A stretch of DNA of 64,000 nt from contig JAOALC010000002.1 in assembly GCA_025153775.1 (NCBI GenBank), positions 372,001 through 436,000 of the forward strand, in the 5' to 3' direction. Source of the DNA: SAR92 clade bacterium H231. Lineage in GTDB: Bacteria; Pseudomonadota; Gammaproteobacteria; Pseudomonadales; Porticoccaceae. Positions 1 through 64,000 of this stretch are shown here, piece after piece (positions within the stretch are counted from its first letter, which is position 1; every line of letters starts with the position of its first letter). The position numbers were made by a program, and so were the translations under genes. The notes beneath the pieces are model-generated. The model worked only from the letters and a program-made list of their open reading frames with translations. It did no database searches and was not told where the DNA came from.

Positions 1-531
1 ATGGCTACTTGTGTGTTCATGGGCATCTCCACTTTTATTAATTAGATTTACAGAGAGCAGCATCATTACTGAGTTGTTATGAATTAAACATAGACATTTC
101 TATCGTTCAATTGTACTTTGCAGGGATGGTAAACAATAAACGTTATCAGTTGAGCTAAAACGGTGGATAACTAGTCCAATCTTAGAAATTAATCTCTCCT
201 ACCTACTGATAATCAAAGAATTTTTCAAAATCATATTATTGTATTGTTCACTGCGATATTTGGAGAATAATATAAATGGTACGTACACAAGAGCCTCAAA
301 ATCTACTCTTTAAACCGAAGCCCATACGGTTGAACATTTCGGTTTTAGCCTCGCCCCTGTGCGCGATGGGGTAGGTACACTTGAGGCACTTGGCATTACC
401 GATAGGGGCTAAATGCTATCTCGTACCAGCTTACAATCATTAAACTATTAGACTTCCATAGTGTAGTTTGTTGGACATAACAGGTGATATTGGATGATTC
501 GTCACAGCATTTTAATGCCAAATAACTTGAA
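1..531. other. Non-coding stretch at the left edge
   Basis: No convincing coding region is seen here on either strand. The stretch is AT-rich. It contains an 8-bp inverted repeat (AAACCGAA at 312-319 with TTCGGTTT at 338-345) that could form a hairpin beyond the 3' end of the dehalogenase gene, which stops at 532. There is no T-run typical of an intrinsic terminator, so a terminator call would be weak. No copy of the ssrA 3'-end repeat was found here, so the left boundary of the accessory region must lie outside the window or be fully eroded. Confidence 0.5.
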
Positions 532-3500
532 TCAAATTTCAAGAACAATCTCACCGCCTAGTTCGGCTGTTCTGGAGCAGCACAAGATGATCTTGTTCTG
601 TCTCTGCTCTTTGCTCAGTACAAAATCCCTATGCTCAACATCGCCGCTGATATAATTTTTTGCACACACTCCACAGATACCATTTGAGCATTTAGTTTCA
701 ATAGGGTAACCAGCATCGGCCAAGGCTTCAGTGGCCTTTTTATCTTCTGGCACCTCAATCTCTACACCAGAACTTTTCAAAACTAACTTAAAGGAATGAT
801 TTTCATAGTGATCGGTATTCGGTGCGGTGAAATATTCACGATGTAGGCTATCTTCATCCCACCCCTGCTCCAATGCAGATTCAAAAATCGTGTCCATAAA
901 TGCTGATGGGCCACAGGTGTATAAGTGATCATCCGATTGATATTCGCCTAAAACATCTGCCACATTAAGACGATTTTCGTCGCTGAAATAAAAGTGAACT
1001 CGATCAGCCCAAGGGTAACTTTGTATGTCATCAACAAAACCTGCACTCGCTCTAGTGGAAGCTTTGTAATAAAATGCGAATTCTTTTCCCTGTGCATAAA
1101 GTGTATGCGCCATCGCAATCATTGGTGTTACACCAATACCACCAGCCATCAACAATGAACGCTTGGCATCGTATAAGGGAAAGTGATTACGAGGCCTCGA
1201 GATCAATACTGGCTTGCCCTCTTTCAAGGTTTTGTGAATCCGCAATGATCCACCCTGTCCGTCGTCCTCACGCAACACGCCAATCACGTACTTACTTGAA
1301 TCACTGGGGTCACCACATAAGCTGTATTGCCTAATAAATTGCGGCAACGGGATCACATCAATATGGGCTCCTGCGTCAAAGGCTGGCAACTCAGAACCGT
1401 CCATTGTGCTGAATTCAAACTTAACTACGTTGCCATCGGCAGAGGTTGGCGTGCGCTTTTTCAACTTCGCTATTATCACCGGCTCTGGCCCTTTAGGCAC
1501 TGCATAGGGCGGCACTAAGTCGTCAGTTTCGCCACTTGCGATACGCCGCTTGTGCTCTTCCGGTGTCAGCATCTCTTTATAAGCTTGGATTCCCGCTTCG
1601 CGATCAATTGGCGATGGCTCAGGATAAGGTGATGGCGCAAGTTTAGCGGGATAACAGGCCAGTGTTTGATCTTCGGCTTTCAAATCAAAATTAGTAGTCA
1701 ATCCACGTCGGTTGGTATCAGTGGCAATTAAAGTATTGCCCTCTTCATCGGTACGTAAATCCCACCACCATTTTTTAACAGGATTAATACTGCCATTGCC
1801 CAACCAATCATCCAACTTAGTAATCCACGGTGCTAGTTTAGGAAAGTTGACTGCTAACCAGCGGTAAGGCGCCTCTTTAAAAACACCTTCTAAATTCCAT
1901 GGGCAGGTTTTCATACATCGTCCGCACATAGAGCCGGACTCGTTAGTCATTCGATAGCGAGCACATTTTTCTGCGTCTGGCTTCCATATCTCATAGCCAT
2001 TAAACATAGTTTTGTCGCCTGCTGTAATCGCACCTGAGGGACATTCGCGAGCACATTTATTACAATTGCCACAAAAAGTTTGCAGCCCAAAATCGATCGG
2101 CTTATCCACTTCCATTGGAAAGTCGGTGGTGATAACACCGCATTTTAACCGCGGCCCCAAATACGGATTCAAAATCACATCGCCAATCCGGCTTATTTCA
2201 CCCAAACCAGACAGCAGCATAAGTGGCGGCTGCAGAACATCACCGTCGGAGGCAGTATGGCTTGTGGCAGGGAATCCCAGATTGCGTAAATGTTGTGCAA
2301 CCACTCCATTAACCAATGAAGCGCGCATGTAGGATCGCATACTCAATGCGGCAGAGATCCAATCATCTCCACTGCTACCATCCATACTTTCATGGCCCTG
2401 ATCCACAAGCGTCGTTATTGCGAATTTATGGGCGGGTTTTAGCTCTTTACCATCGGCAGAATGTGAATACCAAACCCAATCCGGAGCCTCTGATATACCC
2501 ACCATGTCAGCACCGAGAAAATACAGGGTTGCCTTAATAATTTCGGCGTTGCTTTTGGGATTTTGGTAGCCTTCAACTTTCGTTGGATTTTCATCGGCAC
2601 GCTGTAGAATTGATAAGATACTGAGCGTTGCAGACAGTACCTTGCCCATAGGATTTTTCATTACCGAGAAGCCATCGACTGACGCTTCTTGCGGGCCATC
2701 GCCTAAATCACCAAAGGCTATACGAACAAAGAATTCTGTGCTTTTGGGAACTCGTGGGATGCGATCTGCATCAATAAACGATGTTGTCGTATCTACCCGC
2801 TTTATCTTCTCCATTGGGTAGAGGCCATCTTTAAATTGCCGCTTACCATAGGGCAGCCAATTCCAAGCGGTTTTATGGGTACCATAGCCCAACCACCAGG
2901 TTAAACCTTTACCATTAAAGCGATTGGAGGCGGCCTTTGGGTCTAACGGTTTATCAGATTCGAGCGCAAGCGAGGTTGTTACAACTGCCAAGCCAAATCG
3001 GCGACCGGTATAGGGGTTTGTAATCTCATTGTCGCCATCAATCATTGCCAAACCGGCAGCGACAGCCACTTTTCTGAGGTCAATATCAGAACTAGTGGCC
3101 GAATGAGCCCTCGCCTCAAAACCCAGTGTGCGCAAATACAGTGCTAGCACCGAGGCAGTTTCTGCCGCACGCAAATTAGCGCGTTGCGCCTGCATACCGC
3201 CAATCCACTGCGTACCAGCTTCGTTAGGATTGGGGTCCCGTGGGTATTCAACCAAAACAGCTAAAGCCTGTGTATGATTATCCAACGTTTGTTGAGTTAA
3301 ATCGATGGACTGTTCCATACGCCGATAAATCATGGAGACGTTCAAACGCAAATGTACTTTATTCGATTCGCATTTTTTCAACCATTTATCAATATTGGGG
3401 TGCTGAAAACTTTCACTCAGTTTCATCTCTGGCGTCAAGCGGCAAACACCAACCATGGAACTATCAAGAAAATAACCAGCCGCTTTTAAATGTTCAGCGC

Positions 3501-3759
3501 GCTCTTGAGGATCAGCTGGAATTTCGGCCTTTTTGCTACTAACAGGCCCTTCACGAACCGAATCGAGCAGTGACAAATAATCATCCATTGCTCGGGCGAT
3601 AGAATAAGGATCATCCCCATCAACCATTTGAAATGGTTTAATAGATGCTAAGATTGACAGATCTGGCGCAGTCGAAGTTCGCGCCAATTTTTCCAGCGGA
3701 TAAGACCCTTTATGTACTGGTCGTTTACTATAAGAAAATAGCCTCATAGTGGATTGCAT
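532..3759 (-). CDS. Self-sufficient reductive dehalogenase fused to a flavin/2Fe-2S reductase (BhbA-like)
   Basis: This 1075-residue protein joins a cobalamin-dependent reductive dehalogenase to its own electron-supply module. The dehalogenase part carries two 4Fe-4S sites: C563-C566-C569-C573, and C599 with C612, C615 and C619. The C-terminal third resembles phthalate-dioxygenase reductase: flavin motif RQYSL at 810-814, nucleotide-binding GGIGVTPM at 873-880, and a plant-type 2Fe-2S site at C1024, C1029, C1032 and C1060. There is no Tat signal, no hydrophobic N-terminus and no rdhB-like anchor gene, so it should be cytoplasmic and catabolic, not respiratory. The architecture and length match the Comamonas BhbA type, which debrominates dibromo-hydroxybenzoate using NAD(P)H. 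Residues about 90-270 and 410-555 resemble each other, an internal duplication known for this enzyme class. It follows an aldehyde dehydrogenase gene by 13 bp, probably in one operon. The substrate is inferred to be a halogenated phenolic acid. Confidence 0.9.
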   Translation of the reverse strand: MQSTMRLFSYSKRPVHKGSYPLEKLARTSTAPDLSILASIKPFQMVDGDDPYSIARAMDDYLSLLDSVREGPVSSKKAEIPADPQERAEHLKAAGYFLDSSMVGVCRLTPEMKLSESFQHPNIDKWLKKCESNKVHLRLNVSMIYRRMEQSIDLTQQTLDNHTQALAVLVEYPRDPNPNEAGTQWIGGMQAQRANLRAAETASVLALYLRTLGFEARAHSATSSDIDLRKVAVAAGLAMIDGDNEITNPYTGRRFGLAVVTTSLALESDKPLDPKAASNRFNGKGLTWWLGYGTHKTAWNWLPYGKRQFKDGLYPMEKIKRVDTTTSFIDADRIPRVPKSTEFFVRIAFGDLGDGPQEASVDGFSVMKNPMGKVLSATLSILSILQRADENPTKVEGYQNPKSNAEIIKATLYFLGADMVGISEAPDWVWYSHSADGKELKPAHKFAITTLVDQGHESMDGSSGDDWISAALSMRSYMRASLVNGVVAQHLRNLGFPATSHTASDGDVLQPPLMLLSGLGEISRIGDVILNPYLGPRLKCGVITTDFPMEVDKPIDFGLQTFCGNCNKCARECPSGAITAGDKTMFNGYEIWKPDAEKCARYRMTNESGSMCGRCMKTCPWNLEGVFKEAPYRWLAVNFPKLAPWITKLDDWLGNGSINPVKKWWWDLRTDEEGNTLIATDTNRRGLTTNFDLKAEDQTLACYPAKLAPSPYPEPSPIDREAGIQAYKEMLTPEEHKRRIASGETDDLVPPYAVPKGPEPVIIAKLKKRTPTSADGNVVKFEFSTMDGSELPAFDAGAHIDVIPLPQFIRQYSLCGDPSDSSKYVIGVLREDDGQGGSLRIHKTLKEGKPVLISRPRNHFPLYDAKRSLLMAGGIGVTPMIAMAHTLYAQGKEFAFYYKASTRASAGFVDDIQSYPWADRVHFYFSDENRLNVADVLGEYQSDDHLYTCGPSAFMDTIFESALEQGWDEDSLHREYFTAPNTDHYENHSFKLVLKSSGVEIEVPEDKKATEALADAGYPIETKCSNGICGVCAKNYISGDVEHRDFVLSKEQRQNKIILCCSRTAELGGEIVLEI

Positions 3760-3772
3760 ACTTGCTTTTGAC

Positions 3773-5251
3773 TCATTTAAACAACCACTTTTCAGGCGCA
3801 GAAATAGCGTGCGCTTCTTGGAAGGCAGCTATACCCTCGTAACCAAGATTGCGACCAATGCCACTACTTTTAAAGCCCCCAAACGGCGCACGACTATCCT
3901 GAGCTAAAGGACCATGGCCATTTATATAGGTGTATCCCGCCTCAAGTCTTTTTGCTATTTTTAATGCTCTTTCTCGATCACTCGACCAAACTGAAGAGCA
4001 TAAACCAAATTCAGAATTATTCGCAAAGCCAATTGCCTCTTCATCTGTATCAAAAGGTATAATTGGCACAACAGGACCAAACTGTTCTTCGCAAACAATA
4101 CGCAGTGAGGGATCCGGATTCAATACCAGCGTCGGTTTTTGAAAATACCCTTTTTCATACAATTCTTGGTTAGGCACTACGCCCAGCTCTCGAACATCAG
4201 CCCCGGCTTCCTTGGCCTCGTTAATCATCCCCATAACTATTTCATGTTGACGCGAATTATTAATGGGCCCCATGGTGGTTTCGGCTAATAATCCATCTCC
4301 AATCACTTGTTTTTCTGCTACAGCGATTAAACCTGCAACCAATTCATCGTAGCGAGAGCGATGCACATAGATACGCTTTAACGCCATACATATTTGGCCA
4401 GCCGACATAAACGAGGCCAAATAAATACGTTTATAGGTAGCTTCATCCAATACCACATCATCTAAAAAGAGGCCCGCATCATTGCCACCCAACTCTAAAG
4501 TCACTGGCACCAAATTATCCGCAGCCTTTTTCATCACATGTTTTCCAATGGAAATACTGCCAGTAAAGTTAATCTGTGTTATGGAGGGATGAGTGAGCAG
4601 TGGGTCACCGATGCGAGAAGCACTCCCCGAGACAAGATTAACAACCCCAGGTGGCAATATTTCTGCCAATCGACCAACAGTTAAAATTGGTGCCATACAA
4701 GAGTCTTTTGAGGGCTTAATCACTACCGTATTTCCAGAGATTAAAGCTTGCGGTAATTTAGCTCCCAGTATTGAGATAGGCCAGTTCCAAGGGACTATTA
4801 AAGCTGCGGGCCCCCTAGCTTGTCGGATGATTAAAGTGTCGAAGGGAGGCCCCTGCAATGCTTGATCTTCGGCTAAACGTTCTGCGTAATCAGCACACAG
4901 TAAGAAACGATCACCAAAACGACGCATTTCAATGCTGGCTTCATTGAGAATTTTCCCATGTTCACGGGTAAATAAACTAATCCTGCTCTCAAGTTCATCG
5001 GCATCATCCGTCAGATGATCCGCCACCTTACGTAAATAGCCGGCGCGTTCTTGATAAGATAATTCAGACCAGGCAGGAAAGGCAGATTCAGCGGCTTTAC
5101 AAGCTAAATCAATATCAGCGGCGTTCGCATTAGCCACATAACCCACTATCTCATCAGGACGCGCAGGATTGTATATAGCGTACTCTTCTCCGCTCTGTGA
5201 GGGGAGCCAACGACCATTAATAAACAATTGTGTGTGAGTGGCTTGAGTCAT
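3773..5251 (-). CDS. NAD(P)-dependent aldehyde dehydrogenase
   Basis: A 492-residue class-3-fold aldehyde dehydrogenase of normal length. The PWNWP segment lies at 154-158, the general-base glutamate is E253 in LELGG, and the nucleophile is C288 in GQICMA. It oxidises an aldehyde to the acid. It is the first gene of a minus-strand pair with the reductive dehalogenase 13 bp downstream, and it is divergent from a LysR gene. From this pairing I infer that it could convert a halogenated aromatic aldehyde (for example a bromo-hydroxybenzaldehyde) to the acid that the dehalogenase then reduces. The family has very broad substrate use, so the substrate is not fixed by sequence. The start ATG at 5251 is consistent with the conserved N-terminal FINGRW motif shortly downstream. 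Confidence 0.9.
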   Translation of the reverse strand: MTQATHTQLFINGRWLPSQSGEEYAIYNPARPDEIVGYVANANAADIDLACKAAESAFPAWSELSYQERAGYLRKVADHLTDDADELESRISLFTREHGKILNEASIEMRRFGDRFLLCADYAERLAEDQALQGPPFDTLIIRQARGPAALIVPWNWPISILGAKLPQALISGNTVVIKPSKDSCMAPILTVGRLAEILPPGVVNLVSGSASRIGDPLLTHPSITQINFTGSISIGKHVMKKAADNLVPVTLELGGNDAGLFLDDVVLDEATYKRIYLASFMSAGQICMALKRIYVHRSRYDELVAGLIAVAEKQVIGDGLLAETTMGPINNSRQHEIVMGMINEAKEAGADVRELGVVPNQELYEKGYFQKPTLVLNPDPSLRIVCEEQFGPVVPIIPFDTDEEAIGFANNSEFGLCSSVWSSDRERALKIAKRLEAGYTYINGHGPLAQDSRAPFGGFKSSGIGRNLGYEGIAAFQEAHAISAPEKWLFK

Positions 5252-5348
5252 AGAAGTACCTGCATATCGAAAGTTACTAGTGGATAGAAAAAACGCTATT
5301 GCAACTAGAATAACAAAACCTCATTATTAACTAAAATGAATAAGCTGA

Positions 5349-6260
5349 ATGTATATTATGAATGATTTTGATCTCAATAAAGTTGACTTGAATCTTCTCA
5401 AATCTCTGCAGGCTCTACTTTCTGAACGACATGTAGGTCGAGCCGCCAAACGGATGCATATCAGTCAGTCTGCTATGAGCCACACACTGGCTAGGCTCCG
5501 AGATACTTTTGATGATCCTTTATTTGTCCGCACGTCAACCGGCCTTGAGCCAACCGCACGCGCTTTCGGACTTACCACCAACCTGTCAAATATTTTGGAT
5601 GATATTGGCTTGCTTCTGGCTCAGGAACAATTTGATCCTGCCAAGGTTAAAACTCGATTCCGTCTCCATACTCACAGCTTCGTAATATCAATTTACTTAA
5701 CATCATTTTTTCAGAAAATTCACCAACTGGCACCCAATCTAATTTTTGAAACACACAGCTTCTCTGAGTATAGCTATCGGCAACTCGATAAAGGGAATGT
5801 CGATCTGATCGTTGCTGCGGGTTTTCAGGCACCATCGAGATTTCTACAGCGTAGGATCATTGAAGAAGACAGGGTTTGTCTGGTCGATAAAAGTCACCCT
5901 GCCCAAAAAAACTGGGGGCCGGAAACCTTTATGAAATATCCACATATTAAAAATACGCTACCGGGCAATAAAGATGACCCCATTGCTAAGGGCTTGCAGC
6001 AACAAAAATTACCGCCTCGAGAAATTGGTTTTTATTCTGACGACATGTTGTCACAAGGCGGTATATTGAAAAACTCTGACCTAATTGCCACCCTCCCGCG
6101 GTCATTGGCAGAATTTAGTCAACAACAATATGGGCATTCAATCCTGCCCTGCCCCATTAAAATCCAAAGCGTTTTAATAAAAGCTATTTGGCATGAACGC
6201 AGTAAAAACGATAAATTACATCAATGGCTAAGAAATCAATTGGCGGACATTCACACCTGA
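5349..6260 (+). CDS. LysR-family transcriptional regulator
   Basis: A 303-residue LysR-type regulator. The N-terminal winged helix-turn-helix spans about residues 20-65 (AAKRMHISQSAMSHTLARLR followed by DPLFVRT). A periplasmic-binding-protein-like effector domain follows. It is divergently transcribed from the aldehyde dehydrogenase/dehalogenase pair across a 97-bp gap, the classic layout for a LysR protein controlling the adjacent catabolic operon in response to a substrate or intermediate. ATGs at 5349 and 5358 are both possible; the second begins the MNDFDLNKVDLNLL-type sequence usual at the start of NodD/NahR-like members. That subgroup often responds to aromatic compounds, which fits the inferred halo-aromatic role. 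Confidence 0.88.
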   Translation: MYIMNDFDLNKVDLNLLKSLQALLSERHVGRAAKRMHISQSAMSHTLARLRDTFDDPLFVRTSTGLEPTARAFGLTTNLSNILDDIGLLLAQEQFDPAKVKTRFRLHTHSFVISIYLTSFFQKIHQLAPNLIFETHSFSEYSYRQLDKGNVDLIVAAGFQAPSRFLQRRIIEEDRVCLVDKSHPAQKNWGPETFMKYPHIKNTLPGNKDDPIAKGLQQQKLPPREIGFYSDDMLSQGGILKNSDLIATLPRSLAEFSQQQYGHSILPCPIKIQSVLIKAIWHERSKNDKLHQWLRNQLADIHT

Positions 6261-6294
6261 GATAGACAATTAGAAAAACAGCTCCTGAATCATT

Positions 6295-7530
6295 TCAACG
6301 AGCTGCTGTAGGAGAGGATGTTACCGTTTGATTAGCGTATTTTGAAATTCTAATTTTTACCTTCAAGTCTGTGCGACAGAACGCATGTAAGAAGCATGTC
6401 TGCTCGGAAACATCGAGAATATTCCTCGCAAACTCATTATCTTCTCCACTGTCGAGATAAACGTGAGTTTCCAAAGGGTCGGCCTGACCTGCTTCTCCCG
6501 TACCACCCGAGGCGCCGCCGAGGGTAAAGTGTGAATCTTGTATAATACGGTAACCTGTCAAATCATTTTTTTTCATTTTTGCATAGCGACCAAATTGAGT
6601 CATAAAACAAAACCCTATGCCCGCTGAAATATAACTGGTGGCATCGGGAGCTCGACCCTGCCCACCATTTTCCGGACCTTCTTCTGACAACAAGGTAAAT
6701 ACGGAGCCGCGGGGATTATAAAGATGTTGCACGATTTCTTTAATACCATCAGGGCGCAATGTACAAATACCCCGCAGGTGTAATAAACGGTTTTGTTGGT
6801 CCGTCAACGATGAACCTGAACCACTGACTGAATGCTCATGGTAAGGGGTTAAACCTCCTTTTACACAGTGTTGACTCCAGTCACCTTCAGCAGGAGTAAC
6901 AATATCTAATGTAACACCGGGGTCGGCTTCTACAGGTTTACCCAATGCCAGTGCCTTGTCCGTCTCCAATTCGACACCGTTGTGAGACAAAGTAAATAGG
7001 CTTTCATGCTTACCTCTCATTAAACCATTGAGTGGTGAAGCTGCAGTGGCATCCTGCACTAGGCGAAACAGCTGGTCGCGGTCAGCATCGGCATCAATCT
7101 GCACTTCAAGGTCAACATCGTGAGCGCTAGCTTCCATAGTACCGCGCAACATACTACCTTCCATCCGATAGTAATTATCTTGAATCAGGCGTAAATTATG
7201 AATCTTGATTTTGCTGATTTTCGCCAACGCGACAATTTCATTCATATAAGAGGCCACCATACCCACAGTGAGATGACATAAGGGGGCTGGAGCAGTATCA
7301 GTGCCATCAAGATAGGCACCTTCGTCACTGGCCATTCGCCAAGTGAGCCCAGTTCGGGCAGATGTAACTAAGGCTTCTTTTTGAAAAATCGTCATTGAAT
7401 TAACAATAGTACGCAGATCCTCACCCAGCCTTTCTGGCGGAGATTGCAAACCTACCTCATCAGCATTTGACACTTTGAATATCAATGGCTTGCCGCATTC
7501 CTTTAGTAAATTAGGCACTTTTTTTGACAT
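6295..7530 (-). CDS. Double-domain OsmC-like protein
   Basis: A 411-residue protein when started at the ATG at 7530, which has an AGAGGGA ribosome-binding site six bases upstream; an in-frame extension to a TTG at 7569 has no such support. Two segments look like OsmC/Ohr folds placed in tandem: roughly residues 75-185, and the C-terminal 130 residues around the FCFMTQFGRYAK stretch and the final EQTCFLHAFCRTDLK stretch. OsmC-type proteins reduce organic peroxides with paired cysteines, but the usual Cys pair is not clearly present in either half, so peroxidase activity is uncertain. It is divergent from the TonB receptor gene at 7860 and convergent with the LysR gene. I infer an accessory role in the dehalogenation module. 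The family assignment rests on fold-like patterns and is moderate. Confidence 0.6.
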   Translation of the reverse strand: MSKKVPNLLKECGKPLIFKVSNADEVGLQSPPERLGEDLRTIVNSMTIFQKEALVTSARTGLTWRMASDEGAYLDGTDTAPAPLCHLTVGMVASYMNEIVALAKISKIKIHNLRLIQDNYYRMEGSMLRGTMEASAHDVDLEVQIDADADRDQLFRLVQDATAASPLNGLMRGKHESLFTLSHNGVELETDKALALGKPVEADPGVTLDIVTPAEGDWSQHCVKGGLTPYHEHSVSGSGSSLTDQQNRLLHLRGICTLRPDGIKEIVQHLYNPRGSVFTLLSEEGPENGGQGRAPDATSYISAGIGFCFMTQFGRYAKMKKNDLTGYRIIQDSHFTLGGASGGTGEAGQADPLETHVYLDSGEDNEFARNILDVSEQTCFLHAFCRTDLKVKIRISKYANQTVTSSPTAAR

Positions 7531-7569
7531 TGGCAATCCCTCTAATAAGTAATCTAGTTGTAATCTCAA

Positions 7570-7859
7570 AGCAAAGTTTAGCGCTTAGCCACCGATGTCA
7601 CCATATGACTTGGATGGCATTCATGCATGACCAATATTAATTCAATTAATAATATCCCTTTTTGAAAGCCCCACTAACATAATGATTATCTTGCAGAATT
7701 ATTAATCTCAAGCATATTAATAATCGATAATGTTCACTTCAATTAATATTGCATGAAGTCTAGTCTCTCCCAGCCTGATGAGATGAGGTAACCATCGGTG
7801 ATGAAGATGATCAACAGTATTAATGACAAAACTAATAAACCATATCTAGGGGGAATAAC
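7570..7859. promoter_or_regulatory. Divergent intergenic region with repeated ATTAAT dyads
   Basis: This gap lies between the OsmC-like gene and the TonB receptor gene, which are transcribed apart. It is very AT-rich and holds several copies of ATTAAT/TTAATA in dyad arrangements: around 7635-7660 (ATTAAT-TCA-ATTAAT), around 7697-7727, and around 7739-7750. Such a cluster is compatible with a shared operator, but simple AT-richness of promoter DNA is an alternative. A CTAGGGGGAATAAC ribosome-binding region precedes the receptor ATG at 7860. Confidence 0.35.
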
Positions 7860-10271
7860 ATGTCAATAATTAATAAACGAATCAAGCTTTACTCGATAAC
7901 GAGAGGTGCCCGAAGAGCAACAGAGGATCGTCGCTCACCTTACAAACCCATTGGCAAGCTTCTGCTGCCTCTAGCTATGGTTATGGGTGCATCTAACGCT
8001 TCTGCAGCAGTGCTTGAAGAAGTTATTGTTACAGCTCAGAAAAGAGCCCAGAGCTTGCAAGATGTTCCCATCTCAGTGCAAGCGGTTACTGGTGATACTA
8101 TTGAAGATGCCGGCATCCAACGACTGGAAGATCTAGCGGCCTACGTACCAAACGTGTACATTAAAGAAAATTTTGCAGGCGAAACCATCAGTGTTCGCGG
8201 CTTTGGCTCGGGTGGTAACCCCAGTTTTGAACAAGCAGTAGCCACCTTTATTGACGGTGTTTACTTTGGTCGTGCAAAACAATCTCTGGCTTCGTTCTTG
8301 GATATTGAGCGAGTTGAAGTACTCCGCGGTCCTCAGAGTACCTTTTTTGGTAATAACGCTATTGCCGGTGCATTGAACATTGGCACCCGACGCCCCAGTG
8401 ATGAAACTGAAGGCTCTATCTCTGTTAGCTACGCGCCGGATGATAATGAAATTGATACCACTCTCACCTACGGCGGCATGATCTCAGACACCGTTGATGC
8501 CAGAGTTGCCTTAAAACACCGGACAATAGATGGATACTTGAAATTGTGGGGTGGTGGCGCCACACCAGAGAAAGACACACTGGTTGGTCGTGTTAGCTTA
8601 CTTTGGGAAGCCAGCGATAGCCTAGAAGTTTTCGTTAAAGCTGAAAAAGGCAATGAAGAGACAACAGGTAGTACTGCTCAGTTAGTTGATTGCCCGAGCG
8701 TACACGTATCAAATACCCCAGGGATAGGTAACGGACTTTGTAGCATTGCTCTCGCTGTGACAGGTTTGGAATCAATGGGTTTTGATGAAGTCATCGAAAC
8801 AGGTGGCCTTAATGCTAGGCCTGGCATTAACCCGGATCAAAATATTGTTCCAGTACTGGCACAAGAAGGTGGTGAATTCCGCAACTTGGATACTGAAAAC
8901 TACAACCTAACCCTAAACTATGATCTCGATAGTTATACGTTAACGTCAGTTACTGGCATCACGGCTTATGAATCTGATCGTCAGTTTGATGTTGATAACA
9001 CACCAATAGCGTCTATCTCGACTAACAGGCAGGAAGACTTTGAGCAGTTCAGTCAAGAATTTAGAATCGTTTCTCCCGGTGGTGAAACCATTGACTGGCT
9101 AGCTGGCGTTTATTACCAAACCAACGAAGTCGACTTCTCCTATCAAACTTATACCTTACTACCACCGCCAGACGCTACAGGTTTCCAAGGCGGAACTTTA
9201 GGGTTAGTGGCTGGTGACTTTAAAGAAGATGCTGACACATGGGCAGCCTTTGCATCAGGCACATTAAATATCAGCGATGATTTTAATATCACCTTGGGGT
9301 TGCGCTATACCGAAGTGGAGAAAGAGGGTAGTAATGATCTAAATCTCTATATCACAGGCGATAATACTGCTGTACCGATACTAACCAATCCAATTCCTGC
9401 CCTTGGTGCCGCATTTACTGCGTTTGAGGTTAATGGCGTTAAAGTAAATGAAGAAAAAGTCACCGGTAATTTAAATGCCAGCTGGCATGCTACTGAAGAA
9501 GTTATGCTCTATGGCACATATTCTCAGGGGTTCAAAGCAGGTGGTTTCGATAACCTGATTCGTAAGCCAGCATCTCAAGGCGGCAATCTTACTTTCGGTA
9601 CCGAGGAAGTAGAGGCCCTCGAATTTGGTGCCAAGATGGATTGGGGCTCAACCCGACTCAACCTGGCATTGTTTCGCAATGAATTTACCGACCTTCAGCA
9701 AAGTATCTTCAGCCCTGCTGCTATCGCGTTCATTATCGATAATGTAGGTTCAGCGGTTTCTCAAGGTATCGAAGCAGACTTTATGTGGGCCGCAACGGAT
9801 AACCTGACGATCAGTGCATCAGCAGCTATTCTAGATGCATATTATGAATCGTTTGAAGGAGCCTCCTGTTCAGCTATACAAGCTTTAGCCGGAGCGACAT
9901 CTTGTTCTTTAACAGGTGAGGCTCTACCATTTGCAGCGGACTGGAATGCTGTACTTAACTTCGATCACAGACTCCCAGTGGGTGATAGTCTTGAGTTGAA
10001 CACTCAGCTGACCGTTGCCTCTACCGATAAGTATCGTACTGGCATAGAAACTGATCCACGTTATATGCAAGACGCCTTCGAAACGGTTGACCTTCGTGTA
10101 AGCCTTAGTGATCTAGAAGATACTTGGACTGTTGCACTATGGGGTAAAAACTTGACTGATGAATTGGTGATAGACAACTCCACCAACGCAGCGGTACGCA
10201 GTGTCGGATCAATATTATCAACAACTGGAAGACCACTTTCTTGGGGTGTTTCAGCCAGTTATAATTTTTAA
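7860..10271 (+). CDS. TonB-dependent outer-membrane receptor (module I)
   Basis: An 803-residue TonB-dependent receptor that would move a scarce substrate across the outer membrane using energy from TonB-ExbB-ExbD. After an unusually long basic N-terminus there is a hydrophobic signal segment at about residues 31-49 ending ASNASAA. A TonB box (EEVIVTAQKR) follows, then the plug domain with RVEVLRGPQSTFFG, and a 22-strand-type barrel ending in an aromatic residue (SASYNF). A strong GGGGG ribosome-binding site sits just upstream, and an intrinsic terminator follows the stop. The EEVIVTAQKRAQSLQDVPISV start is typical of the large marine/sphingomonad receptor family associated with aromatic and other organic substrates. 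Its placement suggests import of the substrate of the dehalogenase module, although cobalamin uptake is a possible alternative. Confidence 0.92.
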   Translation: MSIINKRIKLYSITRGARRATEDRRSPYKPIGKLLLPLAMVMGASNASAAVLEEVIVTAQKRAQSLQDVPISVQAVTGDTIEDAGIQRLEDLAAYVPNVYIKENFAGETISVRGFGSGGNPSFEQAVATFIDGVYFGRAKQSLASFLDIERVEVLRGPQSTFFGNNAIAGALNIGTRRPSDETEGSISVSYAPDDNEIDTTLTYGGMISDTVDARVALKHRTIDGYLKLWGGGATPEKDTLVGRVSLLWEASDSLEVFVKAEKGNEETTGSTAQLVDCPSVHVSNTPGIGNGLCSIALAVTGLESMGFDEVIETGGLNARPGINPDQNIVPVLAQEGGEFRNLDTENYNLTLNYDLDSYTLTSVTGITAYESDRQFDVDNTPIASISTNRQEDFEQFSQEFRIVSPGGETIDWLAGVYYQTNEVDFSYQTYTLLPPPDATGFQGGTLGLVAGDFKEDADTWAAFASGTLNISDDFNITLGLRYTEVEKEGSNDLNLYITGDNTAVPILTNPIPALGAAFTAFEVNGVKVNEEKVTGNLNASWHATEEVMLYGTYSQGFKAGGFDNLIRKPASQGGNLTFGTEEVEALEFGAKMDWGSTRLNLALFRNEFTDLQQSIFSPAAIAFIIDNVGSAVSQGIEADFMWAATDNLTISASAAILDAYYESFEGASCSAIQALAGATSCSLTGEALPFAADWNAVLNFDHRLPVGDSLELNTQLTVASTDKYRTGIETDPRYMQDAFETVDLRVSLSDLEDTWTVALWGKNLTDELVIDNSTNAAVRSVGSILSTTGRPLSWGVSASYNF

Positions 10272-10277
10272 CTGGTA

Positions 10278-10319
10278 AAAAGCACCACTCCTTCGGGGGG
10301 TGGTGCTTTTCTTTTTTTA
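10278..10319 (+). terminator. Intrinsic terminator after the TonB receptor
   Basis: An 11-bp stem AAAAGCACCAC/GTGGTGCTTTT closes over a CC-TTCG-GG inner loop and is followed by a run of T residues. It begins seven bases after the receptor stop codon. Confidence 0.9.
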
Positions 10320-10511
10320 TCTTCAGGTTTATCTCCGCCTATTATCTCTCAACAGCACGCATTTTGCTTAAACTGCTTTAGAATGATGAACCAACTTCCC
10401 CAAAGTCTCGGTCCTCTCGGGAGTTGCAGTCATCCCCAGCAAGAACCGAATTCTATGCTTTTACGGAGTTGCCTATAGGAACTAACCTAGGATAACTCTG
10501 CAACCGGCTTA

Positions 10512-10694
10512 TTATCGACCAAGTGATTTCCGAGCAATGCCATACAGAAATCCGCCAAGAAGAATCCACGCGATAATAATTCCCCATTCTTGGGGCCAGA
10601 GTAAAGCAGCAGGGCTACCGGGTAAGTAAAGCAGTGTCATACCAATAGCAAGCACCAGTGCAAGGCTACCGACAAACTGTCCACAAGGTACTTT
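10512..10694 (-). pseudogene. 3' remnant of an APC-type amino-acid permease
   Basis: On the minus strand an open frame of about 60 codons ends at a TAA (10512-10514) and encodes a sequence containing LLYLPGSPAALLWPQEWG and a final hydrophobic helix ending IARKSLGR. This is the usual C-terminal pattern of APC-superfamily amino-acid permeases. There is no start and no upstream part: in-frame stops appear just beyond 10700, exactly where the degenerate ssrA 3'-end repeat begins. I infer that an integration event or its later deletion cut away the rest of the permease. The sequence between 10320 and 10511 shows no gene that I can support. Confidence 0.6.
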
Positions 10695-10712
10695 CGGACT
10701 GAGGTTTTATGG

Positions 10713-10808
10713 GGTGGAGGCCACAGGAACTTTAAATCGACTGTAAGCTAGTCAATAAATACTGGTTTAGTAATTTAAAACATGCGCTTTTGCTATAGCT
10801 TTTGTTAC
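10713..10808. repeat. Degenerate ssrA-type attachment-site repeat (oldest-looking copy)
   Basis: This 96-bp stretch begins GGTGGAGGCC and aligns along its whole length with the elements at 15441-15535 and 35343-35437, including the GACTGTAAGC segment, the TTTAGTAATTTAAAA segment and the final CTTTTGTTAC. The upstream GAGGTTTTAT also matches the ssrA terminator that precedes the better-preserved copies. Many substitutions are present, so it appears to be the most decayed member. Confidence 0.65.
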
Positions 10809-10828
10809 CGCGAATTACTGCGAAATCA

Positions 10829-11737
10829 TCATGGCCTACTGATAAGCTCGCTCTCTGCTCTTAGGCTTAGTGAAAAGGCATTGGTGGTGGCTGGGTTTTG
10901 CGACTGATGATAATGTTTTCGCGCATACCAAATTTTAAGATAGCGATAAAACGGCACGGTTGGATAAAGATGGTGCACGAGATGATAATTTTGAAAGAGC
11001 AGCACCGGCGTCAGCAACCACTCCATACCCACGCGATTTGATGTGCACTGGAAAGGCTGATCTTTTGCCTGCGCTTGGTGTGGGTAGTGAGGCAAAAAAT
11101 CAAATGTGATGGCCAAGAATATCGCCGTGATACGCCCCGGAATAAGGAATAGCAACAGGTAGTAATTCAGCCAGCCGTTGGCACTGATAACTGTCAATAC
11201 AACCGCCGCAAAAAGCAGTGCTAACAGCATTTCTCTGCGTTCACTTTTTGGCCTTTTCATAAACACCGAGGGATTTAAATAGCGGTAGAGATAGTTGATA
11301 TCCAGAGTCGTCCATTTCAATGGTAGAAGCCAACCTGGGCCGCTGCCAACGTATAGGTCGGGATCTTTAGTTTTATCATTCGTGAACCTGTGATGCTGCA
11401 TATGGATGTAACGGAACGCGCGAAAAAATGGTACAGGTGATTGCAACACCGTAGCCAATCGACCCACCCAATCATTCAGTGTGCGATTAGCGCTCACTGA
11501 GCCATGGGACGCTTCATGAGCCGGCGTGAAGGACATATACGCGGCAATGGTATTAAACAGGATGGCCCAAGATAGCGGCAATGCCCCCTCAATATGGGCG
11601 ATGGTTGCTAGACTAAAAATTACAAAGGAGACCACAAGAAGGATAATTGTAGGCCAAGCCACTGCAGGCTTTTTCATCAGGGTTTTAAAAAGTACTAGAT
11701 CATCAGCTTGATCAGCAATGGCGGATTGTGCATTCAT
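10829..11737 (-). CDS. Membrane fatty-acid desaturase/hydroxylase
   Basis: A 302-residue integral-membrane di-iron enzyme. The histidine clusters expected for the fatty-acid desaturase superfamily are HEASH at 74-78, HMQHH at 112-116 and HLVHH at 252-256, with a further HYPH at 217-220. Hydrophobic stretches lie at about 28-48, 55-72, 170-187 and 190-210. It would use O2 and electrons from a ferredoxin or similar donor to desaturate or hydroxylate a lipid-like chain in the inner membrane. It is divergent from an AraC/OruR-type regulator about 190 bp away. The beta-carotene-hydroxylase branch and the alkane/acyl branch cannot be separated by eye. Confidence 0.85.
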   Translation of the reverse strand: MNAQSAIADQADDLVLFKTLMKKPAVAWPTIILLVVSFVIFSLATIAHIEGALPLSWAILFNTIAAYMSFTPAHEASHGSVSANRTLNDWVGRLATVLQSPVPFFRAFRYIHMQHHRFTNDKTKDPDLYVGSGPGWLLPLKWTTLDINYLYRYLNPSVFMKRPKSERREMLLALLFAAVVLTVISANGWLNYYLLLFLIPGRITAIFLAITFDFLPHYPHQAQAKDQPFQCTSNRVGMEWLLTPVLLFQNYHLVHHLYPTVPFYRYLKIWYARKHYHQSQNPATTNAFSLSLRAESELISRP

Positions 11738-11928
11738 TGTTAAGCTCAGGGCCTCTATGTTGCAGCAAATTGACCGTTATCTTTCAACATATCATCTTGA
11801 TTTGGCAGAACAAACCATGACACTAGGGGGACAAATAGTGACAATATAGGCAGCGCAGAGTTACACTTGGAACGGCGATTCCGGTCGCCAGCAGAATAAT
11901 TGGGTTAGATTTTTTAGGTTGCCTGCAT

Positions 11929-12990
11929 ATGCGAAGCCACAAACATTCTCCCTCCAGCTATGCCCGTATCCTATTTCGCTATTTGGGACTCAGCGAAAAA
12001 ACCGGTCAAGGCTACTTTACGGGCACCAATGTGTCTTATAAAGAACTCATGACGCTAGACGGGACAATTCCTCGCGCCGATATGGTTACTATCTACAAAA
12101 ACGCACTGACTATCTCTGGCCGTGACGATTTGGGGCTGTTAGTTGGGACCCAGTTAAGTTTGCCAACCCATGGCCCCCTCGGTGTGGCCGCTTTTAGTGG
12201 GCCTGACCTTCGCACCGCCCTGACTTTGCTTGCTCAATACGGGCAAACTCGCGTGGAATTTTTTAATACTTCCGTCAGTGAGCATCCAGCAGGCCTGAAA
12301 ATTCATTTTGCTGAAACTTTCGATTTGAGTGATTTGCGCTTATTTCTCACCGAAACGGTATTTAGTGGACTATTTTCGGCTATAGAGTTTTTCGTAGGCG
12401 CCGGTCAGTTTAAAGGTCAAGTCTATTTCTCTTATCCACAGCCAAGCTATTGGCAAAAGTATCACAATGCGTTTGGTGACAATATACAGTTCAATCATTC
12501 GGTCACTGAAATCATCATTTCAAAGTCTCTATTATCGGTGCCTTCACCGACAGCTGACGCTGAGTTGCACAAGCAAGCAGTGGCGATCTGTGAACAGCAA
12601 CTTAAAGAAATAACAGCGGATAAGGCAGGAGGCCCTAGCCTGTCGATTGAACAGAGGGTATCAACACTACTATTTGAAAATCCAGGCAGGATATGGACCC
12701 TAAGTGAAGTGGCAGAAAAGCTGTGTATGAGCCCGCGCACAGTCATTAGAAAACTACAATCAGAGGGCACTCAATTCCAGATAATTCGCGACGAGCTAGC
12801 GAAAAAACAAGTAGCCAACTACTTAGCTGATGCCAGTTTATCTGTGGAAAGTATTGGCTATTTAATGGGTTTTAGTGATGTATCTAGCTTTAGACGCAGT
12901 TTCAAACGGTGGTTTGGACAAACGCCATCGCAGTATATCGCCAGAGTCAGGGGAGCCGATGCTCAACTTGGTGGCGGCAGCAGCCCTTAA
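11929..12990 (+). CDS. AraC-family regulator with arabinose-binding-type N-domain (OruR-like)
   Basis: A 353-residue regulator. The N-terminal 200 residues match the Arabinose_bd pattern found in OruR/ArgR-like AraC proteins (for example LGVAAFSGPDLRTALTLLAQYG). The C-terminal domain, about 250-345, has two helix-turn-helix motifs (SEVAEKLCMSPRTVIRKLQ and SIGYLMGFSDVSSFRRSFKRWFGQTPSQY). It is divergent from the desaturase gene and very probably controls it. A second regulator of the same architecture lies 1.1 kb downstream, next to the ferritin-like hydrolase gene. Confidence 0.9.
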   Translation: MRSHKHSPSSYARILFRYLGLSEKTGQGYFTGTNVSYKELMTLDGTIPRADMVTIYKNALTISGRDDLGLLVGTQLSLPTHGPLGVAAFSGPDLRTALTLLAQYGQTRVEFFNTSVSEHPAGLKIHFAETFDLSDLRLFLTETVFSGLFSAIEFFVGAGQFKGQVYFSYPQPSYWQKYHNAFGDNIQFNHSVTEIIISKSLLSVPSPTADAELHKQAVAICEQQLKEITADKAGGPSLSIEQRVSTLLFENPGRIWTLSEVAEKLCMSPRTVIRKLQSEGTQFQIIRDELAKKQVANYLADASLSVESIGYLMGFSDVSSFRRSFKRWFGQTPSQYIARVRGADAQLGGGSSP

Positions 12991-13039
12991 ACTATCAAGC
13001 ATTGATCAATATAGCTTTAATGCGTTTATAAAATCGTAA

Positions 13040-13103
13040 ATTTGACGCAGATCAGAGGCAGACTGCAACTGCAACTGCAACTGCAACTGCAACTGCGTCA
13101 AAT
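13040..13103. repeat. CTGCAA hexamer tract inside an 11-bp inverted repeat
   Basis: Arms ATTTGACGCAG (13040-13050) and CTGCGTCAAAT (13093-13103) are perfect complements. Between them is a tandem run of nearly six CTGCAA units (13063-13096). The structure sits in the 115-bp gap between two convergent genes, ending just before the hydrolase stop codon. It could act as a bidirectional transcription stop, although a clear T-run is missing. The tract length should vary by slippage. Confidence 0.8.
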
Positions 13104-13105
13104 CA

Positions 13106-13960
13106 TCAGCTGACAGCAACCGTCGGTTGCAATTTTTCTTGCCAGGTCTTTAAAAGAGATCTGTTGTCTATTTCCCAGGGATGAAAATCTTCCTGAAAAA
13201 AAGCTTTATAGGCAGGGACATGAGCTCTAATAAAGCCATCTTTTGAAAATAGAAATTTGGCGACACTCTTAAACGTTTTCCACTTCCAAAGCTGCTTATC
13301 ATGACGCAGCATTTTAACCGCCACCGACAACGTATCTTTGAACAGAAAAAACATTGCAAAGCGCATCACGCTTGTGCGCATTTTAAAACTACCACCAATT
13401 TGATTGTAGACATCAAATGCAACAGATTTGTGCTCAAGCTCTTCGAGGGAATGCCACTGCCAAAGCTCAGCCATCGCCGCAGGCATACTTTTTATTAAAC
13501 GCCCTTCGAGAATATTTTCACCAAAGGTGGCAGTGAAATGCTCTGATGATACAGTTGCAGCGAGGTTGACACGAGGAGTGATCTGAGTATCATTTTTTGC
13601 GGTCTCTAGTCGGTCCAGAAAAACCCTCTCTAGCGAAGCTAAATCATAACCTCTTTGTTGACACAGCAACTTATTATATTTTCGATGCTCGCGGCTATGT
13701 ATAGCCTCTTGCTGATAAAAGTCTGCAACGTCCTTGGCTAACTTTGCGTCGGTGATGCGATCTTCGTAAGCTCGAACAGAATCGATAAAATTGCGCTCGC
13801 CCGCTGGAAAACTGATGCTCATAGCATTAAAAAAAGCTGTTAAAAATGGGTCGTTATCTGCCCAATCAGTAGCCAGAATTTTTTCCAGCTCAAATGTTCT
13901 ATTTCTAACCTCGATAGAAACATCATTTGGCATCGTCGATTCTACGCTTATTGCAGTCAT
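13106..13960 (-). CDS. Predicted metal-dependent hydrolase, ferritin-like fold (PF10118 type)
   Basis: A 284-residue protein of the family annotated as predicted metal-dependent hydrolase. Helical segments carry likely metal ligands: FPAGE at 51-55, QEAIHSREH at 84-92 and HSLEELEHKS at 170-179, followed by AFDVY. The E/H pattern resembles a ferritin-like di-iron site, and no member has a well-established reaction. It is divergent from an AraC/OruR-type regulator at 14109, across a gap with two similar CAGTCA-containing segments that may be operator half-sites. Together with the neighbouring desaturase it suggests a lipid-related redox pair, which is an inference from co-location only. Confidence 0.78.
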   Translation of the reverse strand: MTAISVESTMPNDVSIEVRNRTFELEKILATDWADNDPFLTAFFNAMSISFPAGERNFIDSVRAYEDRITDAKLAKDVADFYQQEAIHSREHRKYNKLLCQQRGYDLASLERVFLDRLETAKNDTQITPRVNLAATVSSEHFTATFGENILEGRLIKSMPAAMAELWQWHSLEELEHKSVAFDVYNQIGGSFKMRTSVMRFAMFFLFKDTLSVAVKMLRHDKQLWKWKTFKSVAKFLFSKDGFIRAHVPAYKAFFQEDFHPWEIDNRSLLKTWQEKLQPTVAVS

Positions 13961-14108
13961 AGCTCTCTCCTTGGTTACATTTCGCTCAGAATAACAGCTG
14001 AGCCTGAAAAATGGGGGATGTTTTCAGTCACAATAGGGGATATATTCAGTCAACTGTGATAAGTTCTCAGTCTCTTAAGACCAATTAACGCTGGTAACAT
14101 AGGCCAAT

Positions 14109-15131
14109 ATGGTGATCAATCAACCGATACATAATCATATAGTCGAAAATCTGCTTACGATCTTGGCAGAGCAAGGCATCTCGTCACAACAACTTTTTGA
14201 GCGACCCGAGCTCGGTACATTTGAAGATCGAGAAACGCAAACCATTGAGCCAAATAAAATCCCGAGCCTGCTTCAGGCTGCATTCGCTTTAACCAATGAT
14301 CCCACATTGATGATGGGTCTCGGACAAAAAATCGATATATCCAATCTGGGCACCTTTGGTTTTGCGCTCATGAGTTGCGCCACTCTGCAGGAAGCACTTA
14401 AACTTTTACTCCGCTACCAATCCATTACAAGCCCGGGGTTATCGTTTCGATCCTTGGAGTCAGATAAGGATATTATTCTGCGTACCTCTATTGAGGTCGG
14501 TACGCCACTGCAGAAAAGACTTATTACTGAATTGGCATTCTCGCAAATAATACGGATTGCCCAAATTCTTGCCAACCCTGTGACTAATCAGAGTGAACTT
14601 CGCTTCAAGCATGATGATGCGGGCATCCTGCAAGCCTATAAGGCTGTGCTTAGCGTGCCCATTAAGTTCAACCAAAATCATAGTGAATTTTTAATATCTA
14701 AAAATATTATTGAATGCAAGATCACTTCTTCTAACCCAGTGGCACACGTAATTTTCCAACAGCAGTGTGAAGATTTGTTGCGCGGGCTAAACAGGATAGA
14801 GAATTTCTCTGCTGCCATAAGGCGAATGTTGATTCAGGCTGGTGGCGAATTTCCCAATATTCATCATATTGCTAAAACACTGCATATGAGCGAGAGCACA
14901 GTGCGACGACGCCTTAGCAACGAAGGCACTAATTTCCGCGTGATCTGCGATGAGGTAAGGAATGTCTTGGCACGTCAATACCTTGCAGCGTCTGAACTCA
15001 CCATTGCCGAGATCGCCTCATTATTGGACTACAGCGAACCTGTGAGCTTTCGTCGCGCCTTTGTGCGCTGGAATGAAATGACACCGATTGAGTATCGGCA
15101 TCATCACAGAGTCCCTGTACAGAATAGCTAA
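14109..15131 (+). CDS. AraC-family regulator (second OruR-like copy)
   Basis: A 340-residue regulator with the same layout as the one at 11929: an arabinose-binding-type N-domain (LGTFGFALMSCATLQEALKL at about 77-96) and a C-terminal pair of helix-turn-helix motifs (IAKTLHMSESTVRRRLSNEG and IASLLDYSEPVSFRRAFVRW). It is divergent from the ferritin-like hydrolase, which is its likely target. The two regulators are clearly different in sequence, so this is two regulator-target pairs and not a recent duplication. Confidence 0.9.
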   Translation: MVINQPIHNHIVENLLTILAEQGISSQQLFERPELGTFEDRETQTIEPNKIPSLLQAAFALTNDPTLMMGLGQKIDISNLGTFGFALMSCATLQEALKLLLRYQSITSPGLSFRSLESDKDIILRTSIEVGTPLQKRLITELAFSQIIRIAQILANPVTNQSELRFKHDDAGILQAYKAVLSVPIKFNQNHSEFLISKNIIECKITSSNPVAHVIFQQQCEDLLRGLNRIENFSAAIRRMLIQAGGEFPNIHHIAKTLHMSESTVRRRLSNEGTNFRVICDEVRNVLARQYLAASELTIAEIASLLDYSEPVSFRRAFVRWNEMTPIEYRHHHRVPVQNS

Positions 15132-15218
15132 ACTGGCTTTGCACACGCGCTCCATGAACGACCAAAGCCCAATTGTTGCGGTTAGATACAGAGCAGTCCT
15201 TAAACCACGTAGCCGAGA

Positions 15219-15386
15219 CTAGTCCCGGCTGTAGTAAATATTTCTCAGGTAAATCTGTTTATTTTCAGCACGATTCGGACTGAGTAATGACAACATGCCA
15301 GTCACATCTTTAAGGTCGGTACCCGCATTCAATTGCTCTATCGAGAGCTTAATGAATCTTTCTACGCCTATAAAACCCGATAAAAC
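15219..15386 (-). pseudogene. Short coding-like remnant next to an attachment repeat
   Basis: An open minus-strand frame of about 55 codons ends with TAG at 15219-15221 and encodes a protein-like sequence ending NKQIYLRNIYYSRD. It has no clear start, because a stop lies at 15387-15389. I do not recognise the family. Its position immediately left of an ssrA-type repeat suggests that it is the tail of a gene truncated when the module was inserted or trimmed. Confidence 0.3.
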
Positions 15387-15440
15387 CTATTTAAATCAAA
15401 GCTTTATGGTACTTTAAAGCCCCTTTCGGGGCCATTGTTT

Positions 15441-15535
15441 GGTGGAGGCGGCGGGAATTGCACACAGACAGTAACCTATTGATTAATATAGGTTTAATGA
15501 GTTTCAAAATCCGCTTTTGTTACATCCTTTGTTAC
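15441..15535. repeat. ssrA 3'-end attachment repeat with 95-bp arm
   Basis: The first 20 bases (GGTGGAGGCGGCGGGAATTG) equal the 3' end of the tmRNA gene at 50221-50240. The following tail, up to two TTTGTTAC motifs, is shared with 35343-35437 at the same length with only about nine differences. A small hairpin, GCCCC-TTTC-GGGGC, lies just before it (15419-15432), and the preceding bases (TATGGTACTTTAAAGCCCC) also match those before 49871. I interpret this as an att site left by an element that integrated into ssrA. Confidence 0.85.
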
Positions 15536-15586
15536 ATTAAATAACCCATTATTTGTCAGCCAGATAGTAAGCCAAACTGTATGTCA

Positions 15587-15910
15587 TCAGCGCTGCTTTG
15601 CGAAAAATATGTTTGTCCAAACATGGCGTATGAAATCAATGGCGATCAAGCAAAAGCCATTAACCATAAACACGTTGTAATAAAAGAAACTTGGGTTATA
15701 GCTTGGTTCAGACAAAAAGCCCCAAAACCCAGTGTTTGGCTCAAACACTTCACCAAAGGTACCGATTGCTATTCCCAATAGGCCGATCCATCCAATAAAC
15801 GATGGTGGCGCTTTTGGCACCTTTCCATGGTTTATGCATAGCAGGACACCACTGATAACTGCTAACGAGAGGGACCACTTAATTATCAACAAAAATATAT
15901 CTTCGGACAA
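15587..15910 (-). CDS. Small membrane protein of unknown function
   Basis: A 107-residue frame with three likely membrane helices (about residues 5-25, 37-55 and 75-95). I do not recognise the family. Its hydrophobic pattern and position directly after the attachment repeat make it a plausible gene, but an overlapping plus-strand frame exists and no strong ribosome-binding site is evident, so confidence is limited. Confidence 0.45.
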   Translation of the reverse strand: MSEDIFLLIIKWSLSLAVISGVLLCINHGKVPKAPPSFIGWIGLLGIAIGTFGEVFEPNTGFWGFLSEPSYNPSFFYYNVFMVNGFCLIAIDFIRHVWTNIFFAKQR

Positions 15911-16039
15911 AACTCAAATTACCTGCATTCACTGTTATTCACAACTTTATAGGACAGGCCGCACTACGCTAAGTTCGCCATATCGGACAGTAGGGACTGT
16001 AAAAGTCGTACAGCGAGCTTAGCTATCATCAATCTATCT

Positions 16040-16855
16040 CTAGTGGTGGATAGTAATGAGGTCCCAAGAGGCTTTAGCATTGAATCTCAGTGGTATAACG
16101 CTAGTTCCGATGCCTGAACTCACAAAGATCTGTCTCTGTTTGTCTTTGTATAGCCCGCAATGGGCTTCTCTGGGCGCCTGAGTAGGCACATACAAAGGCC
16201 CAAGCAAAGGTATAGATATTTGACCGCAGTGGGTATGGCCCGCTAATACAAGCCCTTCCACCTTGGGATTGAATGCTCCGGCGGGGTCATGCGTTAGAGT
16301 GATCTGAAGACGATCGGCGCAGGAGGTAGAAAAGTCTACATATTTGAAGTGACCAGTAAAGGCGTCACCAAAACCGCGTATACAGGTACCAATGGCTTCT
16401 AGCACAACCGTCTCATTCTCCAGCACCGTCACTCCAGCTTCAGATAGATACTCCGTCCAGGATTCAGCCCCAGACCAGTGATCATGATTTCCAAGAACAG
16501 CCACGACGGGTATGCCACCTGACGCTCGAAATATATTTGCAATAGCGGGCCCAATTGATGCTATGTCCTGGTTCGAAGCTCCATCGTTAATGTAGTCCCC
16601 ACCGAGTAATATGATGTCGAGGGTTTGTTCAATCACTCCTGACCATAGCTCCGTAAGCTCAGCGATGGCATCAGGTGAGTTTTTGACGTGGAGATCACTT
16701 AGAAGCGCAACTCGAAGCGTTTCGTGAGACTCACTATCCGTTAGAACGTAAAGAGATTGGGTGTTCATTCTAGGCTTAGTGCCGCTATTAACGTAGATGC
16801 CAACCACAACAAGCACAACTGCAAGAACAGCATTTCCTAATGCGACGTGTTTCAT
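16040..16855 (-). CDS. Membrane-anchored metallophosphoesterase (YkuE/YaeI-like)
   Basis: A 271-residue calcineurin-type phosphoesterase. The N-terminus carries one membrane or uncleaved signal helix (about 5-22), so the catalytic domain should face the periplasm. Metal-binding motifs are complete: SDLH at 53-56, GGDY at 85-88, GNHDHW at 122-127, THD at 188-190 and GHTHCGQ at 206-212. Relatives act on phospholipid-type or UDP-diacylglucosamine-type substrates, which cannot be resolved here. It is divergent from the secreted-protein gene at 17056. Confidence 0.88.
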   Translation of the reverse strand: MKHVALGNAVLAVVLVVVGIYVNSGTKPRMNTQSLYVLTDSESHETLRVALLSDLHVKNSPDAIAELTELWSGVIEQTLDIILLGGDYINDGASNQDIASIGPAIANIFRASGGIPVVAVLGNHDHWSGAESWTEYLSEAGVTVLENETVVLEAIGTCIRGFGDAFTGHFKYVDFSTSCADRLQITLTHDPAGAFNPKVEGLVLAGHTHCGQISIPLLGPLYVPTQAPREAHCGLYKDKQRQIFVSSGIGTSVIPLRFNAKASWDLITIHH

Positions 16856-17055
16856 AATGCTCCCCTAAGGCGCCTGAGTAATAACACGGCAAGTCAGAAT
16901 CAATTAAATAAAGAGACATTTACACAATGCTCTCTGCTGTGTATTAATGTCGATGTATTAATTATTGCATAGATGCTTTTCAGCACTATCGCGAAATTAA
17001 TTCGTAATTAACGAACAAATACATAAAAACTACTAAGCTCAAGGAGTATACAGTA

Positions 17056-17778
17056 ATGAAAAAAATAGCAATTCTATGCATGTTACTTCCGTTGTTTGCA
17101 GCAAACTCATATGCCGATGACCACATGTCGAGCGGACAGGGAAATGGTGCATTTTCAACATTATTTGTTGCGACTAATGATGTAGATAGGTATATAGCAT
17201 CGGTTACTGCTAATCCCGCACTTTTTAAAGCTATTGGAGCTCAAGCTGCTGGCTACTGCGAGACCGTTTCTGGCCAAGATTATTCTGGGCAGCTCATGAT
17301 GTGGAATGCCTTCCCAAGCGCTACAGCTGCTCTTATGGGGTCTGAAAAATACAACCCTGCCAAAGCCCCAAAGGTCATGGCTAGTCAGAGAGACTTTAAG
17401 TATGGCGCCACCTGGGCTCCACTAAAACCATTTCCTCGCCTAGACCCGGGCTATGAACGTGCTATGCGAATTAAAGTCTCTCCAGCCAATCTGCCTGCAT
17501 TAATCGCCAGTATTTCAAAGCTCGAAAAAGAGGTTCAGGATTCAGGTCACGATACGTTTATGAATGGATTATTTGCCGCCATAGGTGGCGGTAAGCAAGA
17601 GGCTGGCACTTTGTATTTGAAATCTGTTACAGCTGATGCAAAGACCCACGGCGCTGTTATAGACGACTATCTATCAGGAGCCGCGTGGGGCAATACATAT
17701 CAAGAAGCAATGGCTTTGGTCGACGAAGTAGTCAATGATCAGTTCGAAGTTTGCACTCAGTTCTATACTGCAGAGTAA
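17056..17778 (+). CDS. Secreted protein of unknown function
   Basis: A 240-residue protein with a clean Sec signal peptide (MKKIAILCMLLPLFAANSYA, cleavage near residue 20) and an AAGGAG ribosome-binding site. I do not recognise the family. The mature part shows two similar halves, each starting with a beta-strand-like segment (AFSTLFVATNDVDRYIASV and AMRIKVSPANLPALIASI), so a duplicated ferredoxin-like or dimeric alpha-beta-barrel fold is possible. Two cysteines near residues 68 and 234 could form a disulphide in the periplasm. It is flanked by the metallophosphoesterase and followed by a hairpin. Confidence 0.7.
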   Translation: MKKIAILCMLLPLFAANSYADDHMSSGQGNGAFSTLFVATNDVDRYIASVTANPALFKAIGAQAAGYCETVSGQDYSGQLMMWNAFPSATAALMGSEKYNPAKAPKVMASQRDFKYGATWAPLKPFPRLDPGYERAMRIKVSPANLPALIASISKLEKEVQDSGHDTFMNGLFAAIGGGKQEAGTLYLKSVTADAKTHGAVIDDYLSGAAWGNTYQEAMALVDEVVNDQFEVCTQFYTAE

Positions 17779-17802
17779 AAAGTCAAACTCGATAACAAAA
17801 AT

Positions 17803-17833
17803 ATAGTCCCGGCGATCTAAGCGCCGGGACTAT
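17803..17833. terminator. Perfect 12-bp hairpin, possible terminator
   Basis: ATAGTCCCGGCG and CGCCGGGACTAT pair perfectly over a 7-base loop, 24 bases after the secreted-protein stop. The T-run is weak on the plus strand but present on the minus strand (TATATTTTTG), so it may stop transcripts from either side. Confidence 0.65.
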
Positions 17834-17867
17834 CATTTACTACATAACCAATTAAATAATGAGAAAG

Positions 17868-17912
17868 TGGATTTATACAGTTTAAATATCCGTTTTTGTT
17901 ACATCAGATTAC
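17868..17912. repeat. Partial, degenerate attachment-arm remnant
   Basis: GTGGATTTATACAGTTTAAA followed by TATCCGTTTTTGTTACATC matches the second half of the 95-bp arm seen at 15441 and 35343, ending in a decayed second GATTAC. The GGTGGAGGCGGCGGG core is missing. It marks a probable further module boundary between the phosphoesterase pair and the D-amino-acid/peptide genes. Confidence 0.5.
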
Positions 17913-18069
17913 CTACACGGCATAAACAATAATATCTCGGAAAGACATTTAGCTAAAAAATAAAGAAGTGCTGACTCAAGAGCTACTTGATAGGAGCAAT
18001 CGATCAACTCAAAACCATTAAAATAAATTATTGAATTGATCTCGCAGCATATCGTGTATCACACTTGCA

Positions 18070-18927
18070 CTAAAAGTCGTACTTAGCCGCCTCATAGATG
18101 GTCATGGCTTTTCCCCAGACCTCCCCCACCAAGCCATTACCAACGGGCTGCGAATCCAATTCAACCACTGGCCCAATATGTTTGCTGGAGTTAGTGATCC
18201 ATATTTCATCCGCTGTGCGAACTTCATCCATAGTCACTACCCGCTCCTGCACCTGAATACTACCATCGGCGCGCAGAGCTTCGATAGCAATGTGTCTAGA
18301 GATACCCGGAAGAAGCTGATAATCCAAGGGTGGGGTAGCTACAATACCATCTTTTACAATAAATACATTACTGCAACTTGCTTCAGTCAACTCACCACGG
18401 GCGTTATACATAATGGTTTCATCCTTTTCCAATGCGTAACTCTCTTGAAAATGCAACACATTACCTAGCAGAGCCGTCGATTTGATATCACAATGGCGCC
18501 ATCTCAAATCCTCAGTAGAGATAACGCGTAAGCCCTCTTTCGTTTTCCGATTAGGAACCTCGGGGTGCGGCGCAATCTCGATTACCATTCCAAGAACCGT
18601 GGGTTTGGTATTAGCGGGAAACCCATGGAAACGACGCCCCTCATTTCCACGACTTACTTGGAAATAAATACCAAGGTTCTGACCACCATTTTTCTCGCTT
18701 AAATTTATCGCGATATCGTGCCACTGCTTATCAGTTAATGGGTTGTCGATACCAATACTCTTTAGTCCATTCTTCATTCGCTCCATATGCAATTGAAATC
18801 CCACCATTCTCCCACCATAGGATGGCGTAACATCATAAATACCGTCACCAAAAATAAACCCTCGATCCAAAGGAGATATTGTTGCTTGCTCGGCAGGCAT
18901 ATACTCACCATTTAAATACAAAATCAT
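18070..18927 (-). CDS. D-amino-acid transaminase (class IV PLP enzyme)
   Basis: A fold-type IV aminotransferase of 285 residues if started at the ATG at 18927, which has GTGAG upstream; a GTG four codons earlier is an alternative. The DRGFIFGDGIYDV start, the RWRHCDIKS segment with the PLP lysine (K153 counted from the GTG), the LLGNVLHFQ helix and GELTEAS (E186) are diagnostic of the D-alanine aminotransferase branch and differ from the branched-chain branch. It would move the amino group of D-amino acids to a 2-oxo acid. It lies at the 3' end of a seven-gene minus-strand run with a permease, dehydrogenases, an amidohydrolase and a peptidase, suggesting use of D-residues from a peptide-like substrate. 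Confidence 0.88.
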   Translation of the reverse strand: MILYLNGEYMPAEQATISPLDRGFIFGDGIYDVTPSYGGRMVGFQLHMERMKNGLKSIGIDNPLTDKQWHDIAINLSEKNGGQNLGIYFQVSRGNEGRRFHGFPANTKPTVLGMVIEIAPHPEVPNRKTKEGLRVISTEDLRWRHCDIKSTALLGNVLHFQESYALEKDETIMYNARGELTEASCSNVFIVKDGIVATPPLDYQLLPGISRHIAIEALRADGSIQVQERVVTMDEVRTADEIWITNSSKHIGPVVELDSQPVGNGLVGEVWGKAMTIYEAAKYDF

Positions 18928-18978
18928 GATATTACTCACTTACAAATGTTATTTTTGCCATAGTCTAGGTAATACGGG

Positions 18979-20061
18979 TTACGCAGACTTGATTATTTTA
19001 ATTACACCCAGAGTACAGATAGGAATGATGTAGACCAGTGCGAAGCCAACCGAGAGGGCGGAATACCCCTGCGCCACTAAAGCAACAATACCAAGTGAGC
19101 CGATTAACCCTCCAAACAGCAGTGTTGCAATGGCGATAGCCGCTCTGGCCGGTTGACTTAGGGCATCATTAGCATCCACTTTCACTACCATCTCGATGCG
19201 CTCAATAAGGCCTTGTACCAACCCAGCACCCGTCTCGACTAAAGTGCCCAACAGTGCTACGAGAAAAACGATAAGTAATAATGGAGAGGCATATTCAGAC
19301 ATCATCCAGTAGTTGGGGACTGGCTGCTCTAGCACCTCTGGGTGGCCGACCGCGTAGCTGATATGAAAGAGTAGCGCAGGCACCATTACGGCAACGCCAG
19401 CAATAACACCGGCCAGTAACGCTTCACGCCGCGTCTGAATCGCACGAGTAGAAAATAGTAATACCGGTGCAATGGCTAAGTTATACATGGCATAGAGAAT
19501 GCCTCCACGCAGCCAACCGGACTCAATATTACCCTGAGTTAACGTTGGTAGAATCTCAACATCACCATTATTGAGTATCTCGATAAAGTAATAGCCAAAG
19601 ACTAAGTACATACCGATGGACCATAATGTGAGCACCTTCTCTACCGCTTCGCGCCCGAAATACACCAATATAACCACGAGTACCAGTACACCGACCATTC
19701 CAACATAACCGGGGGTGGCAAATTCCTGTTCAAGTATATTGCCGGCCGCCGAACTCACTACGCCTAGCACCAGTAAAAATAAAAGTAGGTAGAGAACTTC
19801 AAAGCACACCCAAAATCGACCAATCAGCTTTTTAAAAAAACTGCGGTAATCATACAACTGAAAGACGCGTGCGAATTCATAAGTGCAAGCGAGCACTATA
19901 GAGAAAACGCAGGCAGCGGCGATGGTTCCAAAAAGGCCACCCAATAGACCGTAGCGGGTGAAGAATTCAACCACCTCTCTGCCGGTGCCATAACCTCCGC
20001 CCATCACTACGGAGATAAACACCGCAGCAGGCACAACATACACATGAAATATCCGATTCAC
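18979..20061 (-). CDS. YkvI-like inner-membrane transporter
   Basis: A 360-residue polytopic protein with about ten membrane helices, matching the YkvI family, which is a branch of the APC/LeuT-fold transporters. The N-terminal VMGGGYGTGREVVEFF stretch in the first helix has the broken, glycine-rich form expected for the substrate and ion site. It probably carries an amino acid or a related amine into the cytoplasm. It lies 52 bp upstream of the D-amino-acid transaminase, so the two are likely co-transcribed. Confidence 0.82.
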   Translation of the reverse strand: MNRIFHVYVVPAAVFISVVMGGGYGTGREVVEFFTRYGLLGGLFGTIAAACVFSIVLACTYEFARVFQLYDYRSFFKKLIGRFWVCFEVLYLLLFLLVLGVVSSAAGNILEQEFATPGYVGMVGVLVLVVILVYFGREAVEKVLTLWSIGMYLVFGYYFIEILNNGDVEILPTLTQGNIESGWLRGGILYAMYNLAIAPVLLFSTRAIQTRREALLAGVIAGVAVMVPALLFHISYAVGHPEVLEQPVPNYWMMSEYASPLLLIVFLVALLGTLVETGAGLVQGLIERIEMVVKVDANDALSQPARAAIAIATLLFGGLIGSLGIVALVAQGYSALSVGFALVYIIPICTLGVIKIIKSA

Positions 20062-20184
20062 AGGCCACTCCTTTTTAAATATTTTTTATTTCGCTTTACA
20101 CTCTGCCATTGTTGTAACAAACAAAAATAGCTAGTCCTCCACTGCACTCAATGTGATTGTTTCTCAACTCGATTACGAGCAAAC

Positions 20185-21351
20185 TCATAGCTCATTGATT
20201 ACTTCGCGCGCGATAATCAGCCTTTGAATCTCACTGGTCCCCTCGTAAATAGAGGTCACCCGCACGTCGCGAGTGTAACGCTCTAGCGGACAGTCTTGGG
20301 TATAACCCATACCACCGAGTAATTGCTGAGCGGTATAGCAAACTTTATTGGCAGTTTCTGAGGCATGAAGTTTGGCCATCGCTGCCGCCTTATTAAAAGG
20401 CTCACTACTGTCCTTTAGATAAGCGGCATTCATTATTAATAAGCGCGATGCCTCGAGTTGTGTGTAGGCATCTGACATCATCCATTGCAACCCTTGAAAG
20501 CTGGCGAGGCTACGACCAAACTGCTCTCGCTCTGTGCAGTATTTACGCGCGTAATCCATCGCTGCAAAACCTATCCCCAGCGCCAGAGAACCAATACCGA
20601 TTCGCCCGCCCGCCAACTCCGCCACAGCAATACGAAAACCGTCATTTAGCTTACCCATTAAGGCAGAACTAGGGATGCGACAATTATCAAAGCTAACCAT
20701 ATTAGTACTCGATGCATGCTGGCCCATTTTTTGTTCAGCTTTACCAATGGTTATACCCGGTGTGTCGGCCTCGACTAAAAAACAGGAGATGCCTTTGCCG
20801 CTTGGTGCCTCAGCATCGGTGACCGCCCATACTACGAGGACACCGGCATATTCTGCACTGGTTATCCATGCCTTGGTGCCATTAATAATCCAGTGATCGC
20901 CGTCTTTTACCGCCTTTGTTTTCATTGCTGCAGGATCGGAACCAGCGCCCTGTTCTGATAAACAAAAACTGCCTGCTGCATAGTCGCCAGATGATAGCTT
21001 GGGTAAGTACTGTTGCTTTTGCTCTTCATTAGCCACGGCTTGAATCACTTCACCGACCATATTGGTCACCGACATGGTAACGGCAGTTGACGCACAGGCT
21101 GTGGCGATTTCTGTAATCGCCAGACTAAACGACACCACACCGGCATCACTACCACCATAGTCTGAACTAACATTCAGACCCATAAAGCCCAACTCAGCGA
21201 GCAGTTTTAGATTAGCTAAAAATAACTGTCGGTTTTTTGCTGGGTCCTTATCTCGATCAAGTTGTGCGGCAATCGGTTCGAGCTCAGCGACTGCAAACTT
21301 ACGCGCCATATCTCGAATTAGTCGTTGCTCTTCCGTTAAGGCCAAATGCAT
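20185..21351 (-). CDS. Acyl-CoA dehydrogenase
   Basis: A 388-residue flavoprotein of standard length. Signature segments are CLSEQGAGSDPAAM, WITSAEYAG, and near the C-terminus QLLGGMGYTQDCPLERYTRDVRV followed by IYEGTSEIQRLIIAREV, with the catalytic base E370. It would oxidise a short- or branched-chain acyl-CoA, such as those from branched amino acids, passing electrons to ETF. A genetic link to transaminase and aldehyde-dehydrogenase genes fits degradation of the carbon skeleton left after deamination. Confidence 0.93.
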   Translation of the reverse strand: MHLALTEEQRLIRDMARKFAVAELEPIAAQLDRDKDPAKNRQLFLANLKLLAELGFMGLNVSSDYGGSDAGVVSFSLAITEIATACASTAVTMSVTNMVGEVIQAVANEEQKQQYLPKLSSGDYAAGSFCLSEQGAGSDPAAMKTKAVKDGDHWIINGTKAWITSAEYAGVLVVWAVTDAEAPSGKGISCFLVEADTPGITIGKAEQKMGQHASSTNMVSFDNCRIPSSALMGKLNDGFRIAVAELAGGRIGIGSLALGIGFAAMDYARKYCTEREQFGRSLASFQGLQWMMSDAYTQLEASRLLIMNAAYLKDSSEPFNKAAAMAKLHASETANKVCYTAQQLLGGMGYTQDCPLERYTRDVRVTSIYEGTSEIQRLIIAREVINEL

Positions 21352-21464
21352 TGTTCTTCTTCCCTGTTCATTAATTGATGACTGTCTGCATATTTTGTAA
21401 AAGTGCTTGTATGATTAATTATCGTTATATGCTTACCGGTAGGCTTTAGCATAGACAAAGAAAA

Positions 21465-22751
21465 CTATTCTGCTTTATATATCGTGCCATTTTTCATCAC
21501 GAAATGAATATTTTCTAATAAGGTAATATCCTCAATCGGGTTGCCCTTAACCGCAACCACATCGGCATACTTGCCAACACTAATCGATCCCAGTTGCTCA
21601 CTTTCGCCCAGTAGGTCGGCAGCGCTTTTGGTTGCTGCAATAATCGCTTCCATAGGCGGCATCCCCGCCTCTACCATCAATGCAAACTCTTGCGCATTAT
21701 CACCATGAGCTGATACGCCGGTATCTGTGCCAAAAGCGATCTTGACTCCCGCCTTGTAGGCGCGGCCAAATGTGTCTTGTATCTGCGGTCCAATCCGCGC
21801 CGCTTTTGGTCTGACTATGTCGGGAAAATAGCCATCAATTTTGGCTTTCTGAGCGACAAAATCACCTGCAAGCATGGTTGCCACCAAGTAGGTGTCATGC
21901 TTTTTCATCATCGACATGGTATCGGCATCCATCAATGTCCCATGCTCAATGCTAGCGACACCAGCGCGAATTGCTCGTTGCATGCCTTCAACACCATGGG
22001 CATGAGCAGCAACTTTGAATCCATAAGAATCCGCAGTGGTGACAATAGCTTCGATCTCATCATCGAAAAACTGTGGACTGTGCGAGTGCTTAGACAGATC
22101 GAGTACTCCGCCCGTGACCATAATTTTAATTAGGTCAACGCCATTTTTATAACGCTGCCGAACCGCCTTGCGGGCATCCGCTACACCGTTAACAATACCC
22201 TCGACAGGACCGGGGTCACCTTGCAGATCTGCCCGCCAACCGTTAGTAGGATCATCGTGCCCACCGGTGCTTGATAAGGGCCTTCCTGAAGCAAATACCC
22301 GTGGTCCAATGACTAAGCCTTTATTAATTGCTTTACGCAATGCCACTGCAACCCCAGACCGATCACCAAGATCGCGTACAGTGGTAAAACCTGCCATTAG
22401 CGTAAGCTCCGCATGTCGGGCGGCTAAGTAGGCTAAGTCAGGGGCTCCAAGCGTTACTTTCTCTAACTCATAGGCAGCCGATAAAGCGATCATTAGGTGG
22501 ACATGCATATCGATCAGTCCCGGCAAGCAGGTGTATTCCGATAAATCGACAATCTGAGCATCGCCCTTATAATGGTCGCCTGAATGAATAGCACTTATGC
22601 GCTGATGATCCACAGTTATCAGCTGTCCCGACAGCACCTCTCGAGCCTCTACATCAATCAGCTTTCCGCATTTTAAAACCGTTTGCTGATCAGCAAAAAC
22701 AGGTTGCGTATTAACAAGTAAAAATGGCAAAACATAGATAAGATATTTCAT
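21465..22751 (-). CDS. Secreted amidohydrolase of the prolidase-like M38 group
   Basis: A 428-residue amidohydrolase from the ATG at 22751, chosen because of a GAGGGGAAAGC ribosome-binding site and an immediate signal peptide (MKYLIYVLPFLLVNTQPVFA). An upstream extension to 22976 would overlap the transporter gene and is rejected. The binuclear metal site is complete: H83 and H85 in MHVHL, a probable carboxylated lysine K209 in LIKIMVTGG, H250, H270 in SIEHGT, and D343 in FGTDTG. Relatives hydrolyse Xaa-Pro or N-acyl/carboxyl dipeptides in the periplasm. With the neighbouring S9 peptidase and TonB receptor it suggests stepwise breakdown of an imported peptide-like compound. Confidence 0.88.
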   Translation of the reverse strand: MKYLIYVLPFLLVNTQPVFADQQTVLKCGKLIDVEAREVLSGQLITVDHQRISAIHSGDHYKGDAQIVDLSEYTCLPGLIDMHVHLMIALSAAYELEKVTLGAPDLAYLAARHAELTLMAGFTTVRDLGDRSGVAVALRKAINKGLVIGPRVFASGRPLSSTGGHDDPTNGWRADLQGDPGPVEGIVNGVADARKAVRQRYKNGVDLIKIMVTGGVLDLSKHSHSPQFFDDEIEAIVTTADSYGFKVAAHAHGVEGMQRAIRAGVASIEHGTLMDADTMSMMKKHDTYLVATMLAGDFVAQKAKIDGYFPDIVRPKAARIGPQIQDTFGRAYKAGVKIAFGTDTGVSAHGDNAQEFALMVEAGMPPMEAIIAATKSAADLLGESEQLGSISVGKYADVVAVKGNPIEDITLLENIHFVMKNGTIYKAE

Positions 22752-22858
22752 TGCTTTCCCCTCTAAAGATGGCTTTAAAATTTTGCTGAGACCCGAGTGA
22801 AGGCCGAACTGTCTGTTATAGTAAAGCAACACATCATTAGCCCAATACCCGCAATAGG

Positions 22859-24283
22859 TTAGAAGCCCAATAAACTGTGAGCAAAGAATTTTTGCGCTAC
22901 TGTGTTGCAAAAAATAAGCAATAAAATAGCGGGAATAAAACTGCTTAATGAAAAACGTATATATTTGTCTAACCAAGATCCAGCGTAAGTGTTATTACCC
23001 AAGGCTAGCTCCTGAGTAAGTTGATGGTGCCTCCAGCGGAAGCTAACAAATAAACACACCATCAGGCCATTTAACGGCAAAATTGTGTCGTAAAAAACAT
23101 CAATAATGACATCAAAAAACGACTTACTCTGATCGGCATAAGTTGTAAATTCAGTGAATACTGTTAACGCCCCAAAAGACAGCGCCGACATAATAACAAG
23201 TGCCCCACCAGTCAGAGCCAACAACATTAATGCGCGCCGACGAGTGATATTTTTTTCGTCGATAAGATAGGCTACCGGCACCTCTATAATGGATACCAGT
23301 GAAGTAATAGCGGCGAAAAAAACCAATAAAAAGAAAACCGTCGCAATGGCATGAGCGCCAAAATAACCAATGGTATCTTGCAGCGTTAGAAAGATATTAG
23401 GCAGTAATACAAAAATCAAACTGACAGATGAATCACTTAGCTCGGCAGTATTGGTCTGAGGATTAAAGTAAAAGATCGCTGGCAGTATTAATAAACCGGC
23501 GATAAAAGCTACCGAGGTATCTGCTACGGCTACCATGGAACCGGCTTTGAGGATATTGTCCTTTTTATCGAGGTAAGAGCCATAAGTAATAAGAATGCCC
23601 ATACCCAATGATAAAGAGAAAAACGCTTGAGACAGAGCATTGTTAATAACGCCAGCATTTAACTTGGTGATATCAGGCACTATAAAAAATCGCGCGCCGT
23701 CCAGTGCGTTATCAAGGTTCAACACAAAGATAACTAAGACCAGGAGCATAATAAATAGCGATGGCATCAACACTTTAGCTGCGCGTTCAATGCCTCGTTG
23801 CACCCCCGAACGCAAAATCAAAAATACCATTGCGCCCACCAGCAACATGGCAAAAAAACTATACGGGCTATTAATAGTGTTATTAAAACTCTCCGGCCTG
23901 GCCAGATAGACGAGCTGCCCTGAGGCAGACATAACCAGATAAACGAAAAGCCAAACAGTGATGACCATATAAAATACGGCAATCATAAAGGGGGTTATAA
24001 TTTTCAGCATTCCGGTTAGGCGCCAAAATTGCTGATGCTGTGAAATCTGACTATAGGCACCGACCGGATTACTTCTGGTATGTCGCCCCATGGCTAGCTC
24101 GGCCATCAATACAGGTAGGCAGATAAAAAAAACAAAAACAAGATAAATCAGCAAAAAGGCGCCACCACCATTCTTGGCGGCATTCACTGGGAAACCTACT
24201 AGATTACCAATACCCACAGCGGATCCGGCGGTGGCTAAAACAAAACCGAGACGACTACTAAATTTTTCTCGTAGCGCAGTCAT
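22859..24283 (-). CDS. Sodium:neurotransmitter-symporter (NSS/SNF) family transporter
   Basis: A 474-residue LeuT-fold transporter. Helix 1 has the family signature GSAVGIGNLVGFPVNAAKNGGGAFL, with the unwound sodium and substrate site, and about eleven to twelve helices follow. It imports an amino acid or amine using the sodium gradient. A second member of the family lies at 50742 outside the accessory region, but the two differ widely and are not a recent copy. It is part of the minus-strand run with the peptidase and amidohydrolase. Confidence 0.93.
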   Translation of the reverse strand: MTALREKFSSRLGFVLATAGSAVGIGNLVGFPVNAAKNGGGAFLLIYLVFVFFICLPVLMAELAMGRHTRSNPVGAYSQISQHQQFWRLTGMLKIITPFMIAVFYMVITVWLFVYLVMSASGQLVYLARPESFNNTINSPYSFFAMLLVGAMVFLILRSGVQRGIERAAKVLMPSLFIMLLVLVIFVLNLDNALDGARFFIVPDITKLNAGVINNALSQAFFSLSLGMGILITYGSYLDKKDNILKAGSMVAVADTSVAFIAGLLILPAIFYFNPQTNTAELSDSSVSLIFVLLPNIFLTLQDTIGYFGAHAIATVFFLLVFFAAITSLVSIIEVPVAYLIDEKNITRRRALMLLALTGGALVIMSALSFGALTVFTEFTTYADQSKSFFDVIIDVFYDTILPLNGLMVCLFVSFRWRHHQLTQELALGNNTYAGSWLDKYIRFSLSSFIPAILLLIFCNTVAQKFFAHSLLGF

Positions 24284-24311
24284 TTGGCTGTATTTTTTAT
24301 AGTCGTTAGCA

Positions 24312-25757
24312 TTAGGAGACCTTCATTACCGCTTTCACTTCAAGAAATTCATGTAAGCCAAGCAAGCCCCACTCGCGGCCATTGCCTGACTGTTTATAGC
24401 CACCAAAGGGCGCTTCAGCCACCAGTGGTGCACTATTAATATGCACCATGCCGCATCGCATTTGCTGAGCTATGGGTTCAGCAGTGGCATTATCTTTGGC
24501 GTAGATATAGGCAGAGAGTCCATATTGTGTTGCGTTGGCTATTTCGATCGCCTCTTCTGGTGTTTTGTATGGCATTATCGCTAGCACTGGGCCGAAGACT
24601 TCCTCTTTTGCAATAAATTGGTCCCTGTTCAGGTTGGCAAAAATAGTAGGTTTAATAAAATAACCCTCACTACAACCTGCCACCGGCCCCGAACCACCTG
24701 TTATAGGCTGGAGTCCCGCAGTTTCAGCCTCTTGCAAAATAGACGTTACTTTTTCAAATTGCCCTCGATTAGCCAGTGGACCAAGCTGTGTCGCCTCATC
24801 GGCGGGGTCACCGACCATGTAAGACTCAGCGGCCTTCTTGGCTATCTCAACCACCTCATCATGCAGACTTTCAGGCACGAGGAGACGGGTACCGGCATTA
24901 CAGGATTGACCTGTATTTTCCATACATAGCCATACGCATTCAGGCACAACAGTTTCTAGATCAATGCCTTCGGTCAGAATCATTGGTGATTTTCCACCCA
25001 GCTCCTGACAAACACGTTTGACATGCGTTGCCGCTGCCTGAGCAACGGCAATACCCGCACGGGTCGAGCCGGTAAAGGACACCATATCAATGTCAGGGTG
25101 CTGACTTATAGCCGCGCCCACCACCGGCCCCTCGCCATTGACCAAGTTAAATACTCCCGGTGGTAATGCCGCCTGATCGATAACATCGGCAAATAACTGC
25201 GCTGACAGAGGTGAAAACTCTGAGGGTTTAACCACCATGGTGCAACCAGCGGCAATAGCCGGTGCCACCTTAGCCACCAACTGGCTGATCGGCCAATTCC
25301 AAGGTGTGATAAGCCCACAGACACCAACAGGTTCATGGTGAAGGCTGTAACCAGACTTTGTTTGCGTCAGATCAAACGCTTTAAGCGCAGCAATGGTCGA
25401 CTCAAGGTGCTCAATTCCGGTATAGGCCTGCACCTCACGAGATAGCGTAATAGGAGCACCCATTTCGAGGCGAATGGCTTCGGCAAAGTCATCATAACGA
25501 GATTTATAACCGGCAAGAATTTTTTCAAGATAGTCTAGACGTTGCGCCTTTGAGGTTGCCTGAAACGTTGTAAATGCTGATTTTGCCGCCATCACCGCAT
25601 TATCAACATCCTCGGCATTACCAAGCGCCAAGCGCCCAATAGTATCAGCGTTCGCTGGGTTAATCAGATCAAGGGTACTTCTAGTGCTTTTAGCTTGTTG
25701 CCACTTCCCATTAATATAAAAGGAATCCAAGTTATAGTTATCCATCGTTACTGCCAT
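24312..25757 (-). CDS. Aldehyde dehydrogenase (second copy, module IV)
   Basis: A 481-residue aldehyde dehydrogenase with TPWNWP at 151-156, E252 in QELGGKS and nucleophile C286 in NTGQSCNAGTR. The sequence belongs to a different branch from the enzyme at 3773. It would oxidise an aldehyde produced by deamination or side-chain cleavage. It lies 28 bp upstream of the NSS transporter gene and about 100 bp downstream of the S9 peptidase gene on the same strand, supporting co-transcription. Confidence 0.92.
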   Translation of the reverse strand: MAVTMDNYNLDSFYINGKWQQAKSTRSTLDLINPANADTIGRLALGNAEDVDNAVMAAKSAFTTFQATSKAQRLDYLEKILAGYKSRYDDFAEAIRLEMGAPITLSREVQAYTGIEHLESTIAALKAFDLTQTKSGYSLHHEPVGVCGLITPWNWPISQLVAKVAPAIAAGCTMVVKPSEFSPLSAQLFADVIDQAALPPGVFNLVNGEGPVVGAAISQHPDIDMVSFTGSTRAGIAVAQAAATHVKRVCQELGGKSPMILTEGIDLETVVPECVWLCMENTGQSCNAGTRLLVPESLHDEVVEIAKKAAESYMVGDPADEATQLGPLANRGQFEKVTSILQEAETAGLQPITGGSGPVAGCSEGYFIKPTIFANLNRDQFIAKEEVFGPVLAIMPYKTPEEAIEIANATQYGLSAYIYAKDNATAEPIAQQMRCGMVHINSAPLVAEAPFGGYKQSGNGREWGLLGLHEFLEVKAVMKVS

Positions 25758-25855
25758 GTTCCGTCTCTCTGAAAATTATGCCCAGCGTTTTGTGCAATAT
25801 CTGCCTACTAGACTTAAGCTAAAATTTTTTAACCGCTGAAATCTGGTAGCAAATG

Positions 25856-27925
25856 CTACTCGCCTTTCGACGCCTTGGTAGGTTTCGAATACCGTTCAAA
25901 CCAAGCCAAGATAGCATTGACCTTGGCAAGCAATTGGCTAGGTCGATGTTCAATTTGATGGCTAGCACCGGGTACTCTTACTAACGCCGTATCGACACCT
26001 TCAATCTGTAAAGCATTGAAGTATTGTTCGGCGTCCCAAATCGGTGTCCGCCAATCTTCCTCGCCAGTCATCAGCATGGTTGGGGTGCTCACATTGCCCA
26101 CTAGCGACAATGGTGAGTATGACCAATAATCCGATGGGTTCTCCCAGGGCAGATCAGTAAACCAGTAATTGGCTATGAGCTTATCAAGATCGGAGGTTAA
26201 CGCGAGACTAGTCCAATTGATTACCGGATTTACCGCTACCGCTGCACGAAAACGATCTGTCTTGCCGACGATCCAAGCAGTGAGAGTCCCTCCACCACTA
26301 CCACCAAAAACATAGAGTTGCTGTTTATCGACAAACCCCATGGCAACTGTGTCATCAACCATATCCATAAGATCGTCGTAATCGCGACTTGGAAAATTAA
26401 AGTCAATGGTATGAGCAAAGTCTGCACCATAACCGGTGGAGCCTCGAGGATTACCGTATACCACCACATAGCCCGCCGCCGCATACAACTGATTATTCGC
26501 CGCAAATTGCGGCCCATAGGATGCCCAAGGCCCGCCGTGTATTTGTAGCATCATCGGGTAGGATTTATTGGCATCAAAATTTGGCGGACGCATTATCCAA
26601 TACTGTATTTCGCGTTGATCAACGCTCGACTTAACCGTGCGCTCTTCAACCGTGGCAAGCCGCACAGAATCATGTAGCGAGCGATTGAAGTCGGTGATCA
26701 TCTGCACGCGCCCTTGACGATCAACAACACCCAACTCTGTTGGCGTGATGGTATCTCCCAAGGTTACAGCGGCAACCCCGGCACTGGCCGAAAACTGACC
26801 CTGAACATAGGGTTGATCCAACTCCCATCCAGAAAGCTTATCGGTCAATACTGAAACAGAGCCATCGGCGGCGAACAGCGCCAAAACATTCTGTCCTCGC
26901 TCTTCATACTGAATGTAATGCTGCTGATTATCTGGATGCCAAGCGAAATCAATAACACTTAGGTCATGGTCGCTGGTCAATTCACGGATATCTGATCCGT
27001 CTAGCTTGGCAGTATAAAGCTGGTATTCATGGTAAACGCTAGGCTTATCTTGATGACCAACCCAAGCGATACGCTTACCATCGGGCGATATCTTCGGTGC
27101 CGAATCTGGGCCCGACTGGGTAGTGAATGCACTGAGTTGGCGTGTTTGTAAATCCAGCCTAACAATATCGGTATCCCAAGGCTTATTAACCTTATTTTTA
27201 AAATTAATACTCAGCAATAGACCTGAAGAATCAGGCAGCCATTCGATAGCGCTATTATGATCTTGCTGTCCCTGGGTCAACTGTTGAGCGGCACCACCTT
27301 GTGCCGGCATTAAAAATACCTGATGACGACTAAAGGGCAAGTAGCCAGCACCGTCCACTCTAAACTGGGTGCGCGTTTCAACCACGATAGGCTCTGCCCA
27401 TTCAGCACCCTCAGGTGGAGAAGGTATTGTGCCCATGGTGTCGGGTTCAAAACTGACTGGCATGGTAAAAGCCAACCATTTACCGTCCGGTGAAAAAGCC
27501 AGATTAGCCGGACCTGAGAGGCCCCCACCCAACTCTGTTCTCTTGGAGGAATTCAACTGTTGCACATAGATATGGGATGTATCGCCCTTATAAGCAACAA
27601 AGGCGATGGCGTCTCCAGACTGGGTAAATGCCGCTGCGCCGACTGCATCAAAACCTTTGGATATCTGACGCAGTTTTTTACCCTCGGCATCAATTACCCA
27701 CAAATCATTTTTGCGCTGATCAGTCATAATATCCATAGCGTAGCGATGAAATGCGATGGTCTTTCCGTCTGCTGAAATAATCGGATTAGAGGCATAAGCA
27801 ATCTTAAATATATCCATTGCTGAGATTGGTTCTTTAGCCAAGGTTAGGCTACTCAGTAACAAAGTAGAGAAACTAGTCAGTAGGATTTGTAAGATTGTGC
27901 TTAGCAAAACTTGTGGGGAGTACAT
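25856..27925 (-). CDS. Secreted S9-family prolyl-oligopeptidase-type peptidase
   Basis: A 689-residue serine peptidase. A signal peptide (about residues 1-30, ending LTLA) targets it to the periplasm. Residues about 40-420 form a WD40-like/TolB-type propeller with repeated FSPDGKW and ISPDGKR motifs, and the alpha/beta-hydrolase domain follows with S543 in GGSGGG, D624 in GEEDWRTP and H656 in GASHQ. It cleaves short peptides, often after proline or releasing dipeptides. It heads the minus-strand metabolic run, directly after the receptor gene and its terminator, so it probably processes what the receptor imports. Confidence 0.93.
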   Translation of the reverse strand: MYSPQVLLSTILQILLTSFSTLLLSSLTLAKEPISAMDIFKIAYASNPIISADGKTIAFHRYAMDIMTDQRKNDLWVIDAEGKKLRQISKGFDAVGAAAFTQSGDAIAFVAYKGDTSHIYVQQLNSSKRTELGGGLSGPANLAFSPDGKWLAFTMPVSFEPDTMGTIPSPPEGAEWAEPIVVETRTQFRVDGAGYLPFSRHQVFLMPAQGGAAQQLTQGQQDHNSAIEWLPDSSGLLLSINFKNKVNKPWDTDIVRLDLQTRQLSAFTTQSGPDSAPKISPDGKRIAWVGHQDKPSVYHEYQLYTAKLDGSDIRELTSDHDLSVIDFAWHPDNQQHYIQYEERGQNVLALFAADGSVSVLTDKLSGWELDQPYVQGQFSASAGVAAVTLGDTITPTELGVVDRQGRVQMITDFNRSLHDSVRLATVEERTVKSSVDQREIQYWIMRPPNFDANKSYPMMLQIHGGPWASYGPQFAANNQLYAAAGYVVVYGNPRGSTGYGADFAHTIDFNFPSRDYDDLMDMVDDTVAMGFVDKQQLYVFGGSGGGTLTAWIVGKTDRFRAAVAVNPVINWTSLALTSDLDKLIANYWFTDLPWENPSDYWSYSPLSLVGNVSTPTMLMTGEEDWRTPIWDAEQYFNALQIEGVDTALVRVPGASHQIEHRPSQLLAKVNAILAWFERYSKPTKASKGE

Positions 27926-28005
27926 TTCTGCCTCATGGGTACTAATGAAAAATAGTGGCTCGTGGATTCTGTGATATAAACCCAGTCACCAGATAGCTAA
28001 AACAA

Positions 28006-28057
28006 AAATATCACCCTTAGCAAGCATCGTCCATGACCTTGCAAAAGGGTGATATTT
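28006..28057 (-). terminator. Long hairpin terminator after the module IV TonB receptor
   Basis: A 13-bp outer stem AAATATCACCCTT/AAGGGTGATATTT encloses a second GCAAG/CTTGC pairing. On the minus strand it is followed by TTTTTGTTTT. It separates the receptor gene from the peptidase operon. Confidence 0.88.
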
Positions 28058-28076
28058 ATCGCCTTACTTTATTTAC

Positions 28077-30299
28077 CTATTGGCCAAAGCGCGCGCGCAC
28101 TTCAATGCCAATTGTGCGTGGGCGAATATAGTTGGCACGGCCATCCCCCAGTTCCGTTTCAACCCATGTAAGCCCCTCTTTATCGGTCAGGTTACGTGCG
28201 AATACATCAACCGATACTGAGTCGTTAATCTCAGCGCCAAGGGATAGATTGATTGTGGTGAAGTCACCGGCGGCCAAACCCGACTGCTGCATATTGTTGT
28301 AGTAATCACCAACGTGCGCGATATCAGCCCGCACAAACATCGGACGTCCCGCCATACTAAAGTCAGCCTGTATACCAAGAGACGCTGAAAATTCAGGCGA
28401 TCCAGGAAGCCGATCGCCCGATTTAGCGTTGAGTGCTGCACTATCTTCGGTTAACTCCGCATCGGTGTAGGATAGTCCATAATCTAGACGCAACTCGTCA
28501 GCCAACAATAACTGGCCATCAACTTCCAAACCCCTACTTTCCGCCTCACCGGCATTAGCGATCGTTTCAAAACCACAGTCAAGAATCCGCTTGACCGGAA
28601 TACCTGTCCAATTAACTTGGAAAGCAGCCACATTGAGCGTGGCACGTCCATCGGCAAAGGCAAACTTTCCTCCGACTTCAAAACTATCTAGCTCATCCGA
28701 ATCAATTTGATCTGGTACGCCGGTAGTGTCACATATGTCGGATGGAATTTCAGGATGGGGGCCACCCAGGCGAAACCCTTGAGAAAACGTACCATAAAAT
28801 GAGGTTGTGTCATCATGCCTGTAATTCAAACTAAGTTTATACGTCTGACCCGTGTCATCGCTTTCTACAAAACCTGCCGAATAGCCGCCATTGAACAGAC
28901 CATCATTCTCATCTGGCGAATCCTTCTCATAGTCGTAATGACGAACACCAGCAACAGCGGTTAACTGCTCGGTTAAATCAAATGAGGCCTCACCAAAAAA
29001 TGCAAGCTGCTTTAAGTTATCACCAAACGTACTTTGAAACAGCAGTGCACCCTCAAATAGATCTAGTGCTGGGGCGCCTTCAAACGTCATCTTTTGACCT
29101 GCCGTCCTCTCGTAATCCTGATAAAAGGCACCCACCAAGAACTGCCAAGGTCCATCCAAGCGCGTATTTAACCGCAATTCCTGCGTAAATTGCTCAGCAT
29201 GTGCCGAATCGGCCAGATAGATAGGCATATCATCAACGCCTAACATAGGCCCAAAGTAAGCGCCAAGATCACGATCTTGTAGGGTCTTTGTTTCCGCTTT
29301 CGATGTAGAAGAAAAAAGCTCATAAGAACCCATATCAAGGTTCATTTTTAGACTGGTCACATCTAAATCAATCTTCAGCGACTCACCACTGCCGTCTCTC
29401 CGTTGAAAGGGCGTTCTACTCTTGCCTTCGAGTGCTAACATTGATTCCGGAATACCTGATTGCTCGATATCCTGAGTCATATGACTGAAGGTCACATCAA
29501 AATCATCACTAACCTGCCAGAATGCCGTTATACGGCCACCGGTATACTGATCATCACCTGCTTCACCGCTGGTAACAACACCACCGAATTCGTCAGACCA
29601 GATTTTTTTAGTCGCACTATCGCCAGCAGTATTTTCATAATAACCACTATTATCATAATCGTAGCCGACAATGCGAATGGCAAACTTATCCTCGATCACA
29701 GGTAAGTTAAGCACACCTCGCATCATATTATTCTGTCCACCTAGATCGGCGGTAGATGACGTGGCCCCCGCAACCTCTGCTGAAAAACCACTTAGATCTG
29801 GAGCGTTGGGAATAACCCGAACCGTTCCTGCAATCGAGCCATCGCCATATAGGGTACCTTGTGGACCACGCAGTACCTCAATACGCTGCATATCAATAAA
29901 TTTTAGATCTGGATTACCACCGGCTAAACTACCCATGCCAGTCACTGGCGTTTCATCTATATAGACACCAACAGCAATATCATCCTGCGGTGATGCCGTC
30001 ACCCCACGGATAATAATGCCATTGCGACCTGCTCCACGATCTAAAAAATTAGTGGAGGGTAATGTTCGCAGATAGTCTTCCATTCCAACCATGCCACGCT
30101 TGCTAATCAGATCTTCATCGGCGACGGAGATACTTGCTGGAATATCCAGAGTGCTTGCATCACCTCGTTTTGTCGCGGTCACGAGAATTTCTTGCAATAC
30201 AGCCCCCGCTCCATCGGCACTTGCTGTTTGGGCGCCAAAGCCGCCAGCACATAAGCCGCCTAAAACAGCTGCTAATTTAGCCTTATTACTCAGATTCAT
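28077..30299 (-). CDS. TonB-dependent outer-membrane receptor (module IV)
   Basis: A 740-residue receptor with a signal peptide (about 1-28, ending ASADG), a TonB box (LQEILVTATKRGD), a plug with RIEVLRGPQGTLYG, and a barrel whose last residues are EVRARFGQ. The terminal aromatic sits two residues before the end, which is slightly unusual. It is divergent from a TetR gene at 30519 across about 220 bp. It most likely brings in the peptide-like substrate for the downstream S9 peptidase and amidohydrolase. Confidence 0.92.
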   Translation of the reverse strand: MNLSNKAKLAAVLGGLCAGGFGAQTASADGAGAVLQEILVTATKRGDASTLDIPASISVADEDLISKRGMVGMEDYLRTLPSTNFLDRGAGRNGIIIRGVTASPQDDIAVGVYIDETPVTGMGSLAGGNPDLKFIDMQRIEVLRGPQGTLYGDGSIAGTVRVIPNAPDLSGFSAEVAGATSSTADLGGQNNMMRGVLNLPVIEDKFAIRIVGYDYDNSGYYENTAGDSATKKIWSDEFGGVVTSGEAGDDQYTGGRITAFWQVSDDFDVTFSHMTQDIEQSGIPESMLALEGKSRTPFQRRDGSGESLKIDLDVTSLKMNLDMGSYELFSSTSKAETKTLQDRDLGAYFGPMLGVDDMPIYLADSAHAEQFTQELRLNTRLDGPWQFLVGAFYQDYERTAGQKMTFEGAPALDLFEGALLFQSTFGDNLKQLAFFGEASFDLTEQLTAVAGVRHYDYEKDSPDENDGLFNGGYSAGFVESDDTGQTYKLSLNYRHDDTTSFYGTFSQGFRLGGPHPEIPSDICDTTGVPDQIDSDELDSFEVGGKFAFADGRATLNVAAFQVNWTGIPVKRILDCGFETIANAGEAESRGLEVDGQLLLADELRLDYGLSYTDAELTEDSAALNAKSGDRLPGSPEFSASLGIQADFSMAGRPMFVRADIAHVGDYYNNMQQSGLAAGDFTTINLSLGAEINDSVSVDVFARNLTDKEGLTWVETELGDGRANYIRPRTIGIEVRARFGQ

Positions 30300-30518
30300 A
30301 ATCTTCCCCTGGTTTTGTTGATAACATTTGCAGTTATACGATTTTTATCAAGTCATTCTTAATTATTTGTAGATAACTATATATTTATTTAAAACTCAAA
30401 CCTACTTTAGCCTATGTTTTCATGCATTTAAGGAGCTAAAATTTATATTAATTGTATTTTAAATTAGAGTCAACTACACTTTGTGAGGTTTATCCAGCTT
30501 GATCCAATAAGAGAATCT

Positions 30519-31136
30519 ATGAGCTTAAGACAAATAAATAAAGCCAACCGACAAAAAGTGATAGTTACAAATGCCGCTCGATTTTTCTCCTCCATTGGTT
30601 ACGATCTTACCGCAATAGAAATGGTGGCGGAGCGATCAAATGTCTCGCCGGCCACCATTTATAATCATTTTGAAAATAAGATAGGGTTGTTACTGGCGGT
30701 ATTAATTGATGAAGGCGAGGCGGTTCAGCGTATTGGCGAAAAAATTATTTCGCAGCGACAACGAGCTAATGCAGATGTTATTTATCGCTTAATCGATCTG
30801 TATGTCGATCACCCGATGGAATTTATGAATAAGTCCTGCTGGCGACAAGCACTTGCTGCCTCGACGGCATCTTCAAATAAAAAATTTACTCAAGAATATC
30901 AAAATGTCGATATACAACTGAAAAAACAACTTGTTGAGTTAATGCAAGCTCTGCAAAAAGAGGACGTTTTTATATCACAAGTAGAGCCAAAATCACTGGG
31001 CGAAATTATCTGGAATAATGTTGACCAAATGTTTACCGATTTTATTTCTAATGAAGAGATGTCGCTTAAGGCTTTAAAAATATCATTGAGCAATCAAACT
31101 GGTGCTCTAATGACATTAGCTTTAAAACAAGATTAA
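30519..31136 (+). CDS. TetR-family regulator A (inverted paralogue pair)
   Basis: A 205-residue TetR regulator from the ATG at 30519; an upstream GTG at 30483 is less likely because the paralogue at 34276-34887 begins at the same place. The helix-turn-helix lies at about 25-50 (AIEMVAERSNVSPATIYNHF). It shares long identical blocks with the second TetR, including a 40-residue stretch around EFMNKSCWRQALAAS. It is divergent from the TonB receptor and upstream of the GMC oxidoreductase on the same strand, so it may control both. Confidence 0.9.
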   Translation: MSLRQINKANRQKVIVTNAARFFSSIGYDLTAIEMVAERSNVSPATIYNHFENKIGLLLAVLIDEGEAVQRIGEKIISQRQRANADVIYRLIDLYVDHPMEFMNKSCWRQALAASTASSNKKFTQEYQNVDIQLKKQLVELMQALQKEDVFISQVEPKSLGEIIWNNVDQMFTDFISNEEMSLKALKISLSNQTGALMTLALKQD

Positions 31137-31316
31137 TTTTTATTCTTTAGGAGTGACATTGGGCACTGCAATGAAAATAGGCTTTTTCAACAATAAAACA
31201 TGTTCGACCGGCAGTAATATCACTGCTTTATGGTTCGCCACCAATAGAAGTATATTCAACTCTACGCATCAGCCCTATATATTTTGCAGTGGTTTAGGCA
31301 ATGAGGATTATGCGCG

Positions 31317-32978
31317 ATGCTAAACATAGTAAAGCGCCCTTCCCGGGCCGCCTATGATTATATTATCGTCGGTTCAGGCTCTGCTGGCAGTACAGTCGCC
31401 GGCCGCCTATCAGAAGATAAATCTAAAAAAATTCTCCTAATCGAAGCCGGAGCCAGCGATAGAAATATTTTTATTCAAATGCCTGCTGGGCTGGGTATTC
31501 CTCTGATGAAGGATCGCTACAACTGGAAGTTTTTTGCTGAAAAAGATGACACTTCCGAATCCACCGAAGGGCCCTATACTCCCCGTGGAAAAGTGCTTGG
31601 TGGCTCATCATCAGTCAATGGTATGAATTGGGTGAGAGGAAATAAGGCCGACTATGACAGTTGGCGTGATTTCGGCCTATCTAGTTGGTCTTACGCCCAT
31701 TGTCTGCCCTATTTTAAGCGCAGTGAAAACTATCAACAGGGTGACTCCGCCTATCGAGGTAAAAACGGACCCACCAAGATTATTAAAGCAGAAGCCAGCA
31801 ATCCCCTTTTTCAGGCATTTATTCAAGCTGCAAATCAATATGGTCTGGCACTAAATCAGGATCATAATGGCGCAAGCCAAACTGGGGTACACAAAACTCA
31901 AAGGAACGTTGCCGACGGCATCAGGCATAGTGCATCGCAAGCGTATTTATACGATCAACCAGATAAGCCTAATCTAGACATTCTGATGGAAACCCGCTGC
32001 ACTGCAATAGAATTTTCCGGTGCTGATGCGGTAAAAGTTCATCTCACCCGCCGGGGCGAACATTTTTCCGCTGAGGTAGCTGGCGAACTTATCGTAGCGG
32101 CAGGCGCTATTCAGTCGCCGCAATTACTGATGCTTGCCGGTATTGGCGATACAAATATGCTTGCCGACGCTGGCATCTCGGTGCGTCAGCATATGCCTGG
32201 TGTTGGCGCAAACCTGCAAGATCACCCTGCCTGGTGCTTTGATTATGGTGCCAGCAACCCGCGAGACTCGTTAGCATCAAAGCTGAGTTATTTGGGACGT
32301 TTAAAAATTGGTATGGAATGGTTGCTGGGTAAACGAGGCCTCGGTATTTCAAACCACTTTGAGGTGGGTGCTTTTTTATGCCTAACAGAAAACCAGACAA
32401 TCCCTGAACTACAGATGGAGTGTATCGCTATGAGAGGTGATTTTGCTCCCGAGGGTATTAAGATTGAACCAGGATACCAATGCTTTACCAGCATCCAACG
32501 ACCCACCAGTCGCGGTAAGGTATGGATTGACAACGCTGACCCGATTAAAGCACCTAAATTTCAATTCAATTATCTCAATACTGATTATGATAGAGATATT
32601 GCGGTCGCCGCTATTAAAGCGACTCGGGAGATATTTCAACAGCGCGCATGGAACGGCCGTCTAACAACTGAGTTATCTGGAGTAGATCAGTTAGCGTCTG
32701 ACAGCGATATTATGCAATGGGCCTACGAGCATGTTGAGTCAAACTACCATCCCTGTGGCACTTGTCGTATGGGTCATGACGATCTAGCTGTTACCGATGA
32801 GGCCGGCAAGGTGCATGGCTTTAATAATTTGCGGGTTATTGATGCAGCAATTATTCCATCAATCCCCACCGGTAATCTAAACGCCATAACGGTCATGATC
32901 GCTGAAAAAATTGCTGATAATATTCTTGGCTTAGCGCCACTTGAACCCGAACACTTATTGCGTGACCAACAACAATAA
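31317..32978 (+). CDS. GMC-family FAD oxidoreductase (choline-dehydrogenase-like)
   Basis: A 553-residue flavoprotein of the glucose-methanol-choline family. The FAD-binding GSGSAG is at 19-24, GKVLGGSSSVNGM at 91-103 is the second family signature, the catalytic H478 lies in NYHPCGTCRMG, and N520 in TGNLNA is the second active-site residue. It oxidises an alcohol to an aldehyde, usually passing electrons to the respiratory chain. The following MFS gene starts 19 bp downstream, forming a two-gene unit between the two TetR genes. Confidence 0.93.
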   Translation: MLNIVKRPSRAAYDYIIVGSGSAGSTVAGRLSEDKSKKILLIEAGASDRNIFIQMPAGLGIPLMKDRYNWKFFAEKDDTSESTEGPYTPRGKVLGGSSSVNGMNWVRGNKADYDSWRDFGLSSWSYAHCLPYFKRSENYQQGDSAYRGKNGPTKIIKAEASNPLFQAFIQAANQYGLALNQDHNGASQTGVHKTQRNVADGIRHSASQAYLYDQPDKPNLDILMETRCTAIEFSGADAVKVHLTRRGEHFSAEVAGELIVAAGAIQSPQLLMLAGIGDTNMLADAGISVRQHMPGVGANLQDHPAWCFDYGASNPRDSLASKLSYLGRLKIGMEWLLGKRGLGISNHFEVGAFLCLTENQTIPELQMECIAMRGDFAPEGIKIEPGYQCFTSIQRPTSRGKVWIDNADPIKAPKFQFNYLNTDYDRDIAVAAIKATREIFQQRAWNGRLTTELSGVDQLASDSDIMQWAYEHVESNYHPCGTCRMGHDDLAVTDEAGKVHGFNNLRVIDAAIIPSIPTGNLNAITVMIAEKIADNILGLAPLEPEHLLRDQQQ

Positions 32979-32997
32979 AAAAACAAAGGATTTTATT

Positions 32998-34239
32998 TTG
33001 AATAAACCATCTGCATCTCAGAATGATAATCAGGGGGCATCACCTGAAAGCATCAATGAATTTGATAATCCCACAGCAATTTTTGCAGCCATTATGCTCG
33101 GCTTCGCGGGCACCGGTGTTGCAATGGGCTTACCCCTACTTGTTGGCTCAATGGCAGACTCACTCGGGTTCAATGAGCAACAATTAGGTTGGTTAGCATC
33201 GTCAGATATGGGGGGGTTATTTATTGGCTCGGTACTTACCTCATTTTTTGTAGTCAAATTGAACCGCCGCCATCTCGCGGGACTAGGCCTTATTTTAGTC
33301 ATACTGGGAAATTATCTGTCCACTCAAAATGCGGATCTTTTGCCGTTGATGATGAGTAGACTCGGCGCTGGAATTGGCGCTGGAATATGCTATTCAACCT
33401 GTACTGCAAGCCTTGCGGGAAGTCATAATGCGGCACGCACTTTCAGTATTCTACTTTTCGTTCTGGTAGTAATGAATGCCTTTATTTTCTATATTTTCCC
33501 AATTATTGATGGCCGTTATGGTGTGAATGGCCTGTTTATGTTTTATCTGCTAGAAGCTATTCCATTGCTGCTTATACTGCCTCTCCTTCCTCAGTATTGC
33601 GCAGAGGATAGCGATAAGGTTGCATTAACTAAAGCGACCACTGCCTCCGTATCGCAATCATCTATACCCGAGATATTGCCGCGCTTATGCTTAGCTGCTG
33701 TGTTCAGTTTTTATCTCTTAGTCGGCGCCTACTGGGCCTTCATTGAGCGCGCAGGAGTGGCAGCAGATCTGAGCACCCAATTTATCTCTGAGACCCTGAC
33801 CTGGGGGCAAATATTTAGCCTCTCTGGAACCCTTTTAGCCCTCTGGCTCGCCAGGCAATTTGGTCAATCGAAACCCTTACTCTTTGCATTGATGGTTATG
33901 ATTTTAACAATGCTGACCTTGGCCTTTAAAGTCGATAGTGCGACTTTCATTTTCAGTGTATTTTCTTTTAGTTTTTTCTGGATATTTATTGATGTATTCC
34001 AGCTGGGAACACTGTCCAACATTGATCATTCTGGCCGTTATGCGGCAATGGTCCCAGCCTGTCAGGGTGCAGCACAAGCAATTGCACCAAGTATGGCTGG
34101 CATGTTGCTCTCGTACCAACTGGGATACAGCGCCGTTATGATTATGTGCGCTCTAGCCACGGCTATCGCTCTGTATATTTATCTCTATGTCTACCGACAG
34201 CTACTACAAATAGCACCAGATGTGGCAGATTCGGACTAG
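32998..34239 (+). CDS. MFS transporter (module IV; shared subfamily)
   Basis: A major-facilitator carrier of about 413 residues with twelve predicted helices. I prefer the TTG at 32998, which has an AAAGGA ribosome-binding site eight bases upstream, over the TTG at 32941, which would overlap the GMC gene. The first helix region (LPLLVGSMADSLGFNEQQLGWLASSDMGG) matches the pattern in the two module V MFS proteins at 40648 and 44000, pointing to one subfamily. It probably takes the receptor-imported compound, or a product, across the inner membrane. Confidence 0.87.
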   Translation: MNKPSASQNDNQGASPESINEFDNPTAIFAAIMLGFAGTGVAMGLPLLVGSMADSLGFNEQQLGWLASSDMGGLFIGSVLTSFFVVKLNRRHLAGLGLILVILGNYLSTQNADLLPLMMSRLGAGIGAGICYSTCTASLAGSHNAARTFSILLFVLVVMNAFIFYIFPIIDGRYGVNGLFMFYLLEAIPLLLILPLLPQYCAEDSDKVALTKATTASVSQSSIPEILPRLCLAAVFSFYLLVGAYWAFIERAGVAADLSTQFISETLTWGQIFSLSGTLLALWLARQFGQSKPLLFALMVMILTMLTLAFKVDSATFIFSVFSFSFFWIFIDVFQLGTLSNIDHSGRYAAMVPACQGAAQAIAPSMAGMLLSYQLGYSAVMIMCALATAIALYIYLYVYRQLLQIAPDVADSD

Positions 34240-34275
34240 GGTAATAGGGGCACGATTGATGGCGGGAGATTAGGC

Positions 34276-34887
34276 CTATCCCACGGCCAATATCAGTATA
34301 GTCTCAGTTTGCCTTTTCACCGCACTTTTTAACTCGGCCAGGGGCATTACCTCAGCAGAAATAAAATCGGTAAACATTTGGTTAACATTGTTCCAAATAA
34401 TTTCACCTAATGCTTGCGCATCTACCACCGGCAAAAAGGCATCTTCCTCCTTAAGGGCATGCATTACATCGATAAGCTGTTTCTTCAATTGTTTATCGAC
34501 ATTTTGATATTCTTGAGTAAACTTTTTATTTGAGGACGCTGTGGAAGCAGCAAGGGCCTGCCGCCAACATGACTTATTCATAAACTCCATGGGGTGATCA
34601 ACATACAGCTCAATCAATCGGTAAATAACATCAATATCATTTTTTTGGCGCTGACTAATAACCTTCTCACCAATCTGCTGAACATCTACCCCTTCTTCAA
34701 TTAATACAGCAAGTAATAGCCCTGTCTTATTTTCAAAATTATTGTAGATAGTAGCTGGCGAGACATTGGAGCGTTCGGCGACCATCTCTATTGCCGTTAA
34801 GTCATAACCAATTGAGGAAAAAAACCGCGCGGCGTTGGCAACTATACGCTTTTGCCTATTGGCCTTGTTGGTTTGTCTGAGATTCAT
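34276..34887 (-). CDS. TetR-family regulator B (inverted paralogue pair)
   Basis: A 203-residue TetR protein, visibly most similar to the one at 30519: the first 60 residues differ at only a handful of positions, and the effector domain shares long blocks (VDHPMEFMNKSCWRQALAAS, NKKFTQEYQNVD). The C-terminal 50 residues diverge more. It faces regulator A, with the GMC and MFS genes enclosed between the two. This could give two-signal control of the same genes, or be the trace of an older duplication. Confidence 0.9.
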   Translation of the reverse strand: MNLRQTNKANRQKRIVANAARFFSSIGYDLTAIEMVAERSNVSPATIYNNFENKTGLLLAVLIEEGVDVQQIGEKVISQRQKNDIDVIYRLIELYVDHPMEFMNKSCWRQALAASTASSNKKFTQEYQNVDKQLKKQLIDVMHALKEEDAFLPVVDAQALGEIIWNNVNQMFTDFISAEVMPLAELKSAVKRQTETILILAVG

Positions 34888-35156
34888 ACGATCCTATTGT
34901 CGATTGGAATATAAAAGAGTTATCTGATTACCACCGAAAGTAGCTTTTCCTAATGTAGATGCCAAAGTGTGTCGCCTTGAAGTATGCGGGCATTTTAACC
35001 CTAAATGTTCGGGCTAAGTCAAGAATGTCCGCTCGTCAAAACATATCCCGTTACCATTGTCTCTCGTGCTTGCAAGCCTTATGAGTATAAAATCCGGTTC
35101 CAAAGAGTAATTTCTGACCATGATCGGTAAACGAGCTTCTCTAAGAACGAGCCGTT
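34888..35156. other. Intergenic stretch left of a double attachment site
   Basis: This holds the promoter region of TetR B and then about 200 bp without a supported gene. A plus-strand open frame from 35120 only reads through the repeat DNA and has no gene-like features. Confidence 0.5.
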
Positions 35157-35342
35157 GGTGGAGGCGGCGGGAATTATTCGGGCTTTGCCCTCACCCCCTC
35201 TCAAATAAAAGGCGGCCGCCGTCGCTGCGCTCCCGGGTTGTCTCACCACTTCGTGGTTCGGCTGAACCCGCTACGCGTCTTCATTCCAAAATCGAACGGC
35301 CAATAAAAAACCCCAACCCTGTCGGGTTGAGGTTTTGTTATT
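35157..35342. repeat. Duplicated ssrA 3' end plus terminator (186 bp, diverged)
   Basis: Starts with the 19-nt ssrA 3' core, then carries the same downstream sequence as the two units at 49871 and 50046, including the tmRNA terminator (35311-35336), with an 11-bp net length difference around 35199-35213. It directly adjoins another attachment repeat at 35343, so two sites stand in tandem with nothing between, as also happens next to the real tmRNA gene. Confidence 0.9.
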
Positions 35343-35437
35343 GGTGGAGGCGGCGGGAACTGCACTCCGACTGTAAGCTGTTGATTAATGTAGGTTTAAT
35401 GAGTTTAAAAATCTGCTTTTGTTACATCCTTTGTTAC
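35343..35437. repeat. ssrA 3'-end attachment repeat with 95-bp arm
   Basis: Core GGTGGAGGCGGCGGGAACTG has one difference from the tmRNA end. The tail to the second TTTGTTAC is the same length as that at 15441 and nearly identical. It marks the left end of module V. Confidence 0.88.
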
Positions 35438-35502
35438 TTAAAGCGGCCTCCTCAAAGTAAGACAATGCACCAGGAAAGCGCATATAACTTAAGAAACATT
35501 GG

Positions 35503-35991
35503 TCAGCTAGTGACCGAAACAGCCGTACCACCAATCAAAGGCGATAAATTCTCCATACTCTTTTGATTGATCGTCGGTAATATCACTGGCAATATTTTTT
35601 GAAAATGATCGCCAGCAATTTTTGAGTAGTAGATATTCCATGTCATTTTGCCTACTTTTTCACCATGACTTTCGACACATATTTCAGCCACATAATCTGT
35701 AATTGGAAAGTCTTTGCCTGCGGCTTTATAAACATATCGATTAGGTGCATCCCAGAATAGAATCTCCTCAAACACATCACCGAAAAATGTGAACTCAACA
35801 TTAAAACTTGGCTCCTCTTCACCGACGGGCTGGTGGATTTTCACCTCTTTAGCGAGCAAGTACCAATCCGGTATCTTGTCTGGGTCACCCATGATGTCAA
35901 AGACCTCTTGGCAACTATATCCCTCAAACTCAATGACAGAGGACATCATCAAGGGGGCAGCTGTGTAGTTCTTTATATCAAAATGGGCCAT
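35503..35991 (-). CDS. SRPBCC/polyketide-cyclase-type ligand-binding protein
   Basis: A 162-residue protein from the ATG at 35991; an upstream TTG at 36042 is a weaker start. The pattern of an N-terminal strand (SSVIEFEGYSCQEVFDIMGDPDKIPDWY), central strands and a long C-terminal helix is that of the START/SRPBCC superfamily, which binds hydrophobic ligands or acts as a cyclase. No catalytic residues can be named. It is the first gene inside module V, next to the LuxR-type regulator on the same strand. Confidence 0.7.
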   Translation of the reverse strand: MAHFDIKNYTAAPLMMSSVIEFEGYSCQEVFDIMGDPDKIPDWYLLAKEVKIHQPVGEEEPSFNVEFTFFGDVFEEILFWDAPNRYVYKAAGKDFPITDYVAEICVESHGEKVGKMTWNIYYSKIAGDHFQKILPVILPTINQKSMENLSPLIGGTAVSVTS

Positions 35992-36087
35992 AGAATTTTT
36001 ACTGCTTTTAAATAGGGATACAACAAGATAGGCAATAGACAAAGAAAACGAAATACCTAGTATTGGTTACTTTTGCATAAATAACAG

Positions 36088-37014
36088 CTACAGGATCTGT
36101 TGACTCGAGTAGTAGTAATATAGCGGATCACGGGTGTCATCCAGAGGCACCATAGAGATAGCCTCAAGAAATAGGGAAAACAGTTCTGCCTGCGAGGAGA
36201 TATCTAACTTCGCATGGAAGCGTTTGCGGTGAACTTTCACAGTATCAACACTGATATCCAACAACCCAGCAATTGATTTACTGGCATATCCTTTAAGAAT
36301 TAATTTAACAATTTCACATTCTCGTTTAGTGAGATATTCACTGCCGAAATTATTAAATGCCGCATCTAGAGTGCTGCCGAATTGGCCGTTAGTATCCCCC
36401 GCAGCTAATAATGGCGCAAGTTGGCTTTCCCTCGACCAATGCTGTCTAAACGCAGATAAGAGCAATGGAAATAATTTTCGCAACTCTTGGATTTTAAACT
36501 CTCGCGGCGCACTCCCATCCCGCAACCCCAAAGAAATACCAATATGCATATGCTCTGATATTTTTGCCAAAATGACAGATTCATCAATTATTCGTGTGTT
36601 TTTAAAATAGCTTCGGTAGTACTCGGTCTGGGCAAACGAATCTGGTGCCACTTCGTTAAGCCTATACACGCCGTCTTCAGCCCCACTCCTGTATAGATCG
36701 TAAAATGGATCTAATAAATAAGCACCATCAAAATAGGGCCCAAGAGTGGGCGTTTCATCCAGAACACTGAGATTGCTGAACACTAACACTGGTTTTTCAT
36801 CGCGCACAAAAGCCAGCACAACCGTACTGTCATAGCCGGTTAAACCCTCGCAGACGCTCGCAAAACTAGAACAAAACTGGTCTTCACCGATCTCAGAGAC
36901 AATACCGGCTAATGACTGATACCATTCATCGGATAATAGTAACTTCTGTGACATGGCTGACTCATAGACCCACTCTTTGGCCTGTATTAAAGCCGGATTG
37001 GGGATATTCTTCAA
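36088..37014 (-). CDS. LuxR-family regulator
   Basis: A 308-residue regulator with a C-terminal LuxR/GerE helix-turn-helix at about 227-285 (LTKRECEIVKLILKGYASKSIAGLLDISVDTVKVHRKRFHAKL). The N-terminal 200 residues have no receiver aspartate pattern and resemble a small-molecule-sensing domain of unknown type, so it is probably ligand-controlled and not a two-component response regulator. It is divergent from the transaminase operon at 37063 across a 48-bp gap and is the obvious candidate controller of module V. Confidence 0.85.
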   Translation of the reverse strand: MKNIPNPALIQAKEWVYESAMSQKLLLSDEWYQSLAGIVSEIGEDQFCSSFASVCEGLTGYDSTVVLAFVRDEKPVLVFSNLSVLDETPTLGPYFDGAYLLDPFYDLYRSGAEDGVYRLNEVAPDSFAQTEYYRSYFKNTRIIDESVILAKISEHMHIGISLGLRDGSAPREFKIQELRKLFPLLLSAFRQHWSRESQLAPLLAAGDTNGQFGSTLDAAFNNFGSEYLTKRECEIVKLILKGYASKSIAGLLDISVDTVKVHRKRFHAKLDISSQAELFSLFLEAISMVPLDDTRDPLYYYYSSQQIL

Positions 37015-37062
37015 GGAGTCAATTCAGTACCCACTATGGGGGCTGTGTAAGCAGGGAACAGC

Positions 37063-38505
37063 ATGTTTCCATTAGCAGCCTACAAACAGCAGAGAAATTC
37101 GCAAATGAGTCACCAGAAGATACCCAATCCAGGTATAGATCGCCCCAGAGGGTCCGAAATTTGGCGTAAAGACCGGGCGCATGTTATTCACCCCTATACC
37201 GACTTTGCCACCTTTCAGGACGAGGGGAGCCATGTAATCAGCAGTGCTTCCGGGTGCTATGTTACTGATATCGAAGGGAATAAGTATCTAGATGCCATAG
37301 CCGGTCTCTGGTGTACAAACATTGGCCATGGCCGCGCTGATATGGCGGAGGCGATTGCCAGTCAGGTTGGCAAAATGCAGTATTACAACCCTTTTGGCCA
37401 CACCACTAACGAACCTGCTGCTGTGCTAGCGGAAAAAATAGCCCAGTTAACGCCGGGGTCGCTGAATCATGTCTATTTTACCTGCGGTGGCTCAACGGCC
37501 AATGATTCCGCGATCAGAGTGATCCATTACTACAATAACCTGCGGGGAAAGCCCAACAAAAAACATGTTATATCGCGCAATAATGGCTATCACGGTAGTA
37601 CCTATATAGCGGCAAACCTCACCGGCATTCAGGCCACAAAAAACTGTTTTGATGCAGTGGGCAGCGATTGGATAAGCCATGTATCTGCAGCGGATATGTA
37701 TCGACGTCCGGTAGGTGCTGAGAGCCTGTCTGAGGCTGACTACTGTGATTTTCTGTGTAATGAGCTTGAAAACCATATTTTGCAATTGGGTGCCGACAAT
37801 GTTGCGGCGTTTATTGCCGAGCCTGTTATGGGTGCAGGAGGTGTTTTGGTAGCTCCAACTGGGTACCATGCTGCTGTCGCCAGTATGCTAAAAAAATATG
37901 ATATTTTGATGGTTGTCGATGAAGTAGTAACAGCTTTTGGTCGACTTGGTGAATGGTTCGCTTGCGAATCTGTTTTTGGCTTCGTACCAGATGTGCTAGT
38001 TGTGGCAAAGGGCATTAACTCGGGATACATCCCTCTGGGCGCCGCGATCTTTTCCAGTGAAATATACGATGTTATTAGCCAGCCACAAGCTGAGGGCGGC
38101 GTTTTCTCGATGGGCTTCACCTATACAGGGCATGCGGTCGCATGCGCGGCGGCACTGAAGAATATCGACATACTCGACGCTGAAGATATATTGCAAAATG
38201 TCAAAAAACTAAGCCCTATTCTCCATCAGGAGGCAGAAAAATTATTACACCACGATATTGTGGGTGATGTTAGAGGGCAGGGCTTTATGCTTGGTATTGA
38301 GCTGGTCAAGGATAAGCAGACCAAGGAGCCACTGCTAGGCGCTCATAAAATTTATGAGTTGTGCTTAAGTCTCGGCGTTATAGTTCGTCCTATTGGCAGT
38401 ATTGTGGTGATTTCACCGCCCTTAACCTTCAGTGCTGAAGACATTAACAAACTGATGGCAGCGCTCGACCAAAGTATCGCGCTGTTATCAAAAGAACAAC
38501 TATGA
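37063..38505 (+). CDS. Class III PLP aminotransferase (omega-transaminase)
   Basis: A 480-residue fold-type I transaminase, or 466 residues if started at the ATG at 37105. The PLP-binding aspartate is D286 in VVDEVVTAFGR and the Schiff-base lysine is K316 in VVAKGINSGYIPLGA. This branch includes beta-alanine-, taurine- and polyamine-pyruvate transaminases and acts on terminal amines. It is the first gene of a five-gene plus-strand operon, and its stop overlaps the next frame in an ATGA arrangement. I infer that it deaminates an amine or diamine generated by the ureohydrolase or decarboxylase further down the operon. Confidence 0.92.
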   Translation: MFPLAAYKQQRNSQMSHQKIPNPGIDRPRGSEIWRKDRAHVIHPYTDFATFQDEGSHVISSASGCYVTDIEGNKYLDAIAGLWCTNIGHGRADMAEAIASQVGKMQYYNPFGHTTNEPAAVLAEKIAQLTPGSLNHVYFTCGGSTANDSAIRVIHYYNNLRGKPNKKHVISRNNGYHGSTYIAANLTGIQATKNCFDAVGSDWISHVSAADMYRRPVGAESLSEADYCDFLCNELENHILQLGADNVAAFIAEPVMGAGGVLVAPTGYHAAVASMLKKYDILMVVDEVVTAFGRLGEWFACESVFGFVPDVLVVAKGINSGYIPLGAAIFSSEIYDVISQPQAEGGVFSMGFTYTGHAVACAAALKNIDILDAEDILQNVKKLSPILHQEAEKLLHHDIVGDVRGQGFMLGIELVKDKQTKEPLLGAHKIYELCLSLGVIVRPIGSIVVISPPLTFSAEDINKLMAALDQSIALLSKEQL

Positions 38506-38513
38506 GGATTGGC

Positions 38514-39836
38514 ATGTCTAGCGATATTTATAAATTACCTAAACAGGGCGATTCTTACGAATCTGTAATGGATCAAGTCAAAACACTGCGGTCGCAGATG
38601 ACGTCAGGTCAACGGGGCAAACTGGCCAGCACTACATTCCAGGGCCACGAAGAAATGGAGAAACTAACCCATGAAGCCTACGGGCAATTTCTGGAGTGGA
38701 ATGGTCTGTTCACTTTCCAAGAGGCCGCTGCGGCTAAAATGGAAAATGAGGTTCTGGATATCTGTATCGATCTTATGAACGGTGGACCTGAGAGCGGTGC
38801 GAATTTGACCAGTGGCGGTACAGAGTCAAATTTCAATGCTTTTCATGCCATGCGTAAATGGGCGAGAGAGGTCAAACCAGAGATTACTCAGCCAGAGGTA
38901 GTGGCACCCTACTCCACCCATTCCACAGTGCATAAAACCTGCCAGTATCTTGATATCAAGGTGGTCACGGTTCCTCAAGCATCTGACCTATCCTGTGATA
39001 TGCGGGCGCTGGAAGATGCCATAGGCCTCAACACTATTGGTATTGTCGGCTCGGCACCCAACTGGCCCTATGGCACCGTAGACCCAATTACCCAGATGGG
39101 CGAAATCGCGATCGAGAAAAACCTCTGGTTACATGTAGACGCCTGCGTTGGCGGCTATATTTTGCCCTTCTTTAAGCAACTGGGCGTCGATGTGCCCGCC
39201 TATGATTTTTCAGTTCCAGGGGTTCGCTCTATATCTGCCGATTTACATAAATATGGCTATGCGCCAAAACCCTGCTCGACTGTGCTTTGGCGCTCGCAAG
39301 AAGAGATGAGCTATCACTATATGCCGATCGATGCCTGGGCCTGCGGGCTCTATCTCTCGCAAGGCTTTGTGGGCTCCAGAACCCTAGGGCCGGTGGCTGG
39401 CATATGGTCTCTAATGCATTATTGGGGTGAAGAGGGCTACCTAAATAACGCTAAACGTATACTCCATGTAAAGCACTCCATTATGGAAAAATGCGCCTCA
39501 ACGCCTGGATTAAAACCCTGGCCAACGGATGGCCCGCTGCTAATGATTGCCTCAGACGACTTCGACATCCAACTATTAGTCGGCGGTATGGAAGAGCGCG
39601 GCTGGAAGCTATTGGGCGTTACTACACCCCCGGCGGTCCACTTGACATTAGATGTAATGGAGGAAGAATATCTTGAGTCTTTCTTGCAAGATCTAGAGGA
39701 TGTCAGCAGAGATATTTGCGATGGAAAATTTACCAAAGAAGGCCTTTTAACCTATGGTGGTGTTGGCGCCGAGGCTGACGCCCCCAAATGGCTGCTGACT
39801 GCGGTAGAAATAATGAATAAAAAAAACACCACATAG
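38514..39836 (+). CDS. Group II PLP lyase/decarboxylase (sphingosine-phosphate-lyase-like)
   Basis: A 440-residue PLP enzyme from the ATG at 38514, which has GAGG six bases upstream; the earlier ATG at 38502 overlaps the previous gene. Counted from 38502, HVDAC at 211-215 holds the PLP-binding aspartate and K250 in SADLHKYGYAPK forms the Schiff base. TSGGTESNFNA near 103-113 is the phosphate-binding stretch. The pattern is closest to the sphingosine-1-phosphate-lyase/tyrosine-decarboxylase group, so it may decarboxylate an amino acid or cleave a C-C bond beside an amine. Pairing with a class III transaminase suggests sequential action on an amino-acid-derived substrate. Confidence 0.85.
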   Translation: MSSDIYKLPKQGDSYESVMDQVKTLRSQMTSGQRGKLASTTFQGHEEMEKLTHEAYGQFLEWNGLFTFQEAAAAKMENEVLDICIDLMNGGPESGANLTSGGTESNFNAFHAMRKWAREVKPEITQPEVVAPYSTHSTVHKTCQYLDIKVVTVPQASDLSCDMRALEDAIGLNTIGIVGSAPNWPYGTVDPITQMGEIAIEKNLWLHVDACVGGYILPFFKQLGVDVPAYDFSVPGVRSISADLHKYGYAPKPCSTVLWRSQEEMSYHYMPIDAWACGLYLSQGFVGSRTLGPVAGIWSLMHYWGEEGYLNNAKRILHVKHSIMEKCASTPGLKPWPTDGPLLMIASDDFDIQLLVGGMEERGWKLLGVTTPPAVHLTLDVMEEEYLESFLQDLEDVSRDICDGKFTKEGLLTYGGVGAEADAPKWLLTAVEIMNKKNTT

Positions 39837-39849
39837 GATAAAAAACATT

Positions 39850-40647
39850 ATGGCCGCTCTTACAGGTAAGGTTGCACTGGTTACTGGTGCGGGTCATCGC
39901 AAAGGCATAGGCCACGGCATTGCTCGGCAGTTAATTAAAGCTGGGGCAACCGTCGTTATTAGTGATCTAGCCGATATGCAATCACTTCAAAATGGTGTTA
40001 CCGATTTACAAGCCCTGGGCGGTGAAGCAGCGGCCACGCTGTGTGATGTCAGTGACAAAGTATCCTTCGACCAAGCCCTTGATTTTGTATTGAAGCAATA
40101 TAAAAAGCTCGACGTGCTAGTCAATAACGCTGGTGTTGCAGTAGGAAATGAAGATTTTTTGGCCATCACTGATTCAGATTGGCAGCTGAGTAATCAGGTG
40201 AACCTGATGGGTGCCGTGACTGGCTGTCAAACCGTTCTGCCTTTTTTCAAACAGCAGAATTCGGGGTCCATAATTAATATTGCCTCACTGGCTGGATTAG
40301 GGGCCATAAATGGCATTCCAGCCAATTACACAGCCACTAAGTTTGCCCTTGTCGGTTTGAGTAAACAGCTGGCATTGCAATATGCTGCCGATAATATCCG
40401 TGTTAACGCAGTATGCCCTGGCTCTGTGGTGACACAGATGCATGCGCTTACTCTACAGTCTATTGCTGAGAGCAACGGCGTGTCTCTGCAGCAGGCACAG
40501 GACATTGAAAACGCATCGATTCCTCTTGGGTATTCTGCTAATCCAGAGGCTATAGGTGACGCAGTGGTATTTCTGGCGGGTGACGGCGCATCCTATATTA
40601 CTGGTCAGGCGTTGCCCGTAGCTGGCGGTATGGCGCCGGGGCTTTAA
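39850..40647 (+). CDS. Short-chain dehydrogenase/reductase (module V, first)
   Basis: A 265-residue Rossmann-fold SDR of classical type. The cofactor motif is GAGHRKGIGHG near the N-terminus, NNAG at about 92-95, and the catalytic residues are S146, Y160 and K164. PGSVVTQMHA and the C-terminal YITGQALPVAGG are typical. It would interconvert an alcohol and a ketone or aldehyde with NAD(P). It is the third gene of the operon, 13 bp after the lyase, and its TAA stop is followed immediately by the ATG of the MFS gene. Confidence 0.93.
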   Translation: MAALTGKVALVTGAGHRKGIGHGIARQLIKAGATVVISDLADMQSLQNGVTDLQALGGEAAATLCDVSDKVSFDQALDFVLKQYKKLDVLVNNAGVAVGNEDFLAITDSDWQLSNQVNLMGAVTGCQTVLPFFKQQNSGSIINIASLAGLGAINGIPANYTATKFALVGLSKQLALQYAADNIRVNAVCPGSVVTQMHALTLQSIAESNGVSLQQAQDIENASIPLGYSANPEAIGDAVVFLAGDGASYITGQALPVAGGMAPGL

Positions 40648-41799
40648 ATGACTGAGATAACGTTAAATAGAAAAGTCTCTGGCGCTATTGTATCTGCGTC
40701 GGTGATGGCCGCAGCCGGAGCGGCTGTATTTTTATTACTCCCGGTGATCATCGGTTCGGCAATGGATACATTGAACTTGAGTGAGAAACAGGCAGGACTG
40801 TTGGCCAGCAGCTATTTTGGCGGCTACCTATGTGCTTGTATCGCCAGCTTTGACTTGGTGCAGCGTATAGGTCACAAAACACTGGCCAAGGGGTCTTATA
40901 TTCTCTTATCTCTTAGCTTGCTGGCCGCTGCGTTGCCACTGAGTCCAGTTGCTGTTGCGCTGTTTATGGCCGGTGCAGGTGCAGGCGCACTGTTCGGCCT
41001 GGCTATTATAATCGTAGGCCAAACTAATAATGCCGATGGCAACTTTGGGATCTTGCTAGTGGCCCAGCAATTATTTGCCGCGGCCCTGCTGTTTATATTG
41101 CCTCAATGGGTCATTCCCACCTGGGGTTTTAGCGGCCTAATGTTGTCACTGAGCTTTGCGCTAGGTATGGGGCTCTTTGTGCTTAATGGCATTGACAACA
41201 GCTCTCAGGAAAAGTCATCTGGCAGTACCAAAACCATCACCGACCCGCAGTTACTGCGACAAATAATAACTGGGCTGTTTGCTTTGATGGTGTATTTCGC
41301 CGCACTCTCTGCTGTATGGGCTTTTATTGAGCGCATAGCGGCAGATCGGGGCCTGCTAACAGATCAAATTGGTTTTGCGCTGGCCTTCTCAATGCTCGGG
41401 GGTGTCATTGGCGGCATGCTGGTAGCAATAATAGGTGGGCGTATTGGCCGGAGTATTCCAGTATGGCTTTCGCTGCTGGCTTTTATTGGCGTTTTTTACG
41501 GGTACTCCACTCAATTTGGCATGCTCAGCTTTGCCCTTGTGACCTTTATTTTTTCTCTATTCTGGAATTATGTTCTCGGTTACCAAATGGCGATTATTGC
41601 AGCCTTAGATCGCGCTGATCGCTACTCTGTTTTTATTCCCGGAGCCCAGGCTCTTGGGGCTGTCACTGGCCCTACTGCTGCAGGATTCATTATTGCCGGC
41701 CAGGGATACACGATATTACTCATCATAGCTGGCGTTGTTACATTGATCACCAGCGGGTTATTTTTACACTTAATTAGATCGGGGAAGAACTATGCCTAA
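40648..41799 (+). CDS. MFS transporter (module V operon)
   Basis: A 383-residue carrier with about twelve helices. The first-helix region (LLPVIIGSAMDTLNLSEKQAGLLASSYFGGYL) has the same L-P-x3-G and QAG-LAS-YFG-Y pattern as the carriers at 32998 and 44000. It abuts the SDR gene and its end overlaps the ureohydrolase gene by eight bases, so translational coupling is likely. It is a candidate inner-membrane importer for the guanidino- or ureido-type substrate. Confidence 0.88.
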   Translation: MTEITLNRKVSGAIVSASVMAAAGAAVFLLLPVIIGSAMDTLNLSEKQAGLLASSYFGGYLCACIASFDLVQRIGHKTLAKGSYILLSLSLLAAALPLSPVAVALFMAGAGAGALFGLAIIIVGQTNNADGNFGILLVAQQLFAAALLFILPQWVIPTWGFSGLMLSLSFALGMGLFVLNGIDNSSQEKSSGSTKTITDPQLLRQIITGLFALMVYFAALSAVWAFIERIAADRGLLTDQIGFALAFSMLGGVIGGMLVAIIGGRIGRSIPVWLSLLAFIGVFYGYSTQFGMLSFALVTFIFSLFWNYVLGYQMAIIAALDRADRYSVFIPGAQALGAVTGPTAAGFIIAGQGYTILLIIAGVVTLITSGLFLHLIRSGKNYA

Positions 41800-42862
41800 G
41801 GTCAGCCAAGAGCGCCTAGACAGGTACCGTCAACTAGACACAGATGCGTTTGCATTTAAAAATAATCTGGTACAGCAATTTTTCGCCCGGGCCGCTGAGC
41901 AGGGGTATAACCTAGATCCAGAAGCACATCATATGCACACGGGATTTTTCCAAGCACCCCATCGCACCGATCCTACTGGCGCCGATATTGCCATGTTTGG
42001 CAGCCCCTGTGACCTTGGCGCTATAGGCTTGGCCGGCACTCGCCACGGCCCTAGAGCGGTTAGGGAACGTTCGCGGTTCTTTGGCCCCTACAACGATGCC
42101 ACCGGAAATATTCCCTTTGAGCAGTGCCAAATTGTCGACTTGGGTGATGTCAATTGGAGTTCGGCAAGTCTCGGCGTGCGCATTCAGGACGATATTTATC
42201 AGCAGGCCAGAGATGCGGCAAAGGCCGGTGCAGTAACTCTTTCCTGCGGTGGCGAGCACACCACCAGCTTCGGTGTGTTAAAGGGGCTCTCAGAGGTTCA
42301 TAACGACAGTTTTAGCCTGATTCATGTCGACGCTCACAGCGATACCATGGCAACCTGGGGTGGTGATTCTGTTAACGATGGTTCGGTTTTTCGGCAGGCG
42401 GTACTCAATGGATTTATCGATCCTGAGCGTACCGTGCAAATTGGTATAAGAGGTAGATCAAATATCCTCTGGGAGTTTTCACATGATTCCGGTATGACGG
42501 TGATCTCTGCCGACGAAGTATTTGAGAAAGGTATCGATTATGTCATGGACAAAGCCCATGAAGTCGCCGGCAAAGAGAAGACCTATTTTTCTTTTGATGT
42601 AGATGGCCTAGATAGTAGCTATATGATGGGGACCACAGGGCCGGAACCCTTTGGCTTAACGCCCCGTCAAGTCAGAGATATTATTTTGCGCTCCAGAGAG
42701 TTCGATATCATTGGTGCCGATATGGTTGAACTAAACCCTAACAGGGACTCAAATCAAATGAGCACCCATGTAGCAACTGGGCTATTTTTTGAATTGCTGT
42801 CGCTGCTGGCCGATTGCTGGGTAACACGCAATGGCCGCACCAATCCGACTCAGTGGCTCTAA
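41792..42862 (+). CDS. Ureohydrolase (agmatinase/guanidino-acid hydrolase family)
   Basis: A 356-residue arginase-superfamily enzyme. All six manganese ligands are visible: H156 in GGEHTTSF, D180, H182 and D184 in HVDAHSD, and D269 and D271 in SFDVDGLD. GTRHGPRAVR near 82-91 is the other signature. The family removes urea (or, in some members, related groups) from guanidino compounds such as agmatine, guanidinobutyrate or guanidinopropionate. The loop after the second metal motif (GLDSSYMMGTTGPEPFG) departs from the usual DPAxxPGTGTPEPGG, and this is where substrate choice is set, so the exact substrate is open. It ends the operon, seven bases from the convergent Ldh2 gene. Confidence 0.9.
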   Translation: MPKVSQERLDRYRQLDTDAFAFKNNLVQQFFARAAEQGYNLDPEAHHMHTGFFQAPHRTDPTGADIAMFGSPCDLGAIGLAGTRHGPRAVRERSRFFGPYNDATGNIPFEQCQIVDLGDVNWSSASLGVRIQDDIYQQARDAAKAGAVTLSCGGEHTTSFGVLKGLSEVHNDSFSLIHVDAHSDTMATWGGDSVNDGSVFRQAVLNGFIDPERTVQIGIRGRSNILWEFSHDSGMTVISADEVFEKGIDYVMDKAHEVAGKEKTYFSFDVDGLDSSYMMGTTGPEPFGLTPRQVRDIILRSREFDIIGADMVELNPNRDSNQMSTHVATGLFFELLSLLADCWVTRNGRTNPTQWL

Positions 42863-42869
42863 CGAGCCA

Positions 42870-43997
42870 CTATTTTTTAGCGGCAAAATCATCTCTCAAT
42901 TGCTGCTCAGTCAGGCCATACTTACCCGCAATATTGACGAAAAATGGATCCCAGTGATTGGTTAACACATCGACCATCTGGGCATTTTCCTGCAAGAACT
43001 TATAGCCTGCCGATCCTGGCACGCGCACAGAGTGGCCAGGTCTTGGTGGACAGTCTTCAATGGCAGCCACATAGCTATCAGACCTGGCTTTCACTGCATC
43101 TATGGACCCAAATACCGCCGGATTAATACACAGGTAATAACTGCCCCCAACCGTGGCTGAGCTATTTTTATCATCGGAAATTACGTCATCTATGGTTGGC
43201 AGGTCGGTAGAGGGGATACCGATTGGGTTTATAATCGCAGTCATTGCCTCTGTCCACATATTCAATGCATAGGTACGAGGCGTTTCTATCTGACCTGCAG
43301 CGGAACAGTCCCACACTCTTCCGTAACCCTCAATAGGTTTAGCATAGGCTGTTACATCGTCACTAAGGTCGCCTGACTCCGGGTCAATTAGCCATTTCCC
43401 TTTTAAGGGCTTTTTATGGATCGCCGCTTCTGACACATCAGCATCGTAAAACTCCGCTAAGGCAACGCTAGCCCAGATTGGGCTTTTGTCGCCAGCTGGT
43501 ACAATCGCATCAAAGGGCGGGCATGAAAGTTTGTTGTGCAACCCCCCATAAGGCGCTGCTAGCGGCACCGTGTTATTGGATGAAAATGCCATCATGTCTT
43601 GCTCAAACGCTTTGTAAACATAGCGAGCAAAACTGCCAGCATCATTGTGGTTACCACCAAAAACAATGGCTATGCCCTGGGTGCGTGCTTTTTCTATGGC
43701 CAGATCGGCCATCATATTTAAACACCAGTAACCGGAGGATTTGTTACCATCCACAGTCGCCCAGGTAGGCCCTTCTGCAATAACCTGCGGCTCTGACTGG
43801 ATATCTAATAGGCCCATCTCGAGGGCTATATCTATCGCTTCATAGACGCCAAGGCCCTGATTGAGCTTGCCCTGCTTGTGGGCAAAAGCAATAGCGTCAG
43901 CAACGTAAACCGCATGGATTTCTGTGGCCCCTGCGGCCATCCACATTCGTTTGATAGCATATTCAAGGAAATAAATATTTTCGCTGCGGGTTTCCAT
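42870..43997 (-). CDS. Ldh2-type NAD(P) dehydrogenase (malate/ureidoglycolate dehydrogenase family)
   Basis: A 375-residue member of the malate/L-lactate dehydrogenase family, distinct from Rossmann-type dehydrogenases. The pattern is seen in GVYEAIDIALEMGLLD, the ATVDGNKSSGYW segment, and the central FARYVYKAFEQDMMAFSSNNTVPLAAPYGG with the cofactor-binding region. Family members oxidise malate, lactate, ureidoglycolate or imine acids such as piperideine-2-carboxylate. In this module, ureidoglycolate-like or cyclic imine chemistry is an attractive inference but cannot be shown. It lies two bases downstream of an MFS gene on the same strand. Confidence 0.87.
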   Translation of the reverse strand: METRSENIYFLEYAIKRMWMAAGATEIHAVYVADAIAFAHKQGKLNQGLGVYEAIDIALEMGLLDIQSEPQVIAEGPTWATVDGNKSSGYWCLNMMADLAIEKARTQGIAIVFGGNHNDAGSFARYVYKAFEQDMMAFSSNNTVPLAAPYGGLHNKLSCPPFDAIVPAGDKSPIWASVALAEFYDADVSEAAIHKKPLKGKWLIDPESGDLSDDVTAYAKPIEGYGRVWDCSAAGQIETPRTYALNMWTEAMTAIINPIGIPSTDLPTIDDVISDDKNSSATVGGSYYLCINPAVFGSIDAVKARSDSYVAAIEDCPPRPGHSVRVPGSAGYKFLQENAQMVDVLTNHWDPFFVNIAGKYGLTEQQLRDDFAAKK

Positions 43998-43999
43998 TA

Positions 44000-45142
44000 T
44001 TAACTCCCTCTGGTTGCTACCTGATCAAGTTTTAAAATAATACTGGTGCCAAGCACAAATAACCCAGCGCTGACCCAATAACTGCCAGAGAGACCAAAAG
44101 CCTCTTTGGCTGCGACAAATAGACCGGGGCCAATAAGTGCCCCCAGGGCGAGCGCAAAAGGAATCAACCCCGCCATTCGCTCTGACTGGTCATGTAATGT
44201 AATTATTGTGTAAAAATAGGCATTTCCAAAAAACCAACCAGCTGGCAGTAAAAGCATAACTACCGCATATTTAGATACGCTAAGATCCTGCAACAGCAGT
44301 AAAGGTAATGTGACTAATGCCAGAGACACCAGTAGCGGCTTGACGCGACCAAATCGCACCCCAAGCCAGGCGGCGACAAAGGGACCAGCAGCGGAGCTTA
44401 TCAAGCCAAGGCTAATCAGCTGTGCTGTAACCTCAGTCTCCATTGAGCCATCGCTGGCAATACGCTCAAAAAATGCCCAGAGCCCAGCAAATCCAGCGAA
44501 ATATAGCATCAGTGCAACCAGCCCTAGGGCTACCGCACCAGAGCCTTTGATCTCAATTTTCTGATAACCTGTGGAACCGCTAGCGGGCACAAAAGGAACC
44601 AGCAGCATGCACAACAAGACTACTGTCAGCATGCTTGAGAAGAGGCTAAAGAAATTAACAAGATCAACAAAATAAAAGGATAGTGCTATCAGCAAAATAG
44701 CTGGAACTAGCTGTTCCGGTATCAGCTTAATGGCAAATCCGCGATCCTTATCTTGCCGGTCAGAGACAATAATATATCCAAGCGCATGCACCACGGCGGC
44801 CCCAACTCCACAAACCGAAAGCCCCAACAGCGTGACTAGGTAGGACTTGAAAAAGAGAATCGCACCAATTGATAGGGCCATTGTGCACATGCTAACGGCT
44901 GCCAGGATTCGCCAGCTAAAGTCTCTTACCCAAAACGCAGATGACAGCGTAATAACCGCATAGCTGCCAAAATAAGCGGATGCCAGTAGGCCCGCCTGAC
45001 TATCATTCAAAGCGAAATGGGTTGCCGTGACGCCCAAAACCATGGGCAGCAGAGCGAACACCAACACGCCAACCACGCCACAGGCACATGCCGCTACCAA
45101 AACTGATCGATCATTAATTGACTGTGAAATAATTCTCTCCAT
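44000..45142 (-). CDS. MFS transporter (module V, second)
   Basis: A carrier of 380 residues from the ATG at 45142; an in-frame TTG at 45160 is less likely. It has about twelve helices, and its first-helix region (LLPMVLGVTATHFALNDSQAGLLASAYFGSY) places it in the same subfamily as the proteins at 32998 and 40648. Having two related carriers in one module suggests two related substrates, or import plus export of an intermediate. It is divergent from the TonB receptor at 45307. Confidence 0.87.
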   Translation of the reverse strand: MERIISQSINDRSVLVAACACGVVGVLVFALLPMVLGVTATHFALNDSQAGLLASAYFGSYAVITLSSAFWVRDFSWRILAAVSMCTMALSIGAILFFKSYLVTLLGLSVCGVGAAVVHALGYIIVSDRQDKDRGFAIKLIPEQLVPAILLIALSFYFVDLVNFFSLFSSMLTVVLLCMLLVPFVPASGSTGYQKIEIKGSGAVALGLVALMLYFAGFAGLWAFFERIASDGSMETEVTAQLISLGLISSAAGPFVAAWLGVRFGRVKPLLVSLALVTLPLLLLQDLSVSKYAVVMLLLPAGWFFGNAYFYTIITLHDQSERMAGLIPFALALGALIGPGLFVAAKEAFGLSGSYWVSAGLFVLGTSIILKLDQVATRGS

Positions 45143-45306
45143 GAGCAAACAGGACACCAAAAATTGAATTGTAGTTTAGCGGCCTTTGAGCTTGGGTGCA
45201 TAATAGCCTAAGGATTAGCTTTCGCCCGTTACCCACTAAGGGTGATTATGTCTATCAACCAATTCCCATATCGTTGGACTGGATTTTTTAACTTATTGGG
45301 GGACTT

Positions 45307-47565
45307 ATGAAATTTAACAAAGGTATCAAACATTTAAGACCACAGGTCATGGTAGCTGCCATTGCCGTGGCATTTTCCGGTCATGCTGCGTCTGCAGCAT
45401 TAGAGGAAGTTATTGTTACAGCGCAGAAGAGAGCACAAAATCTCAATGACGTGAGTATCTCTGTAACCGCCGCTACTGCTCAAGATATTTCTGATATGCG
45501 CATTGAAACAGCCTTGGATATCGCTAAGCTTGCTCCCAATGTCGATATAAAATCTACCCTAGCCGGCTTGAATCCTGCAATCACCGTGCGCGGAGTTGGC
45601 CTTAACGACTTTAACGTCAATAATAATCCTTCCGTTGGCGTCTATGTTGACGAGGTGTTCCTCACCTCTCCCGCCATGCTTAGCTTTATGATGTTTGATG
45701 TCGAGCGAGTGGAAGTGCTCAAAGGCCCTCAGGGCACCTTGTATGGTCGCAATACTAACGGCGGTGCAATCAATATCGTATCCGTGAAGCCAACTAGCGA
45801 AACCGAGGGTTATATTCGCTTGGGAGCAGGTAATTTTGACAGTCGGGAAGTAGAGGCTGCAATCGGCGGCGCACTGTCGGACAATATGTCAGGTCGTCTT
45901 AGTGTGCGACTCGATGACCGAGATGGCCAGCATAAATGGAATCAAGGCAACCATACCTTTGGCGACATCGATAGCACAGCTGTAAGAGCCCAGCTCGCCT
46001 ATGACAATGGTGAAGACTTCAATGCTAATCTGTCGGTGAGTATTGGAGATCAGACTGGCACAACCATTCCCGGCACATCGTTTGGCACATTGAATGCGGA
46101 TTTTGGTACCTGCTCAGGCAGCCAGATTTTGGCACAGCAATGCACCGACTATGATGGCTTCACAAGAACCAGCAGTGATCCTTACAACCACGATATAGAT
46201 GCTGCGTCTGTAGCTCTTTCAAAGATGCTTGATATAGAGAGTTCAGCAGCAGTGCTGACAGCCAACTGGGACTTAGGCGATATGGCCCTAACTTCTATTA
46301 CCGGCGTTACTGATATGGAGCGTGTTTGGGCGGAGATCAGCGTCGACCACACGCCAACGATCACTCCCTATGGCACGATTGAAAAAGACGAAGATATTTC
46401 GCAAGTGAGCCAGGAGCTGCGGTTGTCTGGCGGCAACGACTCCCTTACCTGGATGCTGGGCGCTTTTTACTCTAGCGATGAAGTCGAAACAGATAACTAT
46501 ATAGAGTTAACTGAAGTCTCAGCAATCAATGACCCTGTGTTTGGCCTTGGCGGCCTTGATTTAGCCTGGGGCTATTTGCAAGAGACTGAGTCAATGGCAG
46601 TTTATGGCAATACCGAGCTTGTCCTTAATGACAAGCTGACCTTAGTAGCTGGCTTGCGCTACTCCGACGAAACCCGAGAGTTCAGTAACGCGGGGACCTA
46701 TCTTGCCTTTGATGGTGCTCTGTTAGACGCAGATGCCACCTTCTTTGGCGAGGACTTCGATGGTGCGCTGACTCCTTTTACCTCACAGGATGATGAAATC
46801 AGCGAAGATCGAGTCTCCGGAAAGCTTGGATTAGATTACCGTGCCAATGAGGACTTGCTTATTTATGGCTCAGTGAGTACAGGCTTTAAAAGCGGCGGAT
46901 ACTTTGGTGACTTCACATTTGATAGCTCAGAGCTCGCGCCTTTCGGCATAGAGGAAGTGACAGCCATTGAAGCCGGTTTCAAAGCGACCATGGCTGATGG
47001 CAGTGCACAGTTAAATGGTGCAATCTTTAACTATGATTACGAAGGTATTCAAACAGTTATAGCCACAGATGCGGGTACCTTCCCACTGACCAATGCTGAG
47101 GACGCCACCATTATGGGTGCGGAACTCGATTTAACCTGGGCACCTACTGAATCATTGGATATGCGCCTTGCAATTGGCTTACTTGATCACGAGCTAGAAG
47201 ATGCTCGGTTGGGCTCAGCTATGCCAAATGCTGCAGATGTGCAGGCTACCGGTCTGGTTCGTTATCGTTTTATGGCTAGTGAAACCCTGCAAATAGAGTT
47301 GCAGACTGACTTTAAATATACCGATGAAGCATTTCGCGAAGCCTACAACGACCCAATACTCAAAACTGATTCCTATACCCTATGGAACGGCAGAGTGGCA
47401 GTTTCTAACCCGAGCGAATCCTGGGTGCTGTCTGTCTGGGGCAATAACCTGACTGATGAAGTTTATTATCCTCAGGGGTTTGATCTTCAGGCGCTCAATG
47501 GTACCTACATGAAGTTCTTGGGAGCTCAGAGAACCGTTGGCGTGAACCTGCACTATAGTTTCTAA
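45307..47565 (+). CDS. TonB-dependent outer-membrane receptor (module V)
   Basis: A 752-residue receptor with a signal peptide (about 1-30, ending HAASA), a TonB box (LEEVIVTAQKRAQNLNDVSISV) very like that of the 7860 receptor, a plug with RVEVLKGPQGTLYG, and a barrel ending LHYSF with the terminal phenylalanine needed for assembly. An intrinsic terminator follows. It is the only outer-membrane component of module V and presumably imports the compound that the surrounding enzymes degrade. Confidence 0.94.
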   Translation: MKFNKGIKHLRPQVMVAAIAVAFSGHAASAALEEVIVTAQKRAQNLNDVSISVTAATAQDISDMRIETALDIAKLAPNVDIKSTLAGLNPAITVRGVGLNDFNVNNNPSVGVYVDEVFLTSPAMLSFMMFDVERVEVLKGPQGTLYGRNTNGGAINIVSVKPTSETEGYIRLGAGNFDSREVEAAIGGALSDNMSGRLSVRLDDRDGQHKWNQGNHTFGDIDSTAVRAQLAYDNGEDFNANLSVSIGDQTGTTIPGTSFGTLNADFGTCSGSQILAQQCTDYDGFTRTSSDPYNHDIDAASVALSKMLDIESSAAVLTANWDLGDMALTSITGVTDMERVWAEISVDHTPTITPYGTIEKDEDISQVSQELRLSGGNDSLTWMLGAFYSSDEVETDNYIELTEVSAINDPVFGLGGLDLAWGYLQETESMAVYGNTELVLNDKLTLVAGLRYSDETREFSNAGTYLAFDGALLDADATFFGEDFDGALTPFTSQDDEISEDRVSGKLGLDYRANEDLLIYGSVSTGFKSGGYFGDFTFDSSELAPFGIEEVTAIEAGFKATMADGSAQLNGAIFNYDYEGIQTVIATDAGTFPLTNAEDATIMGAELDLTWAPTESLDMRLAIGLLDHELEDARLGSAMPNAADVQATGLVRYRFMASETLQIELQTDFKYTDEAFREAYNDPILKTDSYTLWNGRVAVSNPSESWVLSVWGNNLTDEVYYPQGFDLQALNGTYMKFLGAQRTVGVNLHYSF

Positions 47566-47585
47566 TACAAATTGTGGCAATCCAG

Positions 47586-47612
47586 AAAACGGGGCGTTTG
47601 CCCCGTTTTTTT
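47586..47612 (+). terminator. Intrinsic terminator after the module V TonB receptor
   Basis: AAAACGGGGC and GCCCCGTTTT form a stem over a short loop, ending in seven T residues. It lies 20 bases after the receptor stop and before the SDR ribosome-binding site. Confidence 0.92.
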
Positions 47613-47636
47613 ATCTCAAATTCTAAGGTGACTACT

Positions 47637-48431
47637 ATGCCTGAAAACCAAAATTATTCTCTTGCCGGCAAGGTTGCAGTGGTGACAGGTGGTGCCTCTG
47701 GCATTGGTCTGGCGACTGTTCAACGCTTTTTACAAAGTGGAGCCAAGGTTGTCATAGCCGACTTAGCCAATAGCTCTGGGTTGAGTCAAGAGTTAGGCTG
47801 TGTCGGCGTTGAAGTTGATGTGAGAGATTTGCAGCAGATGCAAATGCTGATGAGTACGGCTGTAGATACCTATGGCGATATAGATATTCTGGTAAATAAT
47901 GCAGGAGTATTTGCAGATTATAAATCACTTATGGACTCCACCGTGCAAGACTTCCAACACTGCTTTGATATAAATCTAATGGGAATAGTCAATGGTATCC
48001 AAGCGGCTGTGCCTTTTATGAACAATCCGGCATCAATTATTAACACTGCTTCACTGGCAGGAAAAATGGGTGTTGTTGATCTCAGTTCATACACTGCATC
48101 AAAACATGCTGCCGTGGGTGTCACTCAATCAGCAGCTCTGGAATTAGCGGGTCGTGGAATACGCGTGAACTGCGTATGCCCATCAACAGTAAATACCCCG
48201 ATGGCTCACGCCGAAGGTGGTGACGAGCTGTTAAATTTTGAAAAAAACTGGAACCCTATGGGTCGCATCTGTCAGCCCGAAGAGGTTGCCGCTCTAATCC
48301 ATTTCTTAGCTGCTGACGACTGTGGATTTATTAACGGTCAGGCAATCAATCTATGCGGCGGAGCCACAGCAGGTCTCCATCAGCGCTCAATCGATGCGTT
48401 AACCAGCTTTAAAACAGGAAACCTCCAATGA
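47637..48431 (+). CDS. Short-chain dehydrogenase/reductase (module V, second)
   Basis: A 264-residue SDR from the ATG at 47637, chosen because of the AAGGTGA ribosome-binding site; an in-frame GTG at 47574 would run through the terminator. The cofactor motif is GGASGIG, NNAG follows, and the active site has the TASLAG serine with YTASK. FINGQAINLCGG is at the C-terminus. Its last four bases overlap the M20 hydrolase start, so the two are translationally coupled. Confidence 0.93.
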   Translation: MPENQNYSLAGKVAVVTGGASGIGLATVQRFLQSGAKVVIADLANSSGLSQELGCVGVEVDVRDLQQMQMLMSTAVDTYGDIDILVNNAGVFADYKSLMDSTVQDFQHCFDINLMGIVNGIQAAVPFMNNPASIINTASLAGKMGVVDLSSYTASKHAAVGVTQSAALELAGRGIRVNCVCPSTVNTPMAHAEGGDELLNFEKNWNPMGRICQPEEVAALIHFLAADDCGFINGQAINLCGGATAGLHQRSIDALTSFKTGNLQ

Positions 48432-49663
48432 GTACGCTAGTTAAAATCAATGGGCCAAGACTCTGGGATAGCCTGATGCAAATGGCCAAGATTGGGGCTA
48501 CAGCAAAAGGCGGCTGCAATCGACAGGCACTGACTGATTTGGATAAACAGGCCAGAGATCTATGGGTGCAATGGGCGGAAGAAGCCGGCTGTGATCTGCG
48601 GATTGATCAAATGGGTAATATCTTTGGCCGTAGACCTGGTCTTAATAACGCATTACCGGCGGTGGTAACGGGCTCCCATATTGATACCCAACCGACCGGC
48701 GGAAAATTTGATGGCGTCTATGGTGTGTTGGCCGGTTTGGAAGTTATCCGCTCATTAAATGATCATGATATCAGCACCAGTGCCCCAATAGAGGCGGTGA
48801 TATGGACTAACGAAGAAGGAGCTCGGTTCTCTCCAGCAATGGTCGGATCCGGTGTCTGGTGTGGCGAGTTTCCATTGGAATATGGACATAACCGCAGCGA
48901 TAAAACGGGGAAAACAATTAAACAAGAGCTAGAGCGGATTGATTATTTGGGTGATACGGCATGCACTCCCTACCCGATAAAAGGCTTTATCGAACTGCAT
49001 ATCGAGCAGGGTCCTATTCTTGAGAACGAAGATTTGCAGATTGGAATTTTGACCGGCGTGCAGGGTATGAATTGGTATGATCTAACGATTACCGGTCAGC
49101 CCGTTCATGCAGGGCCAACACCAATGGAAGGCCGCTGTGATCCATTTATGGCCTTGCACGGCATCATTAAAAATCTCTACGCAATGACGGCAGAATTTGC
49201 CCCTTGGTCTAGGGTTACCTTTGGCGATATCAGCGCTCAACCCGGTGCTCGCAATACTGTGCCAGAGCATCTGATTGTGGCAGTTGATCTACGCCATCCT
49301 GATAAATCTGTATTAGCAGAAATGGATCGTCGTTTTCGTGAGATCGTCGCTGAAAGCTGCGCGCTTGCAAACCTTGATCATAATATTGCAATTGAATGGC
49401 AATCACCGGCTGTGGCCTTTGATACCAGCTGTATTGATGCTGTACGCAAAGCAACTGTGGACCTAGGCTACAGCAATAAAGAAATGGTATCTGGCGCGGG
49501 CCATGATGCAGTCTATGTATCTCGCGTTGCCCCCACCTCAATGATTTTTATTCCCTGTGAAAAGGGTATTTCTCACAATGAAGCTGAGAATGCTAAGAAA
49601 GAGGATATTGAGGCGGGTAGTAATGTACTTATCAATGCATTAGTAAACCTGGCTAATGATTAG
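48428..49663 (+). CDS. M20-family N-carbamoyl-amino-acid hydrolase/allantoate-amidohydrolase-like enzyme
   Basis: A 411-residue dinuclear-metal amidohydrolase. Ligands and base are visible: H84 in GSHIDTQPTGGKFDG, D95, E129-E130 in TNEEGARF, H191 in LHIEQGP, and a late histidine in GISHNEAE. GAGHDAVYVSR is also typical. This branch removes carbamoyl groups from N-carbamoyl-amino acids, beta-ureidopropionate or allantoate, giving ammonia and CO2 or ureidoglycine. Co-occurrence with a ureohydrolase and an Ldh2 dehydrogenase is the main reason to propose guanidino/ureido catabolism in this module. Confidence 0.92.
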   Translation: MSTLVKINGPRLWDSLMQMAKIGATAKGGCNRQALTDLDKQARDLWVQWAEEAGCDLRIDQMGNIFGRRPGLNNALPAVVTGSHIDTQPTGGKFDGVYGVLAGLEVIRSLNDHDISTSAPIEAVIWTNEEGARFSPAMVGSGVWCGEFPLEYGHNRSDKTGKTIKQELERIDYLGDTACTPYPIKGFIELHIEQGPILENEDLQIGILTGVQGMNWYDLTITGQPVHAGPTPMEGRCDPFMALHGIIKNLYAMTAEFAPWSRVTFGDISAQPGARNTVPEHLIVAVDLRHPDKSVLAEMDRRFREIVAESCALANLDHNIAIEWQSPAVAFDTSCIDAVRKATVDLGYSNKEMVSGAGHDAVYVSRVAPTSMIFIPCEKGISHNEAENAKKEDIEAGSNVLINALVNLAND

Positions 49664-49707
49664 GCTAACTGTCGATAGCAGTTATTTCTTATATGCGACT
49701 TATTTGG

Positions 49708-49745
49708 GGTAACAAAACGGCAGGGAATCACCATGTTTTGTTACC
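49708..49745. repeat. Perfect 11-bp inverted repeat carrying the GTAACAAA motif
   Basis: GGTAACAAAAC (49708-49718) and GTTTTGTTACC (49735-49745) are perfect complements separated by 16 bases. The motif is the reverse complement of the TTTGTTAC found twice in the attachment arms at 15441 and 35343, so it may be a recombinase or excisionase binding site close to the right end of module V. The rest of the 49664-49870 gap holds no supported gene. Confidence 0.75.
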
Positions 49746-49870
49746 ACAAATGTTTCATTAAACCGTATTTTCTTCCTAAATCCTTGGTTTATTCCTGCTT
49801 TAACTAATACACAATAGCAGTAAATTCAATACTTTATGGTACTTTAAAGCCCCTTGCGGGGCTGCTATTT

Positions 49871-50045
49871 GGTGGAGGCGGCGGGAATTATTCGGGCTTT
49901 GCCCTCACCCCTTCGGGGCCGCCGTCGCTGCGCTCCCGCGTTGTCTCACCACTTCGTGGTTCGGCTGAACCCGCTGCGCGTCTTCATTCCAAAATAGAAC
50001 GGCCAATAAAAAACCCCAACCCTGTCGGGTTGAGGTTTTGTTATT
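49871..50045. repeat. 175-bp tandem unit 1: ssrA 3' end plus terminator
   Basis: Begins with the 19-nt ssrA 3' core and is the same length as, and nearly identical to, the next unit; I see only two single-base differences, near 49975 and 49997. It includes a copy of the tmRNA terminator and short CCCC-TTCG-GGGG and CCAC-TTCG-TGG hairpins. It is preceded by a small GCCCC-TTGC-GGGGC hairpin and the same upstream bases as the 15441 copy. Confidence 0.93.
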
Positions 50046-50220
50046 GGTGGAGGCGGCGGGAATTATTCGGGCTTTGCCCTCACCCCTTCGGGGCCGCCGT
50101 CGCTGCGCTCCCGCGTTGTCTCACCACTTCGTGGTTCGGCTGAACCCGCTACGCGTCTTCATTCCAAAATCGAACGGCCAATAAAAAACCCCAACCCTGT
50201 CGGGTTGAGGTTTTGTTATT
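50046..50220. repeat. 175-bp tandem unit 2: ssrA 3' end plus terminator
   Basis: Second unit of the tandem pair, running directly into the 3' end of the real tmRNA gene. Each unit is bounded by GGTGGAGGCGGCGGG, as expected if successive integration and excision events left one att copy each. Confidence 0.93.
50184..50213 (-). terminator. Terminator of the tmRNA gene
   Basis: On the minus strand CCTCAACCC-GACA-GGGTTGGGG is followed by six T residues, seven bases beyond the CCA end of the tmRNA. The same terminator is copied in the units at 35157, 49871 and 50046. Confidence 0.9.
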
Positions 50221-50611
50221 GGTGGAGGCGGCGGGAATTGAACCCGCGTCCGCCAGTCCGCTGCCTACGGCTCTACATGCTTAGTTCAGTCTTTAGTTTT
50301 AGGGCGCTGCAACCCGACTGACAGGGCGCACAACGCACGATTTCGGTAAGTTTTTAGTGAATCCGCCCCGAACAAGCTTCATCACGATCTTATGAGATAT
50401 GACGCCTGAGCGTTATCTCTCCCGAAGGATGTCAAACTCTGGACGCATAAGCACGGCTCCAGTCAGACGGCACTACACTGGGGTTTAAGCAGCTAGTGCG
50501 TAGTTGTCGTCGTTGGCAACTAATAGTTTGCGACTTTGGATTAACGAGATTGGTCACCATCTCGGCATGCACCGGAGGTTTTGTAACCGTCGTCGAATCC
50601 AAAACGCCCCC
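50220..50611 (-). ncRNA. ssrA: tmRNA (transfer-messenger RNA)
   Basis: This 392-nt gene rescues stalled ribosomes by acting as both tRNA and mRNA. The minus-strand 5' end GGGGGCG pairs with CGCCTCC before the encoded ACCA 3' end, giving a seven-pair acceptor stem. The 3' T-arm contains GGGTTCAATTCCC. The tag reading frame at 50485-50517 encodes ANDDNYALAA and ends in TAA, the form common in Pseudomonas-like and marine gammaproteobacteria. The last 19-20 nt are the core copied at every attachment repeat in the window, so ssrA is the integration target. Its sequence is intact, as each insertion restores the 3' end. Confidence 0.97.
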
Positions 50612-50741
50612 AAGTGGCCGGGATTCTAACACAGTCATAGCCATGTGCGACTGACTTGAGTCAAAACAATTTAACCGTCGAATTTGCACTTGGAATGCCC
50701 TAGAATCAGCGACTAATAAAAATAACCACAGGAATGCTGTA

Positions 50742-52085
50742 ATGCAAAGAGGTGAGTTTTCTTCGCGGCTGGCTTTTATTTTCGCCGCCTCTGGCTCGGC
50801 CGTTGGGCTGGGGAATATCTGGGGCTTCCCCACCAATGCTGCCGAGAATGGCGGTGCTGCATTTCTGGTAATGTATCTTATTCTGGCATTTTTACTGGCC
50901 TATCCGGCCATGATGGCGGAGCTGATTATTGGTCGCCATACCCGGGCTAATATGGTGAGTGCCCTGCAATCTATCTCGCCGGGGCAAACGGCTAAAACCA
51001 TTGGCAAGTGGACCGGTATTGGCGGTATGGTCACAGCAGCTCTGATTCTGAGCTTTTACAGCATTGTGGCCGGCTGGTTTATTGCTTTTATGGTAGAGCC
51101 GCTGACTTCGATTATGGGCCTGGATGCTCTAGGTAGCTGGCTAACGGAGTTTGGCCTGGTGCGCAATATTGGCTTTGCGGCCTTCTTTATACTATTAACT
51201 GTGTTAATTATCAGTGCTGGCGTTGTGCAAGGTATTGAGAAATGGTCCAGTCGCTTGATGCCCTCCTTATTTGTATTGATGGGTGCGCTGATCATCTATG
51301 TGCTGACCCAAGAGGGTGCCATGGAGGGGCTCAAGCATTATCTGGTGCCAGACTTTTCTCAGATCACCAATCCCAAGTTAATTGTCAGCGCCATGGGCCA
51401 GGCATTTTTCTCTATGTCTCTGGGTGTGGGAACCATGCTCGTGTATGGCTCTTATATTCGGGCTGATGAAAACTTACCTGTGGTGGGAGCCCTGGTGACA
51501 CTCACAGACACCTCTGTTGCCTTTTTAGCGGGCCTGCTAGTGCTACCGGCTATTTTTGTGGCGCAGAATCTGGGTGTGACTATTTATGCCGAGAGCGGCA
51601 ATTTAATTGCCGGACCGGATCTGATTTTTCAGGTGTTGCCGGCTCTATTTGATGGCATGGGTGCTGCGGGTTTACTGGTCGGTTTGGCTTTCTTTGTGCT
51701 GATGTCGATCGCGGCGGTTACCTCCTCTATCTCTATGCTTGAGGTGCCTGTGTCCTATGCGGTGGAGGCTCATCAGGTTAGTCGTATCAAGGCAACCTGG
51801 CTGGTAGGCCTGGCTATTTTTGCTGTCAGTGCCACTATTTGCTTTAACTTTGAGTCGTTGTTTGGCTTTGTGATTACTCTCACCACTGAGCGTGCCCAGC
51901 CACTTCTCAGCATGATGCTGTGTATTTTTGCCGGTTGGATTTTCTACCGTAATAGTATTCTGGAGGAGCTAAAAAGTGGCAGCCCGGATGTTGAGCAGGG
52001 GTTGTTTTGGAAGATCTGGCCTGTGTATGTGAAGTTCTTTTGTCCGGCGTTGATTCTAATGACATTTGCGCAGGGGTTTTCTTAA
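50742..52085 (+). CDS. NSS/SNF-family sodium-dependent transporter (chromosomal copy)
   Basis: A 447-residue LeuT-fold symporter with the helix-1 signature GSAVGLGNIWGFPTNAAENGGAAFL and about eleven helices. It imports an amino acid or amine with sodium. Base composition is richer in G+C than in the accessory genes, and it is the first apparent core gene beyond ssrA. Its stop overlaps by four bases the convergent HNH gene end, which is compact but not unusual. Confidence 0.93.
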   Translation: MQRGEFSSRLAFIFAASGSAVGLGNIWGFPTNAAENGGAAFLVMYLILAFLLAYPAMMAELIIGRHTRANMVSALQSISPGQTAKTIGKWTGIGGMVTAALILSFYSIVAGWFIAFMVEPLTSIMGLDALGSWLTEFGLVRNIGFAAFFILLTVLIISAGVVQGIEKWSSRLMPSLFVLMGALIIYVLTQEGAMEGLKHYLVPDFSQITNPKLIVSAMGQAFFSMSLGVGTMLVYGSYIRADENLPVVGALVTLTDTSVAFLAGLLVLPAIFVAQNLGVTIYAESGNLIAGPDLIFQVLPALFDGMGAAGLLVGLAFFVLMSIAAVTSSISMLEVPVSYAVEAHQVSRIKATWLVGLAIFAVSATICFNFESLFGFVITLTTERAQPLLSMMLCIFAGWIFYRNSILEELKSGSPDVEQGLFWKIWPVYVKFFCPALILMTFAQGFS

Positions 52086-52642
52086 AGCAATCTGCTGTTC
52101 TTGGAAAACTGGCTGCGTAAAAATTCCATCTGATCTCCCCGTATGCGGCGGCTATTCAGCAGTGCTAAATACTCTGCATTATTAGGCTTAAACGGCAGTG
52201 CCACCAGTTCCATGCCCGCTTCTTCCGGAGTCCGGTTGGCTTTGTGCTGGTTGCATCGACGGCAGGCGGCTACTACATTTTCCCAGCGATCGGCGCCTGC
52301 TCTTGAGACTGGCTGTATATGATCTCTGGTCAGCTGGATGCTGGAAAACTCTCGAGCGCAGTACATGCAGATATGGCCGTCGCGAGCAAATAAGGTAGGG
52401 TTATTTAAGGGGTAGTTGGAGCGCGGCCTAGCCAGCTGTTCGCCGCCACAGGCAATAATACTGGGTAACTCCACTACCGATCTTTCGCCAGTCAGACGAC
52501 AGATTCCACCATGCACCTTTCTCACTGTATCGCCGAGGGTCCAAACCACTAGGTCCCGAGCATAGATACAGACCGCCTCTTCCCAGTTAAGCCAGTCGAT
52601 GGGTTGCCCCGCTAGGTTAAGCCGCAATATTCTTGTCTGCAC
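52082..52642 (-). CDS. HNH endonuclease-domain protein
   Basis: A 186-residue protein starting at a GTG with GAGGAG upstream. The C-terminal half holds an HNH fold: zinc-type cysteines C92 and C95 (CMYC), D107-H108 in RDHIQPVSR, and C127 and C130 in CRRCN. Such stand-alone HNH proteins of this size are common chromosomal genes in gammaproteobacteria; their role is unsettled and may be DNA repair or restriction. Upstream lies a hairpin terminator that either ends a separate small RNA or acts as an attenuator for this gene. Confidence 0.85.
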   Translation of the reverse strand: MQTRILRLNLAGQPIDWLNWEEAVCIYARDLVVWTLGDTVRKVHGGICRLTGERSVVELPSIIACGGEQLARPRSNYPLNNPTLFARDGHICMYCAREFSSIQLTRDHIQPVSRAGADRWENVVAACRRCNQHKANRTPEEAGMELVALPFKPNNAEYLALLNSRRIRGDQMEFLRSQFSKNSRLL

Positions 52643-52662
52643 TGAATTTTAGCTCCTCTAAA

Positions 52663-52878
52663 AACAAAAAAACCCCATCGCGCTATACGACAGGGTTTTA
52701 AATATATGATGGCCGGACTGGCAGCTGACAGCAGGGGCCAGTGAATCTAGCCACACCACTGGGGCTCTGCGCCGCTCTGTTGTGCTGGTCAGTCTGTGTT
52801 GATCTCTGAAGACTCAGTCCTCCTAATCCTCTGTACTGTCTATTTTGCTGGCTGCTCAAGCAACGGTAACAACCTTAG
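52663..52878 (-). ncRNA. Candidate small RNA upstream of the HNH gene
   Basis: A minus-strand transcript of about 215 nt is predicted between a sigma-70-like promoter (52885-52913) and a strong intrinsic terminator (about 52663-52699), whose stem AAAACCCTGTCG/CGATGGGGTTTT has twelve pairs and is followed by TTTGTTTTT. The interval has no open reading frame of note but many nested complementary segments: GACTG/CAGTC, CAGC/GCTG and CCAGTG/CACTGG. A purine-rich stretch AGAGGATTAGGAGGACTGAG has three GGA motifs that could bind an RsmA/CsrA-type protein or pair with a ribosome-binding site. It does not resemble 6S, RNase P or SRP RNA. A structured leader of the HNH gene is the main alternative. 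Confidence 0.45.
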
Positions 52879-52884
52879 CTGTTG

Positions 52885-52913
52885 ATTTTGAACAGACTAA
52901 GTCAGCCTGTCAA
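52885..52913 (-). promoter_or_regulatory. Sigma-70-like promoter for the candidate small RNA
   Basis: On the minus strand a perfect TTGACA (-35; 52908-52913) is separated by 17 bases from CAAAAT (-10; 52885-52890), which matches four of six consensus positions. The spacing is ideal. Confidence 0.5.
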
Positions 52914-53066
52914 ACCTGCCTGGCTGTTTTACATACTGCTGTTAATAATAAGACGACCGGCAGCGCTTAGGGCACAATTTATCTCTGTCTTAACAATTGA
53001 CCCATTTGCCTATGTTGGTTAGGGTGGTGGGTCAGTTTTACCGTCTTTTTACCGTGGGTTTTTATT

Positions 53067-53303
53067 GTGGCAACAGAAAAAAAAGCAGTGGATTTTGAGC
53101 AGCAACTGGAAAATCTAGAGGCATTGGTTGAGTCACTAGAGAGCGGCAGTCTAAGCCTTGAAGATTCGCTAAAGTCCTTTGAACAGGGCATTAAAGTAGC
53201 TCGAGAATGTCAGACTGCCCTAAAGCAGGCAGAGCAGAAAGTTGAGCTGTTAACCCGCCAGGGCGACGAGCTGGTCAGCCAGCCTTTTGAGGCGGACGAC
53301 TAG
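53067..53303 (+). CDS. xseB: Exodeoxyribonuclease VII small subunit
   Basis: A 78-residue helical protein starting at GTG, with the family pattern [32 protein letters not shown] and [11 protein letters not shown]. It pairs with XseA in the single-strand-specific nuclease that degrades DNA in both directions. It sits eight bases upstream of ispA, in the conserved gammaproteobacterial order xseB-ispA-dxs. Confidence 0.95.
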
Positions 53304-53311
53304 GGCGCTGT

Positions 53312-54202
53312 ATGCGAAATAATCTTAAACAGCTGCTGGCCAGCTATGGCGAGCAGGTTGACAGTCAACTAGAGCAAATACTGCCTGTTGCCAATGGTCC
53401 GGCAGAGGCCCTTTTTGCGGCCATGCGCTACTCTGTATTTAATGGCGGAAAACGCCTGCGCCCGGCGCTGTGTTTTGCTGCAGCTGAGGCTGTTGCCGCA
53501 AGTGATGACAACACCGCCAGAGTGGCAGCTGCACTGGAAATGATCCATGCCTATTCGCTGATTCACGATGACCTGCCCGCTATGGACAACGATGATCTGC
53601 GCCGCGGCAAACCCACCTGCCATATTCAGTTTGATGAGGCCACGGCAATTTTGGCCGGCGATGGTTTGCAGTCGCTGGCATTTCAGCAGCTGACCGAACT
53701 TAGGAATATTTCTGCTGAGCTAGTGGTGAAATTACTGTCTATGCTGGCTACCTACAGTGGCTGCAGTGGCATGGTGACCGGGCAGGCCATAGACCTGGCA
53801 GCAACAGGCCAGAGCCTAAACCTTGAGCAGTTAAAAACTATGCACAGGCATAAAACTGGCGCCCTGATAGAGGCCTCGGTATTAATGGGCGCCATAACAA
53901 CAGCCAAGGCCAGCGAGCAGCAGTTAGCTGTGTTAAAGAAATTTGCCAGCGATATTGGGCTGGCCTTTCAGATTCAGGACGATATTATCGATGTCGAGAG
54001 CTCGACAGAGCAGCTGGGCAAACAACAGGGAGCCGATGCACTAAATCAAAAATCCACCTATACCTCTATTATGGGGCTGGAAGAGGCACGCACCGAGGCA
54101 GCCAGCCTGTATCAGCAGAGCATGGCCAGCCTGGATCTGTTTGGCGAGCGCGCCGACTCGCTGCGACAGCTAGCCAGTTTTATTGTTAATCGGGCTTATT
54201 AA
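53312..54202 (+). CDS. ispA: Farnesyl diphosphate synthase
   Basis: A 296-residue trans-prenyltransferase that condenses IPP with DMAPP and GPP to farnesyl diphosphate in the cytoplasm. The first aspartate-rich motif is DDLPAMDNDDLRRG and the second is DDIID, with GGKRLRPAL upstream. It is second in the xseB-ispA-dxs operon, making the isoprenoid pathway enzymes co-transcribed. Confidence 0.96.
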   Translation: MRNNLKQLLASYGEQVDSQLEQILPVANGPAEALFAAMRYSVFNGGKRLRPALCFAAAEAVAASDDNTARVAAALEMIHAYSLIHDDLPAMDNDDLRRGKPTCHIQFDEATAILAGDGLQSLAFQQLTELRNISAELVVKLLSMLATYSGCSGMVTGQAIDLAATGQSLNLEQLKTMHRHKTGALIEASVLMGAITTAKASEQQLAVLKKFASDIGLAFQIQDDIIDVESSTEQLGKQQGADALNQKSTYTSIMGLEEARTEAASLYQQSMASLDLFGERADSLRQLASFIVNRAY

Positions 54203-54250
54203 CCGGGTTAATTGGTGTAATATCCCCTTTCAATAAAAGATACAGTTGCT

Positions 54251-56185
54251 ATGTCAGAAACATTTACAGAAATTCCTCTCAGCCGACCAGATACGCCGCT
54301 ATTGGATCGCGTTAACGCGCCCGCAGATCTGCGTCATTTTGGAGAGGATGAGCTGCTGCAGCTAACTGATGAACTGCGCGCCTTTATGTTGTTCTGTGTG
54401 GGCAAGACCGGTGGTCACTTTGGTGCTGGGCTGGGTGTGGCCGAGTTGACCGTTGCCCTGCACTATGTTTTTGATACCCCCAATGACCGCCTGGTGTGGG
54501 ATGTGGGCCATCAGACCTATCCCCACAAAATATTGACCGGCCGCCGCGAGCAGATGCTGAGTATCCGCCAGAAAGACGGCCTTTCTGGTTTTCCCAAGCG
54601 CTCGGAAAGTGAGTACGACACCTTTGGCGTTGGCCATTCAAGCACCTCCATCAGTGCGGCTCTGGGCATGGCTATGGCCTCACATCAACTGGGTGAAGAG
54701 CGTCGAACCGTCGCTGTAATGGGTGATGGCGCCATGACTGCTGGCATGGCCTTTGAGGCTATTAATCACGCGGCCCATGTGGATAAAAATCTGCTGGTAG
54801 TTCTCAACGACAATCAGATGTCGATCTCACGCAACTCTGGTGGCCTATCCACCTATTTTGCCAAGCTCTGGTCGAGCAAGTTCTACACCAATCTCCGCGA
54901 GAGCGGCAAAAAAGCACTGCGATCTCTGCCCCATGCCAAGAACTTCGTACGCCGCACGGAAGAATATATGAAGAGCATGGTGTCGCCGGCTACCATTTTT
55001 GAGGAGCTGGGGTTTTACTATATTGGCCTGATCGATGGTCACGACCTGCCCATGCTGGTGGAGATCTTAAATAAAATTAAAGATATAGACGGGCCTGTGC
55101 TGCTGCATATTATTACTCACAAGGGCAAGGGCTTTGCGCCGGCAGAAAACGACCCAGTTGGCTACCATGCCCTGAATAAAATTGAGCCCAAACCGCCAGT
55201 GCAAACTGCGGTCTCTCAGGCCAGCAATCAAACCAAACCGGCCAAACCCAAGTACCAAAAGGTGTTTGGTGACTGGCTCTGCGATATGGCAGAAAAAGAC
55301 CAGCGGCTGGTGGGTATTACCCCTGCTATGTGCGATGGCTCTGGAATGAATGATTTTGCTGAGCGCTTCCCGGATCGCTTTGAAGATGTGGCTATTGCCG
55401 AACAGCATGCGGTCACTCTCGCGGCTGGTATGGCCTGCGAAGGAGCCAAGCCAGTGGTGGCTATTTATTCCACCTTTTTACAGCGCGGCTACGACCAGCT
55501 GGTGCACGATGTGGCTCTGCAAAACCTGGATGTGCTGTTTGCCCTTGATCGCGCTGGTATGGTGGGCGAAGACGGTGCCACCCATGCGGGTGCCTATGAT
55601 ATTAGCTATCTGCGCTGCATTCCCAATATGCTGGTGATAACACCCTCCGATGAGAACGAGACCCGCCAGCTTCTGTATACCGGCTTTATCCATCAGGGTC
55701 CTGCCGCCGTCAGATACCCCCGGGGTACTGGCCCTGGCGCAGTGATTGAAAAAACCATGACTGCATTGCCTCTGGGCAAAGGGGTTATGCGTCGCAGCGG
55801 TGCTCAGGTGGCAATACTTAATTTTGGTACCAGATTGGCCGATGCGTTGACTGTGGCCGACAGCCTAAATGCCAGCGTTGCTGATATGCGTTTTGTAAAA
55901 CCCATAGACGAAGAATTAATCAATCAGCTGGCCGCTGATCACCAGCTGCTGGTCACTGTGGAAGAAAATAGCATTGCCGGTGGCGCCGGCGCCGCTGTCA
56001 GTGAATATCTAGCTCAGCAGGGCATTGTGATGCCAGTGCTGCATCTGGGTCTGCCCGACCAATTTATTGATCATGGCAGCCATCCGCAGCAACTGGCTGC
56101 TACTGGTCTTGACAGTGCTGGGATGCTGCAGGCCATTGAGCAGCGACTGGCTTTACTTCAACTGCCAAGCCGTGCCGTTAAATAA
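54251..56185 (+). CDS. dxs: 1-deoxy-D-xylulose-5-phosphate synthase
   Basis: A 644-residue thiamine-diphosphate enzyme, of usual length, that makes DXP from pyruvate and glyceraldehyde-3-phosphate as the first step of the MEP isoprenoid pathway. The TPP site runs from [13 protein letters not shown] to [17 protein letters not shown] is near residue 125, and the conserved [11 protein letters not shown] glutamate is in the second domain. It is the last of the three-gene cluster with a 48-bp gap after ispA. Confidence 0.97.
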
Positions 56186-56211
56186 AAATTAGAGCAATAA
56201 GAGGCCTTAAG

Positions 56212-56841
56212 ATGAAATTTTATGATTGCGCAACAGCCCCCAGTCCAAGACGTGTACGCATACTTATGGCTGAGAAAGGCATTGAGATAGAGACCGTTCA
56301 GGTCGATCTAATGAACGGCGAGCAGATGTCGGAGGCGTTTCGCAAAATTAACCCTCTGGGCGAGGTGCCGGTTCTCGAGTTAGACGACGGCACCAGTCTC
56401 ACCCAGGTTATGGCTATCTGTCGCTACCTTGAAGAAATTTATCCAGATATACCATTGTTTGGCCGCGATCCTGTGGAGCGCGCCAGGGTAGATTCTATCA
56501 ATGACCAGCTGCAGGCCAATGGTATGGTTGCAGTGATGGAAGCGTTTAGAAATGCGACGCCGGGCTTTGTTAATCGAGCCATGCCAGGCCCCCATAACTA
56601 TGAGCAAATTCCCGCTCTATCTGAGCGCGGCAAGCTGCGACTAGATAATTTTTTCTCTGACCTTGAAGCCCATCTGGCGAACAATCAATATATGGTGGAC
56701 GACTATTTCTCGGTCGCCGATATTACCGCCTTCGCCGCAGTCGAATTTGCCCGCTGGGTTAAGAAGAGCGTGCCCGAGGAATACAGCAATCTGCTGCGCT
56801 GGTATCAGCAGGTTAAGCAGCGCCCAAGCACAGCAGCCTAG
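56212..56841 (+). CDS. Glutathione S-transferase-like protein
   Basis: A 209-residue protein with an N-terminal thioredoxin fold (KFYDCATAPSPRRVRILMAEKG, then NPLGEVPVLELDDG with the cis-proline) and an all-helical C-domain. SPRR replaces the usual active-site serine/cysteine context, so the reaction is uncertain. It follows dxs by 26 bp on the same strand and may be read through from it. Confidence 0.88.
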   Translation: MKFYDCATAPSPRRVRILMAEKGIEIETVQVDLMNGEQMSEAFRKINPLGEVPVLELDDGTSLTQVMAICRYLEEIYPDIPLFGRDPVERARVDSINDQLQANGMVAVMEAFRNATPGFVNRAMPGPHNYEQIPALSERGKLRLDNFFSDLEAHLANNQYMVDDYFSVADITAFAAVEFARWVKKSVPEEYSNLLRWYQQVKQRPSTAA

Positions 56842-56867
56842 GCGCTCTATTTCACTCCGCTAACTGC

Positions 56868-59800
56868 CTACTGGCTGCCCTTGGTCAGGGTAAATGCCTG
56901 AGGCGCCGCCATCAGCGTATGTCCATCGCTGAAACTCACCGCTAGTTCCTGATTGGTGAAGTTATAGACCACATAGCTGGTCACCCCATCTTTTACAAAG
57001 GCCAGTGCCCCCGGATAATCCGAGGTCAGTGCGCCTGTACCTGTCTGTAACTGCCCCAGGGCACTGAAGGTATGTATCCAGTGGTAGGTATGGGCTTTGG
57101 TTTCACCTGCCTCTGGAGTGTAGCTTGCCGCGCTGTTGTAATCTGCGATGGCCGCATCCGCATCCACCATAGCCCAGAGGTTCCACCAGAGATCCCGCCA
57201 CTGATCATCCACCAGACCAGATGGCTTGTTGTTGGATGACTCGCTGAGCCCCAGTGCCACATAGTCTTCCATATAGTCCGCATACTGACTCACATGCAGT
57301 ATCAATGGACTTGAGGGCAGCCCCTGAATACCCAAAATATGCGCATAGGCAGCACTAAACCAGGTGGAGAACACGGCACCATCGCCCCAGATAATCGAGG
57401 TGGTGATTTTGTTGTAGCTGGCCGGAAAGTTGTCGGCGTCGGCACTGACATTGTTGTAGCCATCAATATTATTCCAGTACTCCCAATAGGCCGCAGAGGT
57501 GGAGGCGTGCAGATACATGCCTTTTTCCACCAGTGCATTATTGCCCGTGGTCAGCCCGTACAAAATAATAGCTCCATAGGCAGTAGCGGCCTCAGAGGTA
57601 GATTCATTGTTGTTGCCGCGGGTGAAGTTAACTCGTCCGTCAGCCCAGGAGAAACCATTGGCCGGGTCAAAGTTGCGCATTGCCGGGAATAACTCGTCAT
57701 TGTCGTCTGCGGCATAATCGCGGATCAGCAATTCAATCATGGGGCCGAACTGATCATCACCACACCAGGCTGCATCCACTCGGCAGATTTCCGCTGCGGC
57801 GCGCACAAAGTAGCCATAGTGGAAATGGTGGTCGGCAAGGCGTTGATGAGAGCCAAATGACTCCTCAAAGCCCAGCAAGGTATTCCAGGTTGAGTCGTAG
57901 GAAAAATATTTATTGCTGTCCAGCGCGCCTGAGGTATCAGCGGTAAACCAGTCGGCTAGCTCAGCCTTCAGCCAGTCAATCAACATGGCCTGTTCTGCAT
58001 CCATACCTATGGAGTCAGCAATAGCGGCCAACTCTGCTACCTTGCCGTAATTCTTGCCCGCCCAGTAAGTATCTGTGCGTTTATTCCAGGCAGCTGATCC
58101 CTGATCAATAAACTCAGTGACCAGATTTTCTAATGTTGCCTGATCAAATGTGTCAGCAATAGAGGGCATGGTTGGCAGCACACCCACAAAGGGCAGAGCA
58201 TAATTAAAGCTGTCAGTCTGACTAAATTTGATCATGCCTCTGGCGCTGCGTACCTTGTAGTCGGAGGCTTGCTGGGAGCTGTTTTTCCAGTGCAGCGGCA
58301 ACATACCCACCACAGTGTCCACCGCTGAACCCTGAGCATTGAGGTAGCTGTGAGTAACAGTGACCTGATTGTTGCTACGGTCAACGCTGTAATCAATATT
58401 TACAGCGGCAACCAGATTGCGCGCCCGGGCCTCAAAGAAACTAATCATTGCACTGCTGGCGTTACCTGAACCTGTGGCAGGTAGATAGGCCAGGGTAAAT
58501 TCTTTGGCCTCATTGCTGACTGTGATTTCATTGCTGCTGCTATTGGCGAAGCTGGTGCTGCCCTCTCCGGTGATCAGGAAGTTATTGAGATTGCCCGCCA
58601 CGCTGGTCCAGACACCCAGACTATTGCCCTGGTTGTAGAAAATACCTTTCTCGCCACCGTCTTCGCGCAGAGTGCGCAATACCAGGTCACCCTTATAGGC
58701 CTTAAAGTAAGCATAGGGGGAGCCATGCACAAAGGTGGCTTCCATAATGTCGGCGTCGCCAGCCTTCCACATAACGGTGACCGAGCCATCGCTATGGTCC
58801 TTGAGATAGGCATTTAAGTTACTGTGATCTGTGTTGCCCACAGCAATACCGTCATATACCTCCACAAAGGGATCTGGAATCTGATACATAAAGCCGTCGC
58901 TGTATGGCCCTAGACCGCCCGGAATACTTAGCAGCCGCACACCTTTCTCGGTGACGCGCGCGATAAACGGGTCTGGCGTGATATAGGCGGCCTGGTCTGC
59001 ATTGCCGGTTTGCATCTCACCCAGGAAGGGGATTGAGCCCCACCATTTATGGGTAGGCGTAGGTTTTTCCTGCGCCGGGCCAGTCAACTGAGGCGACAGT
59101 GGCGTTGGCGTACCCTGGGGGATATTGGTATCTGTATTGCAGCCGTCAATACCAGGCTCTACTACACCAGCATTGTAAATCCAGTTGCCAAAATCATAGA
59201 CACAGCGATAGCTATTGGGGTTGATGCCATCGGCCACATTACCCGCACCATAGGCGGTCACAGAGTATGAGCTGGGGTTTTGGGGGTCTACACCACTGCC
59301 TACTGCGGGCTGCTCAGCGCCGTCGGCCAGGCCAGAAAAACGTACATTATCGATTAAATACTGAACACCCGGGCTAGTGCCAAATGCCGGGAAAAACACC
59401 AGCGGCGCAGTCACGCTGGCCAAGTTTAGGTCGCCGCTGGCGGTGAGGGCCGACATAGGAATGCTGATCGATTCCCAGTTTCCGTTGGCGACAATCTGTG
59501 ACACCGCAATTTCACCTGAGGTGCGGTCTGGAGTGGTTTCTAACTTGATATAAAAGCCGGCAGACAGGCCATCGGCCCCTTTATTGACCACTTTGATATC
59601 AAACTTTAGCGACCCATTGCTGTAGTCGCTCAGATCCACCGCCGAACCTGGGCCCACCACTATGCCCGCATGTCCGGCGCTGTCGGTATAACTGACTTGC
59701 AGCACATCGCCTTTGTCAGAGTCCGAAACAGTCTGCCAATCAATACTTTTGCAATCCTCTGTGCCAGCCTGCTCGTCTGTGCAGTCACCGTACGAATTGA

Positions 59801-61214
59801 GCTCATCAAAGGCTGAAAACTTCAGGTTACCACCCCAGATATCGGCAACTACAGCATCGACCAGAATAGGGGTATCGCCCTCAGCAATAACACTGGTCTC
59901 TCCATCAGTCTCTCCATTAGTCTCTCCGCCAGCATTATTGTTAGGCGTTACCTGAGAGAGATATATCTGGTTATCAGAGAAAAGACTGTCCAGGCTGGTC
60001 TCAGCAGCAAACTGGATTAGACTGGTTACTGACTCAACCAGATCAGCCACTGACGCCAGCAACTGGGTCTGAGTGGTCTGAATAAACTCAATGGCGGCTG
60101 CGGAAGTGGGGTCTACGGTCTCGCCGCCTAGCAATTCATTGATATCCGCCATAGTATCGGCCACAGCTGCAACTAGCAGCACCGACAGCGAGTCCAAATC
60201 TGGCAGCGATCTATTGATAATCTCAATCAGCTGGCTTGTGGATTCAAGATTTATAGTCCCAGTGCTGCTAATCTGCGTCGCGATGGCTGCGGCTGCATCT
60301 TCGGCTAGGCTCGGCAGCTCTGCTGCCAATCGATCTTCATCAAGGGTCTGGATGGTAGTCATCACCAGCGCTATCTGCTGGTTGAGGCGCTGCAGTCGCA
60401 GGCCATTATCATTCTTAGCCTCGGCCAGGGCCCAAATATCCATGGCCAGAAACTCATCTACTGTGCCTTCAATGCCCAGCGCGGTTAAAATTGCTGCCTT
60501 GGCTTGATCGCTGTCTGCCCCCGCAATCACCGAACTGATCGGCGAGATAACTGCCGTACTGGCCAGATCTGCAGGCAGATCTGCTATCAGTGCCAGCTGG
60601 CTGAGCACAGTATTAGTGCTGATATCTGTGCCACCCAGGGCTACCAGACGAGCAAGGCCCTGGTCCACAGGTTCGGGCAGCATAAAATAGCCCTGACTAT
60701 CGGTCTGGGCTGTGGGCTCATCTGAGTCGGCCTGCAGATTATTATTGAGGTCAATAAACACCTTACTATCTGAGAGGGGGCCATCGACAACACGCCCCTC
60801 CACCGCATTGGTCACTGTCACCACCATGCTCTGGCTATCTGTGGCTCCCTGGCTATCGGCCAGTTGCACTGTGAGTTGGTAGCTGTTGTTGGCGCCTGTA
60901 TCAGTGGGCGCTTCGAAATCTGGCACGGCAATAAAACTAATACTGCCAGTAGAGGAAATCTCGAACAGCGCCCTGTCATCCCCGCCCGACAGGCTGTAAC
61001 TCAGGCTGCTATTCTCAGGATCTGAACCACTGGCCGTAGCTATATCCCTGGTCCCCTCGAGTACGGAGACCTCTGCATCAACCACCAGAGCTGGAGGCTG
61101 ATTGGTTGCCACTGGTGGTGATACTGGTGAGCTGCTTCCGCCACCGCCGCCTCCACAGGCTGACAATAGCGACAGGCAGGCGGCAAGAGAAATCAGGTGT
61201 GTGACAGTGCGCAT
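56868..61214 (-). CDS. Multidomain lipoprotein with GH81 endo-beta-1,3-glucanase domain
   Basis: A protein of about 1448 residues from the ATG at 61214. A lipoprotein signal with lipobox LSAC and a following run of glycines anchors it in a membrane; an extension to 61325 lacks support. Next comes a cadherin-like domain (SGSDPENSSLSYSLSGGDD), then a long helical region and a short Gly-Glu-Thr repeat linker. After that lies a beta-sandwich carbohydrate-binding-type domain (about 450-640) and the GH81 catalytic domain from about residue 660. Active-site landmarks are DHHFHYGYF near 1130 and NNESTSEA near 1203, with the catalytic glutamates. It would cut laminarin or similar beta-1,3-glucans at the cell surface, a common algal-polysaccharide trait in marine bacteria. 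It is convergent with the GST-like gene. Confidence 0.9.
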   Translation of the reverse strand: MRTVTHLISLAACLSLLSACGGGGGGSSSPVSPPVATNQPPALVVDAEVSVLEGTRDIATASGSDPENSSLSYSLSGGDDRALFEISSTGSISFIAVPDFEAPTDTGANNSYQLTVQLADSQGATDSQSMVVTVTNAVEGRVVDGPLSDSKVFIDLNNNLQADSDEPTAQTDSQGYFMLPEPVDQGLARLVALGGTDISTNTVLSQLALIADLPADLASTAVISPISSVIAGADSDQAKAAILTALGIEGTVDEFLAMDIWALAEAKNDNGLRLQRLNQQIALVMTTIQTLDEDRLAAELPSLAEDAAAAIATQISSTGTINLESTSQLIEIINRSLPDLDSLSVLLVAAVADTMADINELLGGETVDPTSAAAIEFIQTTQTQLLASVADLVESVTSLIQFAAETSLDSLFSDNQIYLSQVTPNNNAGGETNGETDGETSVIAEGDTPILVDAVVADIWGGNLKFSAFDELNSYGDCTDEQAGTEDCKSIDWQTVSDSDKGDVLQVSYTDSAGHAGIVVGPGSAVDLSDYSNGSLKFDIKVVNKGADGLSAGFYIKLETTPDRTSGEIAVSQIVANGNWESISIPMSALTASGDLNLASVTAPLVFFPAFGTSPGVQYLIDNVRFSGLADGAEQPAVGSGVDPQNPSSYSVTAYGAGNVADGINPNSYRCVYDFGNWIYNAGVVEPGIDGCNTDTNIPQGTPTPLSPQLTGPAQEKPTPTHKWWGSIPFLGEMQTGNADQAAYITPDPFIARVTEKGVRLLSIPGGLGPYSDGFMYQIPDPFVEVYDGIAVGNTDHSNLNAYLKDHSDGSVTVMWKAGDADIMEATFVHGSPYAYFKAYKGDLVLRTLREDGGEKGIFYNQGNSLGVWTSVAGNLNNFLITGEGSTSFANSSSNEITVSNEAKEFTLAYLPATGSGNASSAMISFFEARARNLVAAVNIDYSVDRSNNQVTVTHSYLNAQGSAVDTVVGMLPLHWKNSSQQASDYKVRSARGMIKFSQTDSFNYALPFVGVLPTMPSIADTFDQATLENLVTEFIDQGSAAWNKRTDTYWAGKNYGKVAELAAIADSIGMDAEQAMLIDWLKAELADWFTADTSGALDSNKYFSYDSTWNTLLGFEESFGSHQRLADHHFHYGYFVRAAAEICRVDAAWCGDDQFGPMIELLIRDYAADDNDELFPAMRNFDPANGFSWADGRVNFTRGNNNESTSEAATAYGAIILYGLTTGNNALVEKGMYLHASTSAAYWEYWNNIDGYNNVSADADNFPASYNKITTSIIWGDGAVFSTWFSAAYAHILGIQGLPSSPLILHVSQYADYMEDYVALGLSESSNNKPSGLVDDQWRDLWWNLWAMVDADAAIADYNSAASYTPEAGETKAHTYHWIHTFSALGQLQTGTGALTSDYPGALAFVKDGVTSYVVYNFTNQELAVSFSDGHTLMAAPQAFTLTKGSQ

Positions 61215-61356
61215 AGGGAGTTTCCGTCTGATGTAATTGTTGTTTTTACGAATGCGCTGAGTTAATCGCATTTTGAGGAGGTTAGCTACCGAAAATCGAT
61301 AAAACAACAGGATCCGCGCGATCAAAGGGGTATTCTATTCGGTATTGATTAGAATA

Positions 61357-61384
61357 AAAAAAGGCTCCTAGGTAGGAGCCTTTT
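61357..61384 (-). terminator. Intrinsic terminator after the repeat protein gene
   Basis: AAAAGGCTCCTA and TAGGAGCCTTTT form a 12-bp stem followed on the minus strand by additional T residues. It lies 23 bases after the stop of the repeat protein gene. Confidence 0.92.
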
Positions 61385-61406
61385 AGTCTTTCAATTGCAG
61401 ACTTGC

Positions 61407-64000
61407 TTATTGCACTGAACCCGTAATTGCCCAGCCGCTATACCAAGGTATTTCACCTGCTTTAACAGCTCCAATATAGTCGGTTGAGTCAAAGACAAAA
61501 GATGACCCATTGTCCTGAGCGGTGATGGCCTCAGCAGTCACCGCTGCCGATGCATTGGTAATCGCCTTATTGGCATCTAGAACAACCGCTTCCAATATAA
61601 CTGAATCCGTGCTCACAGGCTCTTCTTTGTTAAAGGCTGCACCAGCGGTATCACAGAGGAAGTTTCTCATGGTGATTGGCGTATCAATCTTAGCCGTGGC
61701 ACTGTCGTTATCGTGATCGGAATCATCGATACGGGCACAGGTCACGTCGTAGCCAGTCACCGCAGAGTTATGGATAGCTGCAGTGACCGAACCGCGCAGA
61801 CGCATACCAAACTCGCCGGCACTGTTAGCCGCGTCGCCACCGATAATGGTTACGTTGGCAATGACACCGGCAGTCTCTGGAGTATAGTCTTCGTCAGAAG
61901 AGTTAAGCTCGATACCGCGCGGGTCGTTAGAGCCCACTGGTGTAGCACCGGCAGTTTGGTTCTTGATAATCAGTGCATACTGAATATTGCCCTGATAACC
62001 CTCATCGAAATCAATATCATCGTCGTCATTGTTAGTGAGCAGCGCATGTTTAACGTTGACGGTGCCGCCAAACCATTCAATGCCATCATCCTGATTGCCA
62101 TGAACCTGAACATAGTCAATCAGGGTGCCGTGACCAACTCCCTGAAGGGTCAGACCATTAATTTCATTGTTGGGTCCAGCGATCAGGCCGCCCTCAGCGA
62201 TACGCACGTAACGGATAATACCGCTGTTGTCGGCTGGTACGTTGCCACCGTATTCCTGAACAAAGTCACCGCCTTCACCGAGGATATTGCACCAGCTTTC
62301 ACCGTCGGCAAAACAGGCACCTGTTCCACCCTGACCATACTGTGGGGCGAAACCCTGGATCACAACACCGCCCCATTCGCCCATGCCATCGTAATCAGGA
62401 TCAATAGAACTAAAAGTAATTGGGCTTGTGGCAGACCCATTGGCAATCAACTTGGACCCGCGAGTAACCAAAAGAACGCCATCTGAAAATGCGTTGATAT
62501 TAACACCTGCACGAATGGTCAGTGTCACACCTGCCGCCTGAATGGCGTCCATTTCAGCCTGGGAAGTGATCTCCACATTACCAGAACCTACAGTCACCAC
62601 TCCGTCAAGGCGATATTCAACACCAGCGACCATAGTGTAGTCCTGATCTACATTACCCTTGAGAGTACAGACTGTTTTAGACGAGTTACAGCTAGCAAAT
62701 GATGCCTCTGTGGCAGTTTCCTCTGCGGCGACTGAACCGGGGATAGTCCAGCCAGCCCACCAGGCTACTGCTTCAGATGGGTCAACAGCACCGACAAAGT
62801 TTGTTTCATCAAAGACAAATGAAGAGCCGTTGTCCTGTGCGGTGATAGCTGTTGCCGCGTCCAGGGAAGCTGCTGCATTAACAATAGCGTAGTTGCTGTC
62901 GAAGCTAATGCCCTCTTCAATCACGCTGTCTGTAGAAACAGGCAGTTCTTTGTTAAATGCCACACCAGAAGTATCACAGATAAAATTATTCAAAGTGATT
63001 GGTGTATCAATCTTGGCCGTTGCGCTGTCGTTGTCGTGATCGGAATCATCGATACGGGCACAGGTCAGGTCGTAGCCAGTCACCGCAGAGTTATGGATAG
63101 CTGCAGTGACCGAACCGCGCAGACGCATACCAAACTCACCAGCGCTGTTAGCCGCGTCGCCGCCAATAATAGTGACATTAGCAATGACACCAGCAGTCTC
63201 TGGAGTATAGTCTTCGTCAGAAGAGTTAAGCTCGATACCGCGCGGGTCGTTAGAACCTACTGGTGTAGCATCAGGAGTCTGATTCTTGATAATCAGTGCA
63301 TACTGAATATTACCCTGATAACCCTCGTCAAAATCTATATCGTCATCGTCATTGTTAGTGAGCACAGCATATTTAACGTTAGCTGTACCGCCAAACCACT
63401 CAATGCCATCATCCTGATTACCATGAACCTGCACGTATTCAATTTCGGTACCATAGCCGACACCCTGAAGGGTCAGACCATTAATTTCATTGTTGGGCCC
63501 AGCGATCAGACCACCCTCAGCAATACGCACATAGCGGATATGGCCACTGTCATCAGCAGGCAAATTACCGCCGTATTCCTGAACAAAGTCACCGCCTTCA
63601 CCAAGGATATTGCACCAGCTTTCGCCGTCAGCAAAACAGGCGCCTGTTCCGCCCTGACCATACTGTGGGGCGAAACCCTGGATTACAACACCGCCCCATT
63701 CGCCCATGCCATCGTAATTTTCATCAGCAAGACTGCTAAAGGTAATTGGCTGCGCAGCTGTACCTATGGCTTCCAGCTTGGAGCCACGAGTTACCAACAG
63801 CACACCATCAGCAGCGCCGCGAACATCGGTACCTGGTTCAATTGTTAGAGTTACACCCTGGCTAACAATTAGATCCATCTCTGCCTGAGAGGAAATCTCT
63901 TTATTGCCTAAACCGACCTGAACTACACCGCTCAAAACATACTGGGTGCCTGAGGCCATGCTGTAGTCAGTATTAATGGTTCCTGTTACCACAGCCTGTG
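61407..64000 (-). CDS. Large beta-helix-type repeat protein (5' end outside the window)
   Basis: At least 864 codons of an open frame that continues past the right edge; the first in-window candidate start is an internal GTG, so the true N-terminus is not seen. It consists of two tandem repeats of 441 residues (1323-bp offset). Each starts with a GTLTIEPGT/LTIRAG-like strand region, passes GSKLEAIGTAAQPITFSS and GEWGGVVIQGFAPQYGQGGTGACFADGESWCN, and ends with GSSFVFD and WWAGW or WYSGW. The pattern of short strands with IGPNNEINGLTLQGVG is that of right-handed parallel beta-helix proteins. Two conserved cysteines per repeat suggest a disulphide at the surface. Such proteins are often secreted or outer-membrane-linked; function is unknown. 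Location beside GH81 suggests polysaccharide or surface binding, by inference only. Confidence 0.82.
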   Translation of the reverse strand, partial: QAVVTGTINTDYSMASGTQYVLSGVVQVGLGNKEISSQAEMDLIVSQGVTLTIEPGTDVRGAADGVLLVTRGSKLEAIGTAAQPITFSSLADENYDGMGEWGGVVIQGFAPQYGQGGTGACFADGESWCNILGEGGDFVQEYGGNLPADDSGHIRYVRIAEGGLIAGPNNEINGLTLQGVGYGTEIEYVQVHGNQDDGIEWFGGTANVKYAVLTNNDDDDIDFDEGYQGNIQYALIIKNQTPDATPVGSNDPRGIELNSSDEDYTPETAGVIANVTIIGGDAANSAGEFGMRLRGSVTAAIHNSAVTGYDLTCARIDDSDHDNDSATAKIDTPITLNNFICDTSGVAFNKELPVSTDSVIEEGISFDSNYAIVNAAASLDAATAITAQDNGSSFVFDETNFVGAVDPSEAVAWWAGWTIPGSVAAEETATEASFASCNSSKTVCTLKGNVDQDYTMVAGVEYRLDGVVTVGSGNVEITSQAEMDAIQAAGVTLTIRAGVNINAFSDGVLLVTRGSKLIANGSATSPITFSSIDPDYDGMGEWGGVVIQGFAPQYGQGGTGACFADGESWCNILGEGGDFVQEYGGNVPADNSGIIRYVRIAEGGLIAGPNNEINGLTLQGVGHGTLIDYVQVHGNQDDGIEWFGGTVNVKHALLTNNDDDDIDFDEGYQGNIQYALIIKNQTAGATPVGSNDPRGIELNSSDEDYTPETAGVIANVTIIGGDAANSAGEFGMRLRGSVTAAIHNSAVTGYDVTCARIDDSDHDNDSATAKIDTPITMRNFLCDTAGAAFNKEEPVSTDSVILEAVVLDANKAITNASAAVTAEAITAQDNGSSFVFDSTDYIGAVKAGEIPWYSGWAITGSVQ
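61681..63610. repeat. Long in-frame DNA repeat within the beta-helix gene
   Basis: The plus-strand stretch 61681 to about 62290 is repeated at 63004 to about 63613 with an offset of 1323 bases and long exact runs, for example around 61716-61820 and 63039-63143. Flanking parts of the two units differ more. This points to a recent intragenic duplication or to ongoing gene conversion between units. Confidence 0.85.

Follow-up and report, generated by a model that had tools for sequence, protein, structure and literature searches.

Copies of the last bases of ssrA, the tmRNA gene, recur through the DNA beside that gene in a member of the SAR92 clade, a set of bacteria that one report, in its available part, describes as an abundant coastal group (PMC10746254). 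Catabolic genes lie between the copies, which raises the question of whether the 3′ end of ssrA has served as an entry point for foreign modules and, if so, by what machinery. We analysed the window (the whole stretch, 64,000 nucleotides), the genome from which it comes and the corresponding stretches of related genomes. Sequence comparison indicates that the locus very probably consists of integrative islands in tandem, which site-specific recombination at the ssrA 3′ end has assembled.

ssrA 3′-end copies are confined to one locus and one orientation

Searching the window with the ssrA 3′ 19-mer gave six matches at ≤3 mismatches, where shuffles expect 0.02 and none of 100 shuffles reached six; the copies in one orientation described by the first-pass annotation are therefore real. 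The core, GGTGGAGGCGGCGGGAATT on the plus strand, lies at 15441, 35157, 35343 (one mismatch), 49871, 50046 and 50221, the last being the 3′ end of the tmRNA gene itself. The degenerate copy reported at 10713 also stood: it has four mismatches by eye, which is why the search missed it, and its flank fits the left-end profile described below (E 7.8e-9). Only part of a further claim, a partial copy at 17868, survived, as there is no core at that place but there is a weak left-arm match starting at 17821 (Table 1).

In the genome as a whole (2.93 Mb, 97.8% complete), the 17-mer of the core at ≤1 mismatch had six matches, all forward and all at the ssrA locus, while its reversed control had none; the repeats are thus not scattered genome-wide, unconnected to ssrA. 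Relatives are similarly ordered: exact cores lie on one strand in all 16 genomes with at least two copies per contig (this one included), and ten long stretches hold 32 forward and 0 reverse cores at ≤2 mismatches. Direct repeats of the ssrA tail accordingly stand at module borders, in one orientation and at one locus, as in an ssrA island array.

Table 1. Features of the window, ordered outward from ssrA (cargo and scores as found).
Feature	Position	Strand	Remarks
ssrA (tmRNA, tag ANDDNYALAA)	50220..50611	-	3′ end 50220-50239 is the attachment core
ssrA-tail repeat unit nearest ssrA, 175 bp	50046..50220	+	core, spacer and ssrA-type terminator
ssrA-tail repeat unit, 175 bp	49871..50045	+	99% identical to next; core is right att site of module C
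Right end of module C, R1 type	49690..49870	+	inverted pair GGTAACAAAA / TTTTGTTACC, hairpin AGCCCCTTGCGGGGCT
Module C, 14.5 kb	35343..49870	.	no integrase; whole module recurs in another species; cyclase-like, LuxR, class III aminotransferase, PLP decarboxylase, SDR, MFS, ureohydrolase (arginase family), Ldh2, MFS, TonB receptor, SDR, hydantoinase/carbamoylase-type amidase
Left end (attL) of module C	35343..35452	+	core and left arm with TTTTGTTACATCCTTTGTTAC; profile 105.3 bits
ssrA-tail repeat unit, 186 bp	35157..35342	+	separated from the other two by module C
Module B2, ~17 kb	17821..35156	.	left border weak; class IV aminotransferase, acyl-CoA dehydrogenase, amidohydrolase, SNF symporter, aldehyde dehydrogenase, S9 peptidase, TonB receptor, TetR, GMC oxidoreductase, MFS, TetR
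Left arm without core, degenerate	17821..17907	+	20.6 bits, E 1.4e-4
Module B1	15441..17820	.	metallophosphoesterase and unknown protein
Left end of B1	15441..15549	+	core and left arm; 105.8 bits
Right end, R1 type, of module left of 15441	15393..15440	+	hairpin kept
Module A2	12971..15440	.	metal-dependent hydrolase and AraC regulator; left end weak, 27 bits
Module A1	10713..12970	.	fatty acid desaturase and AraC regulator
Degenerate core and left arm	10713..10811	+	34.4 bits; remnant like ssrA terminator before it (by eye)

Some copies begin repeat units, others begin modules

The copies had been taken to divide the accessory DNA into modules. Tandem modules are indeed present, but the copies at 35157, 49871 and 50046 begin repeat units (175 bp, or 186 bp at 35157) and not modules. 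Two of these units lie between module C and ssrA, so module C sits inside the array. Sequence resembling the 175-bp unit, whole or in part, occurs in 28 of 293 genomes of the order and near tRNA or tmRNA genes at 13 of 16 loci checked, many of these matches across the order spanning the spacer alone or the terminator alone; units of the 49871/50046 kind, again whole or in part, were found near stable-RNA genes of other families.

Three of the seven cores (10713, 15441 and 35343) start a conserved left end with TTTGTTAC boxes, of which we aligned 20 copies from 10 genomes, taking only cores with a TTGATTA-like box and setting aside the sister-genus stretches G070, G074, G078 and G084. Box density is 11.4 per kb over 12 strong left ends, the overall value being 0.063 per kb, a comparison that describes the ends rather than tests them because the boxes are part of the profile. 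The weak left ends at 12971 (E 1.3e-6) and 17821 could be chance matches. One left end in G035 lies on a stretch without a tmRNA.

On the other side, a shared type of right end (R1) borders directly on the next core. That of module C aligns to the ends of integrase-bearing elements in relatives, the alignment being good only over the 40 bp beside the core. No arm box was found within 220 bp of the right end before 15441, and the B2 right end (35157) neither belongs to the R1 type nor has an arm box. Hairpins of nine R1 ends fold at -11.4 to -15.5 kcal/mol and native-type ends at -17.6 to -27.3 kcal/mol, with one exception at -11.4. A terminator hairpin as a general mark of every island right end was considered and rejected, since several fold no better than shuffles. 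Module C, with arm boxes at both ends and no integrase, fits the description of an element that has kept attL and attR and lost integration and transfer genes, whereas B2 lacks such an end at 35157.

Module C recurs beside other neighbours, and the site is nearly empty in one relative

A search for the window's modules in relatives covered positions 15430-50046, leaving out 10690-15430. Module C was found between such sites in another species (G040), with 97.9% DNA identity over 14.4 kb and a core-to-core distance of 14,516 bp against 14,528 in the window, although Dxs is only 83% identical between the two genomes. Its neighbours differ between them, which bears out the expectation of different modules between the same repeats; the G040 contig lacks ssrA, so the place of the module in an ssrA stack there is inferred. 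The ends also differ (left arm ~89%, last 180 bp ~75%) while the cargo is 98% identical, and homologous recombination in the arms may therefore have moved or re-ended the module. No near match to module C was present in 72,556 plasmid records. A counterpart of B1 in G031 (93.9%) adjoins an att site, with only that side on the contig. B2 was not confirmed as an att-flanked unit, its genes in G022, G057 and G016 having no att end in the stretches compared.

The first stretches did not show a clear chromosomal left flank in common; an anchor block emerged with further left flanks and was found in six of ten long stretches, with none in G013, G036, G057 and G070. Its distance from ssrA is 2.1 kb in G035, which is a near-empty site of the kind that had been predicted, and 27, 29, 55 and 115 kb in G012, G058, G059 and G037, respectively. 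In the window's own genome one conserved-anchor gene, cut by the edge of the stretch, lies ~89 kb from ssrA. Across the six genomes measured, the variable DNA at this single site thus amounts to 2-115 kb; the left 10.7 kb of the window is probably not old chromosome flank, and the variable zone seems to extend a further 39 kb past the window. Presence and absence were also seen between G036 and G013, which share blocks at 92-96% DNA identity and differ by a 27.1-kb stretch with an integrase; a second weak left end (46 bits) in this stretch means that it may be more than one element. Module order is not conserved among the relatives compared, so a fixed order without any empty site, which would have spoken against serial integration, is not what they show.

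A CP4-57-type integrase marks the elements that touch ssrA in relatives

The window was said to hold no recombinase, and we found none: a Pfam scan detected none among 40 of its 44 ORFs of at least 150 aa, and tblastn with two integrases, IntA and IntB, gave no match and no remnant. A direct search of the window's genome likewise found no IntA relative. That genome has two other Phage_integrase matches, both on other contigs, the one on C4 being distantly related to IntB (33% over 173 aa); as these were the only two, with no obvious XerC/XerD pair, the Phage_integrase search may miss members, and the direct IntA search is the better negative.

Relatives, in contrast, carry a dedicated integrase. 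IntA is a tyrosine integrase of CP4-57 type: it has the domains Arm-DNA-bind_3, Phage_int_M and Phage_integrase, shares 51% identity with the IntA of E. coli CP4-57, and lies beside an AlpA-family protein in G012 only; a recombination module of CP4-57 type (tyrosine integrase plus AlpA) is therefore present in relatives and not in the window. At all six R1 ends at ssrA, intA begins 165 bp from the core, reads the same way as ssrA and follows a weaker hairpin, and IntA is near none of the five R1 ends inside stacks, these 11 ends having been counted among 71 cores and not being phylogenetically independent. The end in G037 is among the six because it adjoined ssrA until a further element intervened, and contig ends truncate two of the six genes (G014 and G017); for cores that open a contig (G018, G034, G060 and position 1 of G017), hardly any left flank is present, or none. 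Two more ends that resemble R1 but fall outside the R1 pattern (G037 16821 and G040 461), with no IntA near, were excluded from the five. No IntA was found in G040 (82% complete), and no conjugation gene among the nine ORFs examined with IntA, of 18, in the G036 stretch. IMG/VR gave 0 matches to the exact left-end pattern and 0 to six exact IntA peptide patterns, which reach close relatives only; IntA relatives were found in 428 phage records, all at <60% identity.

How the array may have been built

These observations support the earlier proposal that ssrA 3′ ends act as att sites. IntA, carried with AlpA on the ssrA-adjacent element in relatives, would recombine core against core and may use any core, whether ssrA's own or those of the 175-bp repeats, in which case modules would enter the repeat array itself in addition to the ssrA site. 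Elements would then lose intA and persist as cargo with attL and attR (CIMEs), which may accumulate, decay or move when an integrase arrives again. Because the window's genome lacks IntA, its modules are predicted to stay in place unless a helper arrives.

The first-pass annotation held instead that integration is strictly serial, new elements always entering beside ssrA with age and decay rising outward. The integrase-bearing element is indeed ssrA-proximal in relatives with R1 ends, and the weakest left end is outermost in G037 and G057 (the latter on a contig without ssrA). Module C, however, lies two repeat units away from ssrA, and left-end scores read outward in the window (105, 21, 106, 27 and 34 bits) show no gradient, nor do those of G036, which makes two ungraded cases among the four stretches with at least three left ends; we regard the strict form as improbable. 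That cassettes move by homologous recombination through shared arms and 175-bp repeats, the cores being relics of old integrations, is unlikely. In its favour, repeats and left ends offer 100-180 bp of homology, the arms of module C differ around near-identical cargo, and IntA is missing from both genomes that carry this module. It sits poorly with the 27.1-kb presence/absence difference between close relatives, with the restriction of IntA to R1 ends that touch, or once touched, ssrA, and with modules behind different neighbours. Plain tandem duplication of the ssrA tail, with genes inserted between the copies by unrelated events, draws on the spread of 175-bp-like sequence near tRNA and tmRNA genes and would account for 35157, 49871 and 50046, but not for cores with a left end or for R1 ends common to integrase-bearing elements; the left and right ends conserved across species largely refute it, and we consider it very improbable.

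Within site-specific integration, a role for the 175-bp array as both landing pad and insulator is doubtful. As a landing pad, it would offer spare cores with a strong ssrA terminator, letting islands pile up without touching ssrA; as an insulator, it would shield modules from ssrA transcription. In that case only the element touching ssrA would have its intA driven by read-through from ssrA, which would explain the distribution of IntA over R1 ends, and position in the stack would decide which element is mobile.

Relation to known systems

In E. coli, CP4-57 targets ssrA and has intA ~0.2 kb from the element start, where the sequence reads like the ssrA tail. The SAR92 elements resemble it in their IntA and AlpA-family protein, but CP4-57 is one prophage-like element whereas here there are stacks, most members of which lack IntA. 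The rtT repeats of E. coli tyrT are tandem units that carry the final 19 bases of a stable RNA gene, reportedly of about the same length as the SAR92 units but at a tRNA gene; compared via Rfam only, RtT had no match to the 175-bp unit.

In the available part of one account of CIMEs and accretion, elements lose integration genes, keep attL and attR, and are stacked by later integration in the attR at the target gene (PMC5704250). The SAR92 locus shares stacked elements of this kind, module C among them; it differs from that account in the G036 IntA stretch, where no conjugation gene was seen, and in the repeat-array cores as extra sites. In additive flexible islands of plankton, as far as the available text describes them, cargo that includes nutrient genes follows an RNA gene, and 20-bp repeats of the gene's tail recur (PMC10872708). 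These islands and the tycheposons of Prochlorococcus share this arrangement with the SAR92 locus but target tRNA genes rather than ssrA.

The ssrA 3′ end is a real hotspot for foreign catabolic modules, much like one described in another bacterium. The suggestion that this is not a standard described system does not stand, as the ssrA islands of Dehalococcoides are very close (PMC3146451). There, according to the available part of the report, 28 ssrA direct repeats accompany tandem islands downstream of ssrA with strain-variable catabolic cargo; 15 islands without an integration module are proposed to be cis-mobilizable, and integration module and cargo have different histories (PMC3146451). 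Both systems have repeat-flanked tandem islands, catabolic cargo and integrase-less members. On that account, Dehalococcoides uses a serine recombinase (DsiB, CcrB-like) and inserts in the T-loop (PMC3146451), whereas the integrase of the SAR92 relatives is a tyrosine recombinase of CP4-57 type; the SAR92 locus also differs from what is described there by its arm boxes, by its R1 ends and by insertion inside an array of 175-bp ssrA-tail units, as well as in phylum and cargo. The locus looks like an important route by which SAR92 bacteria gain and lose whole substrate-use modules, and with its borders and integrase named and a genome with a near-empty site available, the mobility of these modules is testable. 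An accretion design known from Dehalococcoides arises here with a different recombinase.

Repeats and ends at the ssrA locus

The six copies of the ssrA tail reported in the first-pass annotation are all in place, a number far above chance; across the whole genome this sequence occurs six times, in a single orientation and only at this locus. A seventh copy, at 10713, is degenerate, with a left end that is still recognisable. Two types of sequence carry the core, the 19-mer of the ssrA 3' end proposed as the att site: a 175-bp repeat unit, and the island left end, made up of the core and about 85 bp containing TTTTGTTACATCCTTTGTTAC, which we scored with a profile derived from 20 copies taken from 10 genomes. 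R1 is one type of right end; the end at 35157 is not of this type and has no arm box.

Features of the window
Feature	Position	Details
tmRNA gene ssrA	50220-50611	minus strand
Left-end profile match	10713	34 bits
Left-end profile match	12971	27 bits; weak border
Left-end profile match	15441	106 bits
Left-end profile match	17821	21 bits; weak border
Left-end profile match	35343	105 bits
R1 right end	15441	AGCCCCTTNCGGGGC hairpin just outside core; arm box absent within 220 bp
R1 right end	49871	AGCCCCTTNCGGGGC hairpin just outside core; inverted arm-box pair
175-bp unit	starts 49871, 50046	core, spacer, ssrA-type terminator
175-bp unit, 186-bp version	start 35157	core, spacer, ssrA-type terminator
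Module	10713-12970	desaturase, AraC
Module	12971-15440	hydrolase, AraC
Module	15441-17820	metallophosphoesterase
Module	17821-35156	17-kb catabolic cluster, TonB receptor
Module	35343-49870	14.5-kb cluster: TonB receptor, class III aminotransferase, decarboxylase, ureohydrolase, amidase

The exact 17-mer was found in 64 of 112 genomes of the family, and 16 of them, ours included, carry at least two on one contig, always on a single strand; the most per contig, seven over 108 kb, is in strain H921 (G037, JAOALD010000001.1). The genus of the window genome is the SAR92 clade. In a sister genus, ssrA-tail stacks (G078, G074 and G084; L108-L111) have a near-constant left flank (..AATATTTCAACGAATT|core), from which one of the two copies in G084 deviates, and a mostly different right side (GGAAACGTTTACA..); judged by these flanks, they appear to be a second island family at ssrA. 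A good left end at G035:C9:161093 (L098), on a stretch without a tmRNA, is possibly a secondary site or a rearrangement, as the ssrA of that genome lies on another contig.

In a sample of 293 genomes of the order, 28 (ours included) have matches to the 175-bp unit, many of the matches being partial, and the 16 loci checked lie at tmRNA (5), tRNA genes (8) or neither (3); the unit therefore probably predates the islands and is independent of them. The spacer is also present at tRNA-Arg genes in another family (L234, L235, L236, L237 and L239), and by eye the unit-like stretch in L237 terminates in the tRNA-Arg tail, making this a tail repeat of stable RNAs that extends beyond ssrA.

Integrases of the relatives

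The integrase of the relatives, IntA, has 416 aa, is 51% identical to CP4-57 IntA of E. coli and contains arm-binding, central and catalytic domains; in G012 it adjoins a 62-aa AlpA-family protein. Among 71 tabulated cores, our pattern identified 11 R1 ends. At ssrA, IntA lies 165 bp away from all six R1 ends (two of the genes truncated by contig ends), five of which touch ssrA directly while the sixth, in H921, is now separated from it by an element with another integrase, IntB; inside stacks, none of five R1 ends has IntA nearby. Weaker IntA relatives stand at ssrA with other end types in G026, G029, G030, G039 and G070.

No IntA relative was found in our genome. Its single long integrase-like ORF (446 aa; C4:73014-73445, L011) is a distant relative of IntB (33% over 173 aa). 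In G058, a second, partial tmRNA-like match (C5:474770-475029; 41 bits, under the cut-off) marks the far end of an element whose IntB-like integrase is apparently split, and thus a longer piece of ssrA seems to have been duplicated.

Occupancy of the site in relatives and in the window genome

A block of conserved genes flanks the locus on its left. It lies 2.1 kb from ssrA in G035, where the site near ssrA has one core and no complete repeat unit; the distance is 27.4 kb in G012, 29.4 kb in G058, 55.3 kb in G059 and 114.7 kb in G037. The block was not found within the stretches fetched from G013, G036, G057 and G070. In our genome, one gene of the block was located at C2:332001-332841 (truncated where the fetched stretch ends), some 89 kb from ssrA, and the two that come after it in other genomes were not found there. 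The variable zone thus seems to start some 39 kb to the left of the window's edge. Nearby, C2:333007-343613 (L191) shares blocks at 92-97% DNA identity with G057:C6, where a left end with core sits between two of them and our genome has other sequence.

G013 and G036, whose shared blocks are 92-96% identical, are distinguished by a 27.1-kb stretch with IntA that adjoins ssrA and contains another weak left end; in addition, an 8.3-kb block and the gene beside it are ordered differently. Of the 18 ORFs of at least 120 aa in this 27.1-kb stretch of G036, IntA and nine others were scanned: these encode a primase/VapE-like protein, a RES protein with an Xre-type antitoxin, a helicase-nuclease with a REase_MTES_1575 domain, a transposase, an AcrB-family pump, a TetR regulator and a methyltransferase, one ORF lacking a convincing match, and none is a conjugation gene.

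Modules and their proposed route of entry

The amidase of module 35343-49870 scored above the curated NCBIfam cut-off for the hydantoinase/carbamoylase family; the remaining best matches shown for the 20 proteins scanned fell under cut-off, and the names given to the others are therefore valid only at the level of the family. Part of module 15441-17820 adjoins an att site in G031 (93.9%), its opposite side being off the contig, and genes of the 17-kb module recur in G022, G057 and G016 on fetched stretches without att ends. Within that module, an inverted TetR gene pair (30518-31120 and 34286-34888; 603 nt at 75%) encloses GMC oxidoreductase and MFS genes.

Site-specific accretion is the best reading of the locus: IntA would recombine core against core, ssrA and any core of the repeat array could serve as entry points for elements, and many elements would have shed intA and persisted as cargo flanked by att ends; we further infer excision, mobilisation in trans and cell-to-cell transfer. 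The window's clearest module, 35343-49870, sits at an internal core, because two complete units stand between it and ssrA; either insertion or exchange could have brought it there. G040 holds the complete module at 97.9% identity over 14.4 kb (core-to-core 14,516 bp versus 14,528 bp in the window), with other island ends on either side, while the Dxs proteins of the two genomes are 83% identical. The ends of the module are less alike than its cargo, which makes homologous exchange between arms and repeats a serious rival, or partner, of accretion.

Comparison with known systems

No description of SAR92 ssrA islands was found among the open-access papers listed by literature searches, and the main text of the paper on H921 does not contain 'genomic island', 'integrase' or 'tmRNA'. 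Site-specific accretion itself has precedents. Dehalococcoides shares the design of the SAR92 locus but uses a serine recombinase, with 15 islands lacking an integration module (PMC3146451); decay to CIMEs, elements without integration genes that keep attL and attR, and accretion are laid out as a model (PMC5704250); and Methylophilaceae have additive islands with 20-bp tRNA-tail repeats (PMC10872708). The kind of process proposed in the first-pass annotation thus stands, while its order of entry and some of its borders do not, and the locus is less new than was claimed; what is new is the repeat array as a set of extra landing sites and the pattern of IntA positions.
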